Source of the DNA: Hyphomicrobiales bacterium
GTDB taxonomy: Bacteria; Pseudomonadota; Alphaproteobacteria; Rhizobiales; Rhizobiaceae
Length of the DNA: 64,000 nt
Direction of reading: 5' to 3'
Assembly: GCA_900466875.1 (NCBI GenBank)
Contig: UBNQ01000019.1
Span: forward strand, 1 to 64,000
Shown: positions 1 to 64,000 of the stretch, one piece after another
Layout of the letters: the number at the start of each line of letters is the position of its first letter
How positions within the stretch are numbered: position 1 is the first letter of the stretch
Program-made: the position numbers and the translations under genes
The notes under the pieces: model-generated
What the model was told of the DNA's origin: nothing
Seen by the model: only the letters and a program-made list of their open reading frames with translations
Database searches by the model: none

Positions 1-1
1 T

Positions 2-200
2 CCTGATCTGCTCTCCGGCGTCGTCGATGCGCCGCCGCGGCTTGCCATGGAAATGGCAGATCTTATCCGCTTCAAAACCTTGACGTTGACGGCAATTGGA
101 TTTCAGCGGAATGGCGTTTGGGGAGAGGAAACGGCCTCTCAGAAGATCGAGCACCTTGGCCTGATGTTCGGCGCACTGGCCGCGTCACCGAAGGGCTCCC
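2..200 (+). pseudogene. Unrecognised partial gene, 3' end apparently lost
   Basis: A reading frame is open from base 2 and gives protein-like sequence (LLSGVVDAPPRLAMEMADLI..., then GEETASQKIEHLGLMFGALAASPKG) up to about base 195. After that the frame continues to a stop at 421, but the translation becomes arginine/proline-rich and overlaps the antitoxin gene on the other strand, so the native reading probably ends near 200. It looks like the internal part of a larger gene cut by a rearrangement. I have a vague impression of a rhizobial integrase-associated protein but cannot support a name. The 5' end lies outside the window. Confidence 0.3.
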
Positions 201-218
201 CTCGATCGCGCTATTGCG

Positions 219-590
219 TCAAGCCACGCGCTTGGTCTGGCTCATCACCATATCGACATGAATATTGCCGAATGGGCATGCCAGTGCGCCACTCTCGTCT
301 TTCTCGATCAACCCCAGTTCGACGAGCACCGCCGCGTCTTCGTGAACGCGTTTCACATCACGTCCAAGCCTGCGCGCCAGTTCGCGAACACCAACCGTAC
401 CACTGCCCAGGAGTTCATTGAGAAGCTGCCAGCGCTTTTCGGTCAGTCGGGAGAAGAATGAACCCGGCGTCTCGAAATTCAACGTTTCACCTTGGTATTC
501 GCCCGTCGCAAGACCCTGCTTCGCGCGCTGTCCAGCGGCGCGCAAGGCGGATTTCCAATCTGGATTTGTCGTGATCGTCAAAGTTCTCAT
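219..590 (-). CDS. TumA-like antitoxin / HVO_A0114-type DNA-binding protein
   Basis: This 123-residue protein has a winged helix-turn-helix in its second half (ELARRLGRDVKRVHEDAAVLVELGLIEK), the arrangement seen in MarR-like antitoxin DNA-binding proteins of the HVO_A0114 family. It begins 4 bp inside the end of the upstream toxin-like gene (587-871), so the two are translationally coupled on the minus strand. By family knowledge this protein would bind its own promoter and neutralise the partner. The pair sits at the left edge of the window beside a broken gene, a common place for a plasmid toxin-antitoxin module. The family call is from memory. Confidence 0.65.
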   Translation of the reverse strand: MRTLTITTNPDWKSALRAAGQRAKQGLATGEYQGETLNFETPGSFFSRLTEKRWQLLNELLGSGTVGVRELARRLGRDVKRVHEDAAVLVELGLIEKDESGALACPFGNIHVDMVMSQTKRVA

Positions 591-871
591 GACTGCCTCC
601 GTTTTTCGATCTCGGACATAAAGTCTTCGATAAGCTGATCCAGCGTGGTGAACGTGTAGGGATATTCCTCACCGTCCAGATGCTTATGGTCACCCTTGCC
701 ACGCTCATTGTCGAATCCGACGATGCGTTGTCCATCGCGGACGTAGACCATTCTGTATTTGAACCCGTGCTCTGTTGGCGGTACGGGCGTTGGCACCTTC
801 CAAATAACAAACTGGATAATGCTGCCGTCGTCTCCAACACTACGGTGTTCTGTTATTTTCTGCGCCTTCAT
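587..871 (-). CDS. TumE-family toxin (DUF6516-like)
   Basis: A 94-residue protein with the features I associate with the TumE/DUF6516 toxin family: an N-terminal strand-rich part (IIQFVIWKVPTPVPPTEHGFKY), a central YVRDGQRIVGFDNERGKGDHKH segment and a C-terminal helix (LDQLIEDFMSEIEKRR). The GKGDHKH/HLDGEEYPY stretch is the typical conserved core. The 3' end overlaps the antitoxin start by 4 bp. Toxic activity is inferred from family and gene pairing, not from the sequence itself. Confidence 0.65.
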   Translation of the reverse strand: MKAQKITEHRSVGDDGSIIQFVIWKVPTPVPPTEHGFKYRMVYVRDGQRIVGFDNERGKGDHKHLDGEEYPYTFTTLDQLIEDFMSEIEKRRQS

Positions 872-958
872 GTTGTCTATAATGCCAACACCTCATCCAG
901 TGGTCAAGGCCAGCTCTTACCCTTTGGAATATCAGCATCGATCTTAGGCTGATGAAGC

Positions 959-1600
959 ATGCTTCCCGCTCTAGTAAGTGGAAGGGGAATCCTTGGAGAA
1001 GAAGGTGGCAGTAGCGGCATCGGTCATGACCGACAATGGATCATCGATCCCATAGATGGCACGGCCAACTACATGCGCAATCTGCCCTGGTGGAGTGTCT
1101 CCATCGCCTTGTTCGAGAAGGGGATGCCATTTGCAGGTATCGTGCATGCTCCCGCCATGGGGGTGACGATGACTGTGGTACGAGGTGAAGGGGTGAAATG
1201 TAACGGCAGGGCGCTCGTAATCTCTCCCGCTGTGAACAAGTCCGCGCCAATGGTCTTGTCCGGCATCGCTCCACAAAACGTCTTCTATGGTCGAGCGGAA
1301 CACGTTTCCAGAATGATTGTTGCCGAGTTGGGAGGCATTGAAAGGCGGTTGGGGTGTGCTACGGCAAGCATCATGCAGGTGCTGCTCGGAAAGGCGGATC
1401 TCTATGTCGGCTTGGGTGAACACATATGGGATATCGCCGCAGTCGCCACGATCGCGGAGGAACTGGGACTGAGACACACGATCGACTTCAGCAAGCGCGA
1501 TGTTTCGGAGGAGCCCTTCGACTTCATCTGCGGGAATTCGCTACTGGTGGACAGCGCAAGAGAGGCGATGTGGAGAGATGGGTACCGTTTAGCAAATTGA
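959..1600 (+). pseudogene. Inositol monophosphatase family protein, N-terminally truncated
   Basis: The translation carries three hallmark motifs of the IMPase superfamily: the metal-binding GEEG near residue 13, WIIDPIDGTANY around residues 27-38, and the C-terminal HIWDIAA motif near residue 159. Family members are usually about 260 residues and have roughly 60 residues ahead of the GEE motif. Here only about 10 are present, and an in-frame TGA lies directly upstream at 953-955. The gene is therefore probably a 5'-deleted remnant, although an internal start giving a 213-residue protein cannot be excluded. Substrate (inositol-phosphate, PAP or fructose-bisphosphate type) cannot be told. Confidence 0.6.
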
Positions 1601-1833
1601 GTAAACAAGATCGGTCCCATCAAGGAGGAGAACGAGCTCCTCATTATATGCTTGCGAAAGTAAGGTCTTGACCGGATCCGAACCTGCGACGATGCAGTTT
1701 TTTGAAAAGGTCCTGCGATCGTTAGGATTTGGCAGTGTAGTGCGATTTGTGGAACTAGCGGAAGCGACTGGGATGACCCAGTCCGATGGAGTGGCGAAAA
1801 CCTCAACCGTACCGCCTTTCTTAGCCCAAGTTC
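1601..1833. other. Intergenic, no gene seen
   Basis: Reading both strands gives no convincing protein or RNA gene. A weak six-base hairpin (GAGGAG...CTCCTC, about 1624-1641) follows the phosphatase remnant but has no T-tract. Confidence 0.4.
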
Positions 1834-2736
1834 TTATTTGCTGGCCGGGCCTGATGCTGCAAACACCTCCCAGAGCCATTCGACGAAAACTCGCACCCGT
1901 GGCGCCAATTGGCGGTTGCGCGGATAAAGCACAGAAACAGGAGAGGGTTCTGGCGGGAATTCCGGCAGCAGTTCGACGAGAACACCCGCAGCAAGGTCCT
2001 CTTTCACATGATAGCGCGGCACCTGGATGATGCCGAGGCCGATATGGGCGGCGCAGACGAAACTCTCCGCCGCATTGACGGTGATGGAAGTGTCGATGGT
2101 CTTCGTCACCCGTTTGCCGTCGACGAGAAATTCGAGCGGTAAGGGGCCGGTGCTACCGGTTGCGCGAAATCCCACCATTTTATGGATCGACAGATCGTCG
2201 GGATGTGAAGGGCGGCCGTATCTGGCTAGATAACTGGGCGACGCCACCGTTACCTCGTCGAGCATCGCGACACGCCTGGCAATCATGTCGCTGTCTTGCG
2301 GAATGCCGACGCGCAGCACACAGTCTATCCCCTCGCGCACCAGATCGACGAGCCGGTCTCCCTCGCTTAGGTGAAACTCGATATCGGGGTAGGCTTTCAG
2401 GAATGACGGTAGGCTGGGCAGCACGAAATGCCGGGCAAGCGTGCCGTGAACATCAACGCGCAGCAATCCCCTGGGCTTGGCGCCGGCAAAAGCGCTTTCG
2501 GCATCCTCGATATCGTCGAGGATCGAAAGGCAGCTCTGATAATAGGCCTCGCCATCCAGTGTCGGGCTGACATGGCGTGTGGTGCGGTCGAGCAGCTTGA
2601 TGCCGAGCCGCGCTTCCAGCTGCTTGATCGCGTCGGTCACTGTCGAGCGTGGCAGGCCGGTATCTTCTGCTGCAAGCGTGAAACTGCGCCTTTCCACCAC
2701 TCGCGTGAAGACGCGCATCGCATCAAATCGATCCAT
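1834..2736 (-). CDS. LysR-family transcriptional regulator
   Basis: A 300-residue LysR protein. The N-terminal winged HTH is clear (MRVFTRVVERRSFTLAAE, then PRSTVTDAIKQLEARLGIKLLDRTTR), followed by a PBP2-type effector domain (LRVDVHGTLARHFVLPSLPSFL...). The ATG at 2736 was chosen over an upstream in-frame start at 2793 because it gives the usual MDRFDAMRVF beginning. The gene is divergent from the dehydrogenase at 2856, so it most likely regulates that gene and itself from the 119-bp shared promoter region. Members of this CrgA-like subgroup often control neighbouring oxidoreductases. The inducer is unknown. Confidence 0.9.
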   Translation of the reverse strand: MDRFDAMRVFTRVVERRSFTLAAEDTGLPRSTVTDAIKQLEARLGIKLLDRTTRHVSPTLDGEAYYQSCLSILDDIEDAESAFAGAKPRGLLRVDVHGTLARHFVLPSLPSFLKAYPDIEFHLSEGDRLVDLVREGIDCVLRVGIPQDSDMIARRVAMLDEVTVASPSYLARYGRPSHPDDLSIHKMVGFRATGSTGPLPLEFLVDGKRVTKTIDTSITVNAAESFVCAAHIGLGIIQVPRYHVKEDLAAGVLVELLPEFPPEPSPVSVLYPRNRQLAPRVRVFVEWLWEVFAASGPASK

Positions 2737-2855
2737 CTCTACTGTTCGCCATTCTCGGATTCTGATGCGTAATAATGCTTGATTATCCGCCAAAGGAAAA
2801 GTGAGATCTTCCGTTCGTCATCATGCGCGACTGCGCAGAAGAATGGAGAATGGAA

Positions 2856-3593
2856 ATGTCCACATCGGAAAAAGTAGCGATCGTCACCGGAGCGTCGCGT
2901 GGCATCGGCGCGGCGATCGCCAGGCAACTGGGCAAGGACGGCTTTACGGTTATCGTCAATTATGCGGGCAGCGCCGACGCTGCCGCAAAGGTGGTGCAGG
3001 AGATCGAACAGGCTGGCGGTAACGCCGTCAGCGCTCAGGCCGATGTTTCCGACGCAGCCCAAGTCCGACGCATGTTCGACGCCGCCGAAACCGCGTTCGG
3101 CGGCGTCGATGTGCTCATCAACAATGCCGGCATCATGATGCTGGCACCGCTGGCCAATGCCGACGACCAGAATTTCAGCCGACAGATCGACATCAATCTA
3201 AAGGGCACGTTCAACACCCTTCGCGAGGCCGCGACCCGCCTTCGTCCGGGCGGCCGCATCGTCAATTTCTCCACGTCGGTCGTCGGTCTGAATCTCGAGA
3301 ATTACGGCGTCTATGCTGCGACGAAAGCTGCAGTCGAAACGCTGACGGCGATCCTGGCAAAGGAAATGCGGGGCCGCAACATCACCGTCAATGCCGTCGC
3401 GCCCGGCCCGACTGCGACCGACCTCTTCCTCAACGGCAAGTCCGACGAGCTGATCGAAAAGATGGCGAAGACGAACCCGATTGAGCGGCTCGGCACGCCA
3501 GAAGACATCGCCAATGCGGTTTCTTTCCTCGCCGGCCCGCAGGGCGGCTGGATCAACGGCCAGGTGCTTCGCGCCAATGGTGGCATGGTTTGA
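2856..3593 (+). CDS. SDR-family oxidoreductase
   Basis: A 245-residue classical short-chain dehydrogenase. It shows the Rossmann motif TGASRGIG near the N-terminus, NNAG in the middle, the active-site serine in NFSTSVVGL and the catalytic YAATK. It ends in the usual GGWINGQVLRANGGMV glycine-rich tail. The ATG at 2856 has GGAGAA six bases upstream and is preferred to the first ATG at 2823. It is divergent from a LysR regulator and lies 44 bp upstream of a second SDR, suggesting a two-gene unit controlled by the LysR protein. The substrate is not predictable; glucose-dehydrogenase-like names are common for this group. Confidence 0.9.
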   Translation: MSTSEKVAIVTGASRGIGAAIARQLGKDGFTVIVNYAGSADAAAKVVQEIEQAGGNAVSAQADVSDAAQVRRMFDAAETAFGGVDVLINNAGIMMLAPLANADDQNFSRQIDINLKGTFNTLREAATRLRPGGRIVNFSTSVVGLNLENYGVYAATKAAVETLTAILAKEMRGRNITVNAVAPGPTATDLFLNGKSDELIEKMAKTNPIERLGTPEDIANAVSFLAGPQGGWINGQVLRANGGMV

Positions 3594-3637
3594 GCCTGTC
3601 GCTGCGAAACCGAAAATGTTTTTAAAGGAGTAGTATC

Positions 3638-4546
3638 ATGTCACGGAAGATTGTCCTTGTGACCGGTTCGTCCAGCGGCTTCGGTCGCCTGACCGCCGAA
3701 GCGCTCGCCCGCGCCGGCCATGTCGTTTACGCCTCGATGCGGGATATTGCCGGACGCAATGCCACACATGCTGCTCGGATGGGTGAACTTTCCGTAGCCG
3801 AGGGCATAGACCTGCTGCCTCTGGAACTTGATGTCCAGTCGGAGGCATCGGTCAACGCCGCCATCGAAACGCTGATCGGCGAGAGCGGGCGGATAGATGT
3901 CGTCGTGCACAATGCAGGCCACATGATGTTCGGTCCGGCCGAGGCCTTCACGCCGGAACAGTTCGCGGCGCAATATGACGTCAATGTGCTCGGCACGCAG
4001 CGTATCAACCGGTCGGTCCTGCCGCATATGCGTGCCCGCCACGAAGGCCTGCTGGTATGGATCTCAAGCTCCAGCGTCACCGGCGGCACACCGCCCTACC
4101 TGTCGCCCTATTTCGCCGCCAAGGCGGCGATGGATACGCTCGCAGTCCAATATGCCCGCGAACTCAGCCGTTTCGGTATAGAGACGACGATCATCGTGCC
4201 CGGTGCCTTCACGAAAGGCACCAATCACTTCGCCCATTCGGGGAGCCCGGCGGACGAAGCCCGCGTGGCGAAATATGAGGCCGGTCCCTATGCCGGTTTC
4301 GGCGAAATGGTACAGAAGGCCTTTGCCGAGATCGTTCCCGACGACGCCGATCCGGCACCGGTTGCCGCCATGATTGCCGATGTGGTCGGCATGGCCTTCG
4401 GCACGCGTCCCTTCCGACTGCATTACGATCCGACCGAGGACGGTGCGGATATCGGCTTCGCCGTCATCGACCGGCTGCGCGCCGAGATGCTGCACAGGGT
4501 CGGGCTATCCGACCTGCTGAAGCCGGCAGGCCATCAGGACCGCTGA
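3638..4546 (+). CDS. SDR-family oxidoreductase (second copy)
   Basis: A 302-residue short-chain dehydrogenase with TGSSSGFG as cofactor loop, VHNAGHMMFG as the NAG motif, the catalytic serine in ISSSSVTGG and YFAAK as the catalytic Tyr-Lys pair. It is longer than its neighbour, with a C-terminal extension after the catalytic core that closes over the substrate in related 300-residue SDRs. An AAGGAG ribosome-binding site lies just ahead of the ATG. It is probably co-transcribed with the SDR at 2856. The substrate is unknown. Confidence 0.88.
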   Translation: MSRKIVLVTGSSSGFGRLTAEALARAGHVVYASMRDIAGRNATHAARMGELSVAEGIDLLPLELDVQSEASVNAAIETLIGESGRIDVVVHNAGHMMFGPAEAFTPEQFAAQYDVNVLGTQRINRSVLPHMRARHEGLLVWISSSSVTGGTPPYLSPYFAAKAAMDTLAVQYARELSRFGIETTIIVPGAFTKGTNHFAHSGSPADEARVAKYEAGPYAGFGEMVQKAFAEIVPDDADPAPVAAMIADVVGMAFGTRPFRLHYDPTEDGADIGFAVIDRLRAEMLHRVGLSDLLKPAGHQDR

Positions 4547-4564
4547 CAAAAGCCTGCAAAACTT

Positions 4565-4590
4565 CCGGTGAGATCGTCTCGCCGGGCTTT
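4565..4590 (+). terminator. Terminator-like hairpin after the SDR pair
   Basis: CCGGTGAGA (4565-4573) pairs with TCTCGCCGG (4577-4585) with one G-T wobble across a three-base loop, followed by gctttctt. It stands 20 bp after the SDR stop codon. Confidence 0.5.
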
Positions 4591-4626
4591 CTTCGGCCAG
4601 ATCGGGAGTGCCTTGAAAAGGCGTAG

Positions 4627-4865
4627 GCTTGTATCGTCATTTGCGGTCTCCTGCAGTTCGGCCTGTTCGTCACCTTCGGATGGCTCTGGCATATCGGCAG
4701 GTTTCCGGATGCCGACGTCCTGAAGCTGTTCATCGCCATCTGGGCGGTGATTTCGCTGATCAGCATGTGGGTCGGGGTTGCGAAAGCCGGCTATCCGATC
4801 CGCGAGGAGCTTTCGTGCTGCCGCAGCACGTTCTGGTCGCTTGCCTCATCCTTTGGGGAAGCTGA
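4627..4865 (+). pseudogene. Broken small membrane-protein gene
   Basis: Frame 1 from 4627 reads as two hydrophobic segments (CGLLQFGLFVTFGWLWHIG, then LKLFIAIWAVISLISMWVGVAKAGY) followed by PIREELS. There is no start codon before it, with an in-frame TAG at 4624. Around 4815 the sensible reading jumps to the next frame, giving LPQHVLVACLILWGS and a stop at 4863-4865. It is therefore a remnant lacking its 5' end and carrying a frameshift. It stands 42 bp upstream of the DUF1097 gene, and such small membrane proteins could have been its operon partner. The family is not recognised. Confidence 0.4.
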
Positions 4866-4907
4866 ACCCAACCACAGTCCAACAGATATCAAACAGGAGA
4901 TGTACAG

Positions 4908-5384
4908 ATGGCTGCCTTCAATTCGAAATTCTTCGGTCTCACACTGGTCGCAGCCGTCGTCGCCGCGATCGCCGCAACCGCTTCGGCGGGTCTCGGCTGG
5001 CCGGTATGGGCCATGTTCATTGGCTGGGTAGCATTCTTTACCAATCAACAATCGGCAAAAGGCGCGATCCGCAGCTATCTCTGCCTGTCGATCGGCGTCG
5101 CGCTTGGCAATTTTGCGGCTTTGGGTGTGAGTACACTCATCCCGCTGATCGACTATCTTGCTTTCGGTGCGGTGGTCTTCGCAGTCGCGATCATCGTCGT
5201 GTCGCTGAGGGCAGCACCAGTGCTCAACAACGTCGCGGCCTACTTCTTGGGGCTGATCGCCTTCTTCGCTAGTCATCTTGCACCGGGCATTAATGCTTTC
5301 GGAGAGCTCGCAGCAGTCAGCGCGCTTGGCGTTGCCGCGGCCCTCGCAGCGCATGCGATCCAGATTAAGGTAGCGCGTACCTAG
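4908..5384 (+). CDS. DUF1097 family membrane protein
   Basis: A 158-residue, strongly hydrophobic protein with about five transmembrane helices. The pattern (N-terminal LVAAVVAAIAATASAGLGWPVWAMFIGWVAFF, then NQQSAKGAIRSYLCLSIGVALGN) fits the DUF1097 family of inner-membrane proteins (YcdZ type) of unknown function. The start ATG is preceded by AGGAG (4893-4897). The upstream neighbour is a decayed small membrane-protein gene, so this may be the surviving half of an operon. Confidence 0.75.
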   Translation: MAAFNSKFFGLTLVAAVVAAIAATASAGLGWPVWAMFIGWVAFFTNQQSAKGAIRSYLCLSIGVALGNFAALGVSTLIPLIDYLAFGAVVFAVAIIVVSLRAAPVLNNVAAYFLGLIAFFASHLAPGINAFGELAAVSALGVAAALAAHAIQIKVART

Positions 5385-5854
5385 CCGGGTAAGGGAAGTG
5401 CGGTGATCTTATTGGATCACCGACTGTGGCTCTGCCGAGCCAGGCACCGGCGGACACCGATAATTGAACTGCTGCCACGTAGAGCGAACCGCCTGTTTCG
5501 AGGTGGCTTTGCGACCGGGCGCACTTGACCCGGACGTTTGCAGCAAAACCTGGCTTCACGCCTGCCCAATGGCGCCGAGTCTCCCGTTGGCGGGAGCGCC
5601 GTGCACAGGCTCCTCCCATGGCGTGCTCACCACCGGGACCTCCCCGAATTTATAAACTCCAGTCGGCTTGTCAGAGTAAAAATGCGCTGAGAGTGACTTC
5701 GGGATAAAATGACGCCTTGGAATCTGTTCCGGGCTTGCGTCAACTCAATAATGAATGAGCCTGAGTAGGATAATGACGTGGGGAGCCGCGCTGGACTGAA
5801 GAGCTTGGATACTCGCCGGCGGCCACATGAAATGTCTCGGGCCTGGATTACCGC
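5385..5854. other. Intergenic region upstream of hypF
   Basis: No gene is recognisable in these 470 bp. It contains a perfect stem-loop at 5401-5422: CGGTGATC and GATCACCG around the loop TTATTG. There is no following T-run, so it may be a weak terminator of the DUF1097 gene or a protein-binding palindrome. No copy of the CooA-type site found upstream of cooM and hypA was seen here, so hypF presumably uses another promoter. Confidence 0.45.
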
Positions 5855-8224
5855 ATGGATAGCCAAGAACCGGAAGCTTGCTCTCTCGGATTGACCACCG
5901 TCGATATCCTTGTATCGGGCGTGGTACAGGGCGTTGGTTTCAGACCCTTCGTCTACCGAATCGCCAATCAATTGGGCCTTCGCGGGACGGTCCTCAATGA
6001 CGGCAGGGGTGTGGCGATCGTCGCACAAGCACCTCAGCGACAGCTGGATGACTTTGTCAACGCATTGCGTCAGAAACACCCGCCGCTTGCAAAGATCGCC
6101 TCGCTAGAGGTCTCCCCCAGACAACACTCTTCGATCATAGAAACATTCAGGATCATTGCCAGCGGCACAGCCGCGACAAAGGCAAGCGCGTGGATACCTG
6201 CCGACACCTTCGTCTGCGATGACTGCCTGCATGAGATGTGCGATCCAACCGATCGCCGTTATCGTTACCCATTCATCAACTGCACCAATTGCGGTCCACG
6301 CTACTCGATCATCGAACGAATGCCCTATGATCGTGCGACGACAACCATGAGCCGCTTCGCCATGTGCCCGGCATGCAGTAGCGAATACGAAAATCCAGGC
6401 GACCGCCGGTTTCATGCGCAGCCCAATGCCTGCCCGATCTGCGGTCCACGCCTCCAGCTTGTCGATAGTGCCGGTACCAACGTCGCAACCGACGATATTC
6501 CAGGCTTTGTCAGGTCGGCCTTGCGTGAAGGCAAGATCGTCGCGATCAAGAGCGTCGGAGGCTTTCACCTCGCCGTCACACCCTTCGGTGAACAAGCCGT
6601 TGACGAACTGAGGAGAAGAAAAAGGCGGGACGCCAAGCCCTTTGCCCTGATGGCAGCCACCATCGACGTCGTCAGGCGCTACGCACATGTTTCATCAGAT
6701 GAGGCGGATGTTCTGGAATCACCCGCCCGCCCGATCGTGCTGCTCTCGCGCGCTTCCGATAGTGCCATCGCCAAGACCGTCGCGCCAAGGAGCCCGATGC
6801 TCGGCTTCATGCTGCCGTCGGCACCTCTGCATTACCTACTTCTTGAAGAACCAGACCTGCCGGCCATCGTTATGACGAGCGGCAATATCTCTGGCCAGCC
6901 TATCTGCCGCAGCAATGAAGAAGCACTGCGCGACCTCACATGTATCGCAGATTATGTCCTGCTGCACGATCGCGAAATTCACACCCGTGTGGACGACACC
7001 GTTATGCGGGTATCGCGAATGAACGATTGGGGGAGACCAAGTCTCACTTTCTTTCGACGTTCCCGCGGCTTTGCGCCAAACCCAATCCATCTGCCGGGAA
7101 AATCCGGCGCATCAATCTTTGCCTGCGGCGCAGAACTGAAGACAACGGTTGCAGTTTCGCGCGGCAATGAGGTTTTCCTCAGCCAACATATAGGCGACAT
7201 CAAGAACGAAGACACGTTTGCAGCCCATCAGGCAATCGCCGGTGAACTTGCACGCCTTAACGGTATCCGGCCACATGTGATCGCCTGTGACCTGCATCCC
7301 CAGTTCCGCGCGACCAGAGAGGCATTGGCGCAGACCACACTTTCGGTCGAACTCGTTCAGCACCACCATGCTCACATGGCGTCATGCATGGCGGAAAACG
7401 GACTGACCGGACAGACTATCGGGGTGATTTTCGATGGCACCGGTTATGGAACGGACGCCACGATCTGGGGTGGCGAATTTCTCGTCGGTGATTACGAGAC
7501 TTTCGAACGCGCCGCCCATCTGCGGCCCTCCCTGTTGCTGGGAGGCGATCAGGCCATCCACGAGCCTGTCAGGACTGCGATCGCGTTGTTGCTTGAAACA
7601 TTCGACACGCTTGAGGCCCTCCCGCCGATCCTGCCGCCATTACGCGTCCTCGATACGCAACAAAGGCGCATTTTCGAGATGATGTTTTCGAGGCGTATCA
7701 ACGCAATGCCGCATACCAGCATGGGCAGGTTGTTCGATGGTGTCGCCTCTTTGCTGGGCCTGTGCCATGCTGCCGAATATGAGGGACATGGGCCGATCGA
7801 TCTCGAGGCACGCCTCGGCCGTGATCACCGGATGGCTGAACCATTCGAATACGCCATCGAGGTAAACGAAGGCGGACGACTGGAGATCGATTTTCGGCCC
7901 ATCGTCCGGTGCCTTGTCGACGGGTTGGCAAAAAATGTGCCGACAGCCCTGCTCAGCCGCCGCTTTCACTCGACCATCGTTCATGTCACAAGCCAGGTCT
8001 GCGAGCGCTTGTCGGAGCGTTTCGGCACGCGGCAGATGGTTCTGAGCGGTGGTGTTTTCCTGAATGAATTTCTGCTCGTCAATACCTTCGCCCGTCTGCA
8101 GTCTCTTGGCTATTCGGTCCATTATCAGACGGCTGTCCCGCCCAATGACGGCGGCATTTCGCTCGGCCAGGTGGCCGTCGCCAATGCAAGGGCCCTCCGT
8201 CGCGCTGCGGCATTGTCGCAGTGA
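5855..8224 (+). CDS. hypF: HypF carbamoyltransferase, [NiFe]-hydrogenase maturation
   Basis: HypF makes thiocarboxamide from carbamoyl phosphate and ATP for the cyanide ligands of the NiFe active site. The 789 residues have the full domain order. There is an acylphosphatase-like domain (VSGVVQGVGFRPF, catalytic Arg30) and two paired C4 zinc fingers (Cys121/124 with 143/146, and Cys171/174 with 193/196). A YrdC-like domain follows (about 205-400, RRDAKPFALMA), then a C-terminal Kae1-like domain with the metal-binding HHHAHMASC near residue 500 and GVIFDGTGYGTD. The length is slightly above the usual 750. It lies 109 bp upstream of cooM, but the CooA-like site falls between them. HypF may therefore be expressed independently of CO. 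Confidence 0.96.
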   Translation: MDSQEPEACSLGLTTVDILVSGVVQGVGFRPFVYRIANQLGLRGTVLNDGRGVAIVAQAPQRQLDDFVNALRQKHPPLAKIASLEVSPRQHSSIIETFRIIASGTAATKASAWIPADTFVCDDCLHEMCDPTDRRYRYPFINCTNCGPRYSIIERMPYDRATTTMSRFAMCPACSSEYENPGDRRFHAQPNACPICGPRLQLVDSAGTNVATDDIPGFVRSALREGKIVAIKSVGGFHLAVTPFGEQAVDELRRRKRRDAKPFALMAATIDVVRRYAHVSSDEADVLESPARPIVLLSRASDSAIAKTVAPRSPMLGFMLPSAPLHYLLLEEPDLPAIVMTSGNISGQPICRSNEEALRDLTCIADYVLLHDREIHTRVDDTVMRVSRMNDWGRPSLTFFRRSRGFAPNPIHLPGKSGASIFACGAELKTTVAVSRGNEVFLSQHIGDIKNEDTFAAHQAIAGELARLNGIRPHVIACDLHPQFRATREALAQTTLSVELVQHHHAHMASCMAENGLTGQTIGVIFDGTGYGTDATIWGGEFLVGDYETFERAAHLRPSLLLGGDQAIHEPVRTAIALLLETFDTLEALPPILPPLRVLDTQQRRIFEMMFSRRINAMPHTSMGRLFDGVASLLGLCHAAEYEGHGPIDLEARLGRDHRMAEPFEYAIEVNEGGRLEIDFRPIVRCLVDGLAKNVPTALLSRRFHSTIVHVTSQVCERLSERFGTRQMVLSGGVFLNEFLLVNTFARLQSLGYSVHYQTAVPPNDGGISLGQVAVANARALRRAAALSQ

Positions 8225-8242
8225 CCGCATGCACCGCTGAAT

Positions 8243-8258
8243 TGTCCGCTGGCTGACG
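8243..8258 (+). promoter_or_regulatory. Candidate CooA operator upstream of cooM
   Basis: TGTCC-GCTGGC-TGACG matches 8 of 10 defined positions of the CooA site TGTCR-N6-YGACA as I remember it from Rhodospirillum rubrum. It lies 75 bp before the cooM ATG. A TTCTAT at 8277-8282 could be the -10 box, which would put the operator centre near -38, the position of a class II CRP-type activator. Its better copy is at 15751-15766. Confidence 0.6.
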
Positions 8259-8333
8259 GAAATCCTACCACAATCGTTCTATCCGGGTTTCGATCACCTG
8301 CAAGGGGCGGGTACGAGCGTACGGTTGCGGTTA

Positions 8334-11300
8334 ATGACAGATATTTCAAGCATAGGCTGGATCGGCCTTCTCCTCACCCTTGCCAGCGAAATCGCTGCAC
8401 TGCTGATGATCCGGGATATCCGCAGAATGCTGTCGGCATCCTGCATTGCCGAAATCGGCTATGTGTTGATGGGGATCGGTGCGGGAACACTGATAGGTGA
8501 TACCGGTGCGCTGATGCATCTCGGCTACCAGGTCGTCATGCGTCTGTTGGTGATCACTGCCGCCGCCCAGTTGATCCGGCGCACCGGCTCATCGAAACTC
8601 GACGATCTTGTCGGCAGTTCCGAGCGCGTTCCTTTCGCCTCGCTGATGTTCGGTTTCGGAATGTTCTCGGTCATGGGCCTGTCGCCGTTCAAGGGTGCTT
8701 TCTCGAAATTCGTCATCCTCTACGCCGATATCGAGAACGGCGCGTGGATACTGGCGCTTGGCGGAACCATCGCCAGCATGATCAGCGCGGTCTATTTCAT
8801 CCGTGTGGTCCAGGCGATCTGTCTTCAGCGCCAGACCCACGGCATCCTGCAGGACAAGCCGATCTCGTTCTTCACATTGACCGCGGCCGATATACCGATG
8901 GCGGTACTGGCCGTGATCACGATCGGGCTCAGCTTGTTTCCAGAACCGTTTCTCGATGCGGCAGCCCATGCGGCAGGCATGGTCGATCTCTCGCAGCTAC
9001 CCGAATTCGAGACTGGCTGGAGCGCTCAGGTCCTCCTTCCCTATCTCGGCGGATTCCTGCTCTTTGTCCTGGGCCGTTTCTCACAGAACCTGCGAAGTGT
9101 CGGAGCCGTCACGATTGCCCTTGCGACGCTGGTTATGATGGCAACCTCGTTGAGGCTGGGTGATGTCGGCGATTATTTCGCCCTTATTTTCGCGGGTATT
9201 GGACTTGCCGTCACGGTCTATTCGGTCCGCTACATGGTGCATTCGCATGCGGCCAACCGTTACTATTTCTTTCTTTTCATCATGATCGGCTCGCTGATCG
9301 GCGTGGCGACCTCTAATCACCTCGGCAATTTCTATCTGTTCTGGGAGTTGATGACCTGGAGTTCCTACCTGCTCGTCATCCATGAGCAGACTGAAAAGGC
9401 GCTCAAGGCCGGCAAGACATATTTCCTCATCTGCGCGTCCGGCGCTTATGTCATGCATCTGGGCATCCTCATACTCCACGCCCAGCTCGGCACGTTCGAG
9501 CTTGCAGAAATCGCCGAACGCATGCCGCAACTGACGCCAGTCATGAGCGGCCTGATCGCAGTCCTTTTCCTGATCGGCCTCGGGTCGAAGGCCGGCCTCT
9601 TTCCGCTGCACAGCTGGCTGCCCGAAGCGCATCCGGTGGCGCCGTCCTCCATTTCCGGGCCGATGTCGGGCATCCTCACCAAGGCCGGTCTTCTCGGCAT
9701 CGTCAAGATCCTGTTTGTCGCCTTCGGCGGCGCGGCCATTCTGCATCAGGATCTGCTTGGCGGCGTGACGGGCCCTGGCTTGGTTCTGATCCTGCTCGGC
9801 GCCATCACATTCCTGATCGGCGAGATCCAGGCTTACCGGCAGACCGACTTGAAGCGAATGCTCGCCTATTCGACGCTCGCCCAGATCGGCGAGATCACCA
9901 TGATAATCGGCGTCGGCACCTATCTCGCTCTTGCGGGTGCACTTACCCATATCGCCAATCACGCGATCATGAAGACCATGCTGTTCTTCTGCGCAGGCGC
10001 CTTCATCATGCGTGCTGCCGGCCATGCCCAGAGCCTGAACGCGCTAAAGGGCATCGGCCGCAAAATGCCGTTCACCGCGTTTTGCATGGGCATCGGCCTG
10101 CTGTCTATCATGAGCGTGCCGCCGTTCAGCGGTTTCGTCAGCAAGTTCATGATGATCTATGCCAGCGTCGAGGCCGGGCTTTATCCGGTTGCCGTCGTGA
10201 TGCTGACCGGCGGTGTGATCGGCGCCATCTATTATGCCCGCATCTTGCGGGTGATATTCTTCGAACCCTATCATGGCCCTGAAATTTCGGAGGCACCCCT
10301 TGCAATGCGCTGCGTGGTCGGCGCTCTTGCGACACTCACTGTTGTCAACGGCCTCTATCCCGATGCGCTGCTGCAGCTGGTCACGCCGGTGATCGATCGG
10401 CTTGCTGCTTCCAGTGATCTCCTTCCCGCGGCCTTGCCACCGGTCACCATGCAATGGTCGTTGGCCGCGGCTGTCGCCGCCATCGGCGCAATCACGGTCT
10501 ATCTTTTCAGCCGCGGCCATGCCGTGCGTGCCGGCACCCTGTCAGTCATCGTGATGATAGCAGCTCTTGCCGCCGTCGTCTGGCAGGCAAGCCGCTATGA
10601 CGCGCTCTCCTTCTGGTATGCGATCACCATTGTCGCGATGGGGGCGATCAACCTCTGCTATTCGATCGGTTACATGGCGCATGGCCGGTCGCAGAACCGG
10701 TTCTGTTTCTATTTTATCGCCATGATCGCCGGCCTTCTCGGCGTCACGGCCAGCGGCAATCTGTTCTCCTTCTTCGCCTTCTGGGAATTGATGAGCAGCT
10801 GGACACTGTTCCTCGTGATCAGCCATGACGAAACAGAAGATGCGCTGCGCGAAGGCACCAAATATTTCGTCTTCAATTTCGCCGGCGCCAGTATCCTGTT
10901 TCTCGGGGTCACCATGCTGGCAGCATTGGCCGGCACGTTCCAGATTGCCGACCTCGCTACAGCCGTCTCCACAGTGCCGCCCGTCGATCTGATTTTCCCG
11001 ACGGCGCTGATCCTCATCGGCTTCCTGATGAAAGCGGCGCAACTGCCGTTCCGGATCGACTACCAGATGCACACCGTCCCCGCCCCGACCCCGGTCAGCG
11101 GCTATATCTCGGCGGTGCTGCTGAAGGTCGGCCCATACGGAGTGCTTAAATTCTTCGTCGCGCTCGGCGGCGGTGCAGCCTTCATCCGCATGGCGGAGAC
11201 GGCAAGCTGGATGCCGAACCTGATGCAGGCAACACAGGTCATCGCCGCAATTACCGTGCTCTATGCCGGCGCCATGGCCGTCGTGCAAAGCGGTATCAAG

Positions 11301-12155
11301 CGGCTTTTAATCTACAGCACCGTCAGCCAGCTCGGCTATATCCTGCTGGCGCTGTCGCTCGGCACCTCACTCGGCATTGCCAGCGGCCTGATGCATGCCG
11401 TCAACCACATGCTGTTGAAAAATGCCCTCTTCCTCGTCGCAGGGTGCATTCTTGCGCAGGCGCATATCAACAGCCTCGACGAACTCGGCGGCCTTGGTCG
11501 GAAAATGCCGGTGACCTTCGCCGTCTTCCTGTTTGCCGGCCTGTCGCTCGCCGGCATCCCGCCGCTCAACGGTTTCGGCTCGAAGCTCCTGATCTACGAG
11601 GCGGCATTCGAGAGCGGGCATTACATGCTGGGACTGTCCGCCCTCATGTCGAGCTTGTTCACGCTCGCGGCCATCCTGAAATTCGCCCACACCGCCTTCA
11701 TGGGACAGATTTCCGAAAGAGCCTCAAAGATGAGGGACGCTCCGATGGTCATGCTGGCACCGATGCTGCTCCTCGTCGGGGCGAGCATCGTGGTCGGCCT
11801 CTTTCCAGGCCTGCTTCTTGTGCCGATCGCCCACGTTCAGGCAGCTCTCGACCTCGAACCGGTGCAGGCAAGCTGGCTGGGCGGCCTGCCGGGCGTGTCT
11901 TCCTACAATCCGCTCGTCATGACGATCGCGCTCGTCGCGACGGGCCTGATCGGCTGGCTCTATTATCGGCTATCCGGCAGCCGGCATGTGACGAGCTATG
12001 TGCATACGGGCGGTGGCGTAATGATCCCGAATGCCCGCATGCACCTGCCGGCATCCGCGCTTTACGAAACGCCTGAACGTCTGATCCGGCTGGCCTTGCG
12101 CGACAAGCCGTCGATCCAGGACCCGCAAACAGAAAGCCATGCCCATGACCTCTGA
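8334..12155 (+). CDS. cooM: CooM, giant antiporter-like membrane subunit of CO-linked hydrogenase
   Basis: This 1273-residue membrane protein is related to NuoL/NuoN, HycC and Mrp antiporter subunits and forms the ion-translocating arm of the hydrogenase. Three antiporter-like parts can be seen: a short N-terminal one (to about residue 220) and two full modules (about 230-710 and 730-1240). Each full module has the conserved FWELMTW/FWELMSS helix, a conserved central helix pair (SKAGLFPLHSWLPEAHP in the first) and the NHAIMKTMLFF / NHMLLKNALFL segment. CooM of R. rubrum is unusually large in the same way. The ATG at 8334 is used; a TTG at 8325 is also in frame and neither has a strong ribosome-binding site. 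The 3' end overlaps cooK. Confidence 0.93.
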   Translation: MTDISSIGWIGLLLTLASEIAALLMIRDIRRMLSASCIAEIGYVLMGIGAGTLIGDTGALMHLGYQVVMRLLVITAAAQLIRRTGSSKLDDLVGSSERVPFASLMFGFGMFSVMGLSPFKGAFSKFVILYADIENGAWILALGGTIASMISAVYFIRVVQAICLQRQTHGILQDKPISFFTLTAADIPMAVLAVITIGLSLFPEPFLDAAAHAAGMVDLSQLPEFETGWSAQVLLPYLGGFLLFVLGRFSQNLRSVGAVTIALATLVMMATSLRLGDVGDYFALIFAGIGLAVTVYSVRYMVHSHAANRYYFFLFIMIGSLIGVATSNHLGNFYLFWELMTWSSYLLVIHEQTEKALKAGKTYFLICASGAYVMHLGILILHAQLGTFELAEIAERMPQLTPVMSGLIAVLFLIGLGSKAGLFPLHSWLPEAHPVAPSSISGPMSGILTKAGLLGIVKILFVAFGGAAILHQDLLGGVTGPGLVLILLGAITFLIGEIQAYRQTDLKRMLAYSTLAQIGEITMIIGVGTYLALAGALTHIANHAIMKTMLFFCAGAFIMRAAGHAQSLNALKGIGRKMPFTAFCMGIGLLSIMSVPPFSGFVSKFMMIYASVEAGLYPVAVVMLTGGVIGAIYYARILRVIFFEPYHGPEISEAPLAMRCVVGALATLTVVNGLYPDALLQLVTPVIDRLAASSDLLPAALPPVTMQWSLAAAVAAIGAITVYLFSRGHAVRAGTLSVIVMIAALAAVVWQASRYDALSFWYAITIVAMGAINLCYSIGYMAHGRSQNRFCFYFIAMIAGLLGVTASGNLFSFFAFWELMSSWTLFLVISHDETEDALREGTKYFVFNFAGASILFLGVTMLAALAGTFQIADLATAVSTVPPVDLIFPTALILIGFLMKAAQLPFRIDYQMHTVPAPTPVSGYISAVLLKVGPYGVLKFFVALGGGAAFIRMAETASWMPNLMQATQVIAAITVLYAGAMAVVQSGIKRLLIYSTVSQLGYILLALSLGTSLGIASGLMHAVNHMLLKNALFLVAGCILAQAHINSLDELGGLGRKMPVTFAVFLFAGLSLAGIPPLNGFGSKLLIYEAAFESGHYMLGLSALMSSLFTLAAILKFAHTAFMGQISERASKMRDAPMVMLAPMLLLVGASIVVGLFPGLLLVPIAHVQAALDLEPVQASWLGGLPGVSSYNPLVMTIALVATGLIGWLYYRLSGSRHVTSYVHTGGGVMIPNARMHLPASALYETPERLIRLALRDKPSIQDPQTESHAHDL

Positions 12156-13104
12156 TACATTCCGAACCCTGCTGACTGTGCTGGTCTTTCCGGGAGGGCT
12201 GTTCGCCATGGCACTGGGACTTGCGCTGAAAGGTGTCGAGCGACGGGCGATCGCCCGTCTGCAGCGTCGCATCGGGCCGCCGCTCATCCAGCCCTTCTAC
12301 GACCTGGTCAAGCTGATGCGGAAGCGAACCCTCATTCCAGATACCGCCAATGCCTTTGTCTTCCTGGCCGTACCAGTCGCAGGTCTTGCCAGCATGGCGG
12401 TTGCCGCATCGATGATCCCGATCCCCGGTTTTTACGAGCCAAGCACGGGTCTCGGCAATCTCGTCGTGCTGTTCTACCTGATCTCGATCCCCGCAGTATC
12501 GCTGATGCTCGCCGGATCAGCGTCCGGTTCTCCCTATGGCGCAATCGGTTTTTCGCGCGAGATGGCGATTGTACTGGCCTATGAAGGACCGATCCTTCTG
12601 TCGCTGGTGGCCGTGGCGCTGCATGCCGGTGCCGTGACCGGCCAGCCGATCCTGCTCAGCCTGACCGAGATCGTCCGTTACCAGCAGGAACATGGTGCCT
12701 TCCTGTTCGATCCGTGGATGTGGCCGGCACTTCTCACCTATCTCTGCTTCATTCCGGCCAATCTCGGTATCGCGCCCTTCGATATCCCGGAGGCCGAATC
12801 GGAAGTGCTGGAAGGGCCGTTGGTGGAATACTCCGGCCCGCCGCTCGGGCTCATGAAGCTGATGTCCGTCACCAAGTCCGTCGTCGTGCTCGGGCTTGGC
12901 ATCGCGCTGTTCTTCCCCAACGGCCCCGCTGGCCTCGCCGGGTTGTTCATCTTTCTCGTCAAATGCCTCGTGCTTGTTCTCGCCGTGTCGGTGCTGAAGG
13001 CCGCGGTCGGACGCATGCGCATCGATCAGGCCGTGCTCTTCTATCTCAAATGGCCTGAACTGCTCGGCTTTGCCGGGCTCGCTCTCGTCATCGCTCGCTT
13101 CTAG
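12145..13104 (+). CDS. cooK: CooK, NuoH/HycD-like membrane subunit
   Basis: A 319-residue membrane protein of the NuoH/HycD/EchB family that anchors the hydrogenase arm and forms the quinone-site-equivalent connection to the ion path. Conserved family segments include LKGVERRAIARLQRRIGPP near the N-terminus, FSREMAIVLAYEGP in the middle and the loop FDIPEAESEVLEGPLVEYSGPP. About eight transmembrane helices are expected. The second ATG (12145) has AGAAAG eight bases ahead and is preferred; an in-frame ATG at 12139 would add two residues. It overlaps the end of cooM by 11 bp, indicating translational coupling. Confidence 0.93.
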   Translation: MTSDTFRTLLTVLVFPGGLFAMALGLALKGVERRAIARLQRRIGPPLIQPFYDLVKLMRKRTLIPDTANAFVFLAVPVAGLASMAVAASMIPIPGFYEPSTGLGNLVVLFYLISIPAVSLMLAGSASGSPYGAIGFSREMAIVLAYEGPILLSLVAVALHAGAVTGQPILLSLTEIVRYQQEHGAFLFDPWMWPALLTYLCFIPANLGIAPFDIPEAESEVLEGPLVEYSGPPLGLMKLMSVTKSVVVLGLGIALFFPNGPAGLAGLFIFLVKCLVLVLAVSVLKAAVGRMRIDQAVLFYLKWPELLGFAGLALVIARF

Positions 13105-13115
13105 GAAATCGCCCA

Positions 13116-13544
13116 ATGGACTTCTTTTCCAAGGCCGCCCGAAAATCACCCTGGCTCTATCGGATCAATGCAGGTTCCTGCAACGGTTGCGATGTCGAGC
13201 TTGCCACCACGGCCTGCATTCCACGCTACGACGTGGAGCGTCTCGGATGCCAATATTGCGGCAGCCCCAAACATGCAGACATCGTGCTGATCACCGGGCC
13301 ACTGACGGCGCGCGTCAAGGACAAGGTCCTGCGCGTCTACGATGAGATCCCCGATCCCAAGGTGACGGTCGCGGTCGGCATCTGCCCGATCTCCGGCGGC
13401 GTGTTTCGCGAAAGTTATGCCATCGAAGGACCGATCGACCGCTACCTGCCGGTGGATGTCAACGTGCCAGGCTGTCCGCCGCGTCCTCAGGCGATCATCG
13501 AGGGCATCGCCAAGGCAATCGAGATCTGGGCGAAGCGGGCATAG
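13116..13544 (+). CDS. cooL: CooL, small [4Fe-4S] subunit (NuoB-like) of hydrogenase
   Basis: This 142-residue protein is the electron-transferring small subunit next to the catalytic CooH. The proximal cluster ligands are visible as Cys22 and Cys25 (GSCNGCDVE), Cys90 (GICPISGG) and Cys120 (VPGCPPRP). Two additional cysteines at 45 and 48 (LGCQYC) are not part of that set. The length and the absence of a twin-arginine signal fit the cytoplasmic-facing group 4 hydrogenases, in contrast to periplasmic uptake enzymes. It starts 11 bp after cooK and precedes cooX by 9 bp in the same operon. Confidence 0.94.
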   Translation: MDFFSKAARKSPWLYRINAGSCNGCDVELATTACIPRYDVERLGCQYCGSPKHADIVLITGPLTARVKDKVLRVYDEIPDPKVTVAVGICPISGGVFRESYAIEGPIDRYLPVDVNVPGCPPRPQAIIEGIAKAIEIWAKRA

Positions 13545-13553
13545 GAGACAGTC

Positions 13554-14054
13554 ATGGCATTCCTGAAGATCCTCTTCGACAATCTGCGCAAGGGACCGGC
13601 AACCGAGGCCTTTCCCTTCGGCGAGGCGGCAACGCCCGATGCCTATCGCGGCAAGGTGACGTTCGACGAAACGAACTGCGTCGGCTGCAATATGTGCGAG
13701 CATGTCTGTGCCGGCGGCGCCATCCGTTTCTCCGAGCAGGAAGACGGGCTGCATTTCCTCATCTGGCACAACACCTGCATTTCCTGCGGCCTTTGCGCCC
13801 ACTATTGCCCGACCAAGGCGATCAAGCTCAGCAATGACTGGCACTTGTCGCATCTGCAGGAAGAAAAATACGAACAGGTCGACCATGCGGTCGTCCCCTA
13901 CCGGCACTGCACCTCCTGCGGCGAGCGGCTGCAGCCGGGCGGGCCGATGCTGCATCAACTTGCCTTCAAGGGCACCAACCCGCGGTCTCAGCGACTGATG
14001 AACATGTGCCCGGATTGCCGGCGTAAGGCCAGCTATAGTGGAGAAGCGCTATGA
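13554..14054 (+). CDS. cooX: CooX, two-[4Fe-4S] polyferredoxin subunit
   Basis: A 166-residue HycF/NuoI-type protein that passes electrons to the hydrogenase small subunit. Two classical ferredoxin motifs occur at Cys42/45/48/52 and Cys75/78/81/85, each binding a [4Fe-4S] cluster by family knowledge. Beyond residue 110 there is an extra pair of CxxC motifs (Cys119/122 and Cys152/155) that could hold a zinc or iron atom; the role is inferred only. The stop codon overlaps the cooU ATG by 4 bp. Confidence 0.92.
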   Translation: MAFLKILFDNLRKGPATEAFPFGEAATPDAYRGKVTFDETNCVGCNMCEHVCAGGAIRFSEQEDGLHFLIWHNTCISCGLCAHYCPTKAIKLSNDWHLSHLQEEKYEQVDHAVVPYRHCTSCGERLQPGGPMLHQLAFKGTNPRSQRLMNMCPDCRRKASYSGEAL

Positions 14055-14569
14055 ATGAAGCCTCTGACATCATTGACCTGGTGGCATCTGTTGCTCGGAC
14101 GATCCCGGGAGAATTTTCCTTCAACGAAGACAAGCATGGCAGGGTGACGGCCTGGATCACGCTGCAAAACAGCACGGATCTGGTTGCCGCGGCCCGAGCG
14201 CTCAAGGCAATCGGCGCGCGGTTGAGCATGATCACCGCTCTGTCGGATCAGCCCGAGAGCATCAACACGATCGCCTATCACTTCGACATAGATGGAAGCA
14301 CGGTCACATTGAAGGTGGGCGTCGAGCCGGGCGGCAGCGTGGAAACCATCGTGCCGCTGTTTCGCAATGCCGACTGGCATGAACGTGAGTTCATGGAACT
14401 CTACGATCTGCATGTCAGCGGCCGCGCCAACAGTCGGCGGCTGTTCCTTGACGAAACCATCGACCGGCGGGTGATGCAGCGGCTCATCCCGCTCTCCGTC
14501 CTGTCCAATGCAGCAAGTACGACCATGCTGTTCGAGAAACTGATCGTCGATCGGGAGAAGTCGAGATGA
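14051..14569 (+). CDS. cooU: CooU, NuoC-like (30 kDa) subunit
   Basis: This 172-residue protein corresponds to the NuoC/HycE-N-terminal domain that assembles with the large subunit. The recognisable core is the segment around residue 110-125 (FRNADWHEREFMELYDLHVSG), the signature of the 30-kDa complex I subunit, followed by RRLFLDETID. It carries no metal ligands, as expected. In Hyc-type enzymes this domain is fused to the large subunit, whereas here it is separate, the Coo/Ech organisation. The ends overlap both cooX and cooH by 4 bp. Confidence 0.92.
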   Translation: MNEASDIIDLVASVARTIPGEFSFNEDKHGRVTAWITLQNSTDLVAAARALKAIGARLSMITALSDQPESINTIAYHFDIDGSTVTLKVGVEPGGSVETIVPLFRNADWHEREFMELYDLHVSGRANSRRLFLDETIDRRVMQRLIPLSVLSNAASTTMLFEKLIVDREKSR

Positions 14570-15651
14570 AATCCTTTGAAATGCCTGTAGGCCCGCTTCA
14601 CGTCTCGCTCGAAGAGCCGATGTATTTTCGCATCGATGTGGAAGGCGAAGAGGTCGCGGGCATCGAGATCACCGCCGGCCATGTCCATCGCGGCATCGAG
14701 TACCTGACGGCAAAGCGTAACATCTATCAAAATCTTGCCCTGATCGAGCGGGTCTGCTCGCTGTGCTCCAACAGCCATCCGCAGGCCTATTGCATGGGGC
14801 TGGAAAAGATTGCCGGCATCGAGGTGCCGGAACGGGCGCAATATCTCCGGGTGATCGCCGACGAAATCAAGCGCGCTGCGTCCAACATGTTCAATGTGGC
14901 GATTCTGGCCCATATCGTAGGCTTCGAGTCGCTTTTCATGCATGTCATGGAAGCGCGCGAGATCATGCAGGACACCAAGGAGACGGTGTTCGGCAACCGC
15001 ATGGATCTGGCCGCCAATGTTATCGGTGGCGTCAAGTTCGATATCGCCGAGGATCGCATCGCCTATGTCATAGCCCAGCTTAACCGGCTGGAGCCTATCC
15101 TCGTCAAAGAGATCATTCCTCTCTACGAGACCAATTCATCGATCCTGTCGCGAACCCGCGGCATCGGCCTCATCAATCGTGACCAATGCATCGATTATGG
15201 GCTGATGGGACCGGTCGCTCGGGGATCAGGCTATGCCTATGACGTGCGCTCCGCCGCTCCCTACGCGGTCTATGATCGCCTCGATGTCGACGTTATCACC
15301 TACCCGGATGGCGATGTCTGGTCGCGAGCCATGGTGCGGCTGAAGGAGGTGGTCGAGGCCATCCGACTGATGCGGCTTTGCCTGCGCGAGCTGCCGGAAG
15401 GTCCGCTGACGTCCGGTCCCCTGCCGTTCATACCGGCCGGCGAAGCAATCACCAAGGTCGAGGCGCCGCGTGGCGAGCTGATCTATTACCTGAAGACCGA
15501 TGGCACCGACATTCCGGCGCGGGTGAAGTGGCGCGTACCGACCTACATGAACTGGGATGCGCTTGAGGTGATGATGGTCGGCGGTCGCATCTCCGACATT
15601 CCATTGATCGTCAACAGTATCGACCCCTGCATTTCCTGCACCGAGCGATAA
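14566..15651 (+). CDS. cooH: CooH, catalytic large subunit of CO-induced [NiFe] hydrogenase
   Basis: Catalytic subunit that reduces protons to H2. The nickel-iron ligands are present as Cys64 and Cys67 (ERVCSLCSNSH) and Cys355 and Cys358 in the C-terminal DPCISCTER. The 361-residue protein ends directly after that motif, without the C-terminal peptide that most NiFe hydrogenases lose during maturation. R. rubrum CooH is known for the same feature, and no maturation protease gene is found in this cluster. The motif AGHVHRGIE near residue 38 is also conserved in group 4 enzymes. A strong hairpin 30 bp downstream closes the cooMKLXUH operon. Confidence 0.95.
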   Translation: MKSFEMPVGPLHVSLEEPMYFRIDVEGEEVAGIEITAGHVHRGIEYLTAKRNIYQNLALIERVCSLCSNSHPQAYCMGLEKIAGIEVPERAQYLRVIADEIKRAASNMFNVAILAHIVGFESLFMHVMEAREIMQDTKETVFGNRMDLAANVIGGVKFDIAEDRIAYVIAQLNRLEPILVKEIIPLYETNSSILSRTRGIGLINRDQCIDYGLMGPVARGSGYAYDVRSAAPYAVYDRLDVDVITYPDGDVWSRAMVRLKEVVEAIRLMRLCLRELPEGPLTSGPLPFIPAGEAITKVEAPRGELIYYLKTDGTDIPARVKWRVPTYMNWDALEVMMVGGRISDIPLIVNSIDPCISCTER

Positions 15652-15680
15652 CTCCTTTTCGCTCCCCAAGTCGTCTCCCT

Positions 15681-15720
15681 GCATGGCGTGCGCATCAAAA
15701 ATGCGCACGCCATGCGCGTT
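15681..15720 (+). terminator. Rho-independent-like terminator after cooH
   Basis: A perfect 15-bp stem (15681-15695 with 15701-15715) encloses the loop CAAAA and is followed by GCGTTTT. It separates the hydrogenase operon from the hypA-cooFSCTJ unit and stands 36 bp upstream of the candidate CooA operator. Confidence 0.8.
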
Positions 15721-15750
15721 TTGACGCAGAAACCCCTTCGCTTCCAGGTT

Positions 15751-15766
15751 TGTCGTCTGGCTGACA
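15751..15766 (+). promoter_or_regulatory. Candidate CooA operator upstream of hypA-cooFS
   Basis: TGTCG-TCTGGC-TGACA is a full match to the CooA recognition pattern TGTCR-N6-YGACA remembered from R. rubrum. It is placed 60 bp before the hypA ATG, right after the cooH terminator. A TAACCC at 15788-15793 is a weak -10 candidate. The CooA encoded downstream keeps the recognition-helix region (GSSRQATSTAMNSL) almost unchanged from R. rubrum, which supports conservation of the target. Confidence 0.75.
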
Positions 15767-15826
15767 GAACCTTCTCCCGGACAGGCGTAACCCGGTTCTC
15801 AGGAGAGAGGTTGGAGCGTCGCAGAC

Positions 15827-16177
15827 ATGCACGAGATCACTATAACCTGCGCCCTGATGAAGGTCGTGAGCGAGGAAGCCCAGCGCCGTGGTGGCGGCAG
15901 GGTCACCGAGATCGCGATGACGATTGGCGGCCTGCACGGCATCGAGCCCGCGGTTCTGGAATCCTCGTTCAGCCTGCTTGCCGAAGACACGATCATGGCC
16001 GGCGCCCATCTCAGGATCAATCAACTGCCGGTGCGCGTCTTTTGCCGGCAGTGCGACAGCATTCTTGTCGCAGACGCACGCTTTCGATGCGGGTCCTGCC
16101 ACGGCAATGACGTGAGGATCCAGCCTTCGGAAGGAATGACTGTCGATGAAATCGTCGTCTGCGCCTGCGAGGCATAG
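15827..16177 (+). CDS. hypA: HypA nickel chaperone
   Basis: A 116-residue nickel-delivery protein for hydrogenase maturation. The N-terminal Met-His-Glu (MHEIT) supplies the nickel site, and the zinc site is formed by CRQC (residues 68-71) and CGSC (84-87). It works with HypB, encoded 5 kb downstream in the same block. It is the first gene after the CooA-type operator, so nickel insertion would be co-induced with the CO dehydrogenase. A GGAG at 15813 serves as ribosome-binding site. Confidence 0.93.
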   Translation: MHEITITCALMKVVSEEAQRRGGGRVTEIAMTIGGLHGIEPAVLESSFSLLAEDTIMAGAHLRINQLPVRVFCRQCDSILVADARFRCGSCHGNDVRIQPSEGMTVDEIVVCACEA

Positions 16178-16211
16178 CGGCCACTGGCGAAGCGGACCTG
16201 GAGAACGGAAG

Positions 16212-16793
16212 ATGCAGCAAACGCAAGTCAAGGAAAACGTCATAATCTACGCGGAGCCGGACCGCTGTCTTGGCTGCCACTCATGCGAATTGGCATGCGC
16301 GGTAGCCCATGGTGGGGAAGGCCACGACATCGTCAGTGCAGTTGCGGCGCATCTGCCGCTGCATGCCCGCAATCAGGTCGTTTCAGTGGATGGCGCGACG
16401 ATGCCGATGCAGTGTCGCCAGTGCGAGGATGCTCCCTGCACGCTGGTCTGTCCGACCGGAGCCTGCCATCAGGCCAAAGGGCAGATCCAGATCGTCGAAC
16501 AGCAATGTATAGGTTGCAAGCTCTGCGTCATGGTCTGCCCGTTCGGCTCCATCACGGTACGCTCCGAAGAGAGGCAGAAGGCCACGTCGATCACCAATCG
16601 CGGTGTCGCCAAGAAATGTGACCTTTGTGTCGAATGGCGCGCAAGCACCGGCAAGTCCGATCCGGCCTGCGTCGAATCCTGCCCGACCAAGGCGATCAAG
16701 ATGGTCGACGTCAACGCCTATCGCGATGCGTTGCGGCTCGCCCGCGCCCGCGAGATCGCCCAGTCCCATCGTTCAATCCGTATTTCGCTCTAA
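16212..16793 (+). CDS. cooF: CooF, four-cluster ferredoxin linking CODH to hydrogenase
   Basis: CooF carries electrons from CooS to the membrane hydrogenase. The 193-residue protein has four cysteine groups of the DmsB/HycB type: Cys19/22/25/29, a CRQCEDAPCTLVC group near 64-75, CIGCKLCVMVC near 98-108, and KKCDLC...CVESC at 135-160. R. rubrum CooF is of nearly the same size. The ATG at 16212 follows a GGAGAACGGAAG ribosome-binding site; the open frame extends 22 codons further upstream, into hypA. It lies 16 bp ahead of cooS. Confidence 0.95.
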   Translation: MQQTQVKENVIIYAEPDRCLGCHSCELACAVAHGGEGHDIVSAVAAHLPLHARNQVVSVDGATMPMQCRQCEDAPCTLVCPTGACHQAKGQIQIVEQQCIGCKLCVMVCPFGSITVRSEERQKATSITNRGVAKKCDLCVEWRASTGKSDPACVESCPTKAIKMVDVNAYRDALRLARAREIAQSHRSIRISL

Positions 16794-16809
16794 TCGAGGA
16801 GGCTCATTG

Positions 16810-18810
16810 ATGGCCTGTCTAGACTGCTCCAGCTGCTCGTGCGATCCCGCTGCCACCGAAATGCTCGCGATTGCCGAAGCCCAAAGCATCGATACCGCCT
16901 GGAGCCGCTACGCGGCGCAGCAGCCGCAATGCGGTTTCGGAACCACCGGCCTTTGCTGTCGCATCTGTCTGAAAGGACCGTGCAGGATCGACCCGTTCGG
17001 CAAAGGCCCGCAATTCGGCGTCTGCGGTGCCGACCGTGACACGATCGTCGCCCGCCATATGGTGCGCATGATGGCATCGGGCGCGGCCGCCCATTCCGAG
17101 CACGGTCGTCACATCGCGCTTGCCATGCTGCATTTAAGCAAAGGCCATCTGAAGGACTATTCGATTCGCGATCAGGAAAAGCTGATGGTCGTTGCCAAGC
17201 GACTGGGTGTGAAGACCGACGATCGCGAGCTGATGGCGATTGTCAGAGAGCTTGCCGACATCACCCTCAGTGACTTCCAGAACCAGGATTATGATAAGCC
17301 CTGCAATTGGCTGAGTGCATCGCTTCCGGCACCACGCCTGAAGAAGCTTGGCGAGCTGGAGCTTCTGCCGCACAATATCGATGCTTCCGTCGCCCAGTCC
17401 ATGTCGCGCACGCATCTCGGTTGCGATGCCGATCCGACCAACCTGATCCTTGGCGGCCTGCGCGTGGCGCTTGCCGACCTCGATGGCGAGATGCTGGCAA
17501 CGGAACTATCCGACACGCTGTTCGGCACACCATCGCCGATCAAGACAACATCCAATATGGGGGTCCTGAAAAAAGAGGCAGTTAACATTGCCGTCAACGG
17601 TCACAATCCGCTCCTGTCGGACATCATCTGCGACGTCGCCGCCGACCTCAACGCCGAGGCCAAAGCGGCAGGCGCCAAGGAAGGTATCAACGTCATCGGC
17701 ATCTGCTGCACCGGCAACGAGATCATGGTGCGCCATGGCATTCCGCTCGCCACCAACTACCTTTCTCAGGAATTGCCGATCTTGACCGGGGCGCTGGATG
17801 CCATGGTTCTCGACGTCCAGTGCATCATGCCGTCGCTGCCACGGGTGGCTGAATGCTTCCATACGAAGATCATCACCACCGACAAACATAACAAGATCGC
17901 CGGCGCCATGCATATGGAGTTCGATGATACGAAGGCTTCGGAGAATGCGGCATCGATCCTGCGCGTCGCCATCGAAGCCTTCAGACAGCGTGATCCGAAA
18001 CGGGTGCATATCCCGAACTTCAAGCAGGAAGCCATTGTCGGCTTCAGTCTCGAAGCCATTACGGCGGCGCTTTCCAATATCAATGCCGACGATCCGCTTC
18101 AGCCACTCGTCGACAACATCGTCAACGGCAATATTCAGGGCGTCGTCCTGTTTGCCGGCTGCAACAATACCAAGACGCAGCAGGACAGCGCCTATCTCGA
18201 TATCGCTCTATCGCTTGCGGCTCGCAACGTGCTGGTTCTCGCGACAGGCTGTGCTGCCGGTGCCTATGCCAAGGCGGGCCTGATGACGCAGGACGCCACC
18301 CGCCTTTATGCCGGCGAAGGCTTGAAGAGCGCGCTTACGGCAATCGGCGAGTCTGCCGGAATGAACGGCCCCTTGCCGCTGGTTCTGCATATGGGATCCT
18401 GCGTCGACAACAGCCGCGGCGTCGCACTCGGCACGGCATTGGCCAACAAGCTCGGCGTCGATCTCTCCGACCTGCCGCTTGTCGCCAGCGCCCCAGAAGC
18501 CATGACGGAGAAAGCCGTGGTCATCGGTAGCTGGGCGGTCACGATCGGCCTTCCCACTCACCTTGGCACTGTTCCGCCGATTGTCGGCTCCGATGTCGTG
18601 ACCACGCTTGTTACCGACACGGCCCGGGATCTTCTGGGCGGATATTTCATCGTCGAGACCGATCCGGCCCTCGCAGCTGACAAGCTGTTCGACGCCATCC
18701 AGCAGCGCCGTAGCGGCCTGGGCCTCAAGACCTATAGCGCACCGGCTCCCGTTGCGCGGACGAAACTCGGATCGCGGCAGATGCCGCTTCTGCCGGAGCA
18801 GGTGTCATGA
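16810..18810 (+). CDS. cooS: CooS, anaerobic Ni-Fe carbon monoxide dehydrogenase
   Basis: Catalyses CO + H2O -> CO2 + 2 H+ + 2 e-. All expected residues of the 666-residue protein fall at the numbers known for R. rubrum CooS. The D-cluster has Cys41 and Cys49, and the B-cluster Cys50/53/58/72. The [Ni-4Fe-5S] C-cluster has His265, Cys300 (GICCTGNE), Cys338 (VQCIMP), Cys451 (FAGCNNTK), Cys481 (ATGCAAG) and Cys531 (MGSCVDNS). The acid-base residues His95 and Lys568 are also present. An N-terminal CLDCSSCSC stretch adds further cysteines. The ribosome-binding site is GAGGAGG. The gene overlaps cooC by 4 bp. The enzyme is oxygen-sensitive by family knowledge, implying anaerobic or microaerobic use. 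Confidence 0.97.
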   Translation: MACLDCSSCSCDPAATEMLAIAEAQSIDTAWSRYAAQQPQCGFGTTGLCCRICLKGPCRIDPFGKGPQFGVCGADRDTIVARHMVRMMASGAAAHSEHGRHIALAMLHLSKGHLKDYSIRDQEKLMVVAKRLGVKTDDRELMAIVRELADITLSDFQNQDYDKPCNWLSASLPAPRLKKLGELELLPHNIDASVAQSMSRTHLGCDADPTNLILGGLRVALADLDGEMLATELSDTLFGTPSPIKTTSNMGVLKKEAVNIAVNGHNPLLSDIICDVAADLNAEAKAAGAKEGINVIGICCTGNEIMVRHGIPLATNYLSQELPILTGALDAMVLDVQCIMPSLPRVAECFHTKIITTDKHNKIAGAMHMEFDDTKASENAASILRVAIEAFRQRDPKRVHIPNFKQEAIVGFSLEAITAALSNINADDPLQPLVDNIVNGNIQGVVLFAGCNNTKTQQDSAYLDIALSLAARNVLVLATGCAAGAYAKAGLMTQDATRLYAGEGLKSALTAIGESAGMNGPLPLVLHMGSCVDNSRGVALGTALANKLGVDLSDLPLVASAPEAMTEKAVVIGSWAVTIGLPTHLGTVPPIVGSDVVTTLVTDTARDLLGGYFIVETDPALAADKLFDAIQQRRSGLGLKTYSAPAPVARTKLGSRQMPLLPEQVS

Positions 18811-19604
18811 AGATCGCCGTAACGGGCAAGGGCGGTGTCGGCAAATCCACGATCGTGGGTTTGCTGGCCCGCGCACTTGCTGACGATGGCTGGAAGGTGC
18901 TCGCCATCGATGCCGATCCCGACGCCAATCTGGCATCGGCGATCGGTGTGCCGTCTGACACGCTCGCGGATCTGAAGCCGATTTCGAAAATGGTCGATCT
19001 GGCCCGCGAGCGAACCGGAGCCACGGACGGACCCGGCTCGCATTTCATCCTCAATCCGAAAGTCGATGATATACCCGATGGCTTCAGCGTTGAACATGCC
19101 GGCGTGAAGATGCTGTTGATGGGAACCGTCAACCATGCAGGAACCGGTTGCGTCTGCCCTGAACATGCCCTCGTCCGTACTCTGCTACGCCATATCCTGA
19201 CCCGCAGGAAGGAATGCGTGCTGATCGACATGGAAGCCGGCATCGAGCATTTCGGTCGCGGAACGGTCGAGGCGGTGGACCTGCTGATCATCGTCGTCGA
19301 ACCTGGCGCCCGCAGCTTCCAGACCGCGAGACAGATCGAACTGTTCGCCGGCGAACTCGGGATCAAACAGGTCTGCTATGTGGCCAACAAGATCGCATCT
19401 GATGGGGACCATGCCTTCATCGCAGCCCGTGCAGGCGAATGCGATCTGCTCGCGAAAATGTCCTTCGACGTCTCGGTCCAGACGGCCGATCAGGCTGGCC
19501 TTTCCTTCTACGACAGCGGCCCGGTAGGTCGGGAGCGGGCAAAGTCCCTGATGCAGGCACTGCTTGAACGCCTGTCTGCGAAAGGAGATCTGCAATGTGC
19601 CTAG
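18807..19604 (+). CDS. cooC: CooC, nickel-insertion ATPase for CODH
   Basis: This 265-residue MinD/SIMIBI-class ATPase inserts nickel into the CooS C-cluster. The deviant Walker A motif KGGVGKST is at residues 8-15 (signature lysine at 8). The metal-binding CxC motif (GTGCVCPEHALVR) at Cys115 and Cys117 forms the dimeric nickel/zinc site in CooC proteins. It overlaps cooS by 4 bp and cooT by 10 bp, so it is made in step with its target. Confidence 0.95.
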   Translation: MKIAVTGKGGVGKSTIVGLLARALADDGWKVLAIDADPDANLASAIGVPSDTLADLKPISKMVDLARERTGATDGPGSHFILNPKVDDIPDGFSVEHAGVKMLLMGTVNHAGTGCVCPEHALVRTLLRHILTRRKECVLIDMEAGIEHFGRGTVEAVDLLIIVVEPGARSFQTARQIELFAGELGIKQVCYVANKIASDGDHAFIAARAGECDLLAKMSFDVSVQTADQAGLSFYDSGPVGRERAKSLMQALLERLSAKGDLQCA

Positions 19605-19798
19605 CAACCGTAACCATCAATCGCGCTCCGTCGCCACCAGTGGCGATCGACGACGTCACGATCGTCAGTCTGGCTGACGGATACGTGCAAGTCTCCACTC
19701 TGTTTGGTGAGGAGCACCGCTTCACCGGCGTTTCCATCCGGCACATCGACACGCGCAAAGGCGTGACCATTCTGTTTGAGGAGGATCATTCTCTATGA
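19595..19798 (+). CDS. cooT: CooT, small nickel-binding protein
   Basis: A 67-residue protein starting MCLATVTI, the hallmark of the CooT family, in which Cys2 contributes to a nickel site at the dimer interface. In R. rubrum cooT lies between cooC and cooJ, exactly as here. The N-terminus resembles HypC (MCLAI...), but the rest (DGYVQVSTLFGEEHRFTGVSI) is CooT-like. Start and stop overlap cooC and cooJ. Confidence 0.88.
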   Translation: MCLATVTINRAPSPPVAIDDVTIVSLADGYVQVSTLFGEEHRFTGVSIRHIDTRKGVTILFEEDHSL

Positions 19799-20037
19799 CA
19801 CCGGAACATCAGGTAAAAATTCGACTTCGCACCTACGTAGCCCACTTTACCGACCATGTGGAAGACCATCTTGCCGAGATCAGTGCGCTCAAGCCCTCGC
19901 TCGCAGATGATGCTCAACTGACCCAACTTCTCGAACAGGCTATCGCGGATATGCAGACCGCACGCCAATCACTGCGGGCGGTTCTCGGTTCGCTTGAGGC
20001 TCCTCCAGCCACAGGTCACGGACACCATGCCCACTGA
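19795..20037 (+). CDS. cooJ: CooJ-like nickel chaperone with short histidine tail
   Basis: An 80-residue protein immediately after cooT, the position of cooJ in R. rubrum. The N-terminal part has spaced histidines (VAHFTDHVEDHLAEI) and two helical stretches. The C-terminus is GHGHHAH, only a few histidines, whereas R. rubrum CooJ has a long His-rich tail. It is therefore probably a CooJ homologue with reduced nickel storage capacity. The assignment rests on position, size, helical character and terminal histidines. A 4-bp overlap with cooT suggests coupling. Confidence 0.7.
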   Translation: MTPEHQVKIRLRTYVAHFTDHVEDHLAEISALKPSLADDAQLTQLLEQAIADMQTARQSLRAVLGSLEAPPATGHGHHAH

Positions 20038-20125
20038 TTTTCATCAAGGCGCAGGATGCGCCGAAGGCTACGCTTGTGCCGCAGGATTTCTTGCCGGCTG
20101 CTGAAGCCGGCGTTCGGGAGGCAAT

Positions 20126-20791
20126 ATGACGGCACGATTCAGCATAGCCCATGTTCTGACCGGCCCGGCCGGTGAAGGCTTTTTCAACGGGTTTCAGGCG
20201 CGGTCTCACAGCAAGGGGAGCATGATCTGTTTCGGCGAGAATGACGAGAACGGCATCTTCGTCGTGATGAACGGCAGGCTGCGTGTCTACATGGTTGGCG
20301 AGGACCGGGAGATCACCCTGTTCTATCTGGTCTCCGGTGACATCTTCTGTCGCCATTCGGGCTGTCTGATCGAGGCGGTCGAACAGAGCGAGCTGCGCGT
20401 TACCGACATGAGGACATTCGCAGCCAAGATGGAAAAGACCCCTGCCCTGTCGCATGGCCTCATCTCCATCCTTGGCCGCGCGATCATCTCCTGCATGAGA
20501 AACATCGAAGAACTGATGTTTCTCGATATCAAGCAGCGCGTCGCCTGGTTCTTCCTGGATCATGCGACGGCAGAAAACGAAAAAGCGAATTTCGGCGTCA
20601 GGCTTTCGATCGACCTCACGGTCGAAGAAATCGCCAACCTGATCGGATCGTCGCGACAGGCGACATCGACGGCGATGAACAGCCTGATCAAGGACGGCCA
20701 TCTCGAGCGCCATGGCCGCACGGATTACACCATACCGGACAAGGGTCGCCTGAAAGCGGCTGCGGCGACGGGCAGACTATCGGCACGGTGA
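20126..20791 (+). CDS. cooA: CooA, haem-based CO-sensing transcription activator
   Basis: A 221-residue CRP/FNR-superfamily protein that is clearly CooA. The sensor domain has the redox-switching haem ligands Cys75 and His77 in GDIFCRHSGC at the same positions as R. rubrum CooA. The DNA-binding domain carries VEEIANLIGSSRQATST. CO binding to the ferrous haem would activate the coo promoters at 8243 and 15751. One difference stands out: R. rubrum CooA begins Met-Pro-Pro and uses the Pro2 amine as second haem ligand, while this protein begins Met-Thr-Ala. A GGGAGG ribosome-binding site precedes the ATG, so the start is secure. An 88-bp gap with a short GC hairpin (about 20091-20109) separates it from cooJ. 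Confidence 0.95.
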   Translation: MTARFSIAHVLTGPAGEGFFNGFQARSHSKGSMICFGENDENGIFVVMNGRLRVYMVGEDREITLFYLVSGDIFCRHSGCLIEAVEQSELRVTDMRTFAAKMEKTPALSHGLISILGRAIISCMRNIEELMFLDIKQRVAWFFLDHATAENEKANFGVRLSIDLTVEEIANLIGSSRQATSTAMNSLIKDGHLERHGRTDYTIPDKGRLKAAAATGRLSAR

Positions 20792-20810
20792 TCTTGCCGG
20801 AGGCCGCGAT

Positions 20811-21434
20811 GTGAAACAACATTTACGAAGAAAGACGACGACCATGTACGCAAAAATGACAAAGACAGCCGCTCTGGGGCTTGTCGCACTTTTGGCACCG
20901 ACACTTGCATTCGCCCATCCCGGCCTGCATCCCGGCGCAGGTCTCATCGAGGGCTTTGCCCACCCCATGTCTGGCCTCGACCATATCCTGGCGATGGTGG
21001 CCGTCGGCCTTCTCGCCTTCCAGATGGGCGGTCGCGCTCTCTGGCTGCTGCCGGCAACATTCGTCCTCGTGATGGCAGGCGGCGGTGCGCTCGGCGCTAC
21101 CGGCATTGAAATACCCGCGGTCGAGATCGGAATTGCCCTGTCGGTTCTCGTGCTGGGTGCGATCGTGGCCTGCGATATCAAGATGCCGGTCGCTCTTGCC
21201 ACGGGAATGGTCGGCCTCTTCGCCATCCTGCACGGCCACGCCCATGGTTCTGAAATGGCGCAGGGCGTGAACGGCTTCATCTATGCGGCCGGCTTCATGA
21301 CCGCAACGGTCGTGCTGCATCTCGTCGGCATCGGCTCCGGCCTGCTCGTTACCCGGATCGGCCCGGTCGCTGTCCGCACGGCGGGCGGTATCGCAGTTGT
21401 TGCCGGCATCGGCATGCTGAGCGGTCTGGTTTGA
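20811..21434 (+). CDS. hupE: HupE/UreJ-family nickel permease
   Basis: A 207-residue membrane protein, probably a nickel importer supplying the hydrogenase and CODH. It has an N-terminal signal-like helix ending at AFA-HPG, the family signature HPMSGLDHILAMVAVG, histidines near HGHAHG and about six transmembrane segments. A GTG at 20811 with GGAGG seven bases upstream is the best start; internal ATGs at 20844 and 20856 are alternatives with poorer spacing. It lies 19 bp after cooA and just before hypB, so nickel uptake, insertion and regulation are packed together. Confidence 0.88.
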   Translation: MKQHLRRKTTTMYAKMTKTAALGLVALLAPTLAFAHPGLHPGAGLIEGFAHPMSGLDHILAMVAVGLLAFQMGGRALWLLPATFVLVMAGGGALGATGIEIPAVEIGIALSVLVLGAIVACDIKMPVALATGMVGLFAILHGHAHGSEMAQGVNGFIYAAGFMTATVVLHLVGIGSGLLVTRIGPVAVRTAGGIAVVAGIGMLSGLV

Positions 21435-21496
21435 CAATGATCCGGCAGCGCCCGTGACGACCGGGCCTGCCTACCTTATGAAAGGGATTTGCGACG

Positions 21497-22393
21497 ATGT
21501 GTTCCATTTGTGGCTGCGGTGAGGCTCGTGTCGAAGGACATCCTTCGCACCGCCATCCCCCTATGAACGATGCCGAGCATGCTGCGCTGCATGCCGCGGG
21601 CATAGCGCACAGCCATGCACATGAGAACGGGCATGGGCACGATGGCCACCACCATCATGCCCATGACGACATGCAGTACGGCAACGGTGTTGCCGGTGTG
21701 TCCGTAGCCGGGTTGGATCAGCATCAGGTTATCCGGCTGGAGAAGGCGGTTCTGTCGCATAATGACGGTCTGGCACGGCAAAACCGCGAGGTATTTTCCC
21801 GTGCCGGTATTCTTGCTCTGAACCTCCTGTCGAGCCCCGGTTCCGGCAAAACTACATTGCTCTGCGAGACAATAAAAACGATTGCCGACACGTTACCGGC
21901 AGTCGTCATCGAAGGCGACCAGCAGACGAGTTTCGATGCGGACCGTATTCGCGCCACCGGTGCACCGGCAATCCAGATCAATACCGGCAAGGGCTGCCAT
22001 CTCGATGCGGCGATGGTTGCCGACGCATATCAACGACTGTCTCCTGCACCGGGGACGATCCTGTTTATCGAGAATGTCGGAAACCTTGTCTGTCCGGCAG
22101 CCTTCGATCTGGGAGAAGCCGCCAAGGTGGTCATCCTTTCGGTGACGGAGGGCGAGGACAAACCGCTCAAATACCCGGATATGTTTGCTGCCGCCGATCT
22201 GCTGATCATCAACAAGATCGACCTTGCGCCCTATGTCAGCTTCAATGTCGAAAGCTGCCTGGAGATGGCACGCCGGATCAACCCCGACCTTGCCGTCCTG
22301 CAGCTTTCCGCCACGACTGGTGAAGGCTTTGATGCATGGCTGCAATGGATCACCGAGAAACAACAGGCGGTAAATTCGCGCCTTGGTTCGTGA
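21497..22393 (+). CDS. hypB: HypB GTPase, nickel insertion
   Basis: This 298-residue GTPase hands nickel to the hydrogenase large subunit with HypA. The N-terminal CSICGCG (Cys2, Cys5, Cys7) is the high-affinity nickel motif. A histidine-rich stretch (residues 15-56, including DGHHHHAHDD) may store nickel. The GTPase domain has the Walker A motif SSPGSGKTT, conserved EGDQQTSFDADRI and NKIDL. The long His tract is typical of rhizobial HypB proteins and compensates for the short tail of the CooJ-like protein, by inference. Confidence 0.95.
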   Translation: MCSICGCGEARVEGHPSHRHPPMNDAEHAALHAAGIAHSHAHENGHGHDGHHHHAHDDMQYGNGVAGVSVAGLDQHQVIRLEKAVLSHNDGLARQNREVFSRAGILALNLLSSPGSGKTTLLCETIKTIADTLPAVVIEGDQQTSFDADRIRATGAPAIQINTGKGCHLDAAMVADAYQRLSPAPGTILFIENVGNLVCPAAFDLGEAAKVVILSVTEGEDKPLKYPDMFAAADLLIINKIDLAPYVSFNVESCLEMARRINPDLAVLQLSATTGEGFDAWLQWITEKQQAVNSRLGS

Positions 22394-22412
22394 TCGGAAA
22401 GGACAAGTCGTC

Positions 22413-22661
22413 ATGTGTCTTGCGATACCAGCGGAGGTGACTGAGCTTCTGCCCGGCTCCATGGGGCGTGTCCGGATCGACGGCATCTTCAAGATGGTTA
22501 GCCTGGCACTGGTAGATGGTGTCGAGGTCGGAGACTACGTTCTCCTGCATGTCGGATTTGCCCTGAGCCGCATTGACCCTCAGGAGGCGGCAGAAACACT
22601 GGCGCTGTTGAGGGAGATGGGCGAACTCGCGGAGCTCGAACCAGCGGAGCTTCCCGGATGA
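22413..22661 (+). CDS. hypC: HypC chaperone
   Basis: An 82-residue hydrogenase chaperone starting MCLAIPAEV, in which Cys2 binds the Fe(CN)2CO precursor with HypD. The ATG at 22413 was chosen because it gives the invariant MCLAIP start and has GGAAAGGAC upstream; the frame is open for ten more codons toward hypB. It overlaps hypD by 4 bp. The family and size (usually 75-95 residues) fit. Confidence 0.93.
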   Translation: MCLAIPAEVTELLPGSMGRVRIDGIFKMVSLALVDGVEVGDYVLLHVGFALSRIDPQEAAETLALLREMGELAELEPAELPG

Positions 22662-23785
22662 AATTCGCCTCGGAGTTTCGCGACGGAGGCTTGGCACGCC
22701 GGATCGCGACGGCCATCGCCGTCGAATGCCAACCCGGCCGCAGCTACAGTTTCATGGAGTTCTGCGGCGGACATACCCACACCATTGCCCGATACGGACT
22801 TGAAGCGATGCTGCCGGCCGCAATCCGCCTTGTGCATGGACCGGGCTGCCCTGTCTGCGTTCTCCCGGTTGGCCGCATCGACAGCGGTATAGAGCTTGCC
22901 CGCGATCACGGTGTCATTCTTTGCACCTATGGCGATATGATGCGCGTTCCCGGTTCGCATCGTCTGAGCCTGCTCAAGGCCAAGGCTGCCGGCGGCGACA
23001 TCCGTATGGTCTGGTCGACGCTCGATGCACTTAAGATCGCACGCGACAATCACGATCGTGAAGTCGTCTTCTTCGCGATAGGCTTCGAGACGACTACCCC
23101 TCCCACCGCCATGGCATTGAAAATGGCAAAGGCGGAAGGTCTCACGAACTTCAGCATATTCTGCAATCATGTGCTCACACCATCGGCGATGCGGGCGGTG
23201 CTTCAGGGCGGTAGTCTGCCGCTTGAAGGTGTGATCGGCCCGGGACATGTCTCGGCTGTGATCGGCATCGATCCGTACCGGGAATTCTCCGATCGCGGCA
23301 TGCCGGTCGTTGTTGCCGGCTTCGAGCCACTCGATCTGTTGCAGGCCATATTAATGCTGGTGCGGCAGGTAAACGAGGATCGGCCTAGCGTCGAAAACGC
23401 CTATGTGCGAGCGCTGCCGGCCACAGGAAACGAGAGAGCGCAACAAGCTATTGCCGAGACGATGAAGATGCGCGACAGCTTCGAATGGCGCGGGCTCGGT
23501 ACATTGCCCGACAGTGCGCTCAGACTTGCCGATGACTATGCAGAGTTCGATGCCGAGGCGCGTTTTTCTCTTCCCTATCGAACCATCCCCGACCCGAAAT
23601 CCTGTGCCTGCGCCGAGGTCGTGCGCGGCATAAAGCGACCACAGGAATGCCCGCTATTCGGCCGCAGCTGCACGCCCGACAATCCGATTGGGTCCTGCAT
23701 GGTGTCGAGCGAAGGCGGGTGTGCAGCCCATTGGCTTTATGGCCGCCACCAGATGACGAATGACGGCAGAAAGAACGTTGTATGA
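22658..23785 (+). CDS. hypD: HypD, Fe-CN/CO ligand assembly protein
   Basis: A 375-residue iron-sulfur protein that builds the Fe(CN)2CO unit together with HypC and HypE. Recognisable motifs are EFCGGHTHT near residue 36, GPGCPVCVLP near residue 65, GFETTTPP near residue 145, and the C-terminal [4Fe-4S] cysteines in CACAEV, ECPLFGRSC and GGCAAHW. It overlaps hypC and hypE by 4 bp each, so the last three genes of the block form one coupled unit. Confidence 0.95.
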   Translation: MKFASEFRDGGLARRIATAIAVECQPGRSYSFMEFCGGHTHTIARYGLEAMLPAAIRLVHGPGCPVCVLPVGRIDSGIELARDHGVILCTYGDMMRVPGSHRLSLLKAKAAGGDIRMVWSTLDALKIARDNHDREVVFFAIGFETTTPPTAMALKMAKAEGLTNFSIFCNHVLTPSAMRAVLQGGSLPLEGVIGPGHVSAVIGIDPYREFSDRGMPVVVAGFEPLDLLQAILMLVRQVNEDRPSVENAYVRALPATGNERAQQAIAETMKMRDSFEWRGLGTLPDSALRLADDYAEFDAEARFSLPYRTIPDPKSCACAEVVRGIKRPQECPLFGRSCTPDNPIGSCMVSSEGGCAAHWLYGRHQMTNDGRKNVV

Positions 23786-24843
23786 ACGCGAATGCTCACC
23801 GAAACCGCCATCTGTTTCCGCGGCCACTGGACATGGTCGACGGGCGGGTTGATCTCACGCATGGTGGCGGCGGTCGAGCCATGGCGCAGCTCATATCCGA
23901 GCTGTTTGCCGGCGCATTCGACAATCCCTATCTCGCCCAGGGCAATGACATGGCGGTAATGCCACCGACCGGGGGACGGCTGGTCATGTCGACGGATGGG
24001 TATGTCGTATCGCCGATCTTCTTTCCCGGCGGCGATATCGGCTCGCTGGCGGTGCATGGCACGGTCAACGACGTCGCCATGAGCGGCGCACGACCTCTCT
24101 ATCTGTCGGCAAGCTTCATTCTTGAGGAAGGCCTTCCATTGGCGGATCTGAAGCAGATCGTCGAAAGCATGGCGACGGCAGCGAAACAAGCGGACGTCCT
24201 GATCGTTACCGGCGATACCAAGGTAGTAGAGCGTGGCAAGGCAGACGGCATCTTCATCGTCACCACCGGTGTCGGCTCGTTGCAGGACGAGTTGCATATC
24301 GCGGGCGACCGGATCAGGCCCGGCGATGCGATCATCCTTTCGGGTACGATCGGCGACCACGGTATCGCCCTCCTGTCGAAACGCGAAAATCTGGAGTTCG
24401 AGACCACCATTGAAAGCGACAGTGCGCCGCTCCACGGACTGATCAGGGCGATGATCGAAGCCGACCCCGACATCCATTGTCTGCGTGACCCGACCCGCGG
24501 TGGTCTTGCCGCCACACTCAACGAACTGGCGCATCAATCAGGCCTCGGCATGATCGTCGATGAGGATGCCGTACCGATCAAGCCGGCGGTGCGCGGCGCC
24601 TGCGAATTGCTCGGCATCGACCCAATCGGCGTGGCAAACGAAGGAAAGCTGATCGCATTTTGCTCCCCCGATAAGGCTGAGGCACTGGTCGCTGTGATGC
24701 GCCGTCAGCCGTTTGGCGAGAATGCCGTGATCATTGGGCATGCACAGCCGGACCCTCGACGGCTCGTCTGGCTTAAAACATCATTTGGCGGTGAGCGGGT
24801 GATCGAATGGTTCAACGGCGAACAGCTTCCAAGGATCTGCTGA
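23782..24843 (+). CDS. hypE: HypE, cyanide-forming carbamoyl dehydratase
   Basis: This 353-residue PurM/AIR-synthase-like protein dehydrates the carbamoyl group delivered by HypF. It ends exactly in PRIC, so the C-terminal cysteine that carries the thiocyanate is intact. The glycine-rich DLTHGGGGRAM near residue 28 and TGDTKVVERGKADG near residue 140 are family motifs. It is the last gene of the coo-hyp block. No terminator is obvious, and the IS110 remnant begins 19 bp beyond the stop codon. Confidence 0.95.
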   Translation: MNANAHRNRHLFPRPLDMVDGRVDLTHGGGGRAMAQLISELFAGAFDNPYLAQGNDMAVMPPTGGRLVMSTDGYVVSPIFFPGGDIGSLAVHGTVNDVAMSGARPLYLSASFILEEGLPLADLKQIVESMATAAKQADVLIVTGDTKVVERGKADGIFIVTTGVGSLQDELHIAGDRIRPGDAIILSGTIGDHGIALLSKRENLEFETTIESDSAPLHGLIRAMIEADPDIHCLRDPTRGGLAATLNELAHQSGLGMIVDEDAVPIKPAVRGACELLGIDPIGVANEGKLIAFCSPDKAEALVAVMRRQPFGENAVIIGHAQPDPRRLVWLKTSFGGERVIEWFNGEQLPRIC

Positions 24844-24861
24844 CTAAAGTATCCGTTTTGA

Positions 24862-25190
24862 TCAAGCTGTTTTTGGTGTCCATTTTTGCTGTTTGCGCAG
24901 GAGAGCGTTTGCGAGGACAACGAGCTCTCGCATGATTGCTATGACCGCGACTTTGGGTGGTTTCTCGGTTTTTCGGAAGGCGTTGTATCCGGCCTTGAGG
25001 TCCGGGTTGAAGCGGATGGCGACCAGGGCCGGCATGTAGAGCGTCTGGCGTACGATGGCCCGACCGCCGAGGATGAGGCGCGTCCGGACTGCCTATCGCT
25101 TGGAGCAAGACCCGAGAGCTTGCCAACGGCCTTTGCATCCAGCTCACCCAGTTCCGGCATCTCGATGAGATGGCAAAGGCGGTGATCTTA
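24862..25190 (-). pseudogene. IS110-family transposase, C-terminal remnant
   Basis: Minus-strand translation gives LGGRAIVRQTLYMPALVAI followed by RFNPDLKAGYNAFRKTEK and KVAVIAIMRELVVLANALL, ending at a TGA at 24862-24864. This is the conserved C-terminus of IS110-type transposases. The preceding MPELGELDAKAVGKLSGLAP (25101-25160) is the matching upstream part but in another frame, so there is a frameshift near 25090. The N-terminal catalytic DEDD half is absent, so the element is dead. It marks the right edge of the coo block. Confidence 0.75.
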
Positions 25191-25640
25191 GACAGACCGG
25201 ATATCCTCGTCCCAGTCGAGATCGTCGATCATCGGATCTTTTTCATCTCCGGCTGCCCGCACCGCCCCGGCCGCGTGGCACTGGCGATCGCCGCCTCCGA
25301 CCGGGCCAGCACAGCATCGATGGCAGCATAGTCGACGCCGGGCAATTTCTCCGCGCCGTCACCATCATTCCACTCCCCTTCCGGCCCCTCCCCTTCCGCT
25401 TCCGGATCGGCTCTGACCACCGGCCGAATGGCGCCGGCCGCCTTCACCTCAACCACGCCGGTCGATGTGATCTCCGAAGTCCGGCGGAGCGCCCTCAAGC
25501 CCTCGGCCGACGGCGCCCATTCAAGCGAGCGGGCAGCAATGCGCCGACGGGTGCGCAGCACGTCGCGGGCTATGGTGAGTTCGTGGGTCGGCGTCGGATA
25601 TCGCGGGTAGAGTCGTGCAGGACGATGCTGGCGTCAAAAG
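25191..25640 (-). pseudogene. RHE_PE00001-family protein, frameshifted fragment
   Basis: The minus strand carries pieces of a rhizobial plasmid protein family in several frames. In order they are a stretch resembling IVLHD...RDIR (about 25580-25635), then ELTIARDVLRTRRRIAARS with EWAPSAEGLRALRR (25480-25580), YAAIDAVLARSEAAIA (about 25285-25335), and finally EKDPMIDDLDWDEDIR (about 25196-25245) in another frame. These match the order remembered for RHE_PE00001 proteins (DUF1612 plus HTH). The gene is broken by at least two frameshifts and its end abuts the IS110 fragment. It indicates past recombination at this border. Confidence 0.6.
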
Positions 25641-25892
25641 CCGGCCGGATCACCTTAACTATCGCGTAACTGCATGAAATAGATCCGGTCTAACACGCTG
25701 AAAAACCTACGCGCATGAAATCAAATGAAACGTAAATTACCGTTTCGTTTCGCTACTGAATGGTTAACCATAACTGCTGAGATTGGCCGCACCGTCATAT
25801 GCGGCTGATTCGTATTATAGTCCCCAAGCGTACATCTGGAAACACGCGCACGCGGTTATCGCGAGACCTATCTTCAGGACGCAGACGCAGCA

Positions 25893-25908
25893 GTTGACAG
25901 CTGTCAAC
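25893..25908. promoter_or_regulatory. parS-like centromere palindrome, copy 1
   Basis: GTTGACAGCTGTCAAC is a perfect palindrome that fits the repABC parS pattern GTT-N4-GC-N4-AAC. RepB (38974-39957) would be the binding protein. Confidence 0.7.
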
Positions 25909-26084
25909 GCGCTTCACTCGGGAGCATCTCACGACTGTTGGATCGAACCGGGAGCCTAGCGAGCCCCTCCCCTCTCCGAGCGTCCGCTGGAATAAGTCGC
26001 GTACGAGGTTCGCACAGGCAGGAAGCCTGCTGGAGGGCGTGTCTCATCCCGCTTTCGGAATATCCCCGGTTCCGATGGACTGCT

Positions 26085-26100
26085 GTTGACAGCTGTCAAC
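26085..26100. promoter_or_regulatory. parS-like centromere palindrome, copy 2
   Basis: A second identical copy of GTTGACAGCTGTCAAC, 192 bp from the first. Two identical 16-bp palindromes so close together are very unlikely by chance. They would form a RepB-loading centromere. Confidence 0.7.
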
Positions 26101-26233
26101 GCGACCGCCGCCTAGTCAACTCTCGCGCCCTCACGCTTCGATCAGCCATAGGATACACCAAGGAAAATGACCCGAGCGGCCGCCTGATAGGGGACTGCGC
26201 ACCTGACCCCAAAAGGCCGGTGAGCTGCTCCGA

Positions 26234-27604
26234 TCAGACGCGGCCAAGCCAATCCGCCCGATAGGCGACAAAACTATCGTGATCGATGGCAACCGCGGCC
26301 ATCCCCTTACGCACGGCCGGTTCTATCCCGGCCAGCAGAGCCGCCCCCTGGCTTGTTCCCGTCGAGCCCGGGACCGCCACAACATCCCGCGTCGTCAAGC
26401 CGGATAATATGCTCAGATATAGGTCGTTGAGCGCAAACGGTCCTTCAACGAGGATCGGGCCTTTTGCCCCGGCAAGCCCAAGGCAGATCTCCGTCATCAG
26501 TGCGAAATACAGGCAGGCCGCAGCCCACCGCTCACCCACCGAGGCGCCCTCCCCGTTTATCCATTCCCTCTGCCGCCCAGGAAAAGGTCCCGAGCCCTGC
26601 GCAATGTTCGGTAACAGCATCAGCCGCCTTTCGAGAACGAGCGGCAAGGCGGCCCTCGCCTGCGCCTGATCCAGAACGCCCAGTTCGCCCGTCAGCAGTT
26701 CGAATTCCCGCCCGCCCATGAACCGGGCCGACGGGACGACACGCCCGTAGGCGTCGACATTTGCCAGCGTATCGCGTGTCGAACCCAACCGATCGATATC
26801 CCCGCCAACGGCAAAATTGATGACCCATGTGCCTGTCGAAACCACAGCAAAAGGCGCATTGCGGCCAGCTAGATACGGCAGTAACGACGCGTTGGAATCG
26901 TGAATGCCGCAAAAGACCGGCACCGGCTGCGGCAGGGCGATGCCGGACGCAATCTCGGGAAGGATCGCGCCGACCCGGTCGAAAGCCGAATGCACCGGCG
27001 CCATCAGGTCACGAATGCCCAGCGCATCAACAAGCGCGGAATAGGCCCCCTCATGCGGCCTCCACAGATCCGTATGGCAACCGAGCGAGGTCACCTCGTT
27101 GGCCTCGACGCCGCTCAGCCTGTAGGCCCAGTATTGCGGATAGGTCAGGATCGTTTTCACCCGCGCAAACGCCTCGGGAAATGCGGTCTTTTGATAGTGG
27201 ATCTGTGCACCGAGATTAAGCCCGCTGGACAGGCGAGGAGAAAAGGTCTCGGCAAAACCTGGACGGATGTCGTCATAGGCGCGCTGGATCGCTTCGGGAT
27301 ATTGATGCTCGTAATCGAGAACCGGCAAGGCCAGTTGCCCATCCGCATCGATCAACGCGGCCGCAGCGCCATGCGTGGTGATCGAGATGGCATCGAAACC
27401 GGGCTGTTTGGCAAAGGCGGCGAGGCTCTCGATCAGGAAAGACCAGAGCGCCTCGACGTCGTAATGCGGGTAGGGTGGCCCGGAGAGAACCCGGTTTGGC
27501 ATGCGTCGCGTCTCGATCTCCGCGCCGCTGGCGGCATCGAAAATCACCACTTTTGCATTCGTCTTGCCGATATCGAGGACGGCGATCCGTTCGAAATGGC
27601 TCAT
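26234..27604 (-). CDS. rhaK: RhaK, rhamnose-pathway sugar kinase (FGGY)
   Basis: A 456-residue FGGY carbohydrate kinase. The ATP-binding start is [17 protein letters not shown]; a catalytic-region [13 protein letters not shown] and an STGTWVINF phosphate-binding segment follow. In Rhizobium leguminosarum the equivalent rhaK lies at the end of rhaRSTPQUK and is needed both for catabolism and for transport, an arrangement matched here. The ATG at 27604 gives [10 protein letters not shown] and overlaps the rhaU stop by 4 bp. The open frame continues upstream to 27688, inside rhaU. Confidence 0.9.
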
Positions 27605-27921
27605 TGCAGATGAAACACCGTGACCAGATCGCTCTGCACCGGCGAATTGTCCGGATTGCTCTCCATGATATCCGCCATATGCGCCCACCAGCGCTTCATC
27701 ACCGGATGCTGCGGCAGGTGCGCCATCGAGTGATCCACCGGGCGGGACAGCACGCCGAACAACACGTTGGTCTCGCGGTCGAGATGAATGGAATAATCGC
27801 GTACGCCTGCCTCGCGCAGAAGCGCACTCAGCTCCGGCCAGATCTCGTCATGTCGCTTACGATATTCCGCCTCCATGCCGGGGTTGAGTTTCATCTTGAA
27901 TGCGTATTTTTCCAAAGTCAT
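27601..27921 (-). CDS. rhaU: RhaU, L-rhamnose mutarotase
   Basis: A 106-residue protein that interconverts the anomers of L-rhamnose. Family features are [27 protein letters not shown] at the start, [16 protein letters not shown] and the conserved tryptophan pair in [12 protein letters not shown]. The ATG at 27921 overlaps the end of rhaQ by 4 bp, and the stop overlaps rhaK. A longer in-frame opening to 28152 is antisense-type extension into rhaQ and was not used. Confidence 0.92.
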
Positions 27922-28931
27922 TTCGTACTCATGAACTTGATGCGGCGCACCACAATGGGCAGCGCGATGGTGATGATCAGAAGCAGGCCGACAAAGATCG
28001 ACATGACGATGCCCGGCACGTTGAGAAGCCCAAGCCCGAAGGTAACGAGCCCCATGACGAAGGCCGCGATAACAACGCCGGCAATCGTGCCCGCGCCCCC
28101 AAGAATGGAGACGCCGCCGAGAACCACCATGGTGACGACCTCCAGCTCCCACCCTTGAGCGATCGAGGGTCGGGTAGAGCCGAGCCGCGATGTGAGGCAG
28201 ACGGCGGCAATGCCGGACATCAGACCGGTCAGCAGGAAAAGCTTGAACTTGACCCGCTCGACCGGAATGCCGGAGAAGCGTGCAGCAAACTCATTATTGC
28301 CGATAACATAGACCTGCCGGCCGAAATTCGTGGCATGCAGGACGATGCCGAAGATGACGGCCAGCACGATGAACAGCACGAATTCGAACGAGAAGACCCA
28401 GACGACATAACCCTGCCCGAAGTAGGCGAAATCCGCCGGATATTTTCCGTAAGCCTTGTCGCCGAGAGTGATGTAGGAAATCCCGCGGAACAGGCTCATC
28501 GTACCGATGGTGACGACGATCGAGGGCAGTTTCAGCACCGAAACCAGCGTGCCGTTGATCGCGCCGCAGACAAGCCCGACAGCAAGTCCGATCGCCACCA
28601 GACCGGGCGTCCCGATCCCCATCTGAGCCGCAGCCCCCATGGCGGTTGAGGCGAGGGCGATGATGGCCGCAACCGACAGGTCGATCTCCCCGACAATGAT
28701 CAGCATCGCCATGGCAAAGGCGATCATCGCCTTTTCGGTGAAATTGAACGTTGCGTCCGACAGGTTCCAGGCATTAAGGAAGTAGGGCGAGGCGAAGGAA
28801 TTGGCGATGAAGATCGCGATTGCCACGCCAAACAGCAGCACTTCCCAGCTGCCCAGCAGCCGGCTCACCGGCGTGCCGAGCCGGTCGGGAATGGCGGAAC
28901 GGGTCCTGGTTTCAGTCACGATGTCGCTCAT
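27918..28931 (-). CDS. rhaQ: RhaQ, rhamnose ABC transporter permease
   Basis: This 337-residue inner-membrane permease belongs to the ribose/AraH family of ABC importers. About eight to ten hydrophobic helices are visible, with the conserved [15 protein letters not shown] segment and [14 protein letters not shown], and the glycine-rich [15 protein letters not shown] near the C-terminus. It follows rhaP with a 4-bp overlap and would pair with it as a heterodimer energised by RhaT. Confidence 0.9.
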
Positions 28932-29917
28932 GCGGAAACCTCCTTGGCGCCACGATCGCGCAGGATGATGCGCCCGGCCCTGCGTTCGGCACGAGCGTTG
29001 AAGACAACGGCGGCGACGATAACGATGCCGGAGATCGCCATCTGCGCGAAAGGCGAAATGCCGATGACCGGCAACGCGTTCTTGATCACGCCGAGAAACA
29101 GCGCCCCGAGCACGGCACCGGCTACCGAACCGATCCCGCCTGCGATGGAAATACCGCCGATGACGCAGGCCGCCACCGTATCGAGTTCGAAACCGGCGGC
29201 GACATCGACATAGGCGACCGCATAACGCGACACCCAGAGATACCCGGCCAATCCGGCCAGCGCGCCGGAAAGGGTGAAGGCGAGAAACTTGGTCCGGCCG
29301 GTATCGATCCCGGCATAAACCGCAGCCGTCGGGTTACCACCGGAAGCATAAGTCGCGCGCCCGAACTGGGTTCGCGTCAGCACCACCCACATCAGAAGCA
29401 CGATGCCAATCGCCATCCATGACAAGAGCGGCATGCCCAGAACCGGCAGGCGAGGGAAGTTCAGGAAGTCCGGCGTCATCTGGTGTGAATTGACCCAGGC
29501 GCCGCCGGACAGGACGAAAGCCATGCCGCGATAGATGGTGAGCGTGCCGAGGGTCACGACAATCGGCGGGATCCTCAACCACCAGACAAGCGTGCCATTG
29601 ATCGCCCCGAGCACGGCGCCGATGCCGACAGCCAGAATGACCAGCAGCGCCAGCGGCATCCCCGGATAGGCCGCATCCATCATCGCCACCGCCATGCCGG
29701 TAAAGGCCAGATTGGCCGCGACCGAAAGATCGATCGACTTGGTCAGGATCACCGTCATCTGGCCAAGCGCCAGAATGATCAGGATCGAGGTGTCGTTGAA
29801 AATGTTGGCGAGATTTCCGGGCGTGGCGAAACCGGGGGCGCGTGTCGCAAACCCCGCCACCATGATGGCGATAATGCCGACCAGAAGCAGTTCACGGTGT
29901 TTCAGCAGTTTCTTCAT
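28928..29917 (-). CDS. rhaP: RhaP, rhamnose ABC transporter permease
   Basis: A 329-residue permease of the same family as its neighbour, with TKSIDLSVAANLAFTGMAVA, VTLGTLTIYRGMAFVL and GGISIAGGIGSVAGAVLGA. The start at 29917 (MKKLLKHREL) has GAGGA seven bases upstream. The first in-frame ATG at 29935 lies inside the end of rhaT and has no ribosome-binding site. Together with RhaQ, RhaT and RhaS it imports L-rhamnose. Confidence 0.9.
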   Translation of the reverse strand: MKKLLKHRELLLVGIIAIMVAGFATRAPGFATPGNLANIFNDTSILIILALGQMTVILTKSIDLSVAANLAFTGMAVAMMDAAYPGMPLALLVILAVGIGAVLGAINGTLVWWLRIPPIVVTLGTLTIYRGMAFVLSGGAWVNSHQMTPDFLNFPRLPVLGMPLLSWMAIGIVLLMWVVLTRTQFGRATYASGGNPTAAVYAGIDTGRTKFLAFTLSGALAGLAGYLWVSRYAVAYVDVAAGFELDTVAACVIGGISIAGGIGSVAGAVLGALFLGVIKNALPVIGISPFAQMAISGIVIVAAVVFNARAERRAGRIILRDRGAKEVSA

Positions 29918-29927
29918 CTGTGCGTCC

Positions 29928-31493
29928 TCACGCATTGCCGGTGGCGGCGCGCACCAGCGTCTCGGCGCTAAGCTGCGACCGCTCGAATATCCCGGCCGAA
30001 AGCCCTTCGCGCATCACCAGCACCCGGTCCGACACGCCGAGAATTTCCGGCAGTTCGGAGGACACCATGATGATCGACAGGCCTTCTGCGGCAAGTTCGC
30101 TGATAAAACCATGCACCGCCGCCTTGGAGCCGATATCGATCCCCTTGGTCGGTTCGTCGAGAATGATCACCTTCGGCAGCGTCGCCAGCCATTTGCCGAT
30201 CACCACCTTCTGCTGATTGCCGCCGGAAAGCGTACCGACAGGTACGGAAAGCGCAGCCGCACGCAGATCCAGCCGCTCGGCATATTTGCGCGCCAGCGCC
30301 AGCTCATTGGCCGCCTTCAGAAAACCGGACCGCGAGGTGCGCGCCAAGGACGGCAGCGACATGTTCTGAAAAATCGACATGGGCAGCGCCAGACCATGGC
30401 GGCCACGCTCCTCCGGCACATAAACGATACCGGCTGCAATCGCATCACGCGGCGAACGGATGGAAACTGTCTGGCCCTCGAGCACAAGCCGGCCCGAAGA
30501 CGGCAGCGTCACGCCGAACAGCGCCTGGCAGATTTCAGATCGCCCGGCACCGACCAGCCCATAAACGCCCAGAATCTCGCCGCGCTTCAGCTCAAACGAG
30601 ATGTCGCGATATTCCGTCGGGTGACAATAATTCTCGACCGACAGCACGGTCTCACCGATCGCCACCTCGACCTTGGGAAAGATATTGGACACATCGCGGC
30701 CCACCATCATCCGCACGATCGTATCCTGCGGTGTCTCCGCCAGCCGTCCGCTTCCCACAGCACGGCCGTCGCGAAACACCACAAAGTTCTCGGCAATCTC
30801 GTAAACCTCGTCGAACTTGTGGCTGATGAACAGGATCGCCTTGCCCTGCCTTTTCAGCCCCTCGACGATACGAAACAGATCGTCGATCTCCTTGCGGGAA
30901 AGGGCGGCCGTCGGCTCGTCCATGATGACGATCCGCGCCTCGACCGACAGTGCGCGGGCGATGGCTACGAGATGCCGCTGGGCGATCGACAGATCCTTCA
31001 ACCGGATGGTCGGATCGATCTCGCTTTCCAGCACATGCAGCAATTCGGCCGCGCGGGCATTCATGGTCTTCCAGTCGATCAGCCCGAAACGGGTGCGCGG
31101 CGCATGGCCGAGAAATATGTTTTCCGCCACCGACAGTTCATCGAACAGCACGGTTTCCTGATGGATCGCGGTCACGCCCGCATCGACAGCATCCTGCGCA
31201 CTGGCAAAACTGACGGGCTTGCCGTCGATAAAAATCTCGCCGTCGCTCGGCAGATAGATACCGGTGAGGATTTTCACCAGCGTCGACTTGCCGGCGCCGT
31301 TTTCGCCGATCAGGGCCGTCACTTCACCGGGATGAAGCGATATATTGACGCCATCAAGCGCCTTCACACCCGGAAAAATCTGCGAAATGCCGCGCATTTC
31401 CAGGATGGTCGTCCGCTCGGCGGCTCTCGAATCCTGAATAGGCGCCATCTCCATGCCCGTCCGTTCAACTGCGGTCATCATCATATCTGCCAT
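29928..31493 (-). CDS. rhaT: RhaT, rhamnose ABC transporter ATPase (double NBD)
   Basis: A 521-residue sugar importer ATPase with two fused nucleotide-binding domains, the RbsA layout. The first has a Walker A motif GENGAGKST and Walker B IVIMDEPTAAL. The second has a degenerate P-loop (GLVGAGRSEI), signature LSGGNQQKV and Walker B VIILDEPTKGID. The degenerate second P-loop is normal for this family. Note that this RhaT is unrelated to the enterobacterial rhamnose-proton symporter of the same name. Confidence 0.92.
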   Translation of the reverse strand: MADMMMTAVERTGMEMAPIQDSRAAERTTILEMRGISQIFPGVKALDGVNISLHPGEVTALIGENGAGKSTLVKILTGIYLPSDGEIFIDGKPVSFASAQDAVDAGVTAIHQETVLFDELSVAENIFLGHAPRTRFGLIDWKTMNARAAELLHVLESEIDPTIRLKDLSIAQRHLVAIARALSVEARIVIMDEPTAALSRKEIDDLFRIVEGLKRQGKAILFISHKFDEVYEIAENFVVFRDGRAVGSGRLAETPQDTIVRMMVGRDVSNIFPKVEVAIGETVLSVENYCHPTEYRDISFELKRGEILGVYGLVGAGRSEICQALFGVTLPSSGRLVLEGQTVSIRSPRDAIAAGIVYVPEERGRHGLALPMSIFQNMSLPSLARTSRSGFLKAANELALARKYAERLDLRAAALSVPVGTLSGGNQQKVVIGKWLATLPKVIILDEPTKGIDIGSKAAVHGFISELAAEGLSIIMVSSELPEILGVSDRVLVMREGLSAGIFERSQLSAETLVRAATGNA

Positions 31494-31508
31494 TTGGAAA
31501 TCATCGCC

Positions 31509-31541
31509 GGTCCGGCGCCATAAACCTGGCGGCGCCGGACC
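31509..31541 (-). terminator. Hairpin between rhaS and rhaT
   Basis: A perfect 11-bp stem (31509-31519 with 31531-31541) with an 11-base loop lies just after the rhaS stop. There is no T-tract. It probably protects the rhaS transcript or attenuates read-through, giving more binding protein than transporter. Confidence 0.5.
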
Positions 31542-31559
31542 TTGAAGTCCCGGGAGGGA

Positions 31560-32567
31560 TCAGAAGATCTTCGAGAACTCGTCGATATTCTTGGCGTTGT
31601 AGATGAACGGATCAGCCATGGCGGCCTCGCCATTATCACCGATCTTGATCTTGCCCATGCGGCCGGCCGCGATCTCCGAACCCGGCTTGCCGTCGGCATC
31701 ACCCTTTACAAGATGATAGGAGATCTGGGCGGCGGAATAACCGAGATCGATCGGGTTCCAGATGGCGAATTCCTTGGTGGCACCGGACTTGATGGCGCCC
31801 GCCATTTCGGAAGGAAGGCCAAGGCCGGTCACATAGACCTGCCCGATCTTGCCCGCATCCTTCACCGCCTGCGACGCAGCCAACACGCCGACCGTCGTCG
31901 GTGCAACGATAACCTTCACATTCGGCTGCGAGGTCAGAAGGCCCTGCGCTTCACGATAGGACTTGTCGGCAAGGTCGTCGCCATAAACCGTGGTGATGAG
32001 GTTGAGGCCGGCAAAATCCTTCAGCTGTTTCTTCATCTCGCCGATCCAGATATTCTGGTTGGTCGAGGTCGTGGTAGCAGACAGAATGGCAAAATCGCCC
32101 TTGCCGCCTTCAAGGTGGTCGGCCGCCAGCTGCAGGCACATCTTGCCGATCAGCTCGCTGGAAGACGGGTTGAGCTGCAGGATCCGGCCTTCGGGTGCGA
32201 CGCCGCTATCCCAGGAGATCACCTTGATGCCGCGCTGCGCCGCTTTTTTCAGTGCCGGCACGACCGCATCCGGGTCGTTGGCGGAAATGGCGATCGCATC
32301 GACCCCTTGAGCGATCAGCGAGTTGATCACTTCGATCTGGCCTTCCGCCGTCGTCGAGGTCGGGCCGGTATAGATGATCTCGACGCCGCCGAGTTCCTTG
32401 GCGGCTTCCTGTGCGCCCTTGTTGGCAGCTTCGAAGAAGCCGTTGCCGAGCGATTTCACCACAAGGGCGATCTTCATATCGGCGGCACTTGCCGCCGACG
32501 ACATCATGACGACGGCCAATGCGGCGCCGAATGCGAGCTTCTTCGCCAGTTTCGTAGAAAGTATCAT
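31560..32567 (-). CDS. rhaS: RhaS, rhamnose-binding periplasmic protein
   Basis: A 335-residue substrate-binding protein of the ribose-binding (PBP1) type. The start MILSTKLAKKL is followed by a hydrophobic signal core and the cleavage-site-like SSAASA-AD. The mature protein begins DMKIALVVKSLGNGFFEAANKG, typical of the family. The ATG at 32567 has GGGAGGAG upstream. It is the first transporter gene after the regulator. It would deliver L-rhamnose to RhaTPQ. Confidence 0.92.
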   Translation of the reverse strand: MILSTKLAKKLAFGAALAVVMMSSAASAADMKIALVVKSLGNGFFEAANKGAQEAAKELGGVEIIYTGPTSTTAEGQIEVINSLIAQGVDAIAISANDPDAVVPALKKAAQRGIKVISWDSGVAPEGRILQLNPSSSELIGKMCLQLAADHLEGGKGDFAILSATTTSTNQNIWIGEMKKQLKDFAGLNLITTVYGDDLADKSYREAQGLLTSQPNVKVIVAPTTVGVLAASQAVKDAGKIGQVYVTGLGLPSEMAGAIKSGATKEFAIWNPIDLGYSAAQISYHLVKGDADGKPGSEIAAGRMGKIKIGDNGEAAMADPFIYNAKNIDEFSKIF

Positions 32568-32621
32568 GCCAATTCTCCTCCCAAAGATTGAACTTATGTC
32601 CATTTCCTCCCGCCGTGCGCA

Positions 32622-33440
32622 CTATGCGACCGACGGGGTATCTTCCTCACCTGTCTGCGAAACGTTTCCGGCACCGGCGATGATCAACCGGACCCCGGCA
32701 TCCTCCACCATGCGTTTCGCATCCTCCGAAATGCCATCATCGGTAACGATGGTGGTGACGCGCTCCAGCGGACACAGGATCATGCTCGACCGCCGCTGGA
32801 ATTTCGATGAATCGACCAGAACAACCAGCTCCTCGGCCTGGCTCATCAGCTTCTGCTCGCTCTGGATCACCAGTGCATCCGGCTCCATGATCCCAAGCGG
32901 ACCGATCCCCTGAGCCCCGATAAAGATGCGGCGGGCATAAAAATTGCGGATCGCGTCATTGTCGAAAGGCGACAGGATCAGGCTCTGTTCGCGATAGATC
33001 GTGCCGCCCGGCACGGTCACATTGTTCTTCGAATGCTTGACCAGATGCTCGGCGATCGCAAACGAATTGGTCATCACCTGCATGCGCCGCGCAGCCATGT
33101 AATGCACCATCTGGAACGTCGTCGTTCCGCCATTGATGATGATCGATTCACCCTCGTCGCAAAGTTCGACTGCCTGGCGTGCAATTGATCGTTTCTTATC
33201 GATATTGACCGATTCCGACACGCGGAACGAGCGCGCCGCCAGCTGACCGATCTGCGGCGGATGCACCGCCTCCGCCCCGCCGCGCACCCGGCGCAGCTTG
33301 CCCTGAACATGCAGCGACGCAATGTCCCGGCGGATCGTCGCCTCGGACGCCTCCGTCAGATCGGCAATATCCTGCACCGTGATCACAGGCTTTTCCTGGA
33401 TCGCGCTCAAGATTATCCGATGTCGTTCGCGTTCGTGCAT
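32622..33440 (-). CDS. rhaR: RhaR, DeoR-family repressor of rhamnose genes
   Basis: A 272-residue DeoR-type regulator with an N-terminal HTH (VQDIADLTEASEATIRRDIASL) and a sugar-phosphate-sensing domain (IINGGTTTFQMVHYM, typical ISO-COT fold). It heads the rhaRSTPQUK unit and faces rhaD across a 198-bp promoter region. In R. leguminosarum RhaR is described as a negative regulator of this locus; by analogy it would be released by a rhamnose-derived phosphate. Confidence 0.9.
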   Translation of the reverse strand: MHERERHRIILSAIQEKPVITVQDIADLTEASEATIRRDIASLHVQGKLRRVRGGAEAVHPPQIGQLAARSFRVSESVNIDKKRSIARQAVELCDEGESIIINGGTTTFQMVHYMAARRMQVMTNSFAIAEHLVKHSKNNVTVPGGTIYREQSLILSPFDNDAIRNFYARRIFIGAQGIGPLGIMEPDALVIQSEQKLMSQAEELVVLVDSSKFQRRSSMILCPLERVTTIVTDDGISEDAKRMVEDAGVRLIIAGAGNVSQTGEEDTPSVA

Positions 33441-33474
33441 GGTCTCCTCCTGAAGCCAACTATTATCAGTTTCT

Positions 33475-33580
33475 AAAAGTTGTCAATCATAAACGATCAT
33501 GTTTGATTTTACTGCAACGCAACATGATTGAAGTTGATCAATTGCGATTGACAAGCGACCAAACATCGCGCGATATCCTG
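33475..33580. promoter_or_regulatory. Divergent rhaR/rhaD promoter region
   Basis: This AT-rich stretch contains repeated partial motifs (ATCATGTTTGATT near 33497 and ACATGATTGAAGTTGATC near 33520) that are candidate RhaR operators. For rhaD a TTGACA at 33548-33553 and GATATC at 33572-33577 are separated by 18 bp. Confidence 0.4.
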
Positions 33581-33638
33581 TCGCACAACCGGCGCAGGAG
33601 GACCAGCGCCGTCACATAATTGCGTCAGGGAGGACGAC

Positions 33639-35735
33639 ATGTCGGGCCAAATCCGCCTTCTCGATAACCGCTGGGATGATGCCTATGCCGAAAAGCTCGA
33701 TGAGCCGGGCAAGCTGCTTTATCGCTCAAATCTTTTGGGCAGCGACAAGCGCATCACCAATTACGGCGGCGGCAATACGTCCGCCAAGGTGATGGAAACC
33801 GATCCGCTCACCGGCCAAAAGGTCAAGGTCATGTGGGTCAAGGGTTCCGGCGGCGATGTCGGCACCATCAAGCTTGACGGTTTTTCCACACTCTACATGG
33901 ACAAGCTGGAAGCGCTGAAGGGCATCTATAAGGGCGTCGAGGATGAAGACCGCATGGTCGGCTTCCTGCCCCATTGCACCTTCAACCTCAATCCGCGCGC
34001 CGCTTCCATCGATACGCCGTTGCATGGCTTCGTTCCTTTCATGCATGTGGACCACATGCATCCGGATGCGATCATCGCCATCGCCGCTTCGAAGAATTCC
34101 CGCGAACTCACCCAGAAAATCTTCGGCAGCGATATCGGCTGGCTGCCCTGGCGCCGCCCCGGTTTCCAACTCGGACTGGATCTCGAGGCCTTCGTGAAAG
34201 CCAATCCGACCGCCAAGGGCGTGGTTCTCGAAAGCCACGGGCTTTTCACCTGGGCCGAGGACGCCAAGGATTGCTACCTGCTGACGCTCGAGATCATCAA
34301 CAAGGCGATCGAGTGGTTTGCCAGGGAAACCGAAGGCAAAACGATCTTCGGCGGAGCAGTTGCAAAGAGCCTCGGTGCGGAAGAACGCCGCGCCATTGCC
34401 GCAAAACTGATGCCGGAAATCCGCGGCCGTATCGGCAAGGCTGAACGCAAGCTCGGCCATTTCGACGATCAGGACGCCGTACTCGAATTCGTCAATTCGA
34501 AGAACTTAGGTCCGCTGGGCGCACTCGGCACCTCCTGCCCCGACCATTTTCTTCGCACCAAAATCCGCCCGCTGATCGTCGATTTCGATCCAGCCAAACC
34601 GGATGCGGATGCCGTGGTTGCCGGTCTGGACAAGGCGCTGGAAGATTACCGGGCCGATTACAGCCGTTATTACGAGACCTGCAAACACGACAACTCGCCA
34701 AAGATGCGTGACCCCAACCCGGTCATCTTCCTGGTTCCCGGCGTCGGTATGCTCTCCTTCGCCAAGGATAAGGCGACCGCCCGCATTGCCGGCGAGTTTT
34801 ATGTTAACGCCATCAACGTCATGCGCGGTGCTTCGACCGTCTCGGAATATCAGGGCCTGCCGGCACAGGAAGCCTTCGATATCGAATACTGGCTGCTGGA
34901 AGAAGCAAAGCTGCAACGCATGCCGAAGCCGAAAAGCCTTGCCGGCCAGGTGGCCTTCGTCACTGGCGGTGCCGGCGGCATCGGTCGCGCGACCGCAACC
35001 CGCCTGATCGGTGAGGGGGCCTGCGTGGTTTTGGCGGACATCGATCAGAACGCTCTCGACGAAGCCCATGACGATTTCGCCAAGCGGTTTGGCGCTGATG
35101 CCGTCCGCGGCGTGAAGCTGGACGTGACCAACGAAGACGCTGTCGCAAAGGCATTTATCGAAGCATCAGTCGAATTTGGCGGCATCGACATTCTCGTCTC
35201 CAATGCCGGCATCGCTTCTTCAGCCCCGGTAGAAGACACCACGCTTGCCATGTGGAACAAGAATATCGACATTCTTGCCACCGGCTATTTCCTTGTCTCC
35301 CGCGAAGCTTTTCGCCTGTTCCGGCGCCAGAAGATCGGCGGCAACGTCGTTTTCGTCGCCTCCAAAAACGGCCTTGCGTCGTCGCCCAACGCTTCGGCCT
35401 ATTGCACGGCCAAGGCTGCCGAAATCCATCTCGCCCGGTGCCTTGCTTTGGAAGGGGCCGATGCCGGCATCCGCGTCAACACCGTCAACCCGGATGCCGT
35501 GCTTCGCGGTTCAAAGATCTGGAGCGGCGAGTGGCGCGAACAGCGGGCAACATCTTCCAAGATCGACGTGAGCGAGCTGGAGGAACATTACCGCAAGCGT
35601 TCGATGCTCAAGCTCAACGTCTTCCCGGAGGACATTGCGGAGGCGATCTATTTCCTCGCCTCCGACCTCTCGGCCAAATCCACCGGCAACATCATCAACG
35701 TCGATGCCGGCAACGCCCAGAGCTTTACACGCTGA
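33639..35735 (+). CDS. rhaD: RhaD, bifunctional rhamnulose-phosphate aldolase/dehydrogenase
   Basis: A 698-residue fusion. The N-terminal half (about 1-420) is a class II aldolase/adducin-type domain with the metal-binding HMDHMHPD-like stretch (FMHVDHMHPDA) and VLESHGLFTW. The C-terminal half (about 435-698) is a short-chain dehydrogenase with VTGGAGGIGRATA, SNAG and YCTAK. In rhizobia this enzyme cleaves L-rhamnulose 1-phosphate and oxidises lactaldehyde. The ribosome-binding site is GGGAGGA. It is divergent from rhaR and followed by a bidirectional hairpin. Confidence 0.92.
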   Translation: MSGQIRLLDNRWDDAYAEKLDEPGKLLYRSNLLGSDKRITNYGGGNTSAKVMETDPLTGQKVKVMWVKGSGGDVGTIKLDGFSTLYMDKLEALKGIYKGVEDEDRMVGFLPHCTFNLNPRAASIDTPLHGFVPFMHVDHMHPDAIIAIAASKNSRELTQKIFGSDIGWLPWRRPGFQLGLDLEAFVKANPTAKGVVLESHGLFTWAEDAKDCYLLTLEIINKAIEWFARETEGKTIFGGAVAKSLGAEERRAIAAKLMPEIRGRIGKAERKLGHFDDQDAVLEFVNSKNLGPLGALGTSCPDHFLRTKIRPLIVDFDPAKPDADAVVAGLDKALEDYRADYSRYYETCKHDNSPKMRDPNPVIFLVPGVGMLSFAKDKATARIAGEFYVNAINVMRGASTVSEYQGLPAQEAFDIEYWLLEEAKLQRMPKPKSLAGQVAFVTGGAGGIGRATATRLIGEGACVVLADIDQNALDEAHDDFAKRFGADAVRGVKLDVTNEDAVAKAFIEASVEFGGIDILVSNAGIASSAPVEDTTLAMWNKNIDILATGYFLVSREAFRLFRRQKIGGNVVFVASKNGLASSPNASAYCTAKAAEIHLARCLALEGADAGIRVNTVNPDAVLRGSKIWSGEWREQRATSSKIDVSELEEHYRKRSMLKLNVFPEDIAEAIYFLASDLSAKSTGNIINVDAGNAQSFTR

Positions 35736-35744
35736 CGATAATTG

Positions 35745-35778
35745 ACAGCCACCGGGCGATCTTATCCCGATGGCTGTT
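35745..35778. terminator. Terminator-like hairpin between rhaD and pmp3
   Basis: ACAGCCACCGGG (35745-35756) pairs with CCCGATGGCTGT (35766-35777) at 11 of 12 positions. It sits between the converging rhaD and Pmp3-family genes. Confidence 0.5.
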
Positions 35779-35782
35779 TCCG

Positions 35783-35941
35783 CTACTTTTTCAGGATGAC
35801 CCAGATTGCGTGAATGATTCCGGGTACATAACCACATAAGGTCAGCAGGATATTCAGCCAGAAATGCAGGCCGATACCCACCTGCATGAACACGCCCACA
35901 GGCGGCAGGATGATGGCGAGAAGGATGCGAATGACGTCCAT
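35783..35941 (-). CDS. Pmp3/YqaE-family membrane peptide
   Basis: A 52-residue proteolipid with two transmembrane helices: DVIRILLAIILPPVGVFMQ and FWLNILLTLCGYVPGIIHA, ending WVILKK. The PPVGVF and LTLCGYVPGIIHAIW motifs are the Pmp3/YqaE signature, linked to membrane potential and salt or cold stress in other organisms. The ATG at 35941 has GAGG eight bases ahead; the open frame continues upstream to 36070 but only as antisense to rhaI. It is antisense-oriented inside the rhaD-rhaI gap, so it may separate these two genes transcriptionally. Confidence 0.88.
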   Translation of the reverse strand: MDVIRILLAIILPPVGVFMQVGIGLHFWLNILLTLCGYVPGIIHAIWVILKK

Positions 35942-36017
35942 AAAAACCTCGTCTTGAAAAGAATTGCACGTAACAACGCAGGCGAAGCCAGTTCGTTCGC
36001 TCGGCGGAGGAGGAAAA

Positions 36018-37310
36018 ATGACGGACCAGATGATTTCGACCGTTGTGATCGGTGAACACAACAAAAACAACGAAGCAGCGCTTGGCTCCGACTATGCGGC
36101 GCTTGGCGAAAACCTGTCCCGCCGCGGTATCGATATCGACGCGATCACCAAAAAGGTCTCGGAATTCTTCGTCGCCGTCCCGTCCTGGGGTGTCGGCACC
36201 GGCGGCACGCGTTTTGCCCGTTTTCCGGGGCAGGGCGAACCGCGCGGCATTTTCGACAAGCTCGAAGACTGCTCCGTCATCAATGAGTTGACCCGCGCAA
36301 CGCCGACCGTGTCCCTGCATATCCCATGGGACAAGACCGACCCGAAGGACCTGAAGGCAAAGGGAAATTCGCTCGGCCTCGGCTTCGACGCGATGAATTC
36401 CAACACCTTTTCCGATGCCCCCGGCCAGACGCATTCCTATAAATACGGCTCGCTCAGCCACACCGATGCCGCCACCCGCGCACAGGCGGTCGAACACAAT
36501 ATCGAATGCATCGAGATCGGTAACGCCATCGGCTCCAAGGCGCTGACGGTCTGGATCGGCGACGGTTCTAACTTCCCGGGCCAGGCCAATTTCACCCGCC
36601 AGTTCGAACGTTACCTCTTGTCCATGGCCGATATCTACAAGGCCTTGCCGGACGACTGGCGGCTGTTCTCCGAACACAAGATGTACGAGCCGGCCTTCTA
36701 TTCCACCGTCGTGCAGGACTGGGGCAGCAACCTCCTGATCGCCCAGACGCTTGGCGAAAAAGCCTTCTGCCTCGTCGATCTCGGCCACCATGCCCCAAAC
36801 ACCAATATCGAGATGATCGTCGCCCGCCTGATCCAGTTTAAAAAACTCGGCGGTTTCCACTTCAACGATTCCAAATATGGCGACGACGATCTCGATGCCG
36901 GTTCGATCGAACCCTATCGCCTGTTCCTCGTCTTCAACGAACTGGTCGATGCGGAAAACCGTGGGATCAAGGGTTTCCATCCGGCCCATATGATCGACCA
37001 GTCACATAACGTCACGGACCCGATCGAGAGCTTGATCTCCAGCGCCAACGAGATCCGCCGCGCCTATGCCCAGGCCCTGATCGTCGACCGCAAGGCGCTG
37101 GACGGTTACCAGCAGGACAATGACGCCCTGATGGCAACCGATTCACTCAAGCGTGCCTACCGCACCGATGTCGAACCGATCCTTGCCGAAGCCCGTCGCC
37201 GTGCCGGTGGCGCAATCGATCCGATCGCCGCCTATCGCGAGAGCGGCTATCGCAAAAAGGTTGCCGGGGAACGCCCGCCCGTTATCGGTGGCAGCGGCGG
37301 AATTATCTGA
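36018..37310 (+). CDS. rhaI: RhaI, L-rhamnose isomerase
   Basis: A 430-residue xylose-isomerase-like TIM-barrel enzyme converting L-rhamnose to L-rhamnulose. Metal-site and active-site regions visible are SHTDAATRAQAVEHNIECIEIG, FSEHKMYEPAFY, LVDLGHHAPNTNIEM and GFHFNDSKYGDDDLD. The ATG at 36018 has a strong GGAGGAGGA ahead and is preferred over an ATG at 35964. Its length matches the alphaproteobacterial (RhaI type II) enzymes. It is separated from rhaD by a gene on the other strand. Confidence 0.92.
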   Translation: MTDQMISTVVIGEHNKNNEAALGSDYAALGENLSRRGIDIDAITKKVSEFFVAVPSWGVGTGGTRFARFPGQGEPRGIFDKLEDCSVINELTRATPTVSLHIPWDKTDPKDLKAKGNSLGLGFDAMNSNTFSDAPGQTHSYKYGSLSHTDAATRAQAVEHNIECIEIGNAIGSKALTVWIGDGSNFPGQANFTRQFERYLLSMADIYKALPDDWRLFSEHKMYEPAFYSTVVQDWGSNLLIAQTLGEKAFCLVDLGHHAPNTNIEMIVARLIQFKKLGGFHFNDSKYGDDDLDAGSIEPYRLFLVFNELVDAENRGIKGFHPAHMIDQSHNVTDPIESLISSANEIRRAYAQALIVDRKALDGYQQDNDALMATDSLKRAYRTDVEPILAEARRRAGGAIDPIAAYRESGYRKKVAGERPPVIGGSGGII

Positions 37311-37321
37311 TCGCTTCGAAC

Positions 37322-37353
37322 ATGTTGAGGGTCACTATGATGGCCCTCAACAT
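37322..37353 (+). terminator. Hairpin after rhaI
   Basis: ATGTTGAGGG (37322-37331) pairs perfectly with CCCTCAACAT (37344-37353), extendable by two more pairs including one wobble. It lies 11 bp after the rhaI stop and lacks a long T-tract. Confidence 0.5.
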
Positions 37354-37552
37354 ACTTCCCTGAACAACTATCTTGCGTCGATCCCCCCCGAGCAGCGAGC
37401 TTTTCTCTTTCGCACAAACTCAGGCATGGCCTATCCTCTTGCCCACTGATTTCCGCTTTTGCCGACGCATTTTCCGTCCCTGACGAAACCAGAAGTCAGC
37501 AAAGCCCTCATACTTCAGCTATCTAGCGGAAATATTTGAAGAAAATCTATGT

Positions 37553-37568
37553 TTTGACTGCCGTCAAC
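37553..37568. promoter_or_regulatory. Degenerate parS-like site next to repC
   Basis: TTTGACTGCCGTCAAC agrees with the perfect copies at 25893 and 26085 at 13 of 16 positions and keeps the central GC and the AAC end. It is 15 bp beyond the repC stop, the classical parS position in several repABC plasmids. Confidence 0.45.
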
Positions 37569-37583
37569 AGCAGGTCCGGCTGA

Positions 37584-38813
37584 TTACCCCGCCTGTTTCA
37601 TGCCTCCACCGGAATTGGCACGCATCAGCGTCATCAGCATCCGTCCAAGCGAGAATTCGCCCCTCTCTGCCTTTTTGGTCAGATCCCGGAGATAACCGCC
37701 TGCCGAGTTGATATGGCCAGCCCGCTCGAGAATGCAGGCTATTGCGACAGCCGCATTTTCCGGTCCCATGATTTCGCAAGCCTGCTGATAGGCCGAGGGG
37801 CTGACGCCCAGCACGGAGCGGACAAGGATCGCCGCACTCATGAAGTCGCGCCAGTTGGAGATCCCACTACCGCCGGCATAGTCCAGCATCTGTGGGCAGG
37901 CTCGCAGCACCAGGTTCAACGGGAAAGCTTTCAACGTTTCGCGTTGGTCAACCTTGGACGATATTTTGGCAGGCTCGATTTTTTCTTCCTGCTCATTTCC
38001 AGAGCATGGTTCAAGTTCATAGATAGATTCGGAATCTGAATTCTGTATGTGGCATCCATTCTGGATGTCATTGGCGTCTATATTTTCGGTTTTTATCTGC
38101 ATTTCCAATCGATTGACGATGTCCGCACGCAATGCAGCCATCTCGTCGAGCAGTGTTTCGACCGTTTCCCGGTTCGGGGAGCGGGGCAGGCGGGACATCA
38201 GGGCATGGTACAGATCTTCCATCAGGCACCAGTCGCCTTCCGCGCCTTCTTCCACGGCAGCGGTGAGAAGCTTGCGGACGTCGCGACGGCAAAGGGTCAA
38301 GGCTTCCTTGGCACGTCTGAAGCGGATCTTTTCGGCTGCGACCCGTTGTGAAAGTCCGGCGAGTTCTGCGGCACGCAGCAGGATCGGTTCGAGGTCGAAG
38401 CCGAATGCTTCCTCGATCTGGCCGCCGTGTCCGCGGTGGGCATAACGCTTGCCGTTCGGGCTGTCGCGGCGATGGATAAGACCGGCTTCGACCAGGGCAG
38501 CCAGATGTCGGCGCAAGGTCGTTCCGGTTATGCCATGGGCGCGGACCGAAAGCTGCGCATTCGACGGGAAGACGACCAGCTTGGCACCGGCCGCAAGTTC
38601 GTTGCTCGGATAGAAGGTCAGCAAGGCATCGAGAACGGCCAGCGCACGGTCATGGAGACCGAGCAACTGACGCGCTTCCGAGATGTCGCGAAACACCTTC
38701 CATTTTTCGATAGGACGCGTCGATCGGTCGTCGGACGACTGAAGCTGGCCTTTTACCAAGGCAAGCGTCATCGGCCGGCGCCCGAAAGGCGTCGTCACAA
38801 GTCCAGTTCGCAT
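37584..38813 (-). CDS. repC: RepC replication initiator
   Basis: A 409-residue RepC protein, the replication initiator of repABC plasmids; the origin is normally inside the gene itself. The N-terminal winged-helix part is recognisable (VFRDISEARQLLGLHDRALAVLDALLTFYP, then GITGTTLRRHLAALVEAGLI), followed by a linker and a C-terminal conserved helical region (NWRDFMSAAILVRSVLGVSPSAYQQA). It is the last gene of the repABC operon, separated from repB by a 160-bp gap with the antisense RNA. Confidence 0.95.
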   Translation of the reverse strand: MRTGLVTTPFGRRPMTLALVKGQLQSSDDRSTRPIEKWKVFRDISEARQLLGLHDRALAVLDALLTFYPSNELAAGAKLVVFPSNAQLSVRAHGITGTTLRRHLAALVEAGLIHRRDSPNGKRYAHRGHGGQIEEAFGFDLEPILLRAAELAGLSQRVAAEKIRFRRAKEALTLCRRDVRKLLTAAVEEGAEGDWCLMEDLYHALMSRLPRSPNRETVETLLDEMAALRADIVNRLEMQIKTENIDANDIQNGCHIQNSDSESIYELEPCSGNEQEEKIEPAKISSKVDQRETLKAFPLNLVLRACPQMLDYAGGSGISNWRDFMSAAILVRSVLGVSPSAYQQACEIMGPENAAVAIACILERAGHINSAGGYLRDLTKKAERGEFSLGRMLMTLMRANSGGGMKQAG

Positions 38814-38874
38814 CTTTCACTTCACCTTTCTTCAGGCAAAAGAAAGCCGCTCACCAAAACGGTGCCAAAAACTC

Positions 38875-38959
38875 TTGACTGTGATTCGTGGAAATGCGAT
38901 TCTGCAGGTGCTTAATCAGAGAGAAGCTTCCACGACGGAAACGTTTTGGGGGCTTTTTT
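38875..38959 (+). ncRNA. Candidate antisense ctRNA between repB and repC
   Basis: On the strand opposite to repABC there is a good sigma-70-like promoter, TTGACT (38875-38880) and GATTCT (38898-38903) with 17-bp spacing. Transcription would begin near 38910 and end at the run of six Ts at 38954-38959 after a GC-rich, partly paired sequence, giving an RNA of about 50 nt. repABC plasmids encode such an incompatibility RNA here that represses repC. The location and promoter quality support the call. Confidence 0.7.
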
Positions 38960-38973
38960 CTTTTGGTCGGTTC

Positions 38974-39957
38974 CTATTCCTTCATCAGACGACGATATTC
39001 GGCATAAAGGTCGTCGAGGCTGTCGGCGATGAATTCGCCAAAACCCACGCCATCTCTGGCCTTCAGTGCCAATGTGTAGCTTTTTCCGTCGTTGCGGATT
39101 TCGGCCGATACGGCCCTTGCAACGCTCTTGTCCTTCGGTACCCATTTCGACTTCTTCGGCGGCCTGGCATAACCCGAGGCTTTCTTTCGGGTCAGGGCAT
39201 CGATAACGAAGGCAAAACGGGCGTCGCCGTTCAGGCCGGCAAGATCGGTCGCAGCGAGAACTTCGCGCAATCGTGCCAGATTGGTCGGCTTTTCGAGAAG
39301 CAGCTTGAGTTCGTACCAGCGGTCGCGGCCAGGCAGCTTGGCGCCGCCGATCGCGTCCAGAATGTCGCGGGGCATGTTGGCGACCGACATCATCTTCGAC
39401 AGCGTCGCCTTATCCACAGATAAGGCGGTCATCACAATCGTGCTGTCATTGTCGTAGTGTAACTCTGAAAGCCGACGAGCAAAGGTTGCCTTTTCGATGA
39501 ACGAAAGATCCGCGCGAGCAGAATTCTCCTGCCCCTGGGCAATGACATGCTCGCGGTCGGAGATGGGCTTCACCACCGCGCGGACATTGCGGCCGAGCAC
39601 GGTTGCCGCTTTCAGCCGACGATGGCCAAAAACGACCATGTAACGGCCGTCATGATGCGGGTGAGGGCGTACCAGGATGGGGCTTGTTTGCCCGTGTTCA
39701 CGGATGGCGGCAATAAGTTCCTCGAACGCCTGCGGATCCTCCTCTAGACGGTCGCGAATGAAGGATTCCTCGATAGTCTCGGGCGACAGCTCGACGACGG
39801 TTTCGCCTTCCAGCATCTTGTCGGCACGCTCCGCCAGTTCGTCGATCGTCGAAATGATCGAGCGGGACGCGCCCTTGACCGTATAATCGAGCGCAACGCC
39901 GTTATCTGGCAGCTCCTCGTTCATCAGATTGGCAAACGGGTTTTTTCGAGCCATCAC
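38974..39957 (-). CDS. repB: RepB, ParB-like partition protein
   Basis: A 327-residue ParB-family protein that binds parS. The ParB N-terminal domain is visible in GQTSPILVRPHPHHDGRYMVVFGHRRLKAATVLG. It is followed by the HTH region ARADLSFIEKATFARRLSELHY and VDKATLSKMMSVANM. The start overlaps the repA stop by 4 bp. Its likely targets are the GTTGACAGCTGTCAAC palindromes at 25893 and 26085 and the weaker site beside repC. Confidence 0.95.
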   Translation of the reverse strand: MMARKNPFANLMNEELPDNGVALDYTVKGASRSIISTIDELAERADKMLEGETVVELSPETIEESFIRDRLEEDPQAFEELIAAIREHGQTSPILVRPHPHHDGRYMVVFGHRRLKAATVLGRNVRAVVKPISDREHVIAQGQENSARADLSFIEKATFARRLSELHYDNDSTIVMTALSVDKATLSKMMSVANMPRDILDAIGGAKLPGRDRWYELKLLLEKPTNLARLREVLAATDLAGLNGDARFAFVIDALTRKKASGYARPPKKSKWVPKDKSVARAVSAEIRNDGKSYTLALKARDGVGFGEFIADSLDDLYAEYRRLMKE

Positions 39958-41150
39958 ATCCTCCCCCAGGCGCGATGGATCAGCCCCTGGATCTCGAAAT
40001 TGACGCTGTCCATGCAGTCTATGGCGCGGTCATACGTTTCGCGGGTGAAATTGGCGCGTTCGACTTCGTAGAGCGTCTGTTTGGTGAGACCGGCATCGGA
40101 AATCGCCGTCGACTTCACCATCGGATTTTTCAGAATTTCCTCCGCCAGCATCGACTGCATGAAACCGAGCATCTGCGCCTGCGGGATATCGGTCGGCTCA
40201 TAGCGGGTAATCAGATACCGCAACCAGTCCATTTCGACATTGGCGCCGGCGCGCTTGATCGTCTTGATGATATTGCCGAGCATCAGCAGGAACTGGCTCA
40301 TCGACATGAGGTCGAGCATCTGCGGATGCACGGTGATGAGCACCGAGGTCGCCGCCGTCAGGGCGGTGAGGGTCAGATAACCGAGCTGCGGCGGGCAGTC
40401 GACGATCACGACATCATACCGGTCCTCGACCTGCTGGAGGGCCTTGCCAAGACGGGTGAAGAAGCGCTTGCCCTCGTTGGAGGTCTGCATCGCCAGCGGC
40501 GTATCGTATTCGTATTCCTGCAGTTCCAGATTGGCCGGAATGATATCCAGGTCGGGAAAATTGGTCTGCTGGATAATGTCGGCAAGCGGCTTCTTCTCGT
40601 CATCATAACGGATCGCATCATAAAGCGAGGGGTTACGGTCGAGCTCCGGCTGAAAACCGTGCAGGGCGGAGAGCGAAGCCTGCGGGTCGAGGTCAATGGC
40701 AAGGACACGGTGGCCGGTCAGCGCCAGATGCTGGGCCAGATGGGCCGTCGTCGTCGTCTTGCCGGAGCCGCCCTTGAAGTTGACGACCGCAATCACCTGC
40801 AGCTTGTCACCTTCCTTGCGGTGCGGGACGTATTTCTTGGCGTCGGATTTTCCGGTCTTGTCGAGGAAAAAGCGCAGTTCCTGCATCTGCTCGCCGGTGT
40901 AAAAACGGCGGCCGCCGGTCGACGTCTTCGGCGTCGGGCCCTTGCCTTCAAGGTGGAGGCGCTTCAGATTGTTCGGACTGACGCCGAGATAATGCGCCAC
41001 TTCCGCCATCGAGAACAGGCGCAATGTCTTCTTCGCATTCGGGGGAAACTTTTCCATCCGCAACTGGTCGAGGCGACGCGAGATCTCTGCACCCTGATGC
41101 AGGATCTTCTCGTCGAACTCGAAGGATGGCAGTTTAGAATGCGCGTTCAT
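39954..41150 (-). CDS. repA: RepA, ParA-like partition ATPase
   Basis: A 398-residue ParA-type ATPase for plasmid segregation and autoregulation of the repABC operon. The N-terminal HTH (MAEVAHYLGVSPNNLKRLHLEG) is followed by the Walker A motif FKGGSGKTTTTAHL near residue 125 and VIVDCPPQLGYLTLTALTAA. It is the first gene of the operon; the repA promoter lies in the region upstream of 41150. Confidence 0.95.
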   Translation of the reverse strand: MNAHSKLPSFEFDEKILHQGAEISRRLDQLRMEKFPPNAKKTLRLFSMAEVAHYLGVSPNNLKRLHLEGKGPTPKTSTGGRRFYTGEQMQELRFFLDKTGKSDAKKYVPHRKEGDKLQVIAVVNFKGGSGKTTTTAHLAQHLALTGHRVLAIDLDPQASLSALHGFQPELDRNPSLYDAIRYDDEKKPLADIIQQTNFPDLDIIPANLELQEYEYDTPLAMQTSNEGKRFFTRLGKALQQVEDRYDVVIVDCPPQLGYLTLTALTAATSVLITVHPQMLDLMSMSQFLLMLGNIIKTIKRAGANVEMDWLRYLITRYEPTDIPQAQMLGFMQSMLAEEILKNPMVKSTAISDAGLTKQTLYEVERANFTRETYDRAIDCMDSVNFEIQGLIHRAWGRM

Positions 41151-41687
41151 ATTGGAACCGTTCTGGCGACAAAACTCATGTTTCCGGGAAACTGCCGCCA
41201 GTATCGGTCTTTCTGGAAGGCTTACAAGGAAATTTTGGTAAACCGCGGCTTAATCCAATGGAATCGGATTCTGCGATTTTACCCCTATCTCCATGATATA
41301 AAATAATTTTCCGCCTTGTTCCAAGCAGAGCGGTTGCTGGCGGCTCAAGCCGGGCAGCGCATCCCGAACTGCCGAAACCATCCAATTTGTCTCCGCAAAG
41401 TGAGAATCAGCCTTGAGAGAATCAGAGTGAGTCGCACAGCAGGGTAGGCGTCGACATCACCACGAAAATGGGATCGCAGGTTATCGGAGGATCGGAAATC
41501 TCGACACCGGGCTTCGATCGCTCTGCGGCGTCCGGTGATTAAATGCCGCAGGCGAAAAAGAGAAAATCTTCCTCCGCTGACGCCTGGGGTAGTTGCCAAG
41601 TCGCGAATCCTACTTTAGAATCATTCTAAGATTTATGAGTTTGGGTCTCAGGTTTTAGAACCCGACATTTGAAGAAGGAGAGTTACC
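41151..41687. other. repA upstream region, no other gene seen
   Basis: This 537-bp gap should contain the repABC promoter and RepA/RepB operator near 41160-41310. An AT-rich stretch lies at 41280-41310. No protein gene was recognised. The Irr-like box at 41614 belongs to the small gene on the right. Confidence 0.45.
41614..41630. promoter_or_regulatory. Irr/ICE-like iron control box
   Basis: TTTAGAATCATTCTAAG matches the rhizobial iron control element TTTAGAA-N3-TTCTAAA at 13 of 14 defined positions. It lies 58 bp upstream of the start codon at 41688, a suitable place for Irr to act on that promoter. Confidence 0.55.
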
Positions 41688-41888
41688 ATGTCCAAAGATA
41701 GTTCCTGCAAAGTTTGCTCGTTCTACGAAGATCACGTCGTAAACGCCGGTTCGGCTCCGGCGGACGCTGGTCTCTGTCGTTTCAACCCGCCGGTTACGCA
41801 GCCGGCGGCTGATGCCCGCGGCTTCTGGCCGGTGGTTTCCGCTAACGACTGGTGCGGCCAGTTCGACAGCGAAAGCAAGGCTGCCTAA
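41688..41888 (+). CDS. Small cysteine-containing protein, unknown function
   Basis: A 66-residue protein with four cysteines (CKVC at residues 7-10, then LC near 30 and WC near 56) and the conserved-looking segments RFNPPVTQP and GFWPVVSANDWCGQF. The spacing could form a small metal or iron-sulfur site. It is preceded by AAGGAGAG and followed by a good terminator, so it is a real single-gene unit. An Irr-like box in front suggests iron-responsive expression. I recognise it only as a conserved hypothetical protein of rhizobia and relatives. Confidence 0.75.
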   Translation: MSKDSSCKVCSFYEDHVVNAGSAPADAGLCRFNPPVTQPAADARGFWPVVSANDWCGQFDSESKAA

Positions 41889-41907
41889 TAGCGCCGGTTA
41901 TCGAGAA

Positions 41908-41943
41908 TGTGAAAGGGCGGCTGTTGGGCCGCCCTTTTCTTTT
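41908..41943 (+). terminator. Terminator of the small cysteine protein gene
   Basis: AAAGGGCGGC pairs with GCCGCCCTTT across a short loop and is followed by TCTTTT, a textbook rho-independent terminator 20 bp after the stop codon. Confidence 0.85.
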
Positions 41944-41949
41944 GAGATA

Positions 41950-42090
41950 TTCCGAAGAGAGGAGGGTGGTGCTTGCGGTAAAGTCCCCCTCTGGTCTGCC
42001 GGCTTGCCTGGGTCGAGCCACGCGTCTCGACCCGCTCTTCGAGCCCCCCCACAAGGGGGGAGAAGACTCGCGGTAAGCGCTACCATTCGG
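41950..42090. repeat. Intergenic palindromic repeat element
   Basis: The stretch contains GGGTCGAG...CTCGACCC around an eight-base loop (about 42010-42033) and CCCCCC...GGGGGG (about 42045-42059). It resembles the mobile intergenic palindromes scattered in rhizobial genomes. It lies just beyond the 3' end of the hydrolase gene. Confidence 0.4.
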
Positions 42091-42097
42091 CAAAATA

Positions 42098-43375
42098 TCA
42101 GGTGCGTTCTTTTCTTGAGAGCCAGAGATAGGCCGCTGCCGTCCAGGAAAAACCGAGGCCGCCGCAGCCTTCGCCGGTGGTCGGATCGAAATATTCGGCA
42201 AAACCTTCCGCCTCGATCGCGTCGATCGTCGAGACGCGCAGCGCTTCGGCCATGTCCGGTTGGCCGTTGCGGTTGAGGCCATCGATCAGCAGCCAGTTGA
42301 TGATTGCCCAGGATGGGCCGCGCCAGTAGCGCTTCGGTTCCCAGCTTTCGACGAAGGGTTTTGTCGTTGGAAAAGCGACCTTCATGCCGTTCGACCAGAG
42401 CTTCATTTCGGCCACCGCGGCAGCGACCATGCCGCCGCCGAGATCGAGGCCGAGAAGGGGGATAAATCCGGCCTGCGTCGGTGCTTCGATATCCTCGCCG
42501 GAGATCAGATCGCGGGATACGAAACGCGAGAGTTCGGGACGCCATTGGGCGAGAAGCGCCTTGTGGGTCAGATCGTTGTAGTTTGCGAGTTCCTGTGCCT
42601 CGGCTTCGAGGCCCAGCGATTTCGCGATATGTTCGAGGTCTTCACCGGCCTTGAGCAGGATGCCGGTGGTCTGGACTTCGGCGACCTTGAACGGGGTCTT
42701 TTCCCATTGTTTGACCGGATCCCAGCCACAGACGGCATAGGTATCGACCAGATGGATGAAACGACGGTAATCCTCGTCACGCGGGCGCATGGCGGCATCC
42801 ACATGGCCGGTATCCTTGCGCACCACGGCTGTGTCGGTCGTGGTCGGGACGCCGGCAAGGGCGATATCCCAGGCGGGAGAATTGTCGCTGCCGCTTTCCC
42901 ACGGATGTAGAAGGGCGACGAGGCCGGTGCCGTCCGGGTCGCGGGCCTTGTACCACCAGCGATGCCATTTCAGGCCGGCCTGGAAGAGGGCGAGGGTGCG
43001 GGCCTTTGCATTCTCGGTACCAGCTTTTTCGGCTGCTTCGTGGACGGCGCGCAGCGCCATGCCGAAGACCGGTGGCTGGGTGATGCCGGAAGTCGGGATC
43101 GTATGGCTGGTGCGCCAGACGTCGGGACCGGGAAAATAGGTGTCGCTCGGCTGGTGGAAGACGATATGCGGGATCATGCCATCGGCCCACTGGCCTTCGG
43201 TCAGCCGCTCCAGCTCGCGATAGGCGCGGTCGATGTCGAAGGTGGCGAAACCCATGGCGACGAAGGCGGAATCCCAGTTCCATTGGAACGGATAAAGCCG
43301 GTCTGTCGGCACGGTATAACCGCCGCGATCGTTGGCCGCGAGGATGCGATAGGCCTCGTCGAAATGTTTGGTCAT
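42098..43375 (-). CDS. GH63-like (MGH1-type) glycoside hydrolase
   Basis: A 425-residue cytoplasmic (alpha/alpha)6-barrel hydrolase resembling GH63 mannosylglycerate or glucosylglycerate hydrolases. Typical segments are YPFQWNWDSAFVAMGF, ADGMIPHIVF, HPWESGSDNSPAWD (a likely general-acid region), RYWRGPSWAIINWLL and the C-terminal GLGFSWTAAAYLWL. The ATG at 43375 was chosen; the frame extends five codons to a TTG. It is the last gene of the LacI/ABC operon and probably splits the imported glucoside or mannoside. The exact substrate is an inference. Confidence 0.75.
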   Translation of the reverse strand: MTKHFDEAYRILAANDRGGYTVPTDRLYPFQWNWDSAFVAMGFATFDIDRAYRELERLTEGQWADGMIPHIVFHQPSDTYFPGPDVWRTSHTIPTSGITQPPVFGMALRAVHEAAEKAGTENAKARTLALFQAGLKWHRWWYKARDPDGTGLVALLHPWESGSDNSPAWDIALAGVPTTTDTAVVRKDTGHVDAAMRPRDEDYRRFIHLVDTYAVCGWDPVKQWEKTPFKVAEVQTTGILLKAGEDLEHIAKSLGLEAEAQELANYNDLTHKALLAQWRPELSRFVSRDLISGEDIEAPTQAGFIPLLGLDLGGGMVAAAVAEMKLWSNGMKVAFPTTKPFVESWEPKRYWRGPSWAIINWLLIDGLNRNGQPDMAEALRVSTIDAIEAEGFAEYFDPTTGEGCGGLGFSWTAAAYLWLSRKERT

Positions 43376-43394
43376 TGTCGAAAACTCCAAAGTA

Positions 43395-44447
43395 TTAGGC
43401 CGCTGCCGGATACGAGACGCCGTTTTCGGGCGACAGCCATGTCAGGCGCTTGGGATCGAGCGTGAGGCCGACTGTCTCGCCGTTTCTCACGGTTTCGGTG
43501 GCGGGAAGGATGACGCGGGCGGGCTGGCCGAGAATGCTGCCCGTCAGAAGCAGATGAGAACCCATCGGTTCGGCGACGCGGACCTGCATGTCCAGCCCCT
43601 GTCCTGTCGGTGCCCGCTCGACGGTTTCGCCGCGCAGGCCAAGCACGATCTCGCCGCCTTGGGCGGGAACTGCAAACTGCTGCGCGCCGGCCGTCACCTG
43701 GCCCCCCGTCACCGGCATGGTGATGAAATTCATCGGCGGGTTGCCGATGAAGCCGCCGACGAAGCGGGTGGCGGGGTGATTATAGACCTCGACCGGCGTT
43801 CCGACCTGTTCGATACGGCCGTCATGCACGACGGCAATCCGATCCGACAGGCCCATGGCTTCCGTCTGGTCGTGGGTGACATAGATGGTGGTGGTGCCGG
43901 CTTCCTGCAGCACGGTTTTCAGCTCCGTGCGCATTTCCAGACGCAGCAGCGCATCGAGGTTGGAGAGCGGTTCGTCCATCAGAAGCACGCCGGGTTCGAC
44001 TGCAAGCGCGCGTGCAACGGCGACGCGCTGGCGCTGGCCGCCGGAAAGTTTGTTGGGGTAACGGTCGAGATAGGGTTCGATATGCAGAAGACCGGCAGCC
44101 TTTTCGACCTGTTTCTTGACGCGTGCGTCATCGGCCTTCTGCATGCGAAGGCCGAAGGCGACGTTTTCGTAGACCGTCATATGCGGGAAGACGGCGTAGT
44201 TCTGGAACACCATGGCAAGGCCGCGATCCTTCGGCAGCAGGCCGATGACGGACTTTTCACCGATGCGGACGTCGCCGGCCGTCGAGGTTTCCAGGCCGGC
44301 GATGATGCGCAGAAGCGTGGTCTTGCCGCATCCCGACGGTCCGAGCAGCGAGACGAACTCGCCGTCATTGATCGTCAGCGAGACGCCTTTGAGCGCCTGG
44401 AAGGCACCAAAACTCTTCTTGATGTTGTCGATGACAATGTTGGCCAT
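43395..44447 (-). CDS. Sugar ABC transporter ATPase (UgpC/MalK type)
   Basis: A 350-residue ATPase with Walker A GPSGCGKTT, the signature LSGGQRQRVAVARALA and Walker B VLLMDEPLSNLD. A C-terminal TOBE-like regulatory domain (about 235-350, LGLRGETVERAP) follows. Such MalK-like subunits energise polyol and oligosaccharide importers. It lies between the permeases and the hydrolase in a minus-strand operon. Confidence 0.92.
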   Translation of the reverse strand: MANIVIDNIKKSFGAFQALKGVSLTINDGEFVSLLGPSGCGKTTLLRIIAGLETSTAGDVRIGEKSVIGLLPKDRGLAMVFQNYAVFPHMTVYENVAFGLRMQKADDARVKKQVEKAAGLLHIEPYLDRYPNKLSGGQRQRVAVARALAVEPGVLLMDEPLSNLDALLRLEMRTELKTVLQEAGTTTIYVTHDQTEAMGLSDRIAVVHDGRIEQVGTPVEVYNHPATRFVGGFIGNPPMNFITMPVTGGQVTAGAQQFAVPAQGGEIVLGLRGETVERAPTGQGLDMQVRVAEPMGSHLLLTGSILGQPARVILPATETVRNGETVGLTLDPKRLTWLSPENGVSYPAAA

Positions 44448-44458
44448 GAGTTTACCCG

Positions 44459-45301
44459 TTACTTTGAAGAGACGCCCCAGATCGCAAACAGGTAGCGCCT
44501 GACTGCGAAAATGAAGACAACCGAGGGAAGGATGAGCATGAGGCCGCCGGCAAAGCGGTAGTGCATCGGACTTTCCGACAGCACGGTGAGCAGATAGGCC
44601 GTCAGCGTGCGGTGCCGCACGGTGAGAACCGAGGCTGCAAAGACCTCATTCCATGAAATGACGAAGGCAAAGACCGCTGTTGCCACCAGACCCGGCAGGG
44701 CAAGCGGTGCGACGACCTTGAAAAATGCCTGGATACGGGTGCAGCCGAACACCCAGGCAGCTTCTTCCAGCTCGCGCGGGACGCCGAGAAAGATTCCTTG
44801 CGTGACCAGCGCCGCAAAGGGCAACGCCAGAACGGTGTGAATGAGGCCGACGCCGAGAACCGTGTCGTAGAGGCCGAGCCGGATATAGGAGACCGTCAGC
44901 GGCAGGGCCAAAATGGCGAGCGGGAAGGCGCGGGTGAGAAGCACCAGAAGCCGGTAGCTGTCCTTGCCGCGGAAATTGTAGCGGGCCAGCGCGTAACCCG
45001 CCGGTGCACCGAGCGCGATCGACAGCGCCACGGTGATGCCGGCGGCTCCCAGCGAATTGAGAAACGACTGGAAGACGCCTTCGGTTTTCAGGAACAGGAT
45101 GAAGGGCTGCAGCGAGATATCGGTGGGCAGAAAGTTTTTCGGCCACTGATAGGCGCCGGTGCGGCCGCCGAGTGCCCCGAGCGCCACCAGATAGATCGGC
45201 ACCAGAACCCAGGCGCAGAGCGCGACGATGCCGCTCCAGAACAGGAGGCGTCGGGCCGAGATGAAACCGGCATAACCGGATGTATTCATGGCTTTGCTCA
45301 T
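44459..45301 (-). CDS. Sugar ABC transporter permease (MalG type)
   Basis: A 280-residue permease with six hydrophobic segments. The EAA loop that contacts the ATPase is visible as LEEAAWVFGCTRIQAFFKVVAPLALPG. It starts MSKAMNTSGY and overlaps the upstream permease by 4 bp. Confidence 0.9.
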   Translation of the reverse strand: MSKAMNTSGYAGFISARRLLFWSGIVALCAWVLVPIYLVALGALGGRTGAYQWPKNFLPTDISLQPFILFLKTEGVFQSFLNSLGAAGITVALSIALGAPAGYALARYNFRGKDSYRLLVLLTRAFPLAILALPLTVSYIRLGLYDTVLGVGLIHTVLALPFAALVTQGIFLGVPRELEEAAWVFGCTRIQAFFKVVAPLALPGLVATAVFAFVISWNEVFAASVLTVRHRTLTAYLLTVLSESPMHYRFAGGLMLILPSVVFIFAVRRYLFAIWGVSSK

Positions 45302-46149
45302 GGCAGTCGCTCCGGATCGACCTTGACGGCCTTGAGATAGACGAGGGTGGCGGCGAGCGAGATGACCATGATCAGCACTGCATAGGCGGCGGCGACGCCA
45401 TAATTCTGGTTCTGGTTCTGCCAGTTATAGGCCTCGCCGACGAGGACCGGGAAATTGCGTCCACCGAGCGCGTAGACCACCGCAAAGACCTCGAAGGCCA
45501 GGACGGTGCGCAGGATCAGCGCCGATTGCAGTGCAGGGCGGATCAGCGGCAGGGTGATGCGGGTGAAGCGGGTCCAGGGGCTGGCACCGAAGATTTCGGC
45601 GGCTTCCTTGAACTCCTTCGGCACCTGGTTGAGGCCGGCGACGATGATGATCATGACGATCGCGGTACCGCGCCAGATTTCTGCGATGGCAATGCCGATG
45701 AACAGCGCCACCGGCGTCTGGTAGGTGAGCCATGCGGTCTGGCGTTCGATGATGCCGAGGCCGAACAGAACGGAATTGAGATAACCGGTATTCTGCAGGA
45801 TCGACAGCCAGACCATGCCGGCGGCGAGATCGGAAATGCCGAGCGGGATGGTCCAGATCCACAGGATCGTCTCGCGGCCGCCGTTCATCTTGGCGACCAT
45901 CGAACCCATGGTCAGCGCCATGACGATCTGGATGGGCACGACGGCGAGCGTCAGCAGGAACGTGTTCAGGACGGAGCGGCCGAAATTGAGATCGGTCACC
46001 ATCGTCGTCATGTTGGCGAGCGACGGCGTGCCGTTATCGGAGACGGCCAGCCACAGCGTCTGCACCAGCGGCACGACGAACAGCAGTCCTAGAAAGACGA
46101 CGGAGGGAAGGATCAGCGCGTAGGGGATCCAGCTTCGGTTTTGGGTCAT
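45298..46149 (-). CDS. Sugar ABC transporter permease (MalF type)
   Basis: A 283-residue permease with six membrane segments and the EAA loop FKEAAEIFGASPWTRFTRITLPLIRPA. It begins MTQNRSWIPYALILPSVVFLG. It partners with the MalG-type permease downstream. The gap ahead of it (46150-46375) holds two repetitive hairpins rather than a promoter. Confidence 0.9.
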   Translation of the reverse strand: MTQNRSWIPYALILPSVVFLGLLFVVPLVQTLWLAVSDNGTPSLANMTTMVTDLNFGRSVLNTFLLTLAVVPIQIVMALTMGSMVAKMNGGRETILWIWTIPLGISDLAAGMVWLSILQNTGYLNSVLFGLGIIERQTAWLTYQTPVALFIGIAIAEIWRGTAIVMIIIVAGLNQVPKEFKEAAEIFGASPWTRFTRITLPLIRPALQSALILRTVLAFEVFAVVYALGGRNFPVLVGEAYNWQNQNQNYGVAAAYAVLIMVISLAATLVYLKAVKVDPERLP

Positions 46150-46190
46150 CGGTTACCCTTTGGTTTTTTGATTTTTGCGATGAGCGGCGA

Positions 46191-46338
46191 AAGGGCCCCT
46201 CACCCTAGCCCTCTCCCCGCAGGCGGGGAGAGGGGACGCGGCATACGCTGCCTTGGAGAGAAGCGGAGAAAGAGCGACTTGCTTCCTTCTCCCCGCGGGC
46301 GGGGAGAAGGTGCCGGCAGGCGGATGAGGGGCTGCCAT
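46191..46338. repeat. RIME-like palindromic repeat pair
   Basis: Two GC-rich hairpins, CCCTCTCCCCGC/GCGGGGAGAGGG (46209-46234) and CCTTCTCCCCGC/GCGGGGAGAAGG (46285-46310). They lie between GGCCCCTCA (46195-46203) and a TGAGGGGC (46325-46332) that form an outer inverted pair. This is the format of RIME-type intergenic mosaics of rhizobia. It separates the binding-protein gene from the permease genes. Confidence 0.7.
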
Positions 46339-46375
46339 GCTATCGACGAGCCGAAGCACAGGCAGGCCGAAATCA

Positions 46376-47653
46376 TCAATCGACCGGGCAGGCACCGTCG
46401 CTTTTGGCGTCGGGGGCCCAGCAGGGGGCCTTGGTGTCGGCCATCAGCTTGGTCATGGTTTCGCCCTGCAATTTCAGCACGTCGGCGACCGGTTCGTTCT
46501 GCAGGATGATCCGCTGGAAGGCGTCCATATAGACCTTGTTGAACTCGCCGCCCTTGTCGCCGAGACCGACCGGGAGCAGCGAGATGACCGCATCCGGCGC
46601 GCTCTGGGTGGCGGTGACGGCACCGGCGAGAAGTGCCACGCCCGGATCGAGATCGTCCGGCAGCTTTACGTTCAACGTCGGGAAGAAGCCGACGAGCGAT
46701 GCCGTCTGCAGCTGCACGTCCTGGGTGGCGAGATGTTCGATGACGGCGGTGGCGTTCGCCGCGTCCGGTGCGCCCTTGGGGATGGCAAGGCCGGCGACGA
46801 CCGGCATGTAACCGCGACCCTTTGGACCGGCCGGTGCCGGGAAGACGACGTAATTGTCCGGCGAGCCGGAAATGGCGTTCTTCAGGCGCGCGACGTGATC
46901 CCAGGCGACCATGACTTCACCGGAAGCCAGCGGCTCCTGCATGAAATCGTAATTGGTCGAGTTGGGGCTGACGACGGTCCAAAGCTCCTTCAGCTTTTCC
47001 CAGCCGGCAGCGGCATCGGCGTTTTTGAAGGTACGGACGACGCCGCCGGTGAAGGACGGGTAGAAATAGCCCTGGAAATAACGCGGCATCAGGCCTTTCG
47101 GACCGGCTGGAAAGCCGATCTGCGGCACGCCGGTTTCCTCCTTCATCTTCTTGCCCCACTCGATCAGCTGATCATAGGTGAGCTTGTTGATGTCGGCGCC
47201 TTCAGGCAGATATTGCAGCGCGTCCTTGGTCGCGGCCATCACATAGGTCGCCTGCATCCACGGGATATATTGCTGTTCGGCCTTGCCGAGCTTGCCCAGA
47301 TCGATCAGCGACCGCGGCATGCCGGCGTCGGCCAGCTTCTTGGCCAGATCATCGAGCGGCTCGAGCATCTGCTTGTCGGCGAGCGGCGACAATTCGCCAT
47401 GCAGCGCGCCGACAAGGCTGATCGTGTGCTTGCCGGCCTGACGCTCGGCTTCCATGCGCACGGCAAACTGCGGCGGCTCCTCAACCACGTAGTCGACCGG
47501 CTTTTCGAGACCGCTCAATAGCTCCTCGCGCACTGCCGTTGCTTCCTCGATCGGGCGAAGCTGGGTGGACAGGAAGACTGTCTGCGATTGCGCCTGGCCG
47601 GCGGAACCGATGGCGGTGGATGCCAGGATGGCGATGGACAAGAGACGTTTCAT
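46376..47653 (-). CDS. Sugar-binding protein of ABC transporter
   Basis: A 425-residue family 1 extracellular solute-binding protein. The start MKRLLSIAILASTAIGSAGQAQSQ is a signal peptide. The mature part has LTYDQLIEWGKKMKEETG, DFMQEPLASGEVMVAWDHVARL and GYMPVVAGLAIPKGAP, typical of MalE-like proteins. GGAGG seven bases upstream fixes the ATG at 47653; the open frame continues upstream into the lacI gene. The ligand is unknown; the linked GH63-like hydrolase suggests a glucosyl or mannosyl compound. Confidence 0.9.
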   Translation of the reverse strand: MKRLLSIAILASTAIGSAGQAQSQTVFLSTQLRPIEEATAVREELLSGLEKPVDYVVEEPPQFAVRMEAERQAGKHTISLVGALHGELSPLADKQMLEPLDDLAKKLADAGMPRSLIDLGKLGKAEQQYIPWMQATYVMAATKDALQYLPEGADINKLTYDQLIEWGKKMKEETGVPQIGFPAGPKGLMPRYFQGYFYPSFTGGVVRTFKNADAAAGWEKLKELWTVVSPNSTNYDFMQEPLASGEVMVAWDHVARLKNAISGSPDNYVVFPAPAGPKGRGYMPVVAGLAIPKGAPDAANATAVIEHLATQDVQLQTASLVGFFPTLNVKLPDDLDPGVALLAGAVTATQSAPDAVISLLPVGLGDKGGEFNKVYMDAFQRIILQNEPVADVLKLQGETMTKLMADTKAPCWAPDAKSDGACPVD

Positions 47654-47696
47654 TGCTTTTCCTCCGTATTTTCTCTGGTCGACGAAATTCGAGGTG

Positions 47697-48707
47697 TCAG
47701 GCCGCAACCGGCGGCAGGCGGTGGCTGTCACGATCGACGAACTCGATCGCATGCAGTTCCTGCAGGGTTTCGGCGGGTTCTCCGGCAATCGTGCGCAGCA
47801 GAAGCGAGGCGAAGCTGCGGCCGAGATTGCCGCCGGTCATGCGCATGGTCGAAAGCGCCGGGCTGGTGAAGGCGCCGATGGGGAGATCGTCGTGGCCGAC
47901 GACGCTGATCGACAGGCCGCCATCGACCTCGCGCAGCGCACGCAGAACGCCGATCGCCATCTCGTCGGTGGCGCAGACGATTGCGGTCGGCCGGTCCGAC
48001 CGCGCGAGAAGTCCGAGAGCGGCTTCGTAACCGCCCTGTTCGGTCGGCATCTGTTCCACATAGAGATCCGGGGAAAGCCCGCTTTCGCGCATCGCCGCCT
48101 CCCAGCCCTGACGGCGGACATGGGCGAAGAAATAGTCCTGCCGACCGCCGACATGAGCAATGCGGCGGTGGCCGTCGCGGTGAAACCGCAGCGTTGCGGC
48201 GTGAAAGCCGGAAAAACCGTCGCCATCGATATAGGGATGCTGGATCGCCGATTCCGTGCGGCCATTGGTGACGAAGGGAAAACCGCGCGACTGCAGGAAT
48301 TCGACGCGTTCGTCATGGCGTTTGGTACGGACGAGCAGCATGGCATCGACCCTGCGGCCATCGACGAAACGACGGCACATGTCGAGCTCGCTTTCACCAT
48401 GCGGCACGGGCGCGATGACGAGGTTGAGGCCGGCACCGGCCAGATGTTCGGCACAGCCGGAGAGCATGTCGAGGAAATGCAGCGGGCCGATATGGCCGGG
48501 TTCGCTCGGCAGCGTGACGGCCACGAGTTCCGCCCGCTGCTTGCGCAGCCGGCGGGCGGACGCATTCGGGCGGTAGCCTGCCTTGTCGGCGGCTTCCTGC
48601 ACCCGTTGACGTGTCGCCGCCGAGACGTCGGAATAACCGTCCAGCGCCCGCGAAACTGTTGTGATCGACAGGCCCAGAGATTGGGCAAGTTGCTTGAGAT
48701 TGGCCAA
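47697..48707 (-). CDS. LacI-family transcriptional regulator
   Basis: A 336-residue LacI repressor. The HTH is MANLKQLAQSLGLSITTVSRALDGYSDV, with the hinge helix region NASARRLRKQRAELVAV and a PBP1-like effector domain. It heads the ABC/hydrolase operon on the minus strand, only 43 bp ahead of the binding-protein gene. Two LacI-type operators lie just upstream (48739-48774), so autoregulation and control of the operon by its sugar are expected. Confidence 0.92.
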   Translation of the reverse strand: MANLKQLAQSLGLSITTVSRALDGYSDVSAATRQRVQEAADKAGYRPNASARRLRKQRAELVAVTLPSEPGHIGPLHFLDMLSGCAEHLAGAGLNLVIAPVPHGESELDMCRRFVDGRRVDAMLLVRTKRHDERVEFLQSRGFPFVTNGRTESAIQHPYIDGDGFSGFHAATLRFHRDGHRRIAHVGGRQDYFFAHVRRQGWEAAMRESGLSPDLYVEQMPTEQGGYEAALGLLARSDRPTAIVCATDEMAIGVLRALREVDGGLSISVVGHDDLPIGAFTSPALSTMRMTGGNLGRSFASLLLRTIAGEPAETLQELHAIEFVDRDSHRLPPVAA

Positions 48708-48738
48708 TGCAAGTCCTCCCAGACGGCTAGAAGGTCAT

Positions 48739-48774
48739 CCAAAACGTTTTGGGAGTCAAGCCGAAACGATTTGG
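48739..48774. promoter_or_regulatory. Two LacI-type operators, 22 bp centre to centre
   Basis: CCAAAACGTTTTGG (48739-48752) is a perfect palindrome with the central CG typical of LacI-family sites. CCGAAACGATTTGG (48761-48774) is a weaker copy. They lie 32 and 54 bp upstream of the lacI start and are two helical turns apart, allowing cooperative binding. Confidence 0.7.
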
Positions 48775-48951
48775 ATTTTTCTCCCACCTTGGTATTCGAG
48801 CGAAGAGGAGGGGCGGTTGTGCCTTGCAGATCGTCAGGAAAAACAAGGATTTTGACGCGTTGCCGGCCCGGCCGGTAACGGGCAAAAATCTTCAATGCGG
48901 AGAGAGCTGTTCCTCGTTGGCTTTCTCCAAAGGCTCGGCTAGAACGCTTGC

Positions 48952-49122
48952 ATGAGCGACAACATCATCAAGTTCCAGCGGCCGAAACAGCCGAAGCCAC
49001 CGCGCCAGACGCCGCCCTGGCTGAAGCGTGTCCTGACCATTCTGGCCGTAATCGCGGTCTTCGGTGCGGCCTATGCCTATTTCAGCCTGACAGGAACACC
49101 GCCACAGGGCGTTCCGGGCTGA
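48952..49122 (+). CDS. Small single-helix membrane protein
   Basis: A 56-residue protein: MSDNIIKFQRPKQPKPP, a proline-rich charged N-terminus, then one hydrophobic helix (VLTILAVIAVFGAAYAYF) and a short tail ending GVPG. Similar small proteins are common hypotheticals in Rhizobiales. It is divergent from the lacI gene. No clear ribosome-binding site was seen. Function unknown. Confidence 0.65.
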   Translation: MSDNIIKFQRPKQPKPPRQTPPWLKRVLTILAVIAVFGAAYAYFSLTGTPPQGVPG

Positions 49123-49294
49123 TCGGGTCTCAGAAGAAAAAGCGGGTTGCGAAAACTGAGCTGGCTTTATGGCCCGCGTCGAAAATGAGAACAGTGTTCC
49201 CCGCGCCAGAAACACGAGCGGAGCCTTGGGCATAGTCTTTGCCTAAGACATAGACATCCGCATCGACGATGGCCTCCCAGACAAATTCTGATTA

Positions 49295-49323
49295 GGTTCG
49301 GATCGGAAGCGATGATCCGAACC
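49295..49323. promoter_or_regulatory. Inverted repeat upstream of the DapA-like gene
   Basis: GGTTCGGATC (49295-49304) and GATCCGAACC (49314-49323) form a perfect 10-bp inverted repeat with a nine-base spacer, 30 bp before the ATG at 49353. It may be an operator or a 5'-leader hairpin. Confidence 0.4.
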
Positions 49324-49352
49324 GGGCGCGCTTCGATATCCGGGAGAACGAC

Positions 49353-50279
49353 ATGACATTCAGCATTCAGTCCAAGGGCGTCTATGCGATCGCCGCCACG
49401 CCGTTTCACGACGATGGCGCGATCGATTTCAACTCGGTCGACCGCCTGACGGATTTTTACGAAGAAAGCGGCTGCACCGGCATCACCATTTTAGGCATCA
49501 TGGGTGAGGCGCCCAAACTGGAAGCGGATGAAAGCCGGGCGATCATCAAGCGTGTCGTGGAGCGTGCCAAGGTTCCTGTCATCGTCGGCGTTTCGGCTCC
49601 GGGTTTTGCCGCAATGCGTTCGCTTGCCCGCAGCTCGATGGACATGGGTGCTGCCGGCGTGATGATCGCGCCGGGACAAGGGGCGAAGACCGACGAGCAG
49701 ACGATCAACTATTTCGCCGGTGCCGTGGAAGCGGTGGGCGAGGACGTGCCGTGGGTGCTGCAGGACTATCCGCTGACGCTCAACACGGTGATTGCCACCA
49801 GCGTTGTTGCCAAGATCATCACCAACCATCCGTCCTGCCTGATGCTGAAGCACGAGGACTGGCCGGGTCTGGAAAAGATCTCGAAGCTGCGCGCCATGCA
49901 GAAATCCGGCGAGCTGCGGGAGTTTTCCATCCTCTGCGGCAATGGCGGCATGTTCCTCGATTTCGAACCGGAACGCGGCGCAGACGGTGCGATGACGGGC
50001 TATGGTTTCCCGGACATGCTGAGCGAACTGGTGTCGCTGTTTGAAGCGGGAAAGCGTGACGAGGCGCATGACCTGTTCGACGCGCATCTGCCGCTGATCC
50101 GCTACGAGCAGCAACTCGGCGTGGGCTTGGCGGTGCGCAAGCACATATTGAAGCGCCGCGGCGTGATTGCGTCGGATGCGCAGCGCAAGCCGGGGCAGAT
50201 GCTGACGGGGACGGCGAAGGCTGAGGTGGATTACCTGCTGGCGCGCGTGGCAAGGCACGACAAGCGGGCGGCGCTGTAA
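49353..50279 (+). CDS. Dihydrodipicolinate synthase (DapA) family lyase
   Basis: A 308-residue class I aldolase-fold protein. Visible features are GVYAIAATPFHDDGAIDF, ITILGIMGEAPKL in place of the GTTGE loop, the catalytic tyrosine in QDYP and the Schiff-base lysine in LMLKHED. The GTTGE motif change suggests a substrate other than aspartate semialdehyde, as in KDG or related keto-acid aldolases. The C-terminal GKRDEAHDLFDAHLPLIRYEQQ is typical of the family. It stands alone, between a hairpin leader and two terminators. A GGGAGAA ribosome-binding site precedes it. Confidence 0.85.
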   Translation: MTFSIQSKGVYAIAATPFHDDGAIDFNSVDRLTDFYEESGCTGITILGIMGEAPKLEADESRAIIKRVVERAKVPVIVGVSAPGFAAMRSLARSSMDMGAAGVMIAPGQGAKTDEQTINYFAGAVEAVGEDVPWVLQDYPLTLNTVIATSVVAKIITNHPSCLMLKHEDWPGLEKISKLRAMQKSGELREFSILCGNGGMFLDFEPERGADGAMTGYGFPDMLSELVSLFEAGKRDEAHDLFDAHLPLIRYEQQLGVGLAVRKHILKRRGVIASDAQRKPGQMLTGTAKAEVDYLLARVARHDKRAAL

Positions 50280-50292
50280 TTGGTCCAGACAG

Positions 50293-50328
50293 CCTTCAAC
50301 CCGGAAATGCTGATTTCCGGGTTGAAGG
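50293..50328 (+). terminator. Hairpin after the DapA-like gene
   Basis: A perfect 16-bp stem (50293-50308 with 50313-50328) with a GCTG loop lies 14 bp after the stop codon. No T-tract follows, so termination is probably aided by the second hairpin at 50604. Confidence 0.6.
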
Positions 50329-50416
50329 TGCGATCATTCGACTTGATGTGAAACTGGCTGAATTGCGCCGGTCATAACGCTGACAAGGCTGTTTTCCGAG
50401 CACGGAGCCCTGATTA

Positions 50417-50533
50417 CCCTCATTCCTGTGCTTGTCACAGGAATCCAGCCACGGCGCGTCTGCGCCGTGAAAAGACTCTCTCCGCCCAAGGATTTGGGCT
50501 AATGGATTCCTGTGACAAGCACAGGAATGAGGG
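50417..50533. repeat. Rhizobial intergenic element with 31-bp terminal inverted repeats
   Basis: Positions 50417-50447 and 50503-50533 are perfect inverted copies of 31 bp (CCCTCATTCCTGTGC... and its complement) enclosing 55 bp that include a small GGCGC/GCGCC hairpin. The size is that of a miniature inverted-repeat element. Confidence 0.65.
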
Positions 50534-50603
50534 AGGCTTCAATTGCCGATGGTGGTCAACGCAGATCTGAGCGTGCTGAACCGTAAGCCTAATCAGTAAT
50601 CTG

Positions 50604-50629
50604 ACCGGCGGACTTACTGCCGGTTTTTT
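50604..50629 (+). terminator. Rho-independent terminator
   Basis: ACCGGC pairs with GCCGGT across a nine-base loop and runs directly into TTTTT. It faces the plus strand, so it closes transcription from the DapA-like gene or the repeat before the converging RidA gene. Confidence 0.75.
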
Positions 50630-50633
50630 CGTT

Positions 50634-51029
50634 TCAATCTAGCGGCTTATACGCGATCACGTCCATCTCGACCTTGACGTCGACCATCATTGGGGATTCG
50701 ACGGTGGAGCGGGCCGGGGGGTGGTCGATGAAGTGTTTCTGGAAGACGGCGTTGAAGCTCGAAAAATCGCGGGCGTCGTCGAGCCAGACATTGACCTTGA
50801 CCACATGTTCCAGCGTGCAATCGGCCAGCGCCAGAACCGACTTGATGTTGGCGATCACCTGTTCGGTCTGGGCAACGATATTGCCGACGATAACCTCGCC
50901 GTCGACGGTCGGGACCTGGCCCGAAACGTAAACGAAATCACCGGCGCGCACGGCCTTGGCGAAGGGGCGGCGCTGGCCGCCGGCCTGGGCATCGGCGACA
51001 TCGTAACGGATGAGTTTCTTGCTGGTCAT
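50634..51029 (-). CDS. RidA/YjgF/YER057c/UK114 family protein
   Basis: A 131-residue RidA-like protein. RidA deaminates reactive enamine or imine intermediates from PLP enzymes. Features are FVYVSGQVP near residue 34, QTEQVIANIKSVLALADCTLEHVVKVNVWLDD, and PPARSTVES with the key arginine. It lies 89 bp after the ABC ATPase gene and probably belongs to the same operon, where an imine detoxifying role would suit the linked PLP enzyme at 58393. Confidence 0.88.
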   Translation of the reverse strand: MTSKKLIRYDVADAQAGGQRRPFAKAVRAGDFVYVSGQVPTVDGEVIVGNIVAQTEQVIANIKSVLALADCTLEHVVKVNVWLDDARDFSSFNAVFQKHFIDHPPARSTVESPMMVDVKVEMDVIAYKPLD

Positions 51030-51118
51030 GGGGCGATCTTTCTATTCCAGTGGGGTAGGGGGCAGGGTTTGTCCGTTCTTGCAATGCCGACAACGCTTTA
51101 CGCTTTTGCCGGCATTGT

Positions 51119-52921
<1,803 letters not shown>

Positions 52922-52923
52922 GG

Positions 52924-53787
52924 TCAGCTTTCCTTGGCGAGACGCGGATCGACAAGATCGCGCAGGCCGTCGCCCAGCAATTGCAGGGAGAGAACCGAGA
53001 AGACGATGGCCAGCCCCGGAAACACCATCAGCCACGGAGCGTTGTTCATGTATTCGCGGCCGGATGCCAGCATCGTGCCCCAGGTCGGCATATCGGTGGA
53101 GACACCGACGCCGAGGAAGGAGAGGCTCGCCTCCGCCAGCATCGCCGAGGCGAAGACGAAGGTTGCTTGCACGAGGATGGGGGAGGCGAGGTTGAGCAGC
53201 ACGTGGCGGGCAAGGATCTGCCATGTCGGCAGGCCCATGGCGACGGCCGCCTCGATATAGGGCAGTTCGCGCAGGACCAGCGTCGAGCCGCGAACGATAC
53301 GGGCGAGACGTGGGGCGTAGGTGATGCCGAGCGCGAGGATGACCGTCGTCAGCGACGGTCCGAGGGCTGCGACCAGTGCAATCGCCAGCAGGATGTCCGG
53401 GAAGGACATCATAGCATCGAGCAGGCGCGAGATCGGCGCATCGAGGCGGCGGAAGAAGCCGGCGGCGACACCGAGAATGACGCCCAGCACGGTGGATATA
53501 ACGACGACGCCGAGGCTGACGAGCAGCGAGATACGACCGGCAAAAATGGCGCGGGAGAAGATATCGCGGCCGAATTCATCGGTGCCGAAGAAGTTCGTCA
53601 TCGACGGTGGTTTCAGCTTGTTGATGATCGACAGCTTGTTCGGCGCGTAAGGCGCGACCCAAGGGGCGAGCAGCGCGGCCAGAATGACGATCGCCAGGAT
53701 GATGGCGCCGAACAGCATGGCGCGGTTGCCGAACAGGCGGCGCAGGCCGGATGCGAAGGGCATGGAGAGGGAGGCCATCGTGGTCAT
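52924..53787 (-). CDS. Dipeptide-type ABC transporter permease (DppC type)
   Basis: A 287-residue permease with an N-terminal helix, five more membrane segments and the conserved FGTDEFGRDIFSRAIFAGRISLLV and LPYIEAAVAMGLPTWQILARHVLLNLASPILVQ. It ends 2 bp before the ATPase start and overlaps the upstream permease by 4 bp. Confidence 0.92.
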   Translation of the reverse strand: MTTMASLSMPFASGLRRLFGNRAMLFGAIILAIVILAALLAPWVAPYAPNKLSIINKLKPPSMTNFFGTDEFGRDIFSRAIFAGRISLLVSLGVVVISTVLGVILGVAAGFFRRLDAPISRLLDAMMSFPDILLAIALVAALGPSLTTVILALGITYAPRLARIVRGSTLVLRELPYIEAAVAMGLPTWQILARHVLLNLASPILVQATFVFASAMLAEASLSFLGVGVSTDMPTWGTMLASGREYMNNAPWLMVFPGLAIVFSVLSLQLLGDGLRDLVDPRLAKES

Positions 53788-54734
53788 AGGCGCACCCGCG
53801 GATCAACGAGAATATAAAGCATGTCGACGATGAAGTTGATGAGGACATAGATGGCTGCCACGACGAGCAGCGCGCCCTGAATGACCGGATAATCGCGGCG
53901 CAGCACAGCCGAGACGACGAGATTGCCGACGCCCGGAAGACCGAAGACGGTTTCGGTGACAACGGCACCGGCCACCAACATGGCGACCGACAGGCCGATG
54001 ACGGTGATGATCGGGATCATCGCGTTCTTCAGGGCGTGCTTGAGGATGACGCGGCCCTCGCCGGCACCCTTGGCGCGGGCGGTGCGGACGTAATCATCGC
54101 CCAGGACATCGAGCATGGCGGCACGGGTGAAGCGGGTGATCAGAGCCGAATTGACGACGCCGAGTGCGACGGCCGGCAGAACGAGATGGTGCAGGCGCTC
54201 AAGGAACGGCGTTTCGGGTCCGCCGTAACCGGAGGCCGGGAACCAGCCCTGGCCGACGGCAAAGACCTGGATCAGGATCAGGCCGAGCCAGAAGCTCGGG
54301 ACACTGGCGGCGACCATGGTGAGCGTCACGACGATCTGGTCGAAGACCGTGCCGCGTTTGACGGCCGACAGGATGCCGACCGGCAGCGCAATACCGACTG
54401 CGATCAGGATCGAGAAGAGGGTGAGGAAGAAGGTGGGTTCCGCACGTGCGGCGAGAGCCGTCGTGACCGGCTGGTTCAAAAAGATCGACTGGCCGAGATC
54501 GCCTTGCAATATGCCGAGAACGAACTGGCCATATTGCATGAGGAGCGGCGCATCGAGCCCCATTTTGGTGCGCAATTGCGCGATATCCGCCGGGGTCGCA
54601 TCCGACCCCAGCATGACGGCGGCAGGATCGCCGGGTGTGACGCGAACGATGATGAAGACCACCGTCACGACGAGGGCGAGCACGATTGCCATGCCCCCCA
54701 GCCGTTTCAGCAGTGCCTGTGCGATCCTTGCCAT
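53784..54734 (-). CDS. Dipeptide-type ABC transporter permease (DppB type)
   Basis: A 316-residue permease with the DppB N-terminal helix, the loop VTPGDPAAVMLGSDATPADIAQLRTKMGLD and the C-terminal DYVRTARAKGAGEGRVILKHALKNAMIPIITVIGL. The latter is the coupling region to the ATPase. Together with the DppC-type subunit it forms the channel. Confidence 0.92.
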   Translation of the reverse strand: MARIAQALLKRLGGMAIVLALVVTVVFIIVRVTPGDPAAVMLGSDATPADIAQLRTKMGLDAPLLMQYGQFVLGILQGDLGQSIFLNQPVTTALAARAEPTFFLTLFSILIAVGIALPVGILSAVKRGTVFDQIVVTLTMVAASVPSFWLGLILIQVFAVGQGWFPASGYGGPETPFLERLHHLVLPAVALGVVNSALITRFTRAAMLDVLGDDYVRTARAKGAGEGRVILKHALKNAMIPIITVIGLSVAMLVAGAVVTETVFGLPGVGNLVVSAVLRRDYPVIQGALLVVAAIYVLINFIVDMLYILVDPRVRL

Positions 54735-54754
54735 TGTCAGTCCTCAGTTTCTAC

Positions 54755-54795
54755 GCAATTCCAGCAAAACCGGTTGCCGCTTCTGCTGGAATTGC
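54755..54795 (-). terminator. Hairpin after the binding-protein gene
   Basis: A perfect 12-bp stem (54755-54766 with 54784-54795), a 17-base loop, between the binding-protein stop and the DppB-type permease start. It probably limits expression of the membrane genes relative to the binding protein. Confidence 0.5.
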
Positions 54796-54803
54796 TTTCA
54801 GCC

Positions 54804-56321
54804 TTACTTCTTCGGGGTCACGTTCCAGAAATGCGGCCAGTAGGTCGGCTCGTAACCGGAAACGCCGTTGGCGACGCCGGAAACGGCATTGAAGTTGCCG
54901 ACCTTATAGAGCGGTGCATCATCATAGATGACCGTCTGGATGCCGTCCCATGCTGCCTTCTTGGCATCATCGGTGGTGGCGTCCATGTAGGTGGCGACAG
55001 CCTTTGCCTTCTGATCGGACACATACCAGCCCGGATAGGTGTCGGTGATCGTGTTGATCGTCGTCGGGTCGCCCGGGAAGTTGGAATGGGTGATAAAGAT
55101 ATCCCATGCCTTCGAGTCCGCGCGACGGGTGGTGAGCGTTGCCCAGTCCACCACCTGCAGATCGACCTTGAAGCCGGCGGCTTCGAGATAGGCCTTGGCG
55201 ACTTCGCCGATCTTGTAGTGGAACTCGTACTGGCGGCTGGTCAGAAGGCGGATCGGGGTTCCGTCATAACCACCCGCTTCGAGCAGCTTTGCAGCTTCTT
55301 CCGGGTTGCCGTCGCCGTAACGGGCAACACCGGCTTCGGTGTGCCAGAAGGAGCCTTCCGGGAAGATCGAGGCATCGACGCTGAAGAAGCGGTCGTCAGA
55401 GAAGGCGGCCATCATCATGTCGTTCGGGTTGAGCGCAACCTGAACCGCCTGACGCAGTTCCTTCTTAACGAGAAGGCCTTCCTTCATGTTCATGTTCATC
55501 GACGCCCAGCCGGCATCGCGGAAGATGACGGGCTTGGCATTGCCGCTCTTTTCAACGCGCTCGAAGGCGCTGACGGGGAGCGAATCCGCATAGTCGAACT
55601 GGCCGGAGATCAGGCCTTCAACGCGGGTATTGGCATCGGGTACCGGAACGAAACGGATTTCCTTGGCGATCGCCTCGCGCTTGCCGGCATAGTTGCTCGG
55701 CGCACCTTCGGGCGACTTGTAGCCGTCGAAACGGACGAGCTGGGTATACTGGTCGGGCTTGCGCTCCTTGAGCGCATAAGGGCCGGTGCCGACGAATTCG
55801 GTCAGCGTGTCGGCGATCTTTTCCGACGGCATGATGACGGATGCCTGCGACAGGGTGGCGAGCAGCGGCGCGTAACGCGACTTCAGCTTGAAGACAACGG
55901 CGTGGTCACCCTCTTCCGTCAGGCTTTCGACGATGCCGGAGACCTGTTTGCCCTTGGAATTGACCGCCATCCAGCGCTTCAGCGAGGCGGTAACGTCCTT
56001 GGCATCGAAGGTGCTGCCGTCATGGAAGGTGACGCCTTCGCGCAGCGGGATCGTGTAGGTGAGGCCGTCTTCGGAAATCTTCGGCATGCCGGCTGCCAGC
56101 AGCGGTACGGACTTCCATTCGGCGTCATAGGTGTAGAGCGTTTCGAAAATGTGCTGGTCGATGGTCAGCACGATGTCGGTCGCCGTCTGCATGACGTCGA
56201 GCGTCGGCGGTTCGCCGATCGTGGCGACGGTCAGAATACCGTCGCTTGCCTGCGCCAGAGCCAGGCTGCTGGTACCGGCCAAGGCCGCCAGCGTCATCAG
56301 AACAAGTGCACTCTTTTTCAT
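54804..56321 (-). CDS. Peptide/oligopeptide-binding protein (SBP family 5)
   Basis: A 505-residue periplasmic binding protein. The signal peptide is MKKSALVLMTLAALAGTSSLALAQA. The mature chain carries KISEDGLTYTIPLREGVTFHDGSTFDAKDV, the hallmark of family 5. The ATG at 56321 is spaced six bases from AGGGG; an ATG at 56327 touches that site. The ligand is unknown; the downstream M81 peptidase and RidA suggest an unusual amino-acid or peptide compound. Confidence 0.92.
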   Translation of the reverse strand: MKKSALVLMTLAALAGTSSLALAQASDGILTVATIGEPPTLDVMQTATDIVLTIDQHIFETLYTYDAEWKSVPLLAAGMPKISEDGLTYTIPLREGVTFHDGSTFDAKDVTASLKRWMAVNSKGKQVSGIVESLTEEGDHAVVFKLKSRYAPLLATLSQASVIMPSEKIADTLTEFVGTGPYALKERKPDQYTQLVRFDGYKSPEGAPSNYAGKREAIAKEIRFVPVPDANTRVEGLISGQFDYADSLPVSAFERVEKSGNAKPVIFRDAGWASMNMNMKEGLLVKKELRQAVQVALNPNDMMMAAFSDDRFFSVDASIFPEGSFWHTEAGVARYGDGNPEEAAKLLEAGGYDGTPIRLLTSRQYEFHYKIGEVAKAYLEAAGFKVDLQVVDWATLTTRRADSKAWDIFITHSNFPGDPTTINTITDTYPGWYVSDQKAKAVATYMDATTDDAKKAAWDGIQTVIYDDAPLYKVGNFNAVSGVANGVSGYEPTYWPHFWNVTPKK

Positions 56322-56387
56322 GGTCATCCCCTTGTTGCGTTCGGTTCGGTCAAAGATTTCGGCCGGCTTTCCTGTCCGGCCGGAATG

Positions 56388-57869
56388 TCAGGCATCCAGT
56401 CCCAGCGGATCGGCCACGCGCGGCCAGAGTTTCAGGCTCGCCTTGCGGTAGGGCGTCGTGGCCGGGTTGGTCGGATAGGAGGTCGGCGCGGCGATATAGA
56501 CGATCTCGGAAGAGACCGGCTGGAAGCCTGCGTAGAAATGGTTGGTCGACTTGATGAGCATGTAGGATTTCGAGGCGAAATCGATGCCCTGATTGGCAAA
56601 GATATCCGGCTCATAGGTCTGGGTGCGGCTGGTGATCAGCACGATATCGATATTGGTGCCGACCGGGCGGATGACGGCGGCGCTGCCGAGCGTGACGCGC
56701 GAATTGCGAAAGCTCTGCCAGCCGGCATCGAAAACCTTTTGCACGGTGACGCGCAGGTCGAGCGGATCGCCGCCCTCGGGGCTCGACTTGCCGCCGACGC
56801 GCAAGGACAGTTCCGCGCCTTCACCGGCCGCATGGCAGAAGGTGACGGCGATCGGGTCCCAGATGGTGGCGACGGCGAAATCGTCCATGCCGCGTTCCAT
56901 CATCCGGCGCAGGATATAGGTGGCGTCGCCCGCCACGCCGCCGCCGGGATTGTCCCAGACATCGGCGATGGTGACCGGTTTTTGCGGATGCTCGGCGCGG
57001 ATGGCGATCGCCTTGTCGAGACCGGCCTCGGTATCGAACATCGGCATCGCGGTGGTCTTGCGTAGGCGGTAAAGCTCGCGACCGAGCTTTGCCGCCAGCG
57101 CGTCGCCTTTGGCCTTGTCATTGTCGGTGACGACGACGATGCGGGTGCCCATGTCGGGCAGGTCGCCGGCCATGAAGCCGTGGATGACGGAGGCGGACAG
57201 AATGCCGTCCTTGCCTTCCAGCGCCTGCATGCGATCGACGAAAGAGCGCATCGGTTCGCGGCTGGTCGGGAAGATGGTGATCATGCGGCAGTCGAAGGTG
57301 GAAATGACCGGCTTGATCTTTCCACGCAATGCCTGGAGCGCCAGTTCGACGACGTGTTCACCGCGCTGTTCGAAATCCGTATGGGGGAATTCGAGGAAGG
57401 CGGCCATGATGTTCAGATTGGCGACGCGGAGCGCCGTGAGGTGGCTGTGCGGGTCGAATTCGGCGGCGATCAGCACGTCGGGGCCGACGATTTCACGGAC
57501 ACGGGAGAGAAGATCGCCTTCGGGATCGTCATAACCTTGAGCGGCCATCGCGCCATGGAGGCCCAACACGACGCCATCGACGGGCAGGGCGGCTTGCAAC
57601 TCGGCCAAAATCTGGTCGCGCAGCGTCTCGTAGGTCTGGCGCTGGATGAGGCCGGCGGGTTCGGCCCAGCAGGACGTGCCTTCGATGACGGTAAAGCCTT
57701 CGGCCTTGCCGCGGCGGCGCAGGATCGGGACGACGGAAGAGCACAGGGTCGGCGTATCGGGATGTTCGCCCGGCCCGGCATAAAACGCCGCCTTGAAGGC
57801 GTTCATATCCGTCGGCACGGGAGAAAAAGTGTTCGTTTCGGTCGCCAGCGAGGCGGTGAAGATGCGCAT
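56388..57869 (-). CDS. M81 family metallopeptidase (MlrC-like)
   Basis: A 493-residue protein of the M81/DUF1485 family, the relatives of microcystin-degrading MlrC. Recognised segments are RIFTASLATETNTFSPVPTD at the start, DGVVLGLHGAMAAQGYDDPEGDLL, EFDPHSHLT (putative metal-binding His) and EFPHTDFEQRGEH, followed by DNPGGGVAGDATYILRRMM. It is the first gene of the ABC/RidA operon on the minus strand. Its natural substrate is unknown; ring-opening of cyclic or modified amino compounds is the best inference. Confidence 0.85.
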   Translation of the reverse strand: MRIFTASLATETNTFSPVPTDMNAFKAAFYAGPGEHPDTPTLCSSVVPILRRRGKAEGFTVIEGTSCWAEPAGLIQRQTYETLRDQILAELQAALPVDGVVLGLHGAMAAQGYDDPEGDLLSRVREIVGPDVLIAAEFDPHSHLTALRVANLNIMAAFLEFPHTDFEQRGEHVVELALQALRGKIKPVISTFDCRMITIFPTSREPMRSFVDRMQALEGKDGILSASVIHGFMAGDLPDMGTRIVVVTDNDKAKGDALAAKLGRELYRLRKTTAMPMFDTEAGLDKAIAIRAEHPQKPVTIADVWDNPGGGVAGDATYILRRMMERGMDDFAVATIWDPIAVTFCHAAGEGAELSLRVGGKSSPEGGDPLDLRVTVQKVFDAGWQSFRNSRVTLGSAAVIRPVGTNIDIVLITSRTQTYEPDIFANQGIDFASKSYMLIKSTNHFYAGFQPVSSEIVYIAAPTSYPTNPATTPYRKASLKLWPRVADPLGLDA

Positions 57870-58050
57870 GTCTTGTTATCCGAATACACTTCGGCCTCAG
57901 GGCGACGCTGCCGTGCCCGAATGCCGTTGCCATGTTGTGCTGATCTGAAGTCTGCCGGAGCGGCCGCTTGGATGTCGCTTAGCGACAGTCGTGATGCTCT
58001 CGGATCGTTCGATTTCCCGTTTTCCTCAAGTTCGCCCGCTCACCGTTTCG

Positions 58051-58139
58051 GTGTAATTTATTTTCTTCATAATGCGCCAAATCAAGGCCAAGTCAATGGA
58101 TTTTCAGATTTGGCACGATTTTGTGTAATTTATTTTCTT
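58051..58139. promoter_or_regulatory. Tandem repeat GTGTAATTTATTTTCTT, candidate RpiR operators
   Basis: The same 17 bases occur at 58051-58067 and 58123-58139, 72 bp apart, upstream of the M81-ABC operon. A related sequence, GTGAAATTCATTTTCAC, lies before the rpiR gene at 59613. The shared core GTGWAATTYATTTTC marks a probable binding site of the local RpiR regulator. Confidence 0.55.
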
Positions 58140-58290
58140 GAATGGGAAATTCGCGGAAAATTTTCATGTCGGCTGGAGATGCCGGATCCCGCCGCGTGCG
58201 TTGTTGCAACCGCAATCCGTTTTGAATCAATGATTTCGCTAGCCGCGAACAGGCGGCACCAGCTGGGGAGGAGAAATCCGCCATGAAAAA

Positions 58291-58311
58291 GGGCGCCCTC
58301 GACAGGCGCCC
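58291..58311 (-). terminator. Terminator of the D-threonine-aldolase-like gene
   Basis: GGGCGCC (58291-58297) and GGCGCCC (58305-58311) form a perfect stem. On the minus strand it runs into five Ts, about 80 bp after the stop of the gene at 58393. Confidence 0.7.
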
Positions 58312-58392
58312 GATTTTCATCATGTCGCTTGAACCGTGGCAGCGCGATCGCTGTCTATTGGGTCGGCGCGAGAAAAATTTTCAAGACTGGCC

Positions 58393-59481
58393 TTACCAGA
58401 CCGTTCCGCGGGCATCGACATTTTCAACCCGCGTGACCACGCCGTCCTTATGAAAAACCATGCGGTCGAAGAGATTGGTGACGACGCAGGTATGGTTCGG
58501 AACGACTTTTACCTGTGCACCGATCTCCGGGAAGGGGGCAGCGCAGCTGGAAATATCGACCACGGCATGTTCCTCCGAAAGCGAAATGACTTTTGCGCCT
58601 TCGTAGCCGGCGATCGAGCCGTAATCGGAAAAGCCGAGCAGGTCGGAGGTCAGGGCCTTGGAGCCGCTGTCGAGCACGGCGCGATCAGGCGCCGGGCGGG
58701 AAACGACGGTGGCGAGGATATGCATGGCCAGGTCGTCATTGCTGCAATGGCCGGCGCGGACCATGCTGCGGTCGTTATAGACATAGGTGCCGGCGCGATG
58801 TTCGGTGGCCGATGGCACGAGATGGGCGAAGAACAGATCCGGGGAGCCGCCGCTGGAACGGACCGGGCAATCGATACCCTTGGCAGAGAGCAGCGCCATG
58901 GTCTTCGACATGAAGGCCTCGACCTGCTCCGCACCGCCGGAGGCCGGGTAGGTCATGATACCGCCAAAACGCAGGCCGGGGGCGGCAGCGATCTTTTCGG
59001 CAAGCGCGACGGCCGCTTCCGGCGTCTGCACGCCGCAGCGTTTTGCGCCGGTATCGCATTCGATCAGCACGGTCAACGGGCGGGAAGCGTCGAACGTGGC
59101 GGCAAGACCTGCGACCGTAGTGTCGCTGTCGGCAACGACGGAGAGCTTGGCGACACGGGCATTGAGCGCCTTGAGGCGGGCGAGCTTGGCTGGGCCAAGA
59201 ATATTGTAGGTGATCAGGATGTCGTCGAAACCGGCATCGGCAAACACTTCCGCTTCGGTGACCTTCTGGCAGTTGAGGCCAACGGCACCGGCTTCCACCT
59301 GCTGGCGGGCGACAGCTGCAATCTTGTGGGTCTTGATATGCGGGCGGAACGCCTTGCCATGTTGATCGCAATAGGCCTGAACGCGGGCGATGTTGGCGGC
59401 AAGCCGTGCCTCGTCGATGACCGGCATCGGGGTGGCAACCTCTTTGAGCGGCGTGCCGGGTTCGGGCCAGGGATAGTTCAT
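58393..59481 (-). CDS. DSD1-type PLP enzyme (D-threonine aldolase / D-serine dehydratase-like)
   Basis: A 362-residue alanine-racemase-fold protein. The PLP lysine is in FRPHIKTHKI near residue 47, the family fingerprint. Other motifs are ITYNILGPAKL, VLIECDTGAKRCGV, SSGGSPDLFFA and the C-terminal PNHTCVVTNLFD carrying the metal-binding His and Cys expected in D-threonine aldolases and D-serine dehydratases. The ATG at 59481 (MNYPWPEPGT) is preferred to the open frame up to 59526. It is divergent from the RpiR regulator and probably processes a D-hydroxyamino acid, with RidA (50634) removing the reactive imine product. Confidence 0.85.
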   Translation of the reverse strand: MNYPWPEPGTPLKEVATPMPVIDEARLAANIARVQAYCDQHGKAFRPHIKTHKIAAVARQQVEAGAVGLNCQKVTEAEVFADAGFDDILITYNILGPAKLARLKALNARVAKLSVVADSDTTVAGLAATFDASRPLTVLIECDTGAKRCGVQTPEAAVALAEKIAAAPGLRFGGIMTYPASGGAEQVEAFMSKTMALLSAKGIDCPVRSSGGSPDLFFAHLVPSATEHRAGTYVYNDRSMVRAGHCSNDDLAMHILATVVSRPAPDRAVLDSGSKALTSDLLGFSDYGSIAGYEGAKVISLSEEHAVVDISSCAAPFPEIGAQVKVVPNHTCVVTNLFDRMVFHKDGVVTRVENVDARGTVW

Positions 59482-59612
59482 GGAAGAGACCTCATCGGGA
59501 TGACGCGACCGTGCCTGAAGCGGCATCTGCGCAGGGAAGGTTGCTTTTATTTTCGCGGAATAGGCAAGTTTCGTTGATGCTGGCCGGCATTATGCTATCA
59601 AATACGAAAACA

Positions 59613-59629
59613 GTGAAATTCATTTTCAC
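59613..59629. promoter_or_regulatory. Candidate RpiR operator upstream of rpiR
   Basis: GTGAAATTCATTTTCAC is a near-palindrome that matches the two repeats upstream of the M81 operon at 13 of 17 positions. It lies 46 bp before the rpiR ATG, within the divergent promoter region. A poorer match is seen at 59541-59557. Confidence 0.5.
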
Positions 59630-59675
59630 AGGCGCCTGCATTTTTCTGCTGCGGCCAATCTGAAGGGAAGACCGA

Positions 59676-60539
59676 ATGGATCTGTTTCATGCCCTTTCCG
59701 ATCAGGATGGCCGGCTTTCCGGGCTCGAGGCGAAGCTTGCCCAGTTCGCGCTGGAAAATGTCGATTTCGTCGTCAATGCGTCGATCATCGAGGTTGCCGA
59801 AAAGGCCGGCGTTTCGCCGCCCACGGTGACGCGCTTCTGCCGCCGGCTTGGCTGCCAGGGGTATTCCGATTTCAAGGTGCAACTGGCAAAAATCGCCTAT
59901 GTGGGCCTGCGCTACATGACGCCGGAAGCGCCGACCGCAACGGCGGAGGAAGTGGCGCAGGATATCGTTTCGAAGGCGCAGAACGCGCTGTTCGAGGTGC
60001 ATCGCCAGCTTGATCTGAGAGCCATCGAAAAGGCGGCGCAGATGCTGCGGGCCGCCGAATTCATCCAGGCCTTCGGCGCAAGCGGCAATTCGGCGATGAT
60101 CGTCAACGAGCTGCATAACCGGCTGTTTCGTCTCAGTTGCCGGGTCAATGCATCGAGCGATCACGGCATGAACCTGATGATCTCGGCGGCCGCTCAGCCC
60201 GGCACGGTGGTCTTCGGTTCCTCCTTTACCGGACGCGACATGGGGCTTGTTCATTGCCTCGACCTGCTGCGGGAACGCTCGATTCCGACGATCGTGATGA
60301 CCCAGGCGGGTTCGCCGGTGGCGAATGCCGCGGATCTGGTGATCGCGATCGAGATGCCCGAGGGCAAGAATATCTTTCGGCCGACCTCTACGCGTTATGC
60401 CTATCTGGCGGCGATCGACATTCTTGCCAATATGGTTGCCTATGCCGATCGCACCAGAGCGCTGAAATCGCTGCGCGCCATCAAGGAAGAACTGGTGCGC
60501 AACCGCGATGGCGATGATCGCCAGCTTCTCGGCGACTGA
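59676..60539 (+). CDS. RpiR/MurR-family transcriptional regulator
   Basis: A 287-residue regulator with an N-terminal HTH (SIIEVAEKAGVSPPTVTRFCRRLGCQGYSDFKVQL) and a C-terminal SIS (phosphosugar-binding) domain (IQAFGASGNSAMIV, FGSSFTGRDMGLVHCLDLL, IPTIVMTQAGSPVANAAD). It is divergent from the DSD1-type enzyme and, by shared sites, likely controls both that gene and the M81/ABC/RidA operon. RpiR proteins normally sense sugar phosphates, though some respond to amino compounds. Confidence 0.9.
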   Translation: MDLFHALSDQDGRLSGLEAKLAQFALENVDFVVNASIIEVAEKAGVSPPTVTRFCRRLGCQGYSDFKVQLAKIAYVGLRYMTPEAPTATAEEVAQDIVSKAQNALFEVHRQLDLRAIEKAAQMLRAAEFIQAFGASGNSAMIVNELHNRLFRLSCRVNASSDHGMNLMISAAAQPGTVVFGSSFTGRDMGLVHCLDLLRERSIPTIVMTQAGSPVANAADLVIAIEMPEGKNIFRPTSTRYAYLAAIDILANMVAYADRTRALKSLRAIKEELVRNRDGDDRQLLGD

Positions 60540-60847
60540 TCTGATCCCAAATTCAGGCAATTGCAAATTGATGCATTTGCGACATGATGATGCCGTTTTC
60601 AGGCAGGAAGTATTGTCGCAATCAGACGACACAGGCGTCGAATTTTGAACATTCGACACAGGTGCCGTTCGTAGCCTGTCTCACGCATTCCTGGGTTGAT
60701 CTCCGTGTAAAAAGCCATGCCAGAAGACGTTGACGATACCATGTCGATCACGCGCACCAATTTTTGCGGTCGTAGCGACCGCCACGGCGAGGCGAAATGC
60801 CGGGATCAGGCATCGCCATTTTCAAAAATCATAAAAACGAGACCTTC
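60540..60847. other. Intergenic region, a small hairpin
   Basis: No gene was recognised in these 308 bp. A perfect stem-loop GCGGTCG-TAG-CGACCGC occurs at 60766-60782, upstream of the MFS gene. Confidence 0.4.
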
Positions 60848-62140
60848 ATGTCTAGGCAAACCTTGACGACGGTGATGGCGCCGCTTCTTGGCCTGTTCAT
60901 CCTGAGCGTCGGCAACAGTTTTCTGTCGTCGCTGACCACCCTGCGTCTCGATGCTGCCGGCGCTTCGCCCGCGATGATCGGTGTGGTGTCCTCGGCCTAT
61001 TTCGTCGGGCTGACGCTCGGGGCGATGTTTCATGATCGGCTGATCGTGCGGATCGGGCATATTCGCGCCTATGCCAGCTTTGCCTCGCTCGGCGTCGTCA
61101 GCATTCTCATGCAGGTTCTGTCGGCCGACTGGATGCTGTGGATCCTTGTCCGGCTGATCTATGGCTGGACGACGGTCGGTGTTTTTCTCGTGATCGAAAG
61201 CTGGCTGTTGCTGGTTGCCGACCAGACCGTGCGCGGCCGGTTTCTGGCGCTTTACATGATCGCCTTTTACGGCGCGGGTGCCGTTGGGCAGGCGCTCTTG
61301 GGAACGGTTGACGGGCTGGGCGAGTTCGCGCCGTTCATCGCCGCGGCAATGCTGGCGTCGCTGTCGGTGCTGCCGATCGTCATCCTGCCGCGCGAAATGC
61401 CGCTGATGGAACGGGTGGAGGCGCTGAAACCCCTGCAGCTGTTTCAAATGTCTCCGAGCGGCGTGATCGGGTGCTTCGGGTCAGGTGTAGCGATCGCGGC
61501 CGTCTACACGCTCTTTCCGCTTTACCTGCAGACGAACGGCATGCCGGTGGATGAGGTCGGGATGATGATGGCCTGTGTCATTCTCGGTGCGATGGTGTTG
61601 CAATATCCCGTCGGGCGCTGGTCGGACAACCAGGACCGGCGCGTGGTGCTGATCACGCTCGCCTTTGCCTGCCTGCTGCTCTGCGCCGCGATCCTGTTTC
61701 TGCCGTATAGCCCAACGACCCTGATGATTACCCTTTTCCTGTTGGGTGGCGGCATCTTTGCGATCTATCCCGTATCGATCAGCTTTTCGGCTGACAGGGC
61801 CTCGGCGGCATCATTGGTGCCGATGATACAGGGCATGCTGCTGGTCAATTCGCTTGGTTCGGCCATCAGCCCGGTTTCGATCTCCGCTGTGATGAGCGCG
61901 TTTGGCGCATCGGGATTGTTCTGGTCGCTGGCGGTGCTCAACATCCTGATGGTGGTGTTCTTCATCTGGCGGCGTGGCGCGCGGCCGGAAGCAACGCAGG
62001 TTGCGCCGTTCGCGCCGGCGACTGCGATGTCGCCGATCGGGGCCGAGATCCGCGTGACCGACGAGATGATCCAGGGCGTGAAGGAGCACGACGCCGAGGG
62101 GGAGGAGCCTCCCTTCAGGCACGCATCATCGCTGGGGTGA
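60848..62140 (+). CDS. MFS transporter
   Basis: A 430-residue major facilitator with 12 predicted helices. The N-terminal TLTTVMAPLLGLFILSVGNSFLSSLTTLRLDAAGASPAMIG and the loop MFHDRLIVRIGHIRAYASFA are typical of the YcaD-like group. The ATG at 60848 follows a modest ribosome-binding site; the longer start at 60797 is less likely. It converges with the MATE gene. The substrate is unknown. Confidence 0.88.
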   Translation: MSRQTLTTVMAPLLGLFILSVGNSFLSSLTTLRLDAAGASPAMIGVVSSAYFVGLTLGAMFHDRLIVRIGHIRAYASFASLGVVSILMQVLSADWMLWILVRLIYGWTTVGVFLVIESWLLLVADQTVRGRFLALYMIAFYGAGAVGQALLGTVDGLGEFAPFIAAAMLASLSVLPIVILPREMPLMERVEALKPLQLFQMSPSGVIGCFGSGVAIAAVYTLFPLYLQTNGMPVDEVGMMMACVILGAMVLQYPVGRWSDNQDRRVVLITLAFACLLLCAAILFLPYSPTTLMITLFLLGGGIFAIYPVSISFSADRASAASLVPMIQGMLLVNSLGSAISPVSISAVMSAFGASGLFWSLAVLNILMVVFFIWRRGARPEATQVAPFAPATAMSPIGAEIRVTDEMIQGVKEHDAEGEEPPFRHASSLG

Positions 62141-62154
62141 GGATGAGATAGGCC

Positions 62155-63483
62155 CTATCCGAGCGTTCTCGCCGTCAGTTTCGGCAGCATCAGGCGGAAG
62201 GCGATGCTACGGGCGCTCTGGAAGAGAAGCAGCGCGATCCACAGGCCGTGATTGCCGAAGAGCGGCTGCAGCACGGCCCAGGCGGCGAAATAGGTGGCGA
62301 GCGAGAGCAGCATGAGATTGCGCATCTCCCGTGACCATGTCGCGCCGATATAAACCCCATCCATCTGGAAGGCGATGGCGCCGACCAAGGGCATGATCGC
62401 GGCATAGGGCAGAAAACCTTCGGCCAGCTGTTCGACGGTCGCATTGGGGGATGCCAGATCGATGACCCACCAGCCGCCGGCGAGGAAGGACAGCGCAACA
62501 AGCGCGCCGAAGACCAGCGCCCAGAGCGTGGTGAGTTTGATCATCCGGTCGAAGGCGGCACGGTTTCTGGCTCCGACGGCGCGGCCGGCCAGCTGTTCGG
62601 CAGCCGTCGCGATGCCGTCGAGGAAGGCGACGCCGAAGAAATAGAAGCGCAGGAGGATGGTGTTGGCGGCGAGGATATCGATGCCGAGTTCACCGCTCTG
62701 GCGGGTGAAGAAAGAAAGCCCGATCAGCAATGCAAACGAGCGGATCATCATGTCGCCATTGACAGAGAAGAGCCGGCGCAGGCTTTTCATGTCCGGCAAA
62801 TTCCAGCTCGACTTGTCGGTGCGACAGAGGATGATGGCGGCACCGGCCAGTGCCGTGACGATTTCGGAGACGAGGCTGGCAATGGCAAGGCCTGCCACGC
62901 CGCCATCGAGACCGAGTACCCACCAGATGCTCAAGCCCAGATTGAGGCCGTTCAGCAGGCCCTGCAGCAGCATGGCGGTCAATGCATCGCCGCGGCCGAT
63001 GATCCAGCCGAAGGCGACGAAATTGAACAGCACGAAGGGGGCCGACCAGACGCGCCAGGAGAAATAGACTTTTGCCGCGTCGGCCACCGCACCATCGGCT
63101 CCGAGCACGGTCAGCCCGAGATTGCCGATCGGGACGTGCAGGAGGAGGATGACGAGGCCGGCGACCATGGAAATGGTCAGGCCGCCGAGAAGCATGCGCT
63201 GCTCATAACGGCGGTCGCCGGCGCCAAAAGCCTGGGCGGTAAAGCCGGTCGTCGCGCCGCGCAAAAAATTGAAGGTGACGAACAGCACGTCGAAAATGAC
63301 GGCGGCGAGCGCCACGCCGCCGATCAGCGCCTCCTGCCCCAATTGCCCGATCACGCCCGTCGCCACGAGGCTGACGAGCGGGGTCGAGAAATGGGCGATC
63401 ATCATCGGGATCGCGATGCGCAGCACTTCGCGATGGGTGACATCGAAGGAGGGGGCGCTGTCTGCCGTCGTTGCGGTTGCCAC
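62155..63483 (-). CDS. MATE-family efflux transporter (DinF-like)
   Basis: A 442-residue protein with twelve hydrophobic segments and the MATE-type start VLRIAIPMMIAHFSTPLVSLVATGVIGQLG, followed by FVTFNFLRGATTGFTAQAFGAGD. These exporters use Na+ or H+ to expel cationic drugs. The start codon is GTG at 63483, directly after the stop of the preceding gene, with GGAAAG ahead. It is probably co-transcribed with that gene. Confidence 0.9.
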   Translation of the reverse strand: MATATTADSAPSFDVTHREVLRIAIPMMIAHFSTPLVSLVATGVIGQLGQEALIGGVALAAVIFDVLFVTFNFLRGATTGFTAQAFGAGDRRYEQRMLLGGLTISMVAGLVILLLHVPIGNLGLTVLGADGAVADAAKVYFSWRVWSAPFVLFNFVAFGWIIGRGDALTAMLLQGLLNGLNLGLSIWWVLGLDGGVAGLAIASLVSEIVTALAGAAIILCRTDKSSWNLPDMKSLRRLFSVNGDMMIRSFALLIGLSFFTRQSGELGIDILAANTILLRFYFFGVAFLDGIATAAEQLAGRAVGARNRAAFDRMIKLTTLWALVFGALVALSFLAGGWWVIDLASPNATVEQLAEGFLPYAAIMPLVGAIAFQMDGVYIGATWSREMRNLMLLSLATYFAAWAVLQPLFGNHGLWIALLLFQSARSIAFRLMLPKLTARTLG

Positions 63484-64000
63484 TTAGTCTTTCCGGTGCG
63501 GTTCTCCGAGCGTATGCATCAACCGGTTGGCCCAGCCGAAGATCGCCACGGAATGAATGAGGTCGAGGATTTCAAGATCACTCAGGCCGGTCTCGCGCAA
63601 GTGGTAGAACTGGTAGACGCCGACATTATCCGGGTGGGCGGTCAGATCGACGCCAAAATTGAACAGCGCCTGATCGTGTTCGCCTAGATCGGCATCGAGA
63701 CCGTTCTGGTAGATTTCCTCCACCACTTCCGGCCGTTTTTCCAGCTGGATGAAACGGTTGGCGTGAACCTGGGCGCAATAGATGCAGTGGTTGACGAAAG
63801 AGGCGGCCAGCGCCCCGAGCTCACGCCCGCCGCGCGACAGGCCGCCGTCGCTATACATGATATCGTTGAAGAGCGGCGAGCGCTCGGCCAGCATCTCGGT
63901 TTCCTGCGCCAGCACCAGCACATAGGCGGAAACTTTTGTATTGGACGGGGTGACCTTCAGCGCATCGAGCTGTTCGGGCGTCGCCGTCTGCAGATCGACC
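63484..64000 (-). CDS. Carboxymuconolactone-decarboxylase / AhpD-fold protein, 5' end outside window
   Basis: The frame runs to the window edge without a start in view (VDLQTATPEQLDALKVTPSNTKVSAYVLVLAQE is the most upstream reading). The AhpD-type redox motif is visible in HCIYCAQVHA (CxxC followed by His), and the family segments FNFGVDLTAHPDNVG and LSDLEILDLIHSVAIFGWANRLMH follow. Such proteins act as alkylhydroperoxidase-like disulfide reductases. The stop at 63484 adjoins the MATE start. Confidence 0.85.
   Translation of the reverse strand, partial: VDLQTATPEQLDALKVTPSNTKVSAYVLVLAQETEMLAERSPLFNDIMYSDGGLSRGGRELGALAASFVNHCIYCAQVHANRFIQLEKRPEVVEEIYQNGLDADLGEHDQALFNFGVDLTAHPDNVGVYQFYHLRETGLSDLEILDLIHSVAIFGWANRLMHTLGEPHRKD

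What the first reader, a model, noticed from the sequence alone, without database searches (positions are those of the whole stretch)
5855..24843. Complete CO-oxidising, hydrogen-evolving module on a rhizobial repABC-type replicon
cooMKLXUH, cooFSCTJ, cooA, hypABCDEF and a HupE/UreJ nickel permease lie together in 19 kb, about 13 kb from a repABC replicator of Rhizobiaceae type. The known pathway is CO + H2O -> CO2 + H2 with energy conservation, established in Rhodospirillum rubrum and Carboxydothermus. Finding the whole set with its own CO sensor on a plasmid of a normally aerobic, plant-associated lineage would make hydrogenogenic carboxydotrophy a transferable trait. I am not aware of a described case in Rhizobiaceae, but I cannot search for one.
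Basis: partly seen in the sequence, partly recalled or inferred. Interest (0 to 1): 0.92.

Follow-up and report, generated by a model that had tools for sequence, protein, structure and literature searches.

The report
CO-to-hydrogen gene cassette in a rhizobium
A Rhizobium-family bacterium carries, on a plasmid-type DNA molecule, a complete set of genes for drawing energy from carbon monoxide by turning it into hydrogen, a known pathway that seems to have jumped into and between rhizobia.

Summary
Window 5855-24843 carries 19 genes in R. rubrum-like order (hypF-cooMKLXUH-hypA-cooFSCTJ-cooA-hupE-hypBCDE), all open here, 12.7 kb from repCBA on one 183.6-kb contig. CooS keeps 14 of 14 checked residues, and CooH is the only [NiFe] large subunit matched in the genome. 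CooA-type boxes precede cooM and hypA-cooF in 5 of 5 loci aligned. The genome shares its GTDB genus with one deposited as Rhizobium wenxiniae (now Aliirhizobium, Rhizobiaceae). CooS passes the cut-off in 3 of 57 genus genomes and 1 of 394 sampled family genomes. CooS and CooH trees put the rhizobial copies beside Rhodopseudomonas/Tardiphaga. The cassette sits elsewhere in HU50, and synonymous divergence suggests exchange within the genus. No true RuBisCO and no CoxL were found, so extra energy or survival is likelier than autotrophy. Corrections: a 2019 table already lists a genome of this genus as a CODH-ECH carrier; circularity is unproven; no coupling-protein gene was matched on this contig. 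Known pathway, new host lineage and replicon.

The parts
5721..24844 (+). whole coo/hyp cassette: the stretch shared with HU50 (shared with AFS049984 from 5892) while the immediate flanks differ
5735..5748 (+). possible FixK/FnrN-type box upstream of hypF (TTGC-N6-TCAA), present upstream of hypF in 3 of 3 Rhizobiaceae copies; consensus recalled, a lead only
5855..8224 (+). hypF, carbamoyltransferase for [NiFe] maturation
   Evidence: TIGR00143, 751 bits
8243..8258 (+). putative CooA box before cooM (TGTC-N8-GACG)
   Evidence: in 5 of 5 loci aligned
8325..12155 (+). cooM, antiporter-like membrane subunit; likely start ATG at 8334
12139..13104 (+). cooK, NuoH-like membrane subunit
13116..13544 (+). 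cooL, NuoB-like hydrogenase small subunit
13554..14054 (+). cooX, NuoI-like iron-sulfur subunit
14051..14569 (+). cooU, NuoC-like subunit
14566..15651 (+). cooH, [NiFe] large subunit; ends at DPCISCTER with no C-terminal extension
15751..15766 (+). putative CooA box before hypA-cooFSCTJ (TGTCGTCTGGCTGACA), the only TGTC-N8-GACA in the 64-kb window
15827..16177 (+). hypA, nickel metallochaperone
16212..16793 (+). cooF, polyferredoxin linking CooS to the hydrogenase
16810..18810 (+). cooS, Ni-CODH catalytic subunit
18807..19604 (+). cooC, nickel-insertion ATPase (MinD/ParA-type)
19595..19798 (+). cooT
   Evidence: PF10133
19795..20037 (+). cooJ, short, ends GHGHHAH; named by position and His tail, no Pfam match
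20126..20791 (+). cooA, haem CO sensor/activator; Cys75 and His77 kept, residue 2 is Thr
20811..21434 (+). hupE/ureJ nickel permease
   Evidence: PF04955
21497..22393 (+). hypB
22413..22661 (+). hypC
22658..23785 (+). hypD, the only one matched in the genome
23782..24843 (+). hypE
24865..25092 (-). fragment of an IS110-family transposase at the right edge of the cassette
   Evidence: PF02371, 21.6 bits against cut-off 21.3; a second fragment tested at 24942-25187 gave no match
26234..35735 (.). L-rhamnose catabolism operon; 26247-31408 shared with AFS049984
37584..38813 (-). repC
38974..39957 (-). repB
39954..41150 (-). repA

Best explanation
This is a complete R. rubrum-type CO:proton oxidoreductase module. 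CooA binds CO and activates two transcripts (cooMKLXUH and hypA-cooFSCTJ). CooC/T/J, HypA/B and HupE supply nickel and HypCDEF build the [NiFe] site. CooS oxidises CO, CooF carries the electrons, and the membrane hydrogenase CooLXUHKM reduces protons to H2 while pumping ions. The host is a Rhizobiaceae bacterium. The cassette was acquired horizontally, its nearest named relatives being in Rhodopseudomonas and a Tardiphaga MAG, and it has since moved between sites and lineages in the genus. Gene content and residues are shown here; activity, induction and ion pumping are inferred from family knowledge; direction of transfer is inferred. The most likely role is extra energy or survival under anoxia with CO, not autotrophic growth.
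For: Gene set and order. 14 of 14 CooS ligand/catalytic residues (R. rubrum numbering recalled) kept in 3 of 3 Rhizobiaceae copies. CooH keeps both CxxC motifs and lacks a tail. CooA Cys75/His77 kept. Boxes TGTC-N8-GACA and TGTC-N8-GACG at the two expected promoters in 5 of 5 loci aligned, the first matching the printed TGTC(A/G)N6(C/T)GACA (PMC5371261, passages). dN/dS 0.01-0.22 in 18 of 18 comparable genes in both pairs. CooH and HypD are the only ones matched in the genome, so maturation came with the cassette. Three genomes of the genus hold the cassette and two share the rhamnose flank on the same side. Trees: (one clade for the Hyphomicrobiales-named rows rejected for CooH, p-AU 3e-9). 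dS(window-HU50)/dS(window-AFS049984) is 0.14-0.69 in 18 of 18 cassette genes against 0.98-1.34 in 6 of 6 chromosomal genes counted.
Against: No activity data. In relatives the cassette is not pristine: HU50 has a frameshift in cooM and a deleted hupE, and AFS049984 lacks 9 CooS residues. CooA lacks the recalled haem-ligand Pro2 in 3 of 3 Rhizobiaceae copies. A scan for TGTCG-N6-CGACA with up to 2 mismatches was not enriched over the window (45 found, 41.3 expected). No empty site was found for HU50 among the listed matches, and no shared 9-base repeat at the cassette ends. Only six chromosomal genes from one region were used for the dS contrast, and the CooH clade test was chosen after the CooS tree had been seen.
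Confidence: 0.85

Rival explanations
1. CO detoxification or scavenging: the cassette mainly removes CO (endogenous or from plant haem breakdown) that would poison oxidases or nitrogenase, with H2 as a by-product and little energy gain.
For: CO sensor present; no aerobic CoxL found in the genome, so this would be the only CO-removing route found.
Against: Retention of the full membrane hydrogenase under purifying selection fits energy conservation better; Ni-CODH is recalled to be oxygen-sensitive, so it could not protect aerobic respiration.
Confidence: 0.2
2. A decaying acquisition: intact here by chance, on its way to loss in the genus.
For: Found in 3 of 57 genus genomes; cooM frameshift and hupE loss in HU50; 9-residue CooS deletion in AFS049984.
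Against: 19 of 19 genes open in the window; dN/dS at most 0.22; promoter boxes conserved. The HU50 frameshift may be a sequencing error (not tested).
Confidence: 0.1
3. Assembly artefact or contaminant contig.
For: Draft genome in 60 contigs; closure of the replicon not shown.
Against: Same cassette in three separate genomes of the genus, two with the same rhamnose-operon neighbour, though at different spacing; G+C 59.5% against 60.2% for the rest of the contig; contamination estimate 0.01%.
Confidence: 0.03

Closest known systems
Rhodospirillum rubrum coo regulon (cooMKLXUH, cooFSCTJ, cooA)
   Same: same subunits and (recalled) order and two CooA-dependent promoters; CooS matches 1jqk at 1115 bits, CooH 73% identical
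   Different: hypF ahead, hypA between cooH and cooF, hupE and hypBCDE behind (R. rubrum layout recalled, locus not fetched); CooA starts MTAR instead of MPPR; Rhizobiaceae repABC replicon
Rhodopseudomonas rhenobacensis and Tardiphaga MAG coo proteins
   Same: nearest named relatives in both trees; R. rhenobacensis has the same gene order from cooM through hypB
   Different: in the 19.4-kb R. rhenobacensis stretch held, no hit to hupE, hypF, hypC, hypD or hypE at E 1e-5; its CooA begins MPPR
Pleomorphomonas carboxyditropha, mesophilic hydrogenogenic carboxydotroph (paper recalled; only citations of it seen)
   Different: CooS and CooH in a distinct branch, not sister to the rhizobial copies
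Rhizobiales bacterium AFS049984 (Omae et al. 2019 table; passages read)
   Same: same genus, same cassette, same rhamnose neighbour
   Different: no hupE hit, 9-residue CooS deletion; repABC not found on its 57.6-kb contig

Membership tests
CooA-regulated CODH/ECH (R. rubrum type) | Ni-CODH with C-, B- and D-cluster ligands | tested here: met
   14 of 14 positions (numbering recalled)
CooA-regulated CODH/ECH (R. rubrum type) | energy-converting [NiFe] hydrogenase subunits MKLXUH with Ni ligands and no processed tail | tested here: met
CooA-regulated CODH/ECH (R. rubrum type) | CooF and CooCTJ accessory proteins | tested here: met
   CooC by MinD/ParA-type matches and order, CooJ by position and His tail only
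CooA-regulated CODH/ECH (R. rubrum type) | CooA with haem ligands Cys75/His77 | tested here: met
CooA-regulated CODH/ECH (R. rubrum type) | Pro2 as the other haem ligand of R. rubrum CooA (recalled) | tested here: not met
   Thr2 in 3 of 3 Rhizobiaceae copies, Pro2 in R. rhenobacensis and Rhodobacter TJ_12. Recalled as not essential in mutants, and an N-terminal amine serves in other CooAs, so CO sensing is not excluded
CooA-regulated CODH/ECH (R. rubrum type) | CooA operators at both transcription units | tested here: met
   the cooM box departs from the printed consensus at two positions; the whole-window scan was not enriched
CooA-regulated CODH/ECH (R. rubrum type) | CO-dependent H2 evolution coupled to ion pumping | not testable with these tools
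   needs culture
repABC replicon | repA, repB, repC in tandem | tested here: met
repABC replicon | separate closed circle | tested here: inconclusive
   no exact terminal overlap; 183.6-kb contig of a draft
conjugative plasmid | type IV coupling protein on the same molecule | tested here: not met
   the only PF02534 match in the genome is on C47, not C11; other transfer genes were not searched and C11 may be only part of the molecule
autotrophic CO growth by the Calvin cycle | true RuBisCO large subunit | tested here: not met
   the single hit scores best on OiaX (392 bits, below its cut-off of 700), next to an OiaK-like kinase (247, cut-off 700); type III RuBisCO 225 against cut-off 497

The most novel reading that the evidence does not exclude
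A self-contained 19-kb CO-respiration cassette (sensor, enzyme, ion-pumping hydrogenase, all maturation and nickel uptake) circulates between replicons and species of plant- and soil-associated rhizobia, letting respiring bacteria survive anoxia on CO (for example CO from plant or microbial haem breakdown) while releasing H2 to neighbours.
Probability: 0.3. Interest if true: 0.75.

Novelty: new member of a known kind. Interest (0 to 1): 0.52.

Why it matters
It puts anaerobic, hydrogen-evolving CO metabolism into a family studied for aerobic, plant-linked life, as a compact cassette that has moved between sites. It is a natural test of whether the whole trait works on arrival in a host with no other [NiFe] hydrogenase found. 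It also yields a cheap prediction: some Rhizobiaceae isolates should make H2 from CO in the dark.

Tried and rejected
Empty-site test: the joined flanks of the HU50 copy (2316 bases) were searched in 57 genus genomes (5 candidates scored per genome, and the list of matches was cut). Among the listed matches none spanned the junction (one ran 8 bases past it). The first 164 bases or so of the right flank recur at several places in G032 and G037 and once, in part, in G026, so that flank may start in a mobile-element remnant. The insertion history is unresolved. Shared repeats of 9 bases or more between 5501-5860 and 24801-25300: none, direct or inverted. Plasmid records: no record covered 80% of window 1-25000; CooS found in 2 of 72,556 records, both distant (Acetoanaerobium, Ruminococcus). 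TGTCG-N6-CGACA with up to 2 mismatches over the window: not enriched; only the positional, cross-species comparison was informative. Aerobic CoxL: 6 MoCoBD proteins in the genome, 0 of 6 near the CoxL cut-off. CdhD search: one hit elsewhere (C20, 35.7 bits), not followed. Nitrogenase and denitrification genes were not searched. In one search, 13 chromosomal rows were printed; 7 were dropped before counting (6 frames antisense to the longer genes and 1 short frame inside a longer gene), each with dN above dS in at least one comparison.

Literature: nine searches of the open PMC library (papers listed of papers found): 20 of 241; 5 of 5; 9 of 9; 5 of 5; 20 of 31; 20 of 32; 10 of 167; 15 of 26; 1 of 1. 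In these listings and in the passages read I saw no paper describing the module in Rhizobiaceae beyond the 2019 table and a 2021 methods passage on the same four genomes (PMC6687684; PMC7811984; passages only). Passages of PMC13286885, PMC13240472, PMC10434624 and PMC6344411 were also read and say nothing of coo genes in Rhizobium. Papers outside this library and supplements were not searched.
Full report
What is there. The window is bases 1-64,000 of contig C11 (183,627 bases) of a 5.61-Mb draft genome in 60 contigs, estimated 99.98% complete. From 5855 to 24843, all on the + strand, lie hypF, cooM, cooK, cooL, cooX, cooU, cooH, hypA, cooF, cooS, cooC, cooT, cooJ, cooA, hupE, hypB, hypC, hypD and hypE; 19 of 19 translate without internal stops. 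Identities rest on NCBIfam and Pfam profiles and on solved structures: CooS to R. rubrum CODH 1jqk (1115 bits), CooA to R. rubrum CooA 1ft9 (302 bits), CooH to formate hydrogenlyase and Mbh large subunits. CooM, K, L, X and U are named from complex-I-like homology plus order; CooC from MinD/ParA-type matches plus order; CooJ by position and its His tail, as Pfam gives nothing. repC, repB and repA follow at 37584-41150, with a rhamnose catabolism operon in between.

Are the parts intact? All 14 CooS ligand and catalytic positions I checked (R. rubrum numbering from memory) are kept in the window, HU50 and AFS049984 copies. CooH has CSLC and a terminal DPCISCTER with no tail to be clipped, so I infer that no maturation protease is needed. 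It is the only [NiFe] large subunit matched in the genome, and hypD is also single, so the maturation genes serve this enzyme. CooA keeps Cys75 and His77, but residue 2 is Thr in 3 of 3 Rhizobiaceae copies where R. rhenobacensis and Rhodobacter TJ_12 have Pro.

Control. TGTC-N8-GACA occurs once in the 64-kb window, at 15751, between cooH and hypA. TGTC-N8-GACG occurs twice, one of them at 8243 between hypF and cooM. Both are at the same place in 5 of 5 loci aligned: window, HU50, AFS049984, R. rhenobacensis, Rhodobacter TJ_12 (other loci were not examined). The first fits the operator printed for R. [quoted passage not shown] The second departs at two positions. Against: a scan with TGTCG-N6-CGACA and up to two mismatches was no richer than shuffles (45 against 41.3). 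Upstream of hypF, TTGC-N6-TCAA is shared by 3 of 3 Rhizobiaceae copies. It resembles a FixK-type box (consensus recalled); six matches to that looser consensus occur in the window (one strand), so it is a lead only.

Whose genome. GTDB places the window in the same genus as G056 and G043. NCBI now files R. wenxiniae as Aliirhizobium, Rhizobiaceae; PMC10434624 proposed the move (passages). The best plasmid matches to repABC and the rhamnose region are Rhizobiaceae plasmids at about 79-81%.

Distribution. CooS passes the family cut-off in 3 of 57 genus genomes, 1 of 394 sampled family genomes (the window itself; HU50 and AFS049984 were evidently not drawn) and 4 of 397 sampled order genomes, the window included. 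A protein cluster whose representative is 97% identical to the window CooS has 53 member sequences in public data (P0001), which suggests further strains.

Origin and movement. In the CooS tree (50 rows) five rows, the three genus genomes and two unnamed proteins, form a 100/100 clade inside a 100/99 clade with R. rhenobacensis, a Tardiphaga MAG and one unnamed protein; Rhodobacter TJ_12 is near, Pleomorphomonas and a MAG labelled Phyllobacteriaceae are far off. The CooH tree (40 rows) agrees (7 rows, 100/99, with the Tardiphaga MAG and R. rhenobacensis), and holding the 10 Hyphomicrobiales-named or presumed rows together is rejected (p-AU 3e-9; the group was chosen after seeing the CooS tree). 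Between window and HU50 the match is C11 5721-20807 and 21382-24844, at 92% and 89%, and the immediate flanks do not match. AFS049984 has the cassette at 84% and 80% and also the rhamnose stretch 26247-31408 (87%) on the same side, at a wider spacing. HU50 lacks hupE but keeps its last bases, a deletion scar; AFS049984 lacks it too. Synonymous divergence: window-HU50 over window-AFS049984 is 0.14-0.69 in 18 of 18 cassette genes, but 0.98-1.34 in 6 of 6 chromosomal genes counted on the rpoB contig. HU50 and AFS049984 cassettes are about as far apart as window and AFS049984 (dS 0.50-0.96 in the 8 genes compared). So the cassettes of window and HU50 are closer than these chromosomal genes predict, which points to exchange inside the genus. 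Right of the cassette is a fragment of an IS110-type transposase, barely over its cut-off. No empty site or terminal repeat was found within the limits. G+C of cassette and rest of the contig are alike, 59.5% and 60.2%.

Selection. dN/dS lies between 0.01 and 0.22 in 18 of 18 genes for both comparisons (cooM of HU50 over its first 1025 codons only). The relatives are not pristine: HU50 cooM is frameshifted and AFS049984 CooS lacks nine residues. The window copy is the only one of the three with no such defect seen.

What the host can do with it. The single RuBisCO-family hit scores best on the RuBisCO-like OiaX (below its cut-off) next to an OiaK-like kinase. Six of six molybdenum hydroxylase candidates are far below the CoxL cut-off. 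So CO carbon is unlikely to feed a Calvin cycle and no aerobic CO oxidase was found. A 2026 study of Anoxybacillaceae reports the same kind of machinery serving survival when electron acceptors run out (PMC13077300, abstract and passages); I infer that this is the likelier role here.

Transfer claim. The genome has two repC matches, on C11 and C47. The only coupling-protein match is on C47. HU50's contig with the cassette shows no repABC. Movement is better ascribed to the cassette than to conjugation of this replicon, though mobilisation is not excluded and other transfer genes were not searched.

Verdict. A well-supported new host lineage for a known pathway, with good evidence of horizontal movement, and partly anticipated by a table in Omae et al. 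2019 (PMC6687684, passages). No function has been shown.

Noticed in passing
G056:C128 (HU50) near 173950: cooM of HU50 is split between two frames; a real frameshift or an assembly error.
   Followed up: partly
G056:C128 about 183363-183494: hupE deleted in HU50, leaving its last bases between cooA and hypB.
   Followed up: yes
G043:C46 16841-18805: AFS049984 CooS lacks nine residues (window CooS 218-226) in a region well conserved with R. rubrum.
   Followed up: partly
window 20126-20791: CooA of the three Rhizobiaceae copies starts MTAR; the recalled haem ligand Pro2 of R. rubrum CooA is missing.
   Followed up: partly
L009 14300-14899 (Rhodobacter sp. TJ_12): A hupE homologue (44% identity) sits in the same place between cooA and hypB, so the permease may be an old part of the module.
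   Followed up: partly
window 24865-25092: Fragment of an IS110-family transposase just after hypE.
   Followed up: partly
G056:C128 from 186860: The first about 164 bases right of the HU50 cassette recur in G032 and G037 (several places) and in part in G026; possible mobile-element remnant.
   Followed up: partly
G000:C36:6774-7616 (L068): RuBisCO-like protein beside a kinase, resembling the OiaX/OiaK pair but below both cut-offs.
   Followed up: partly
G000:C47: Second repABC contig, also carrying the genome's only type IV coupling-protein match.
   Followed up: no
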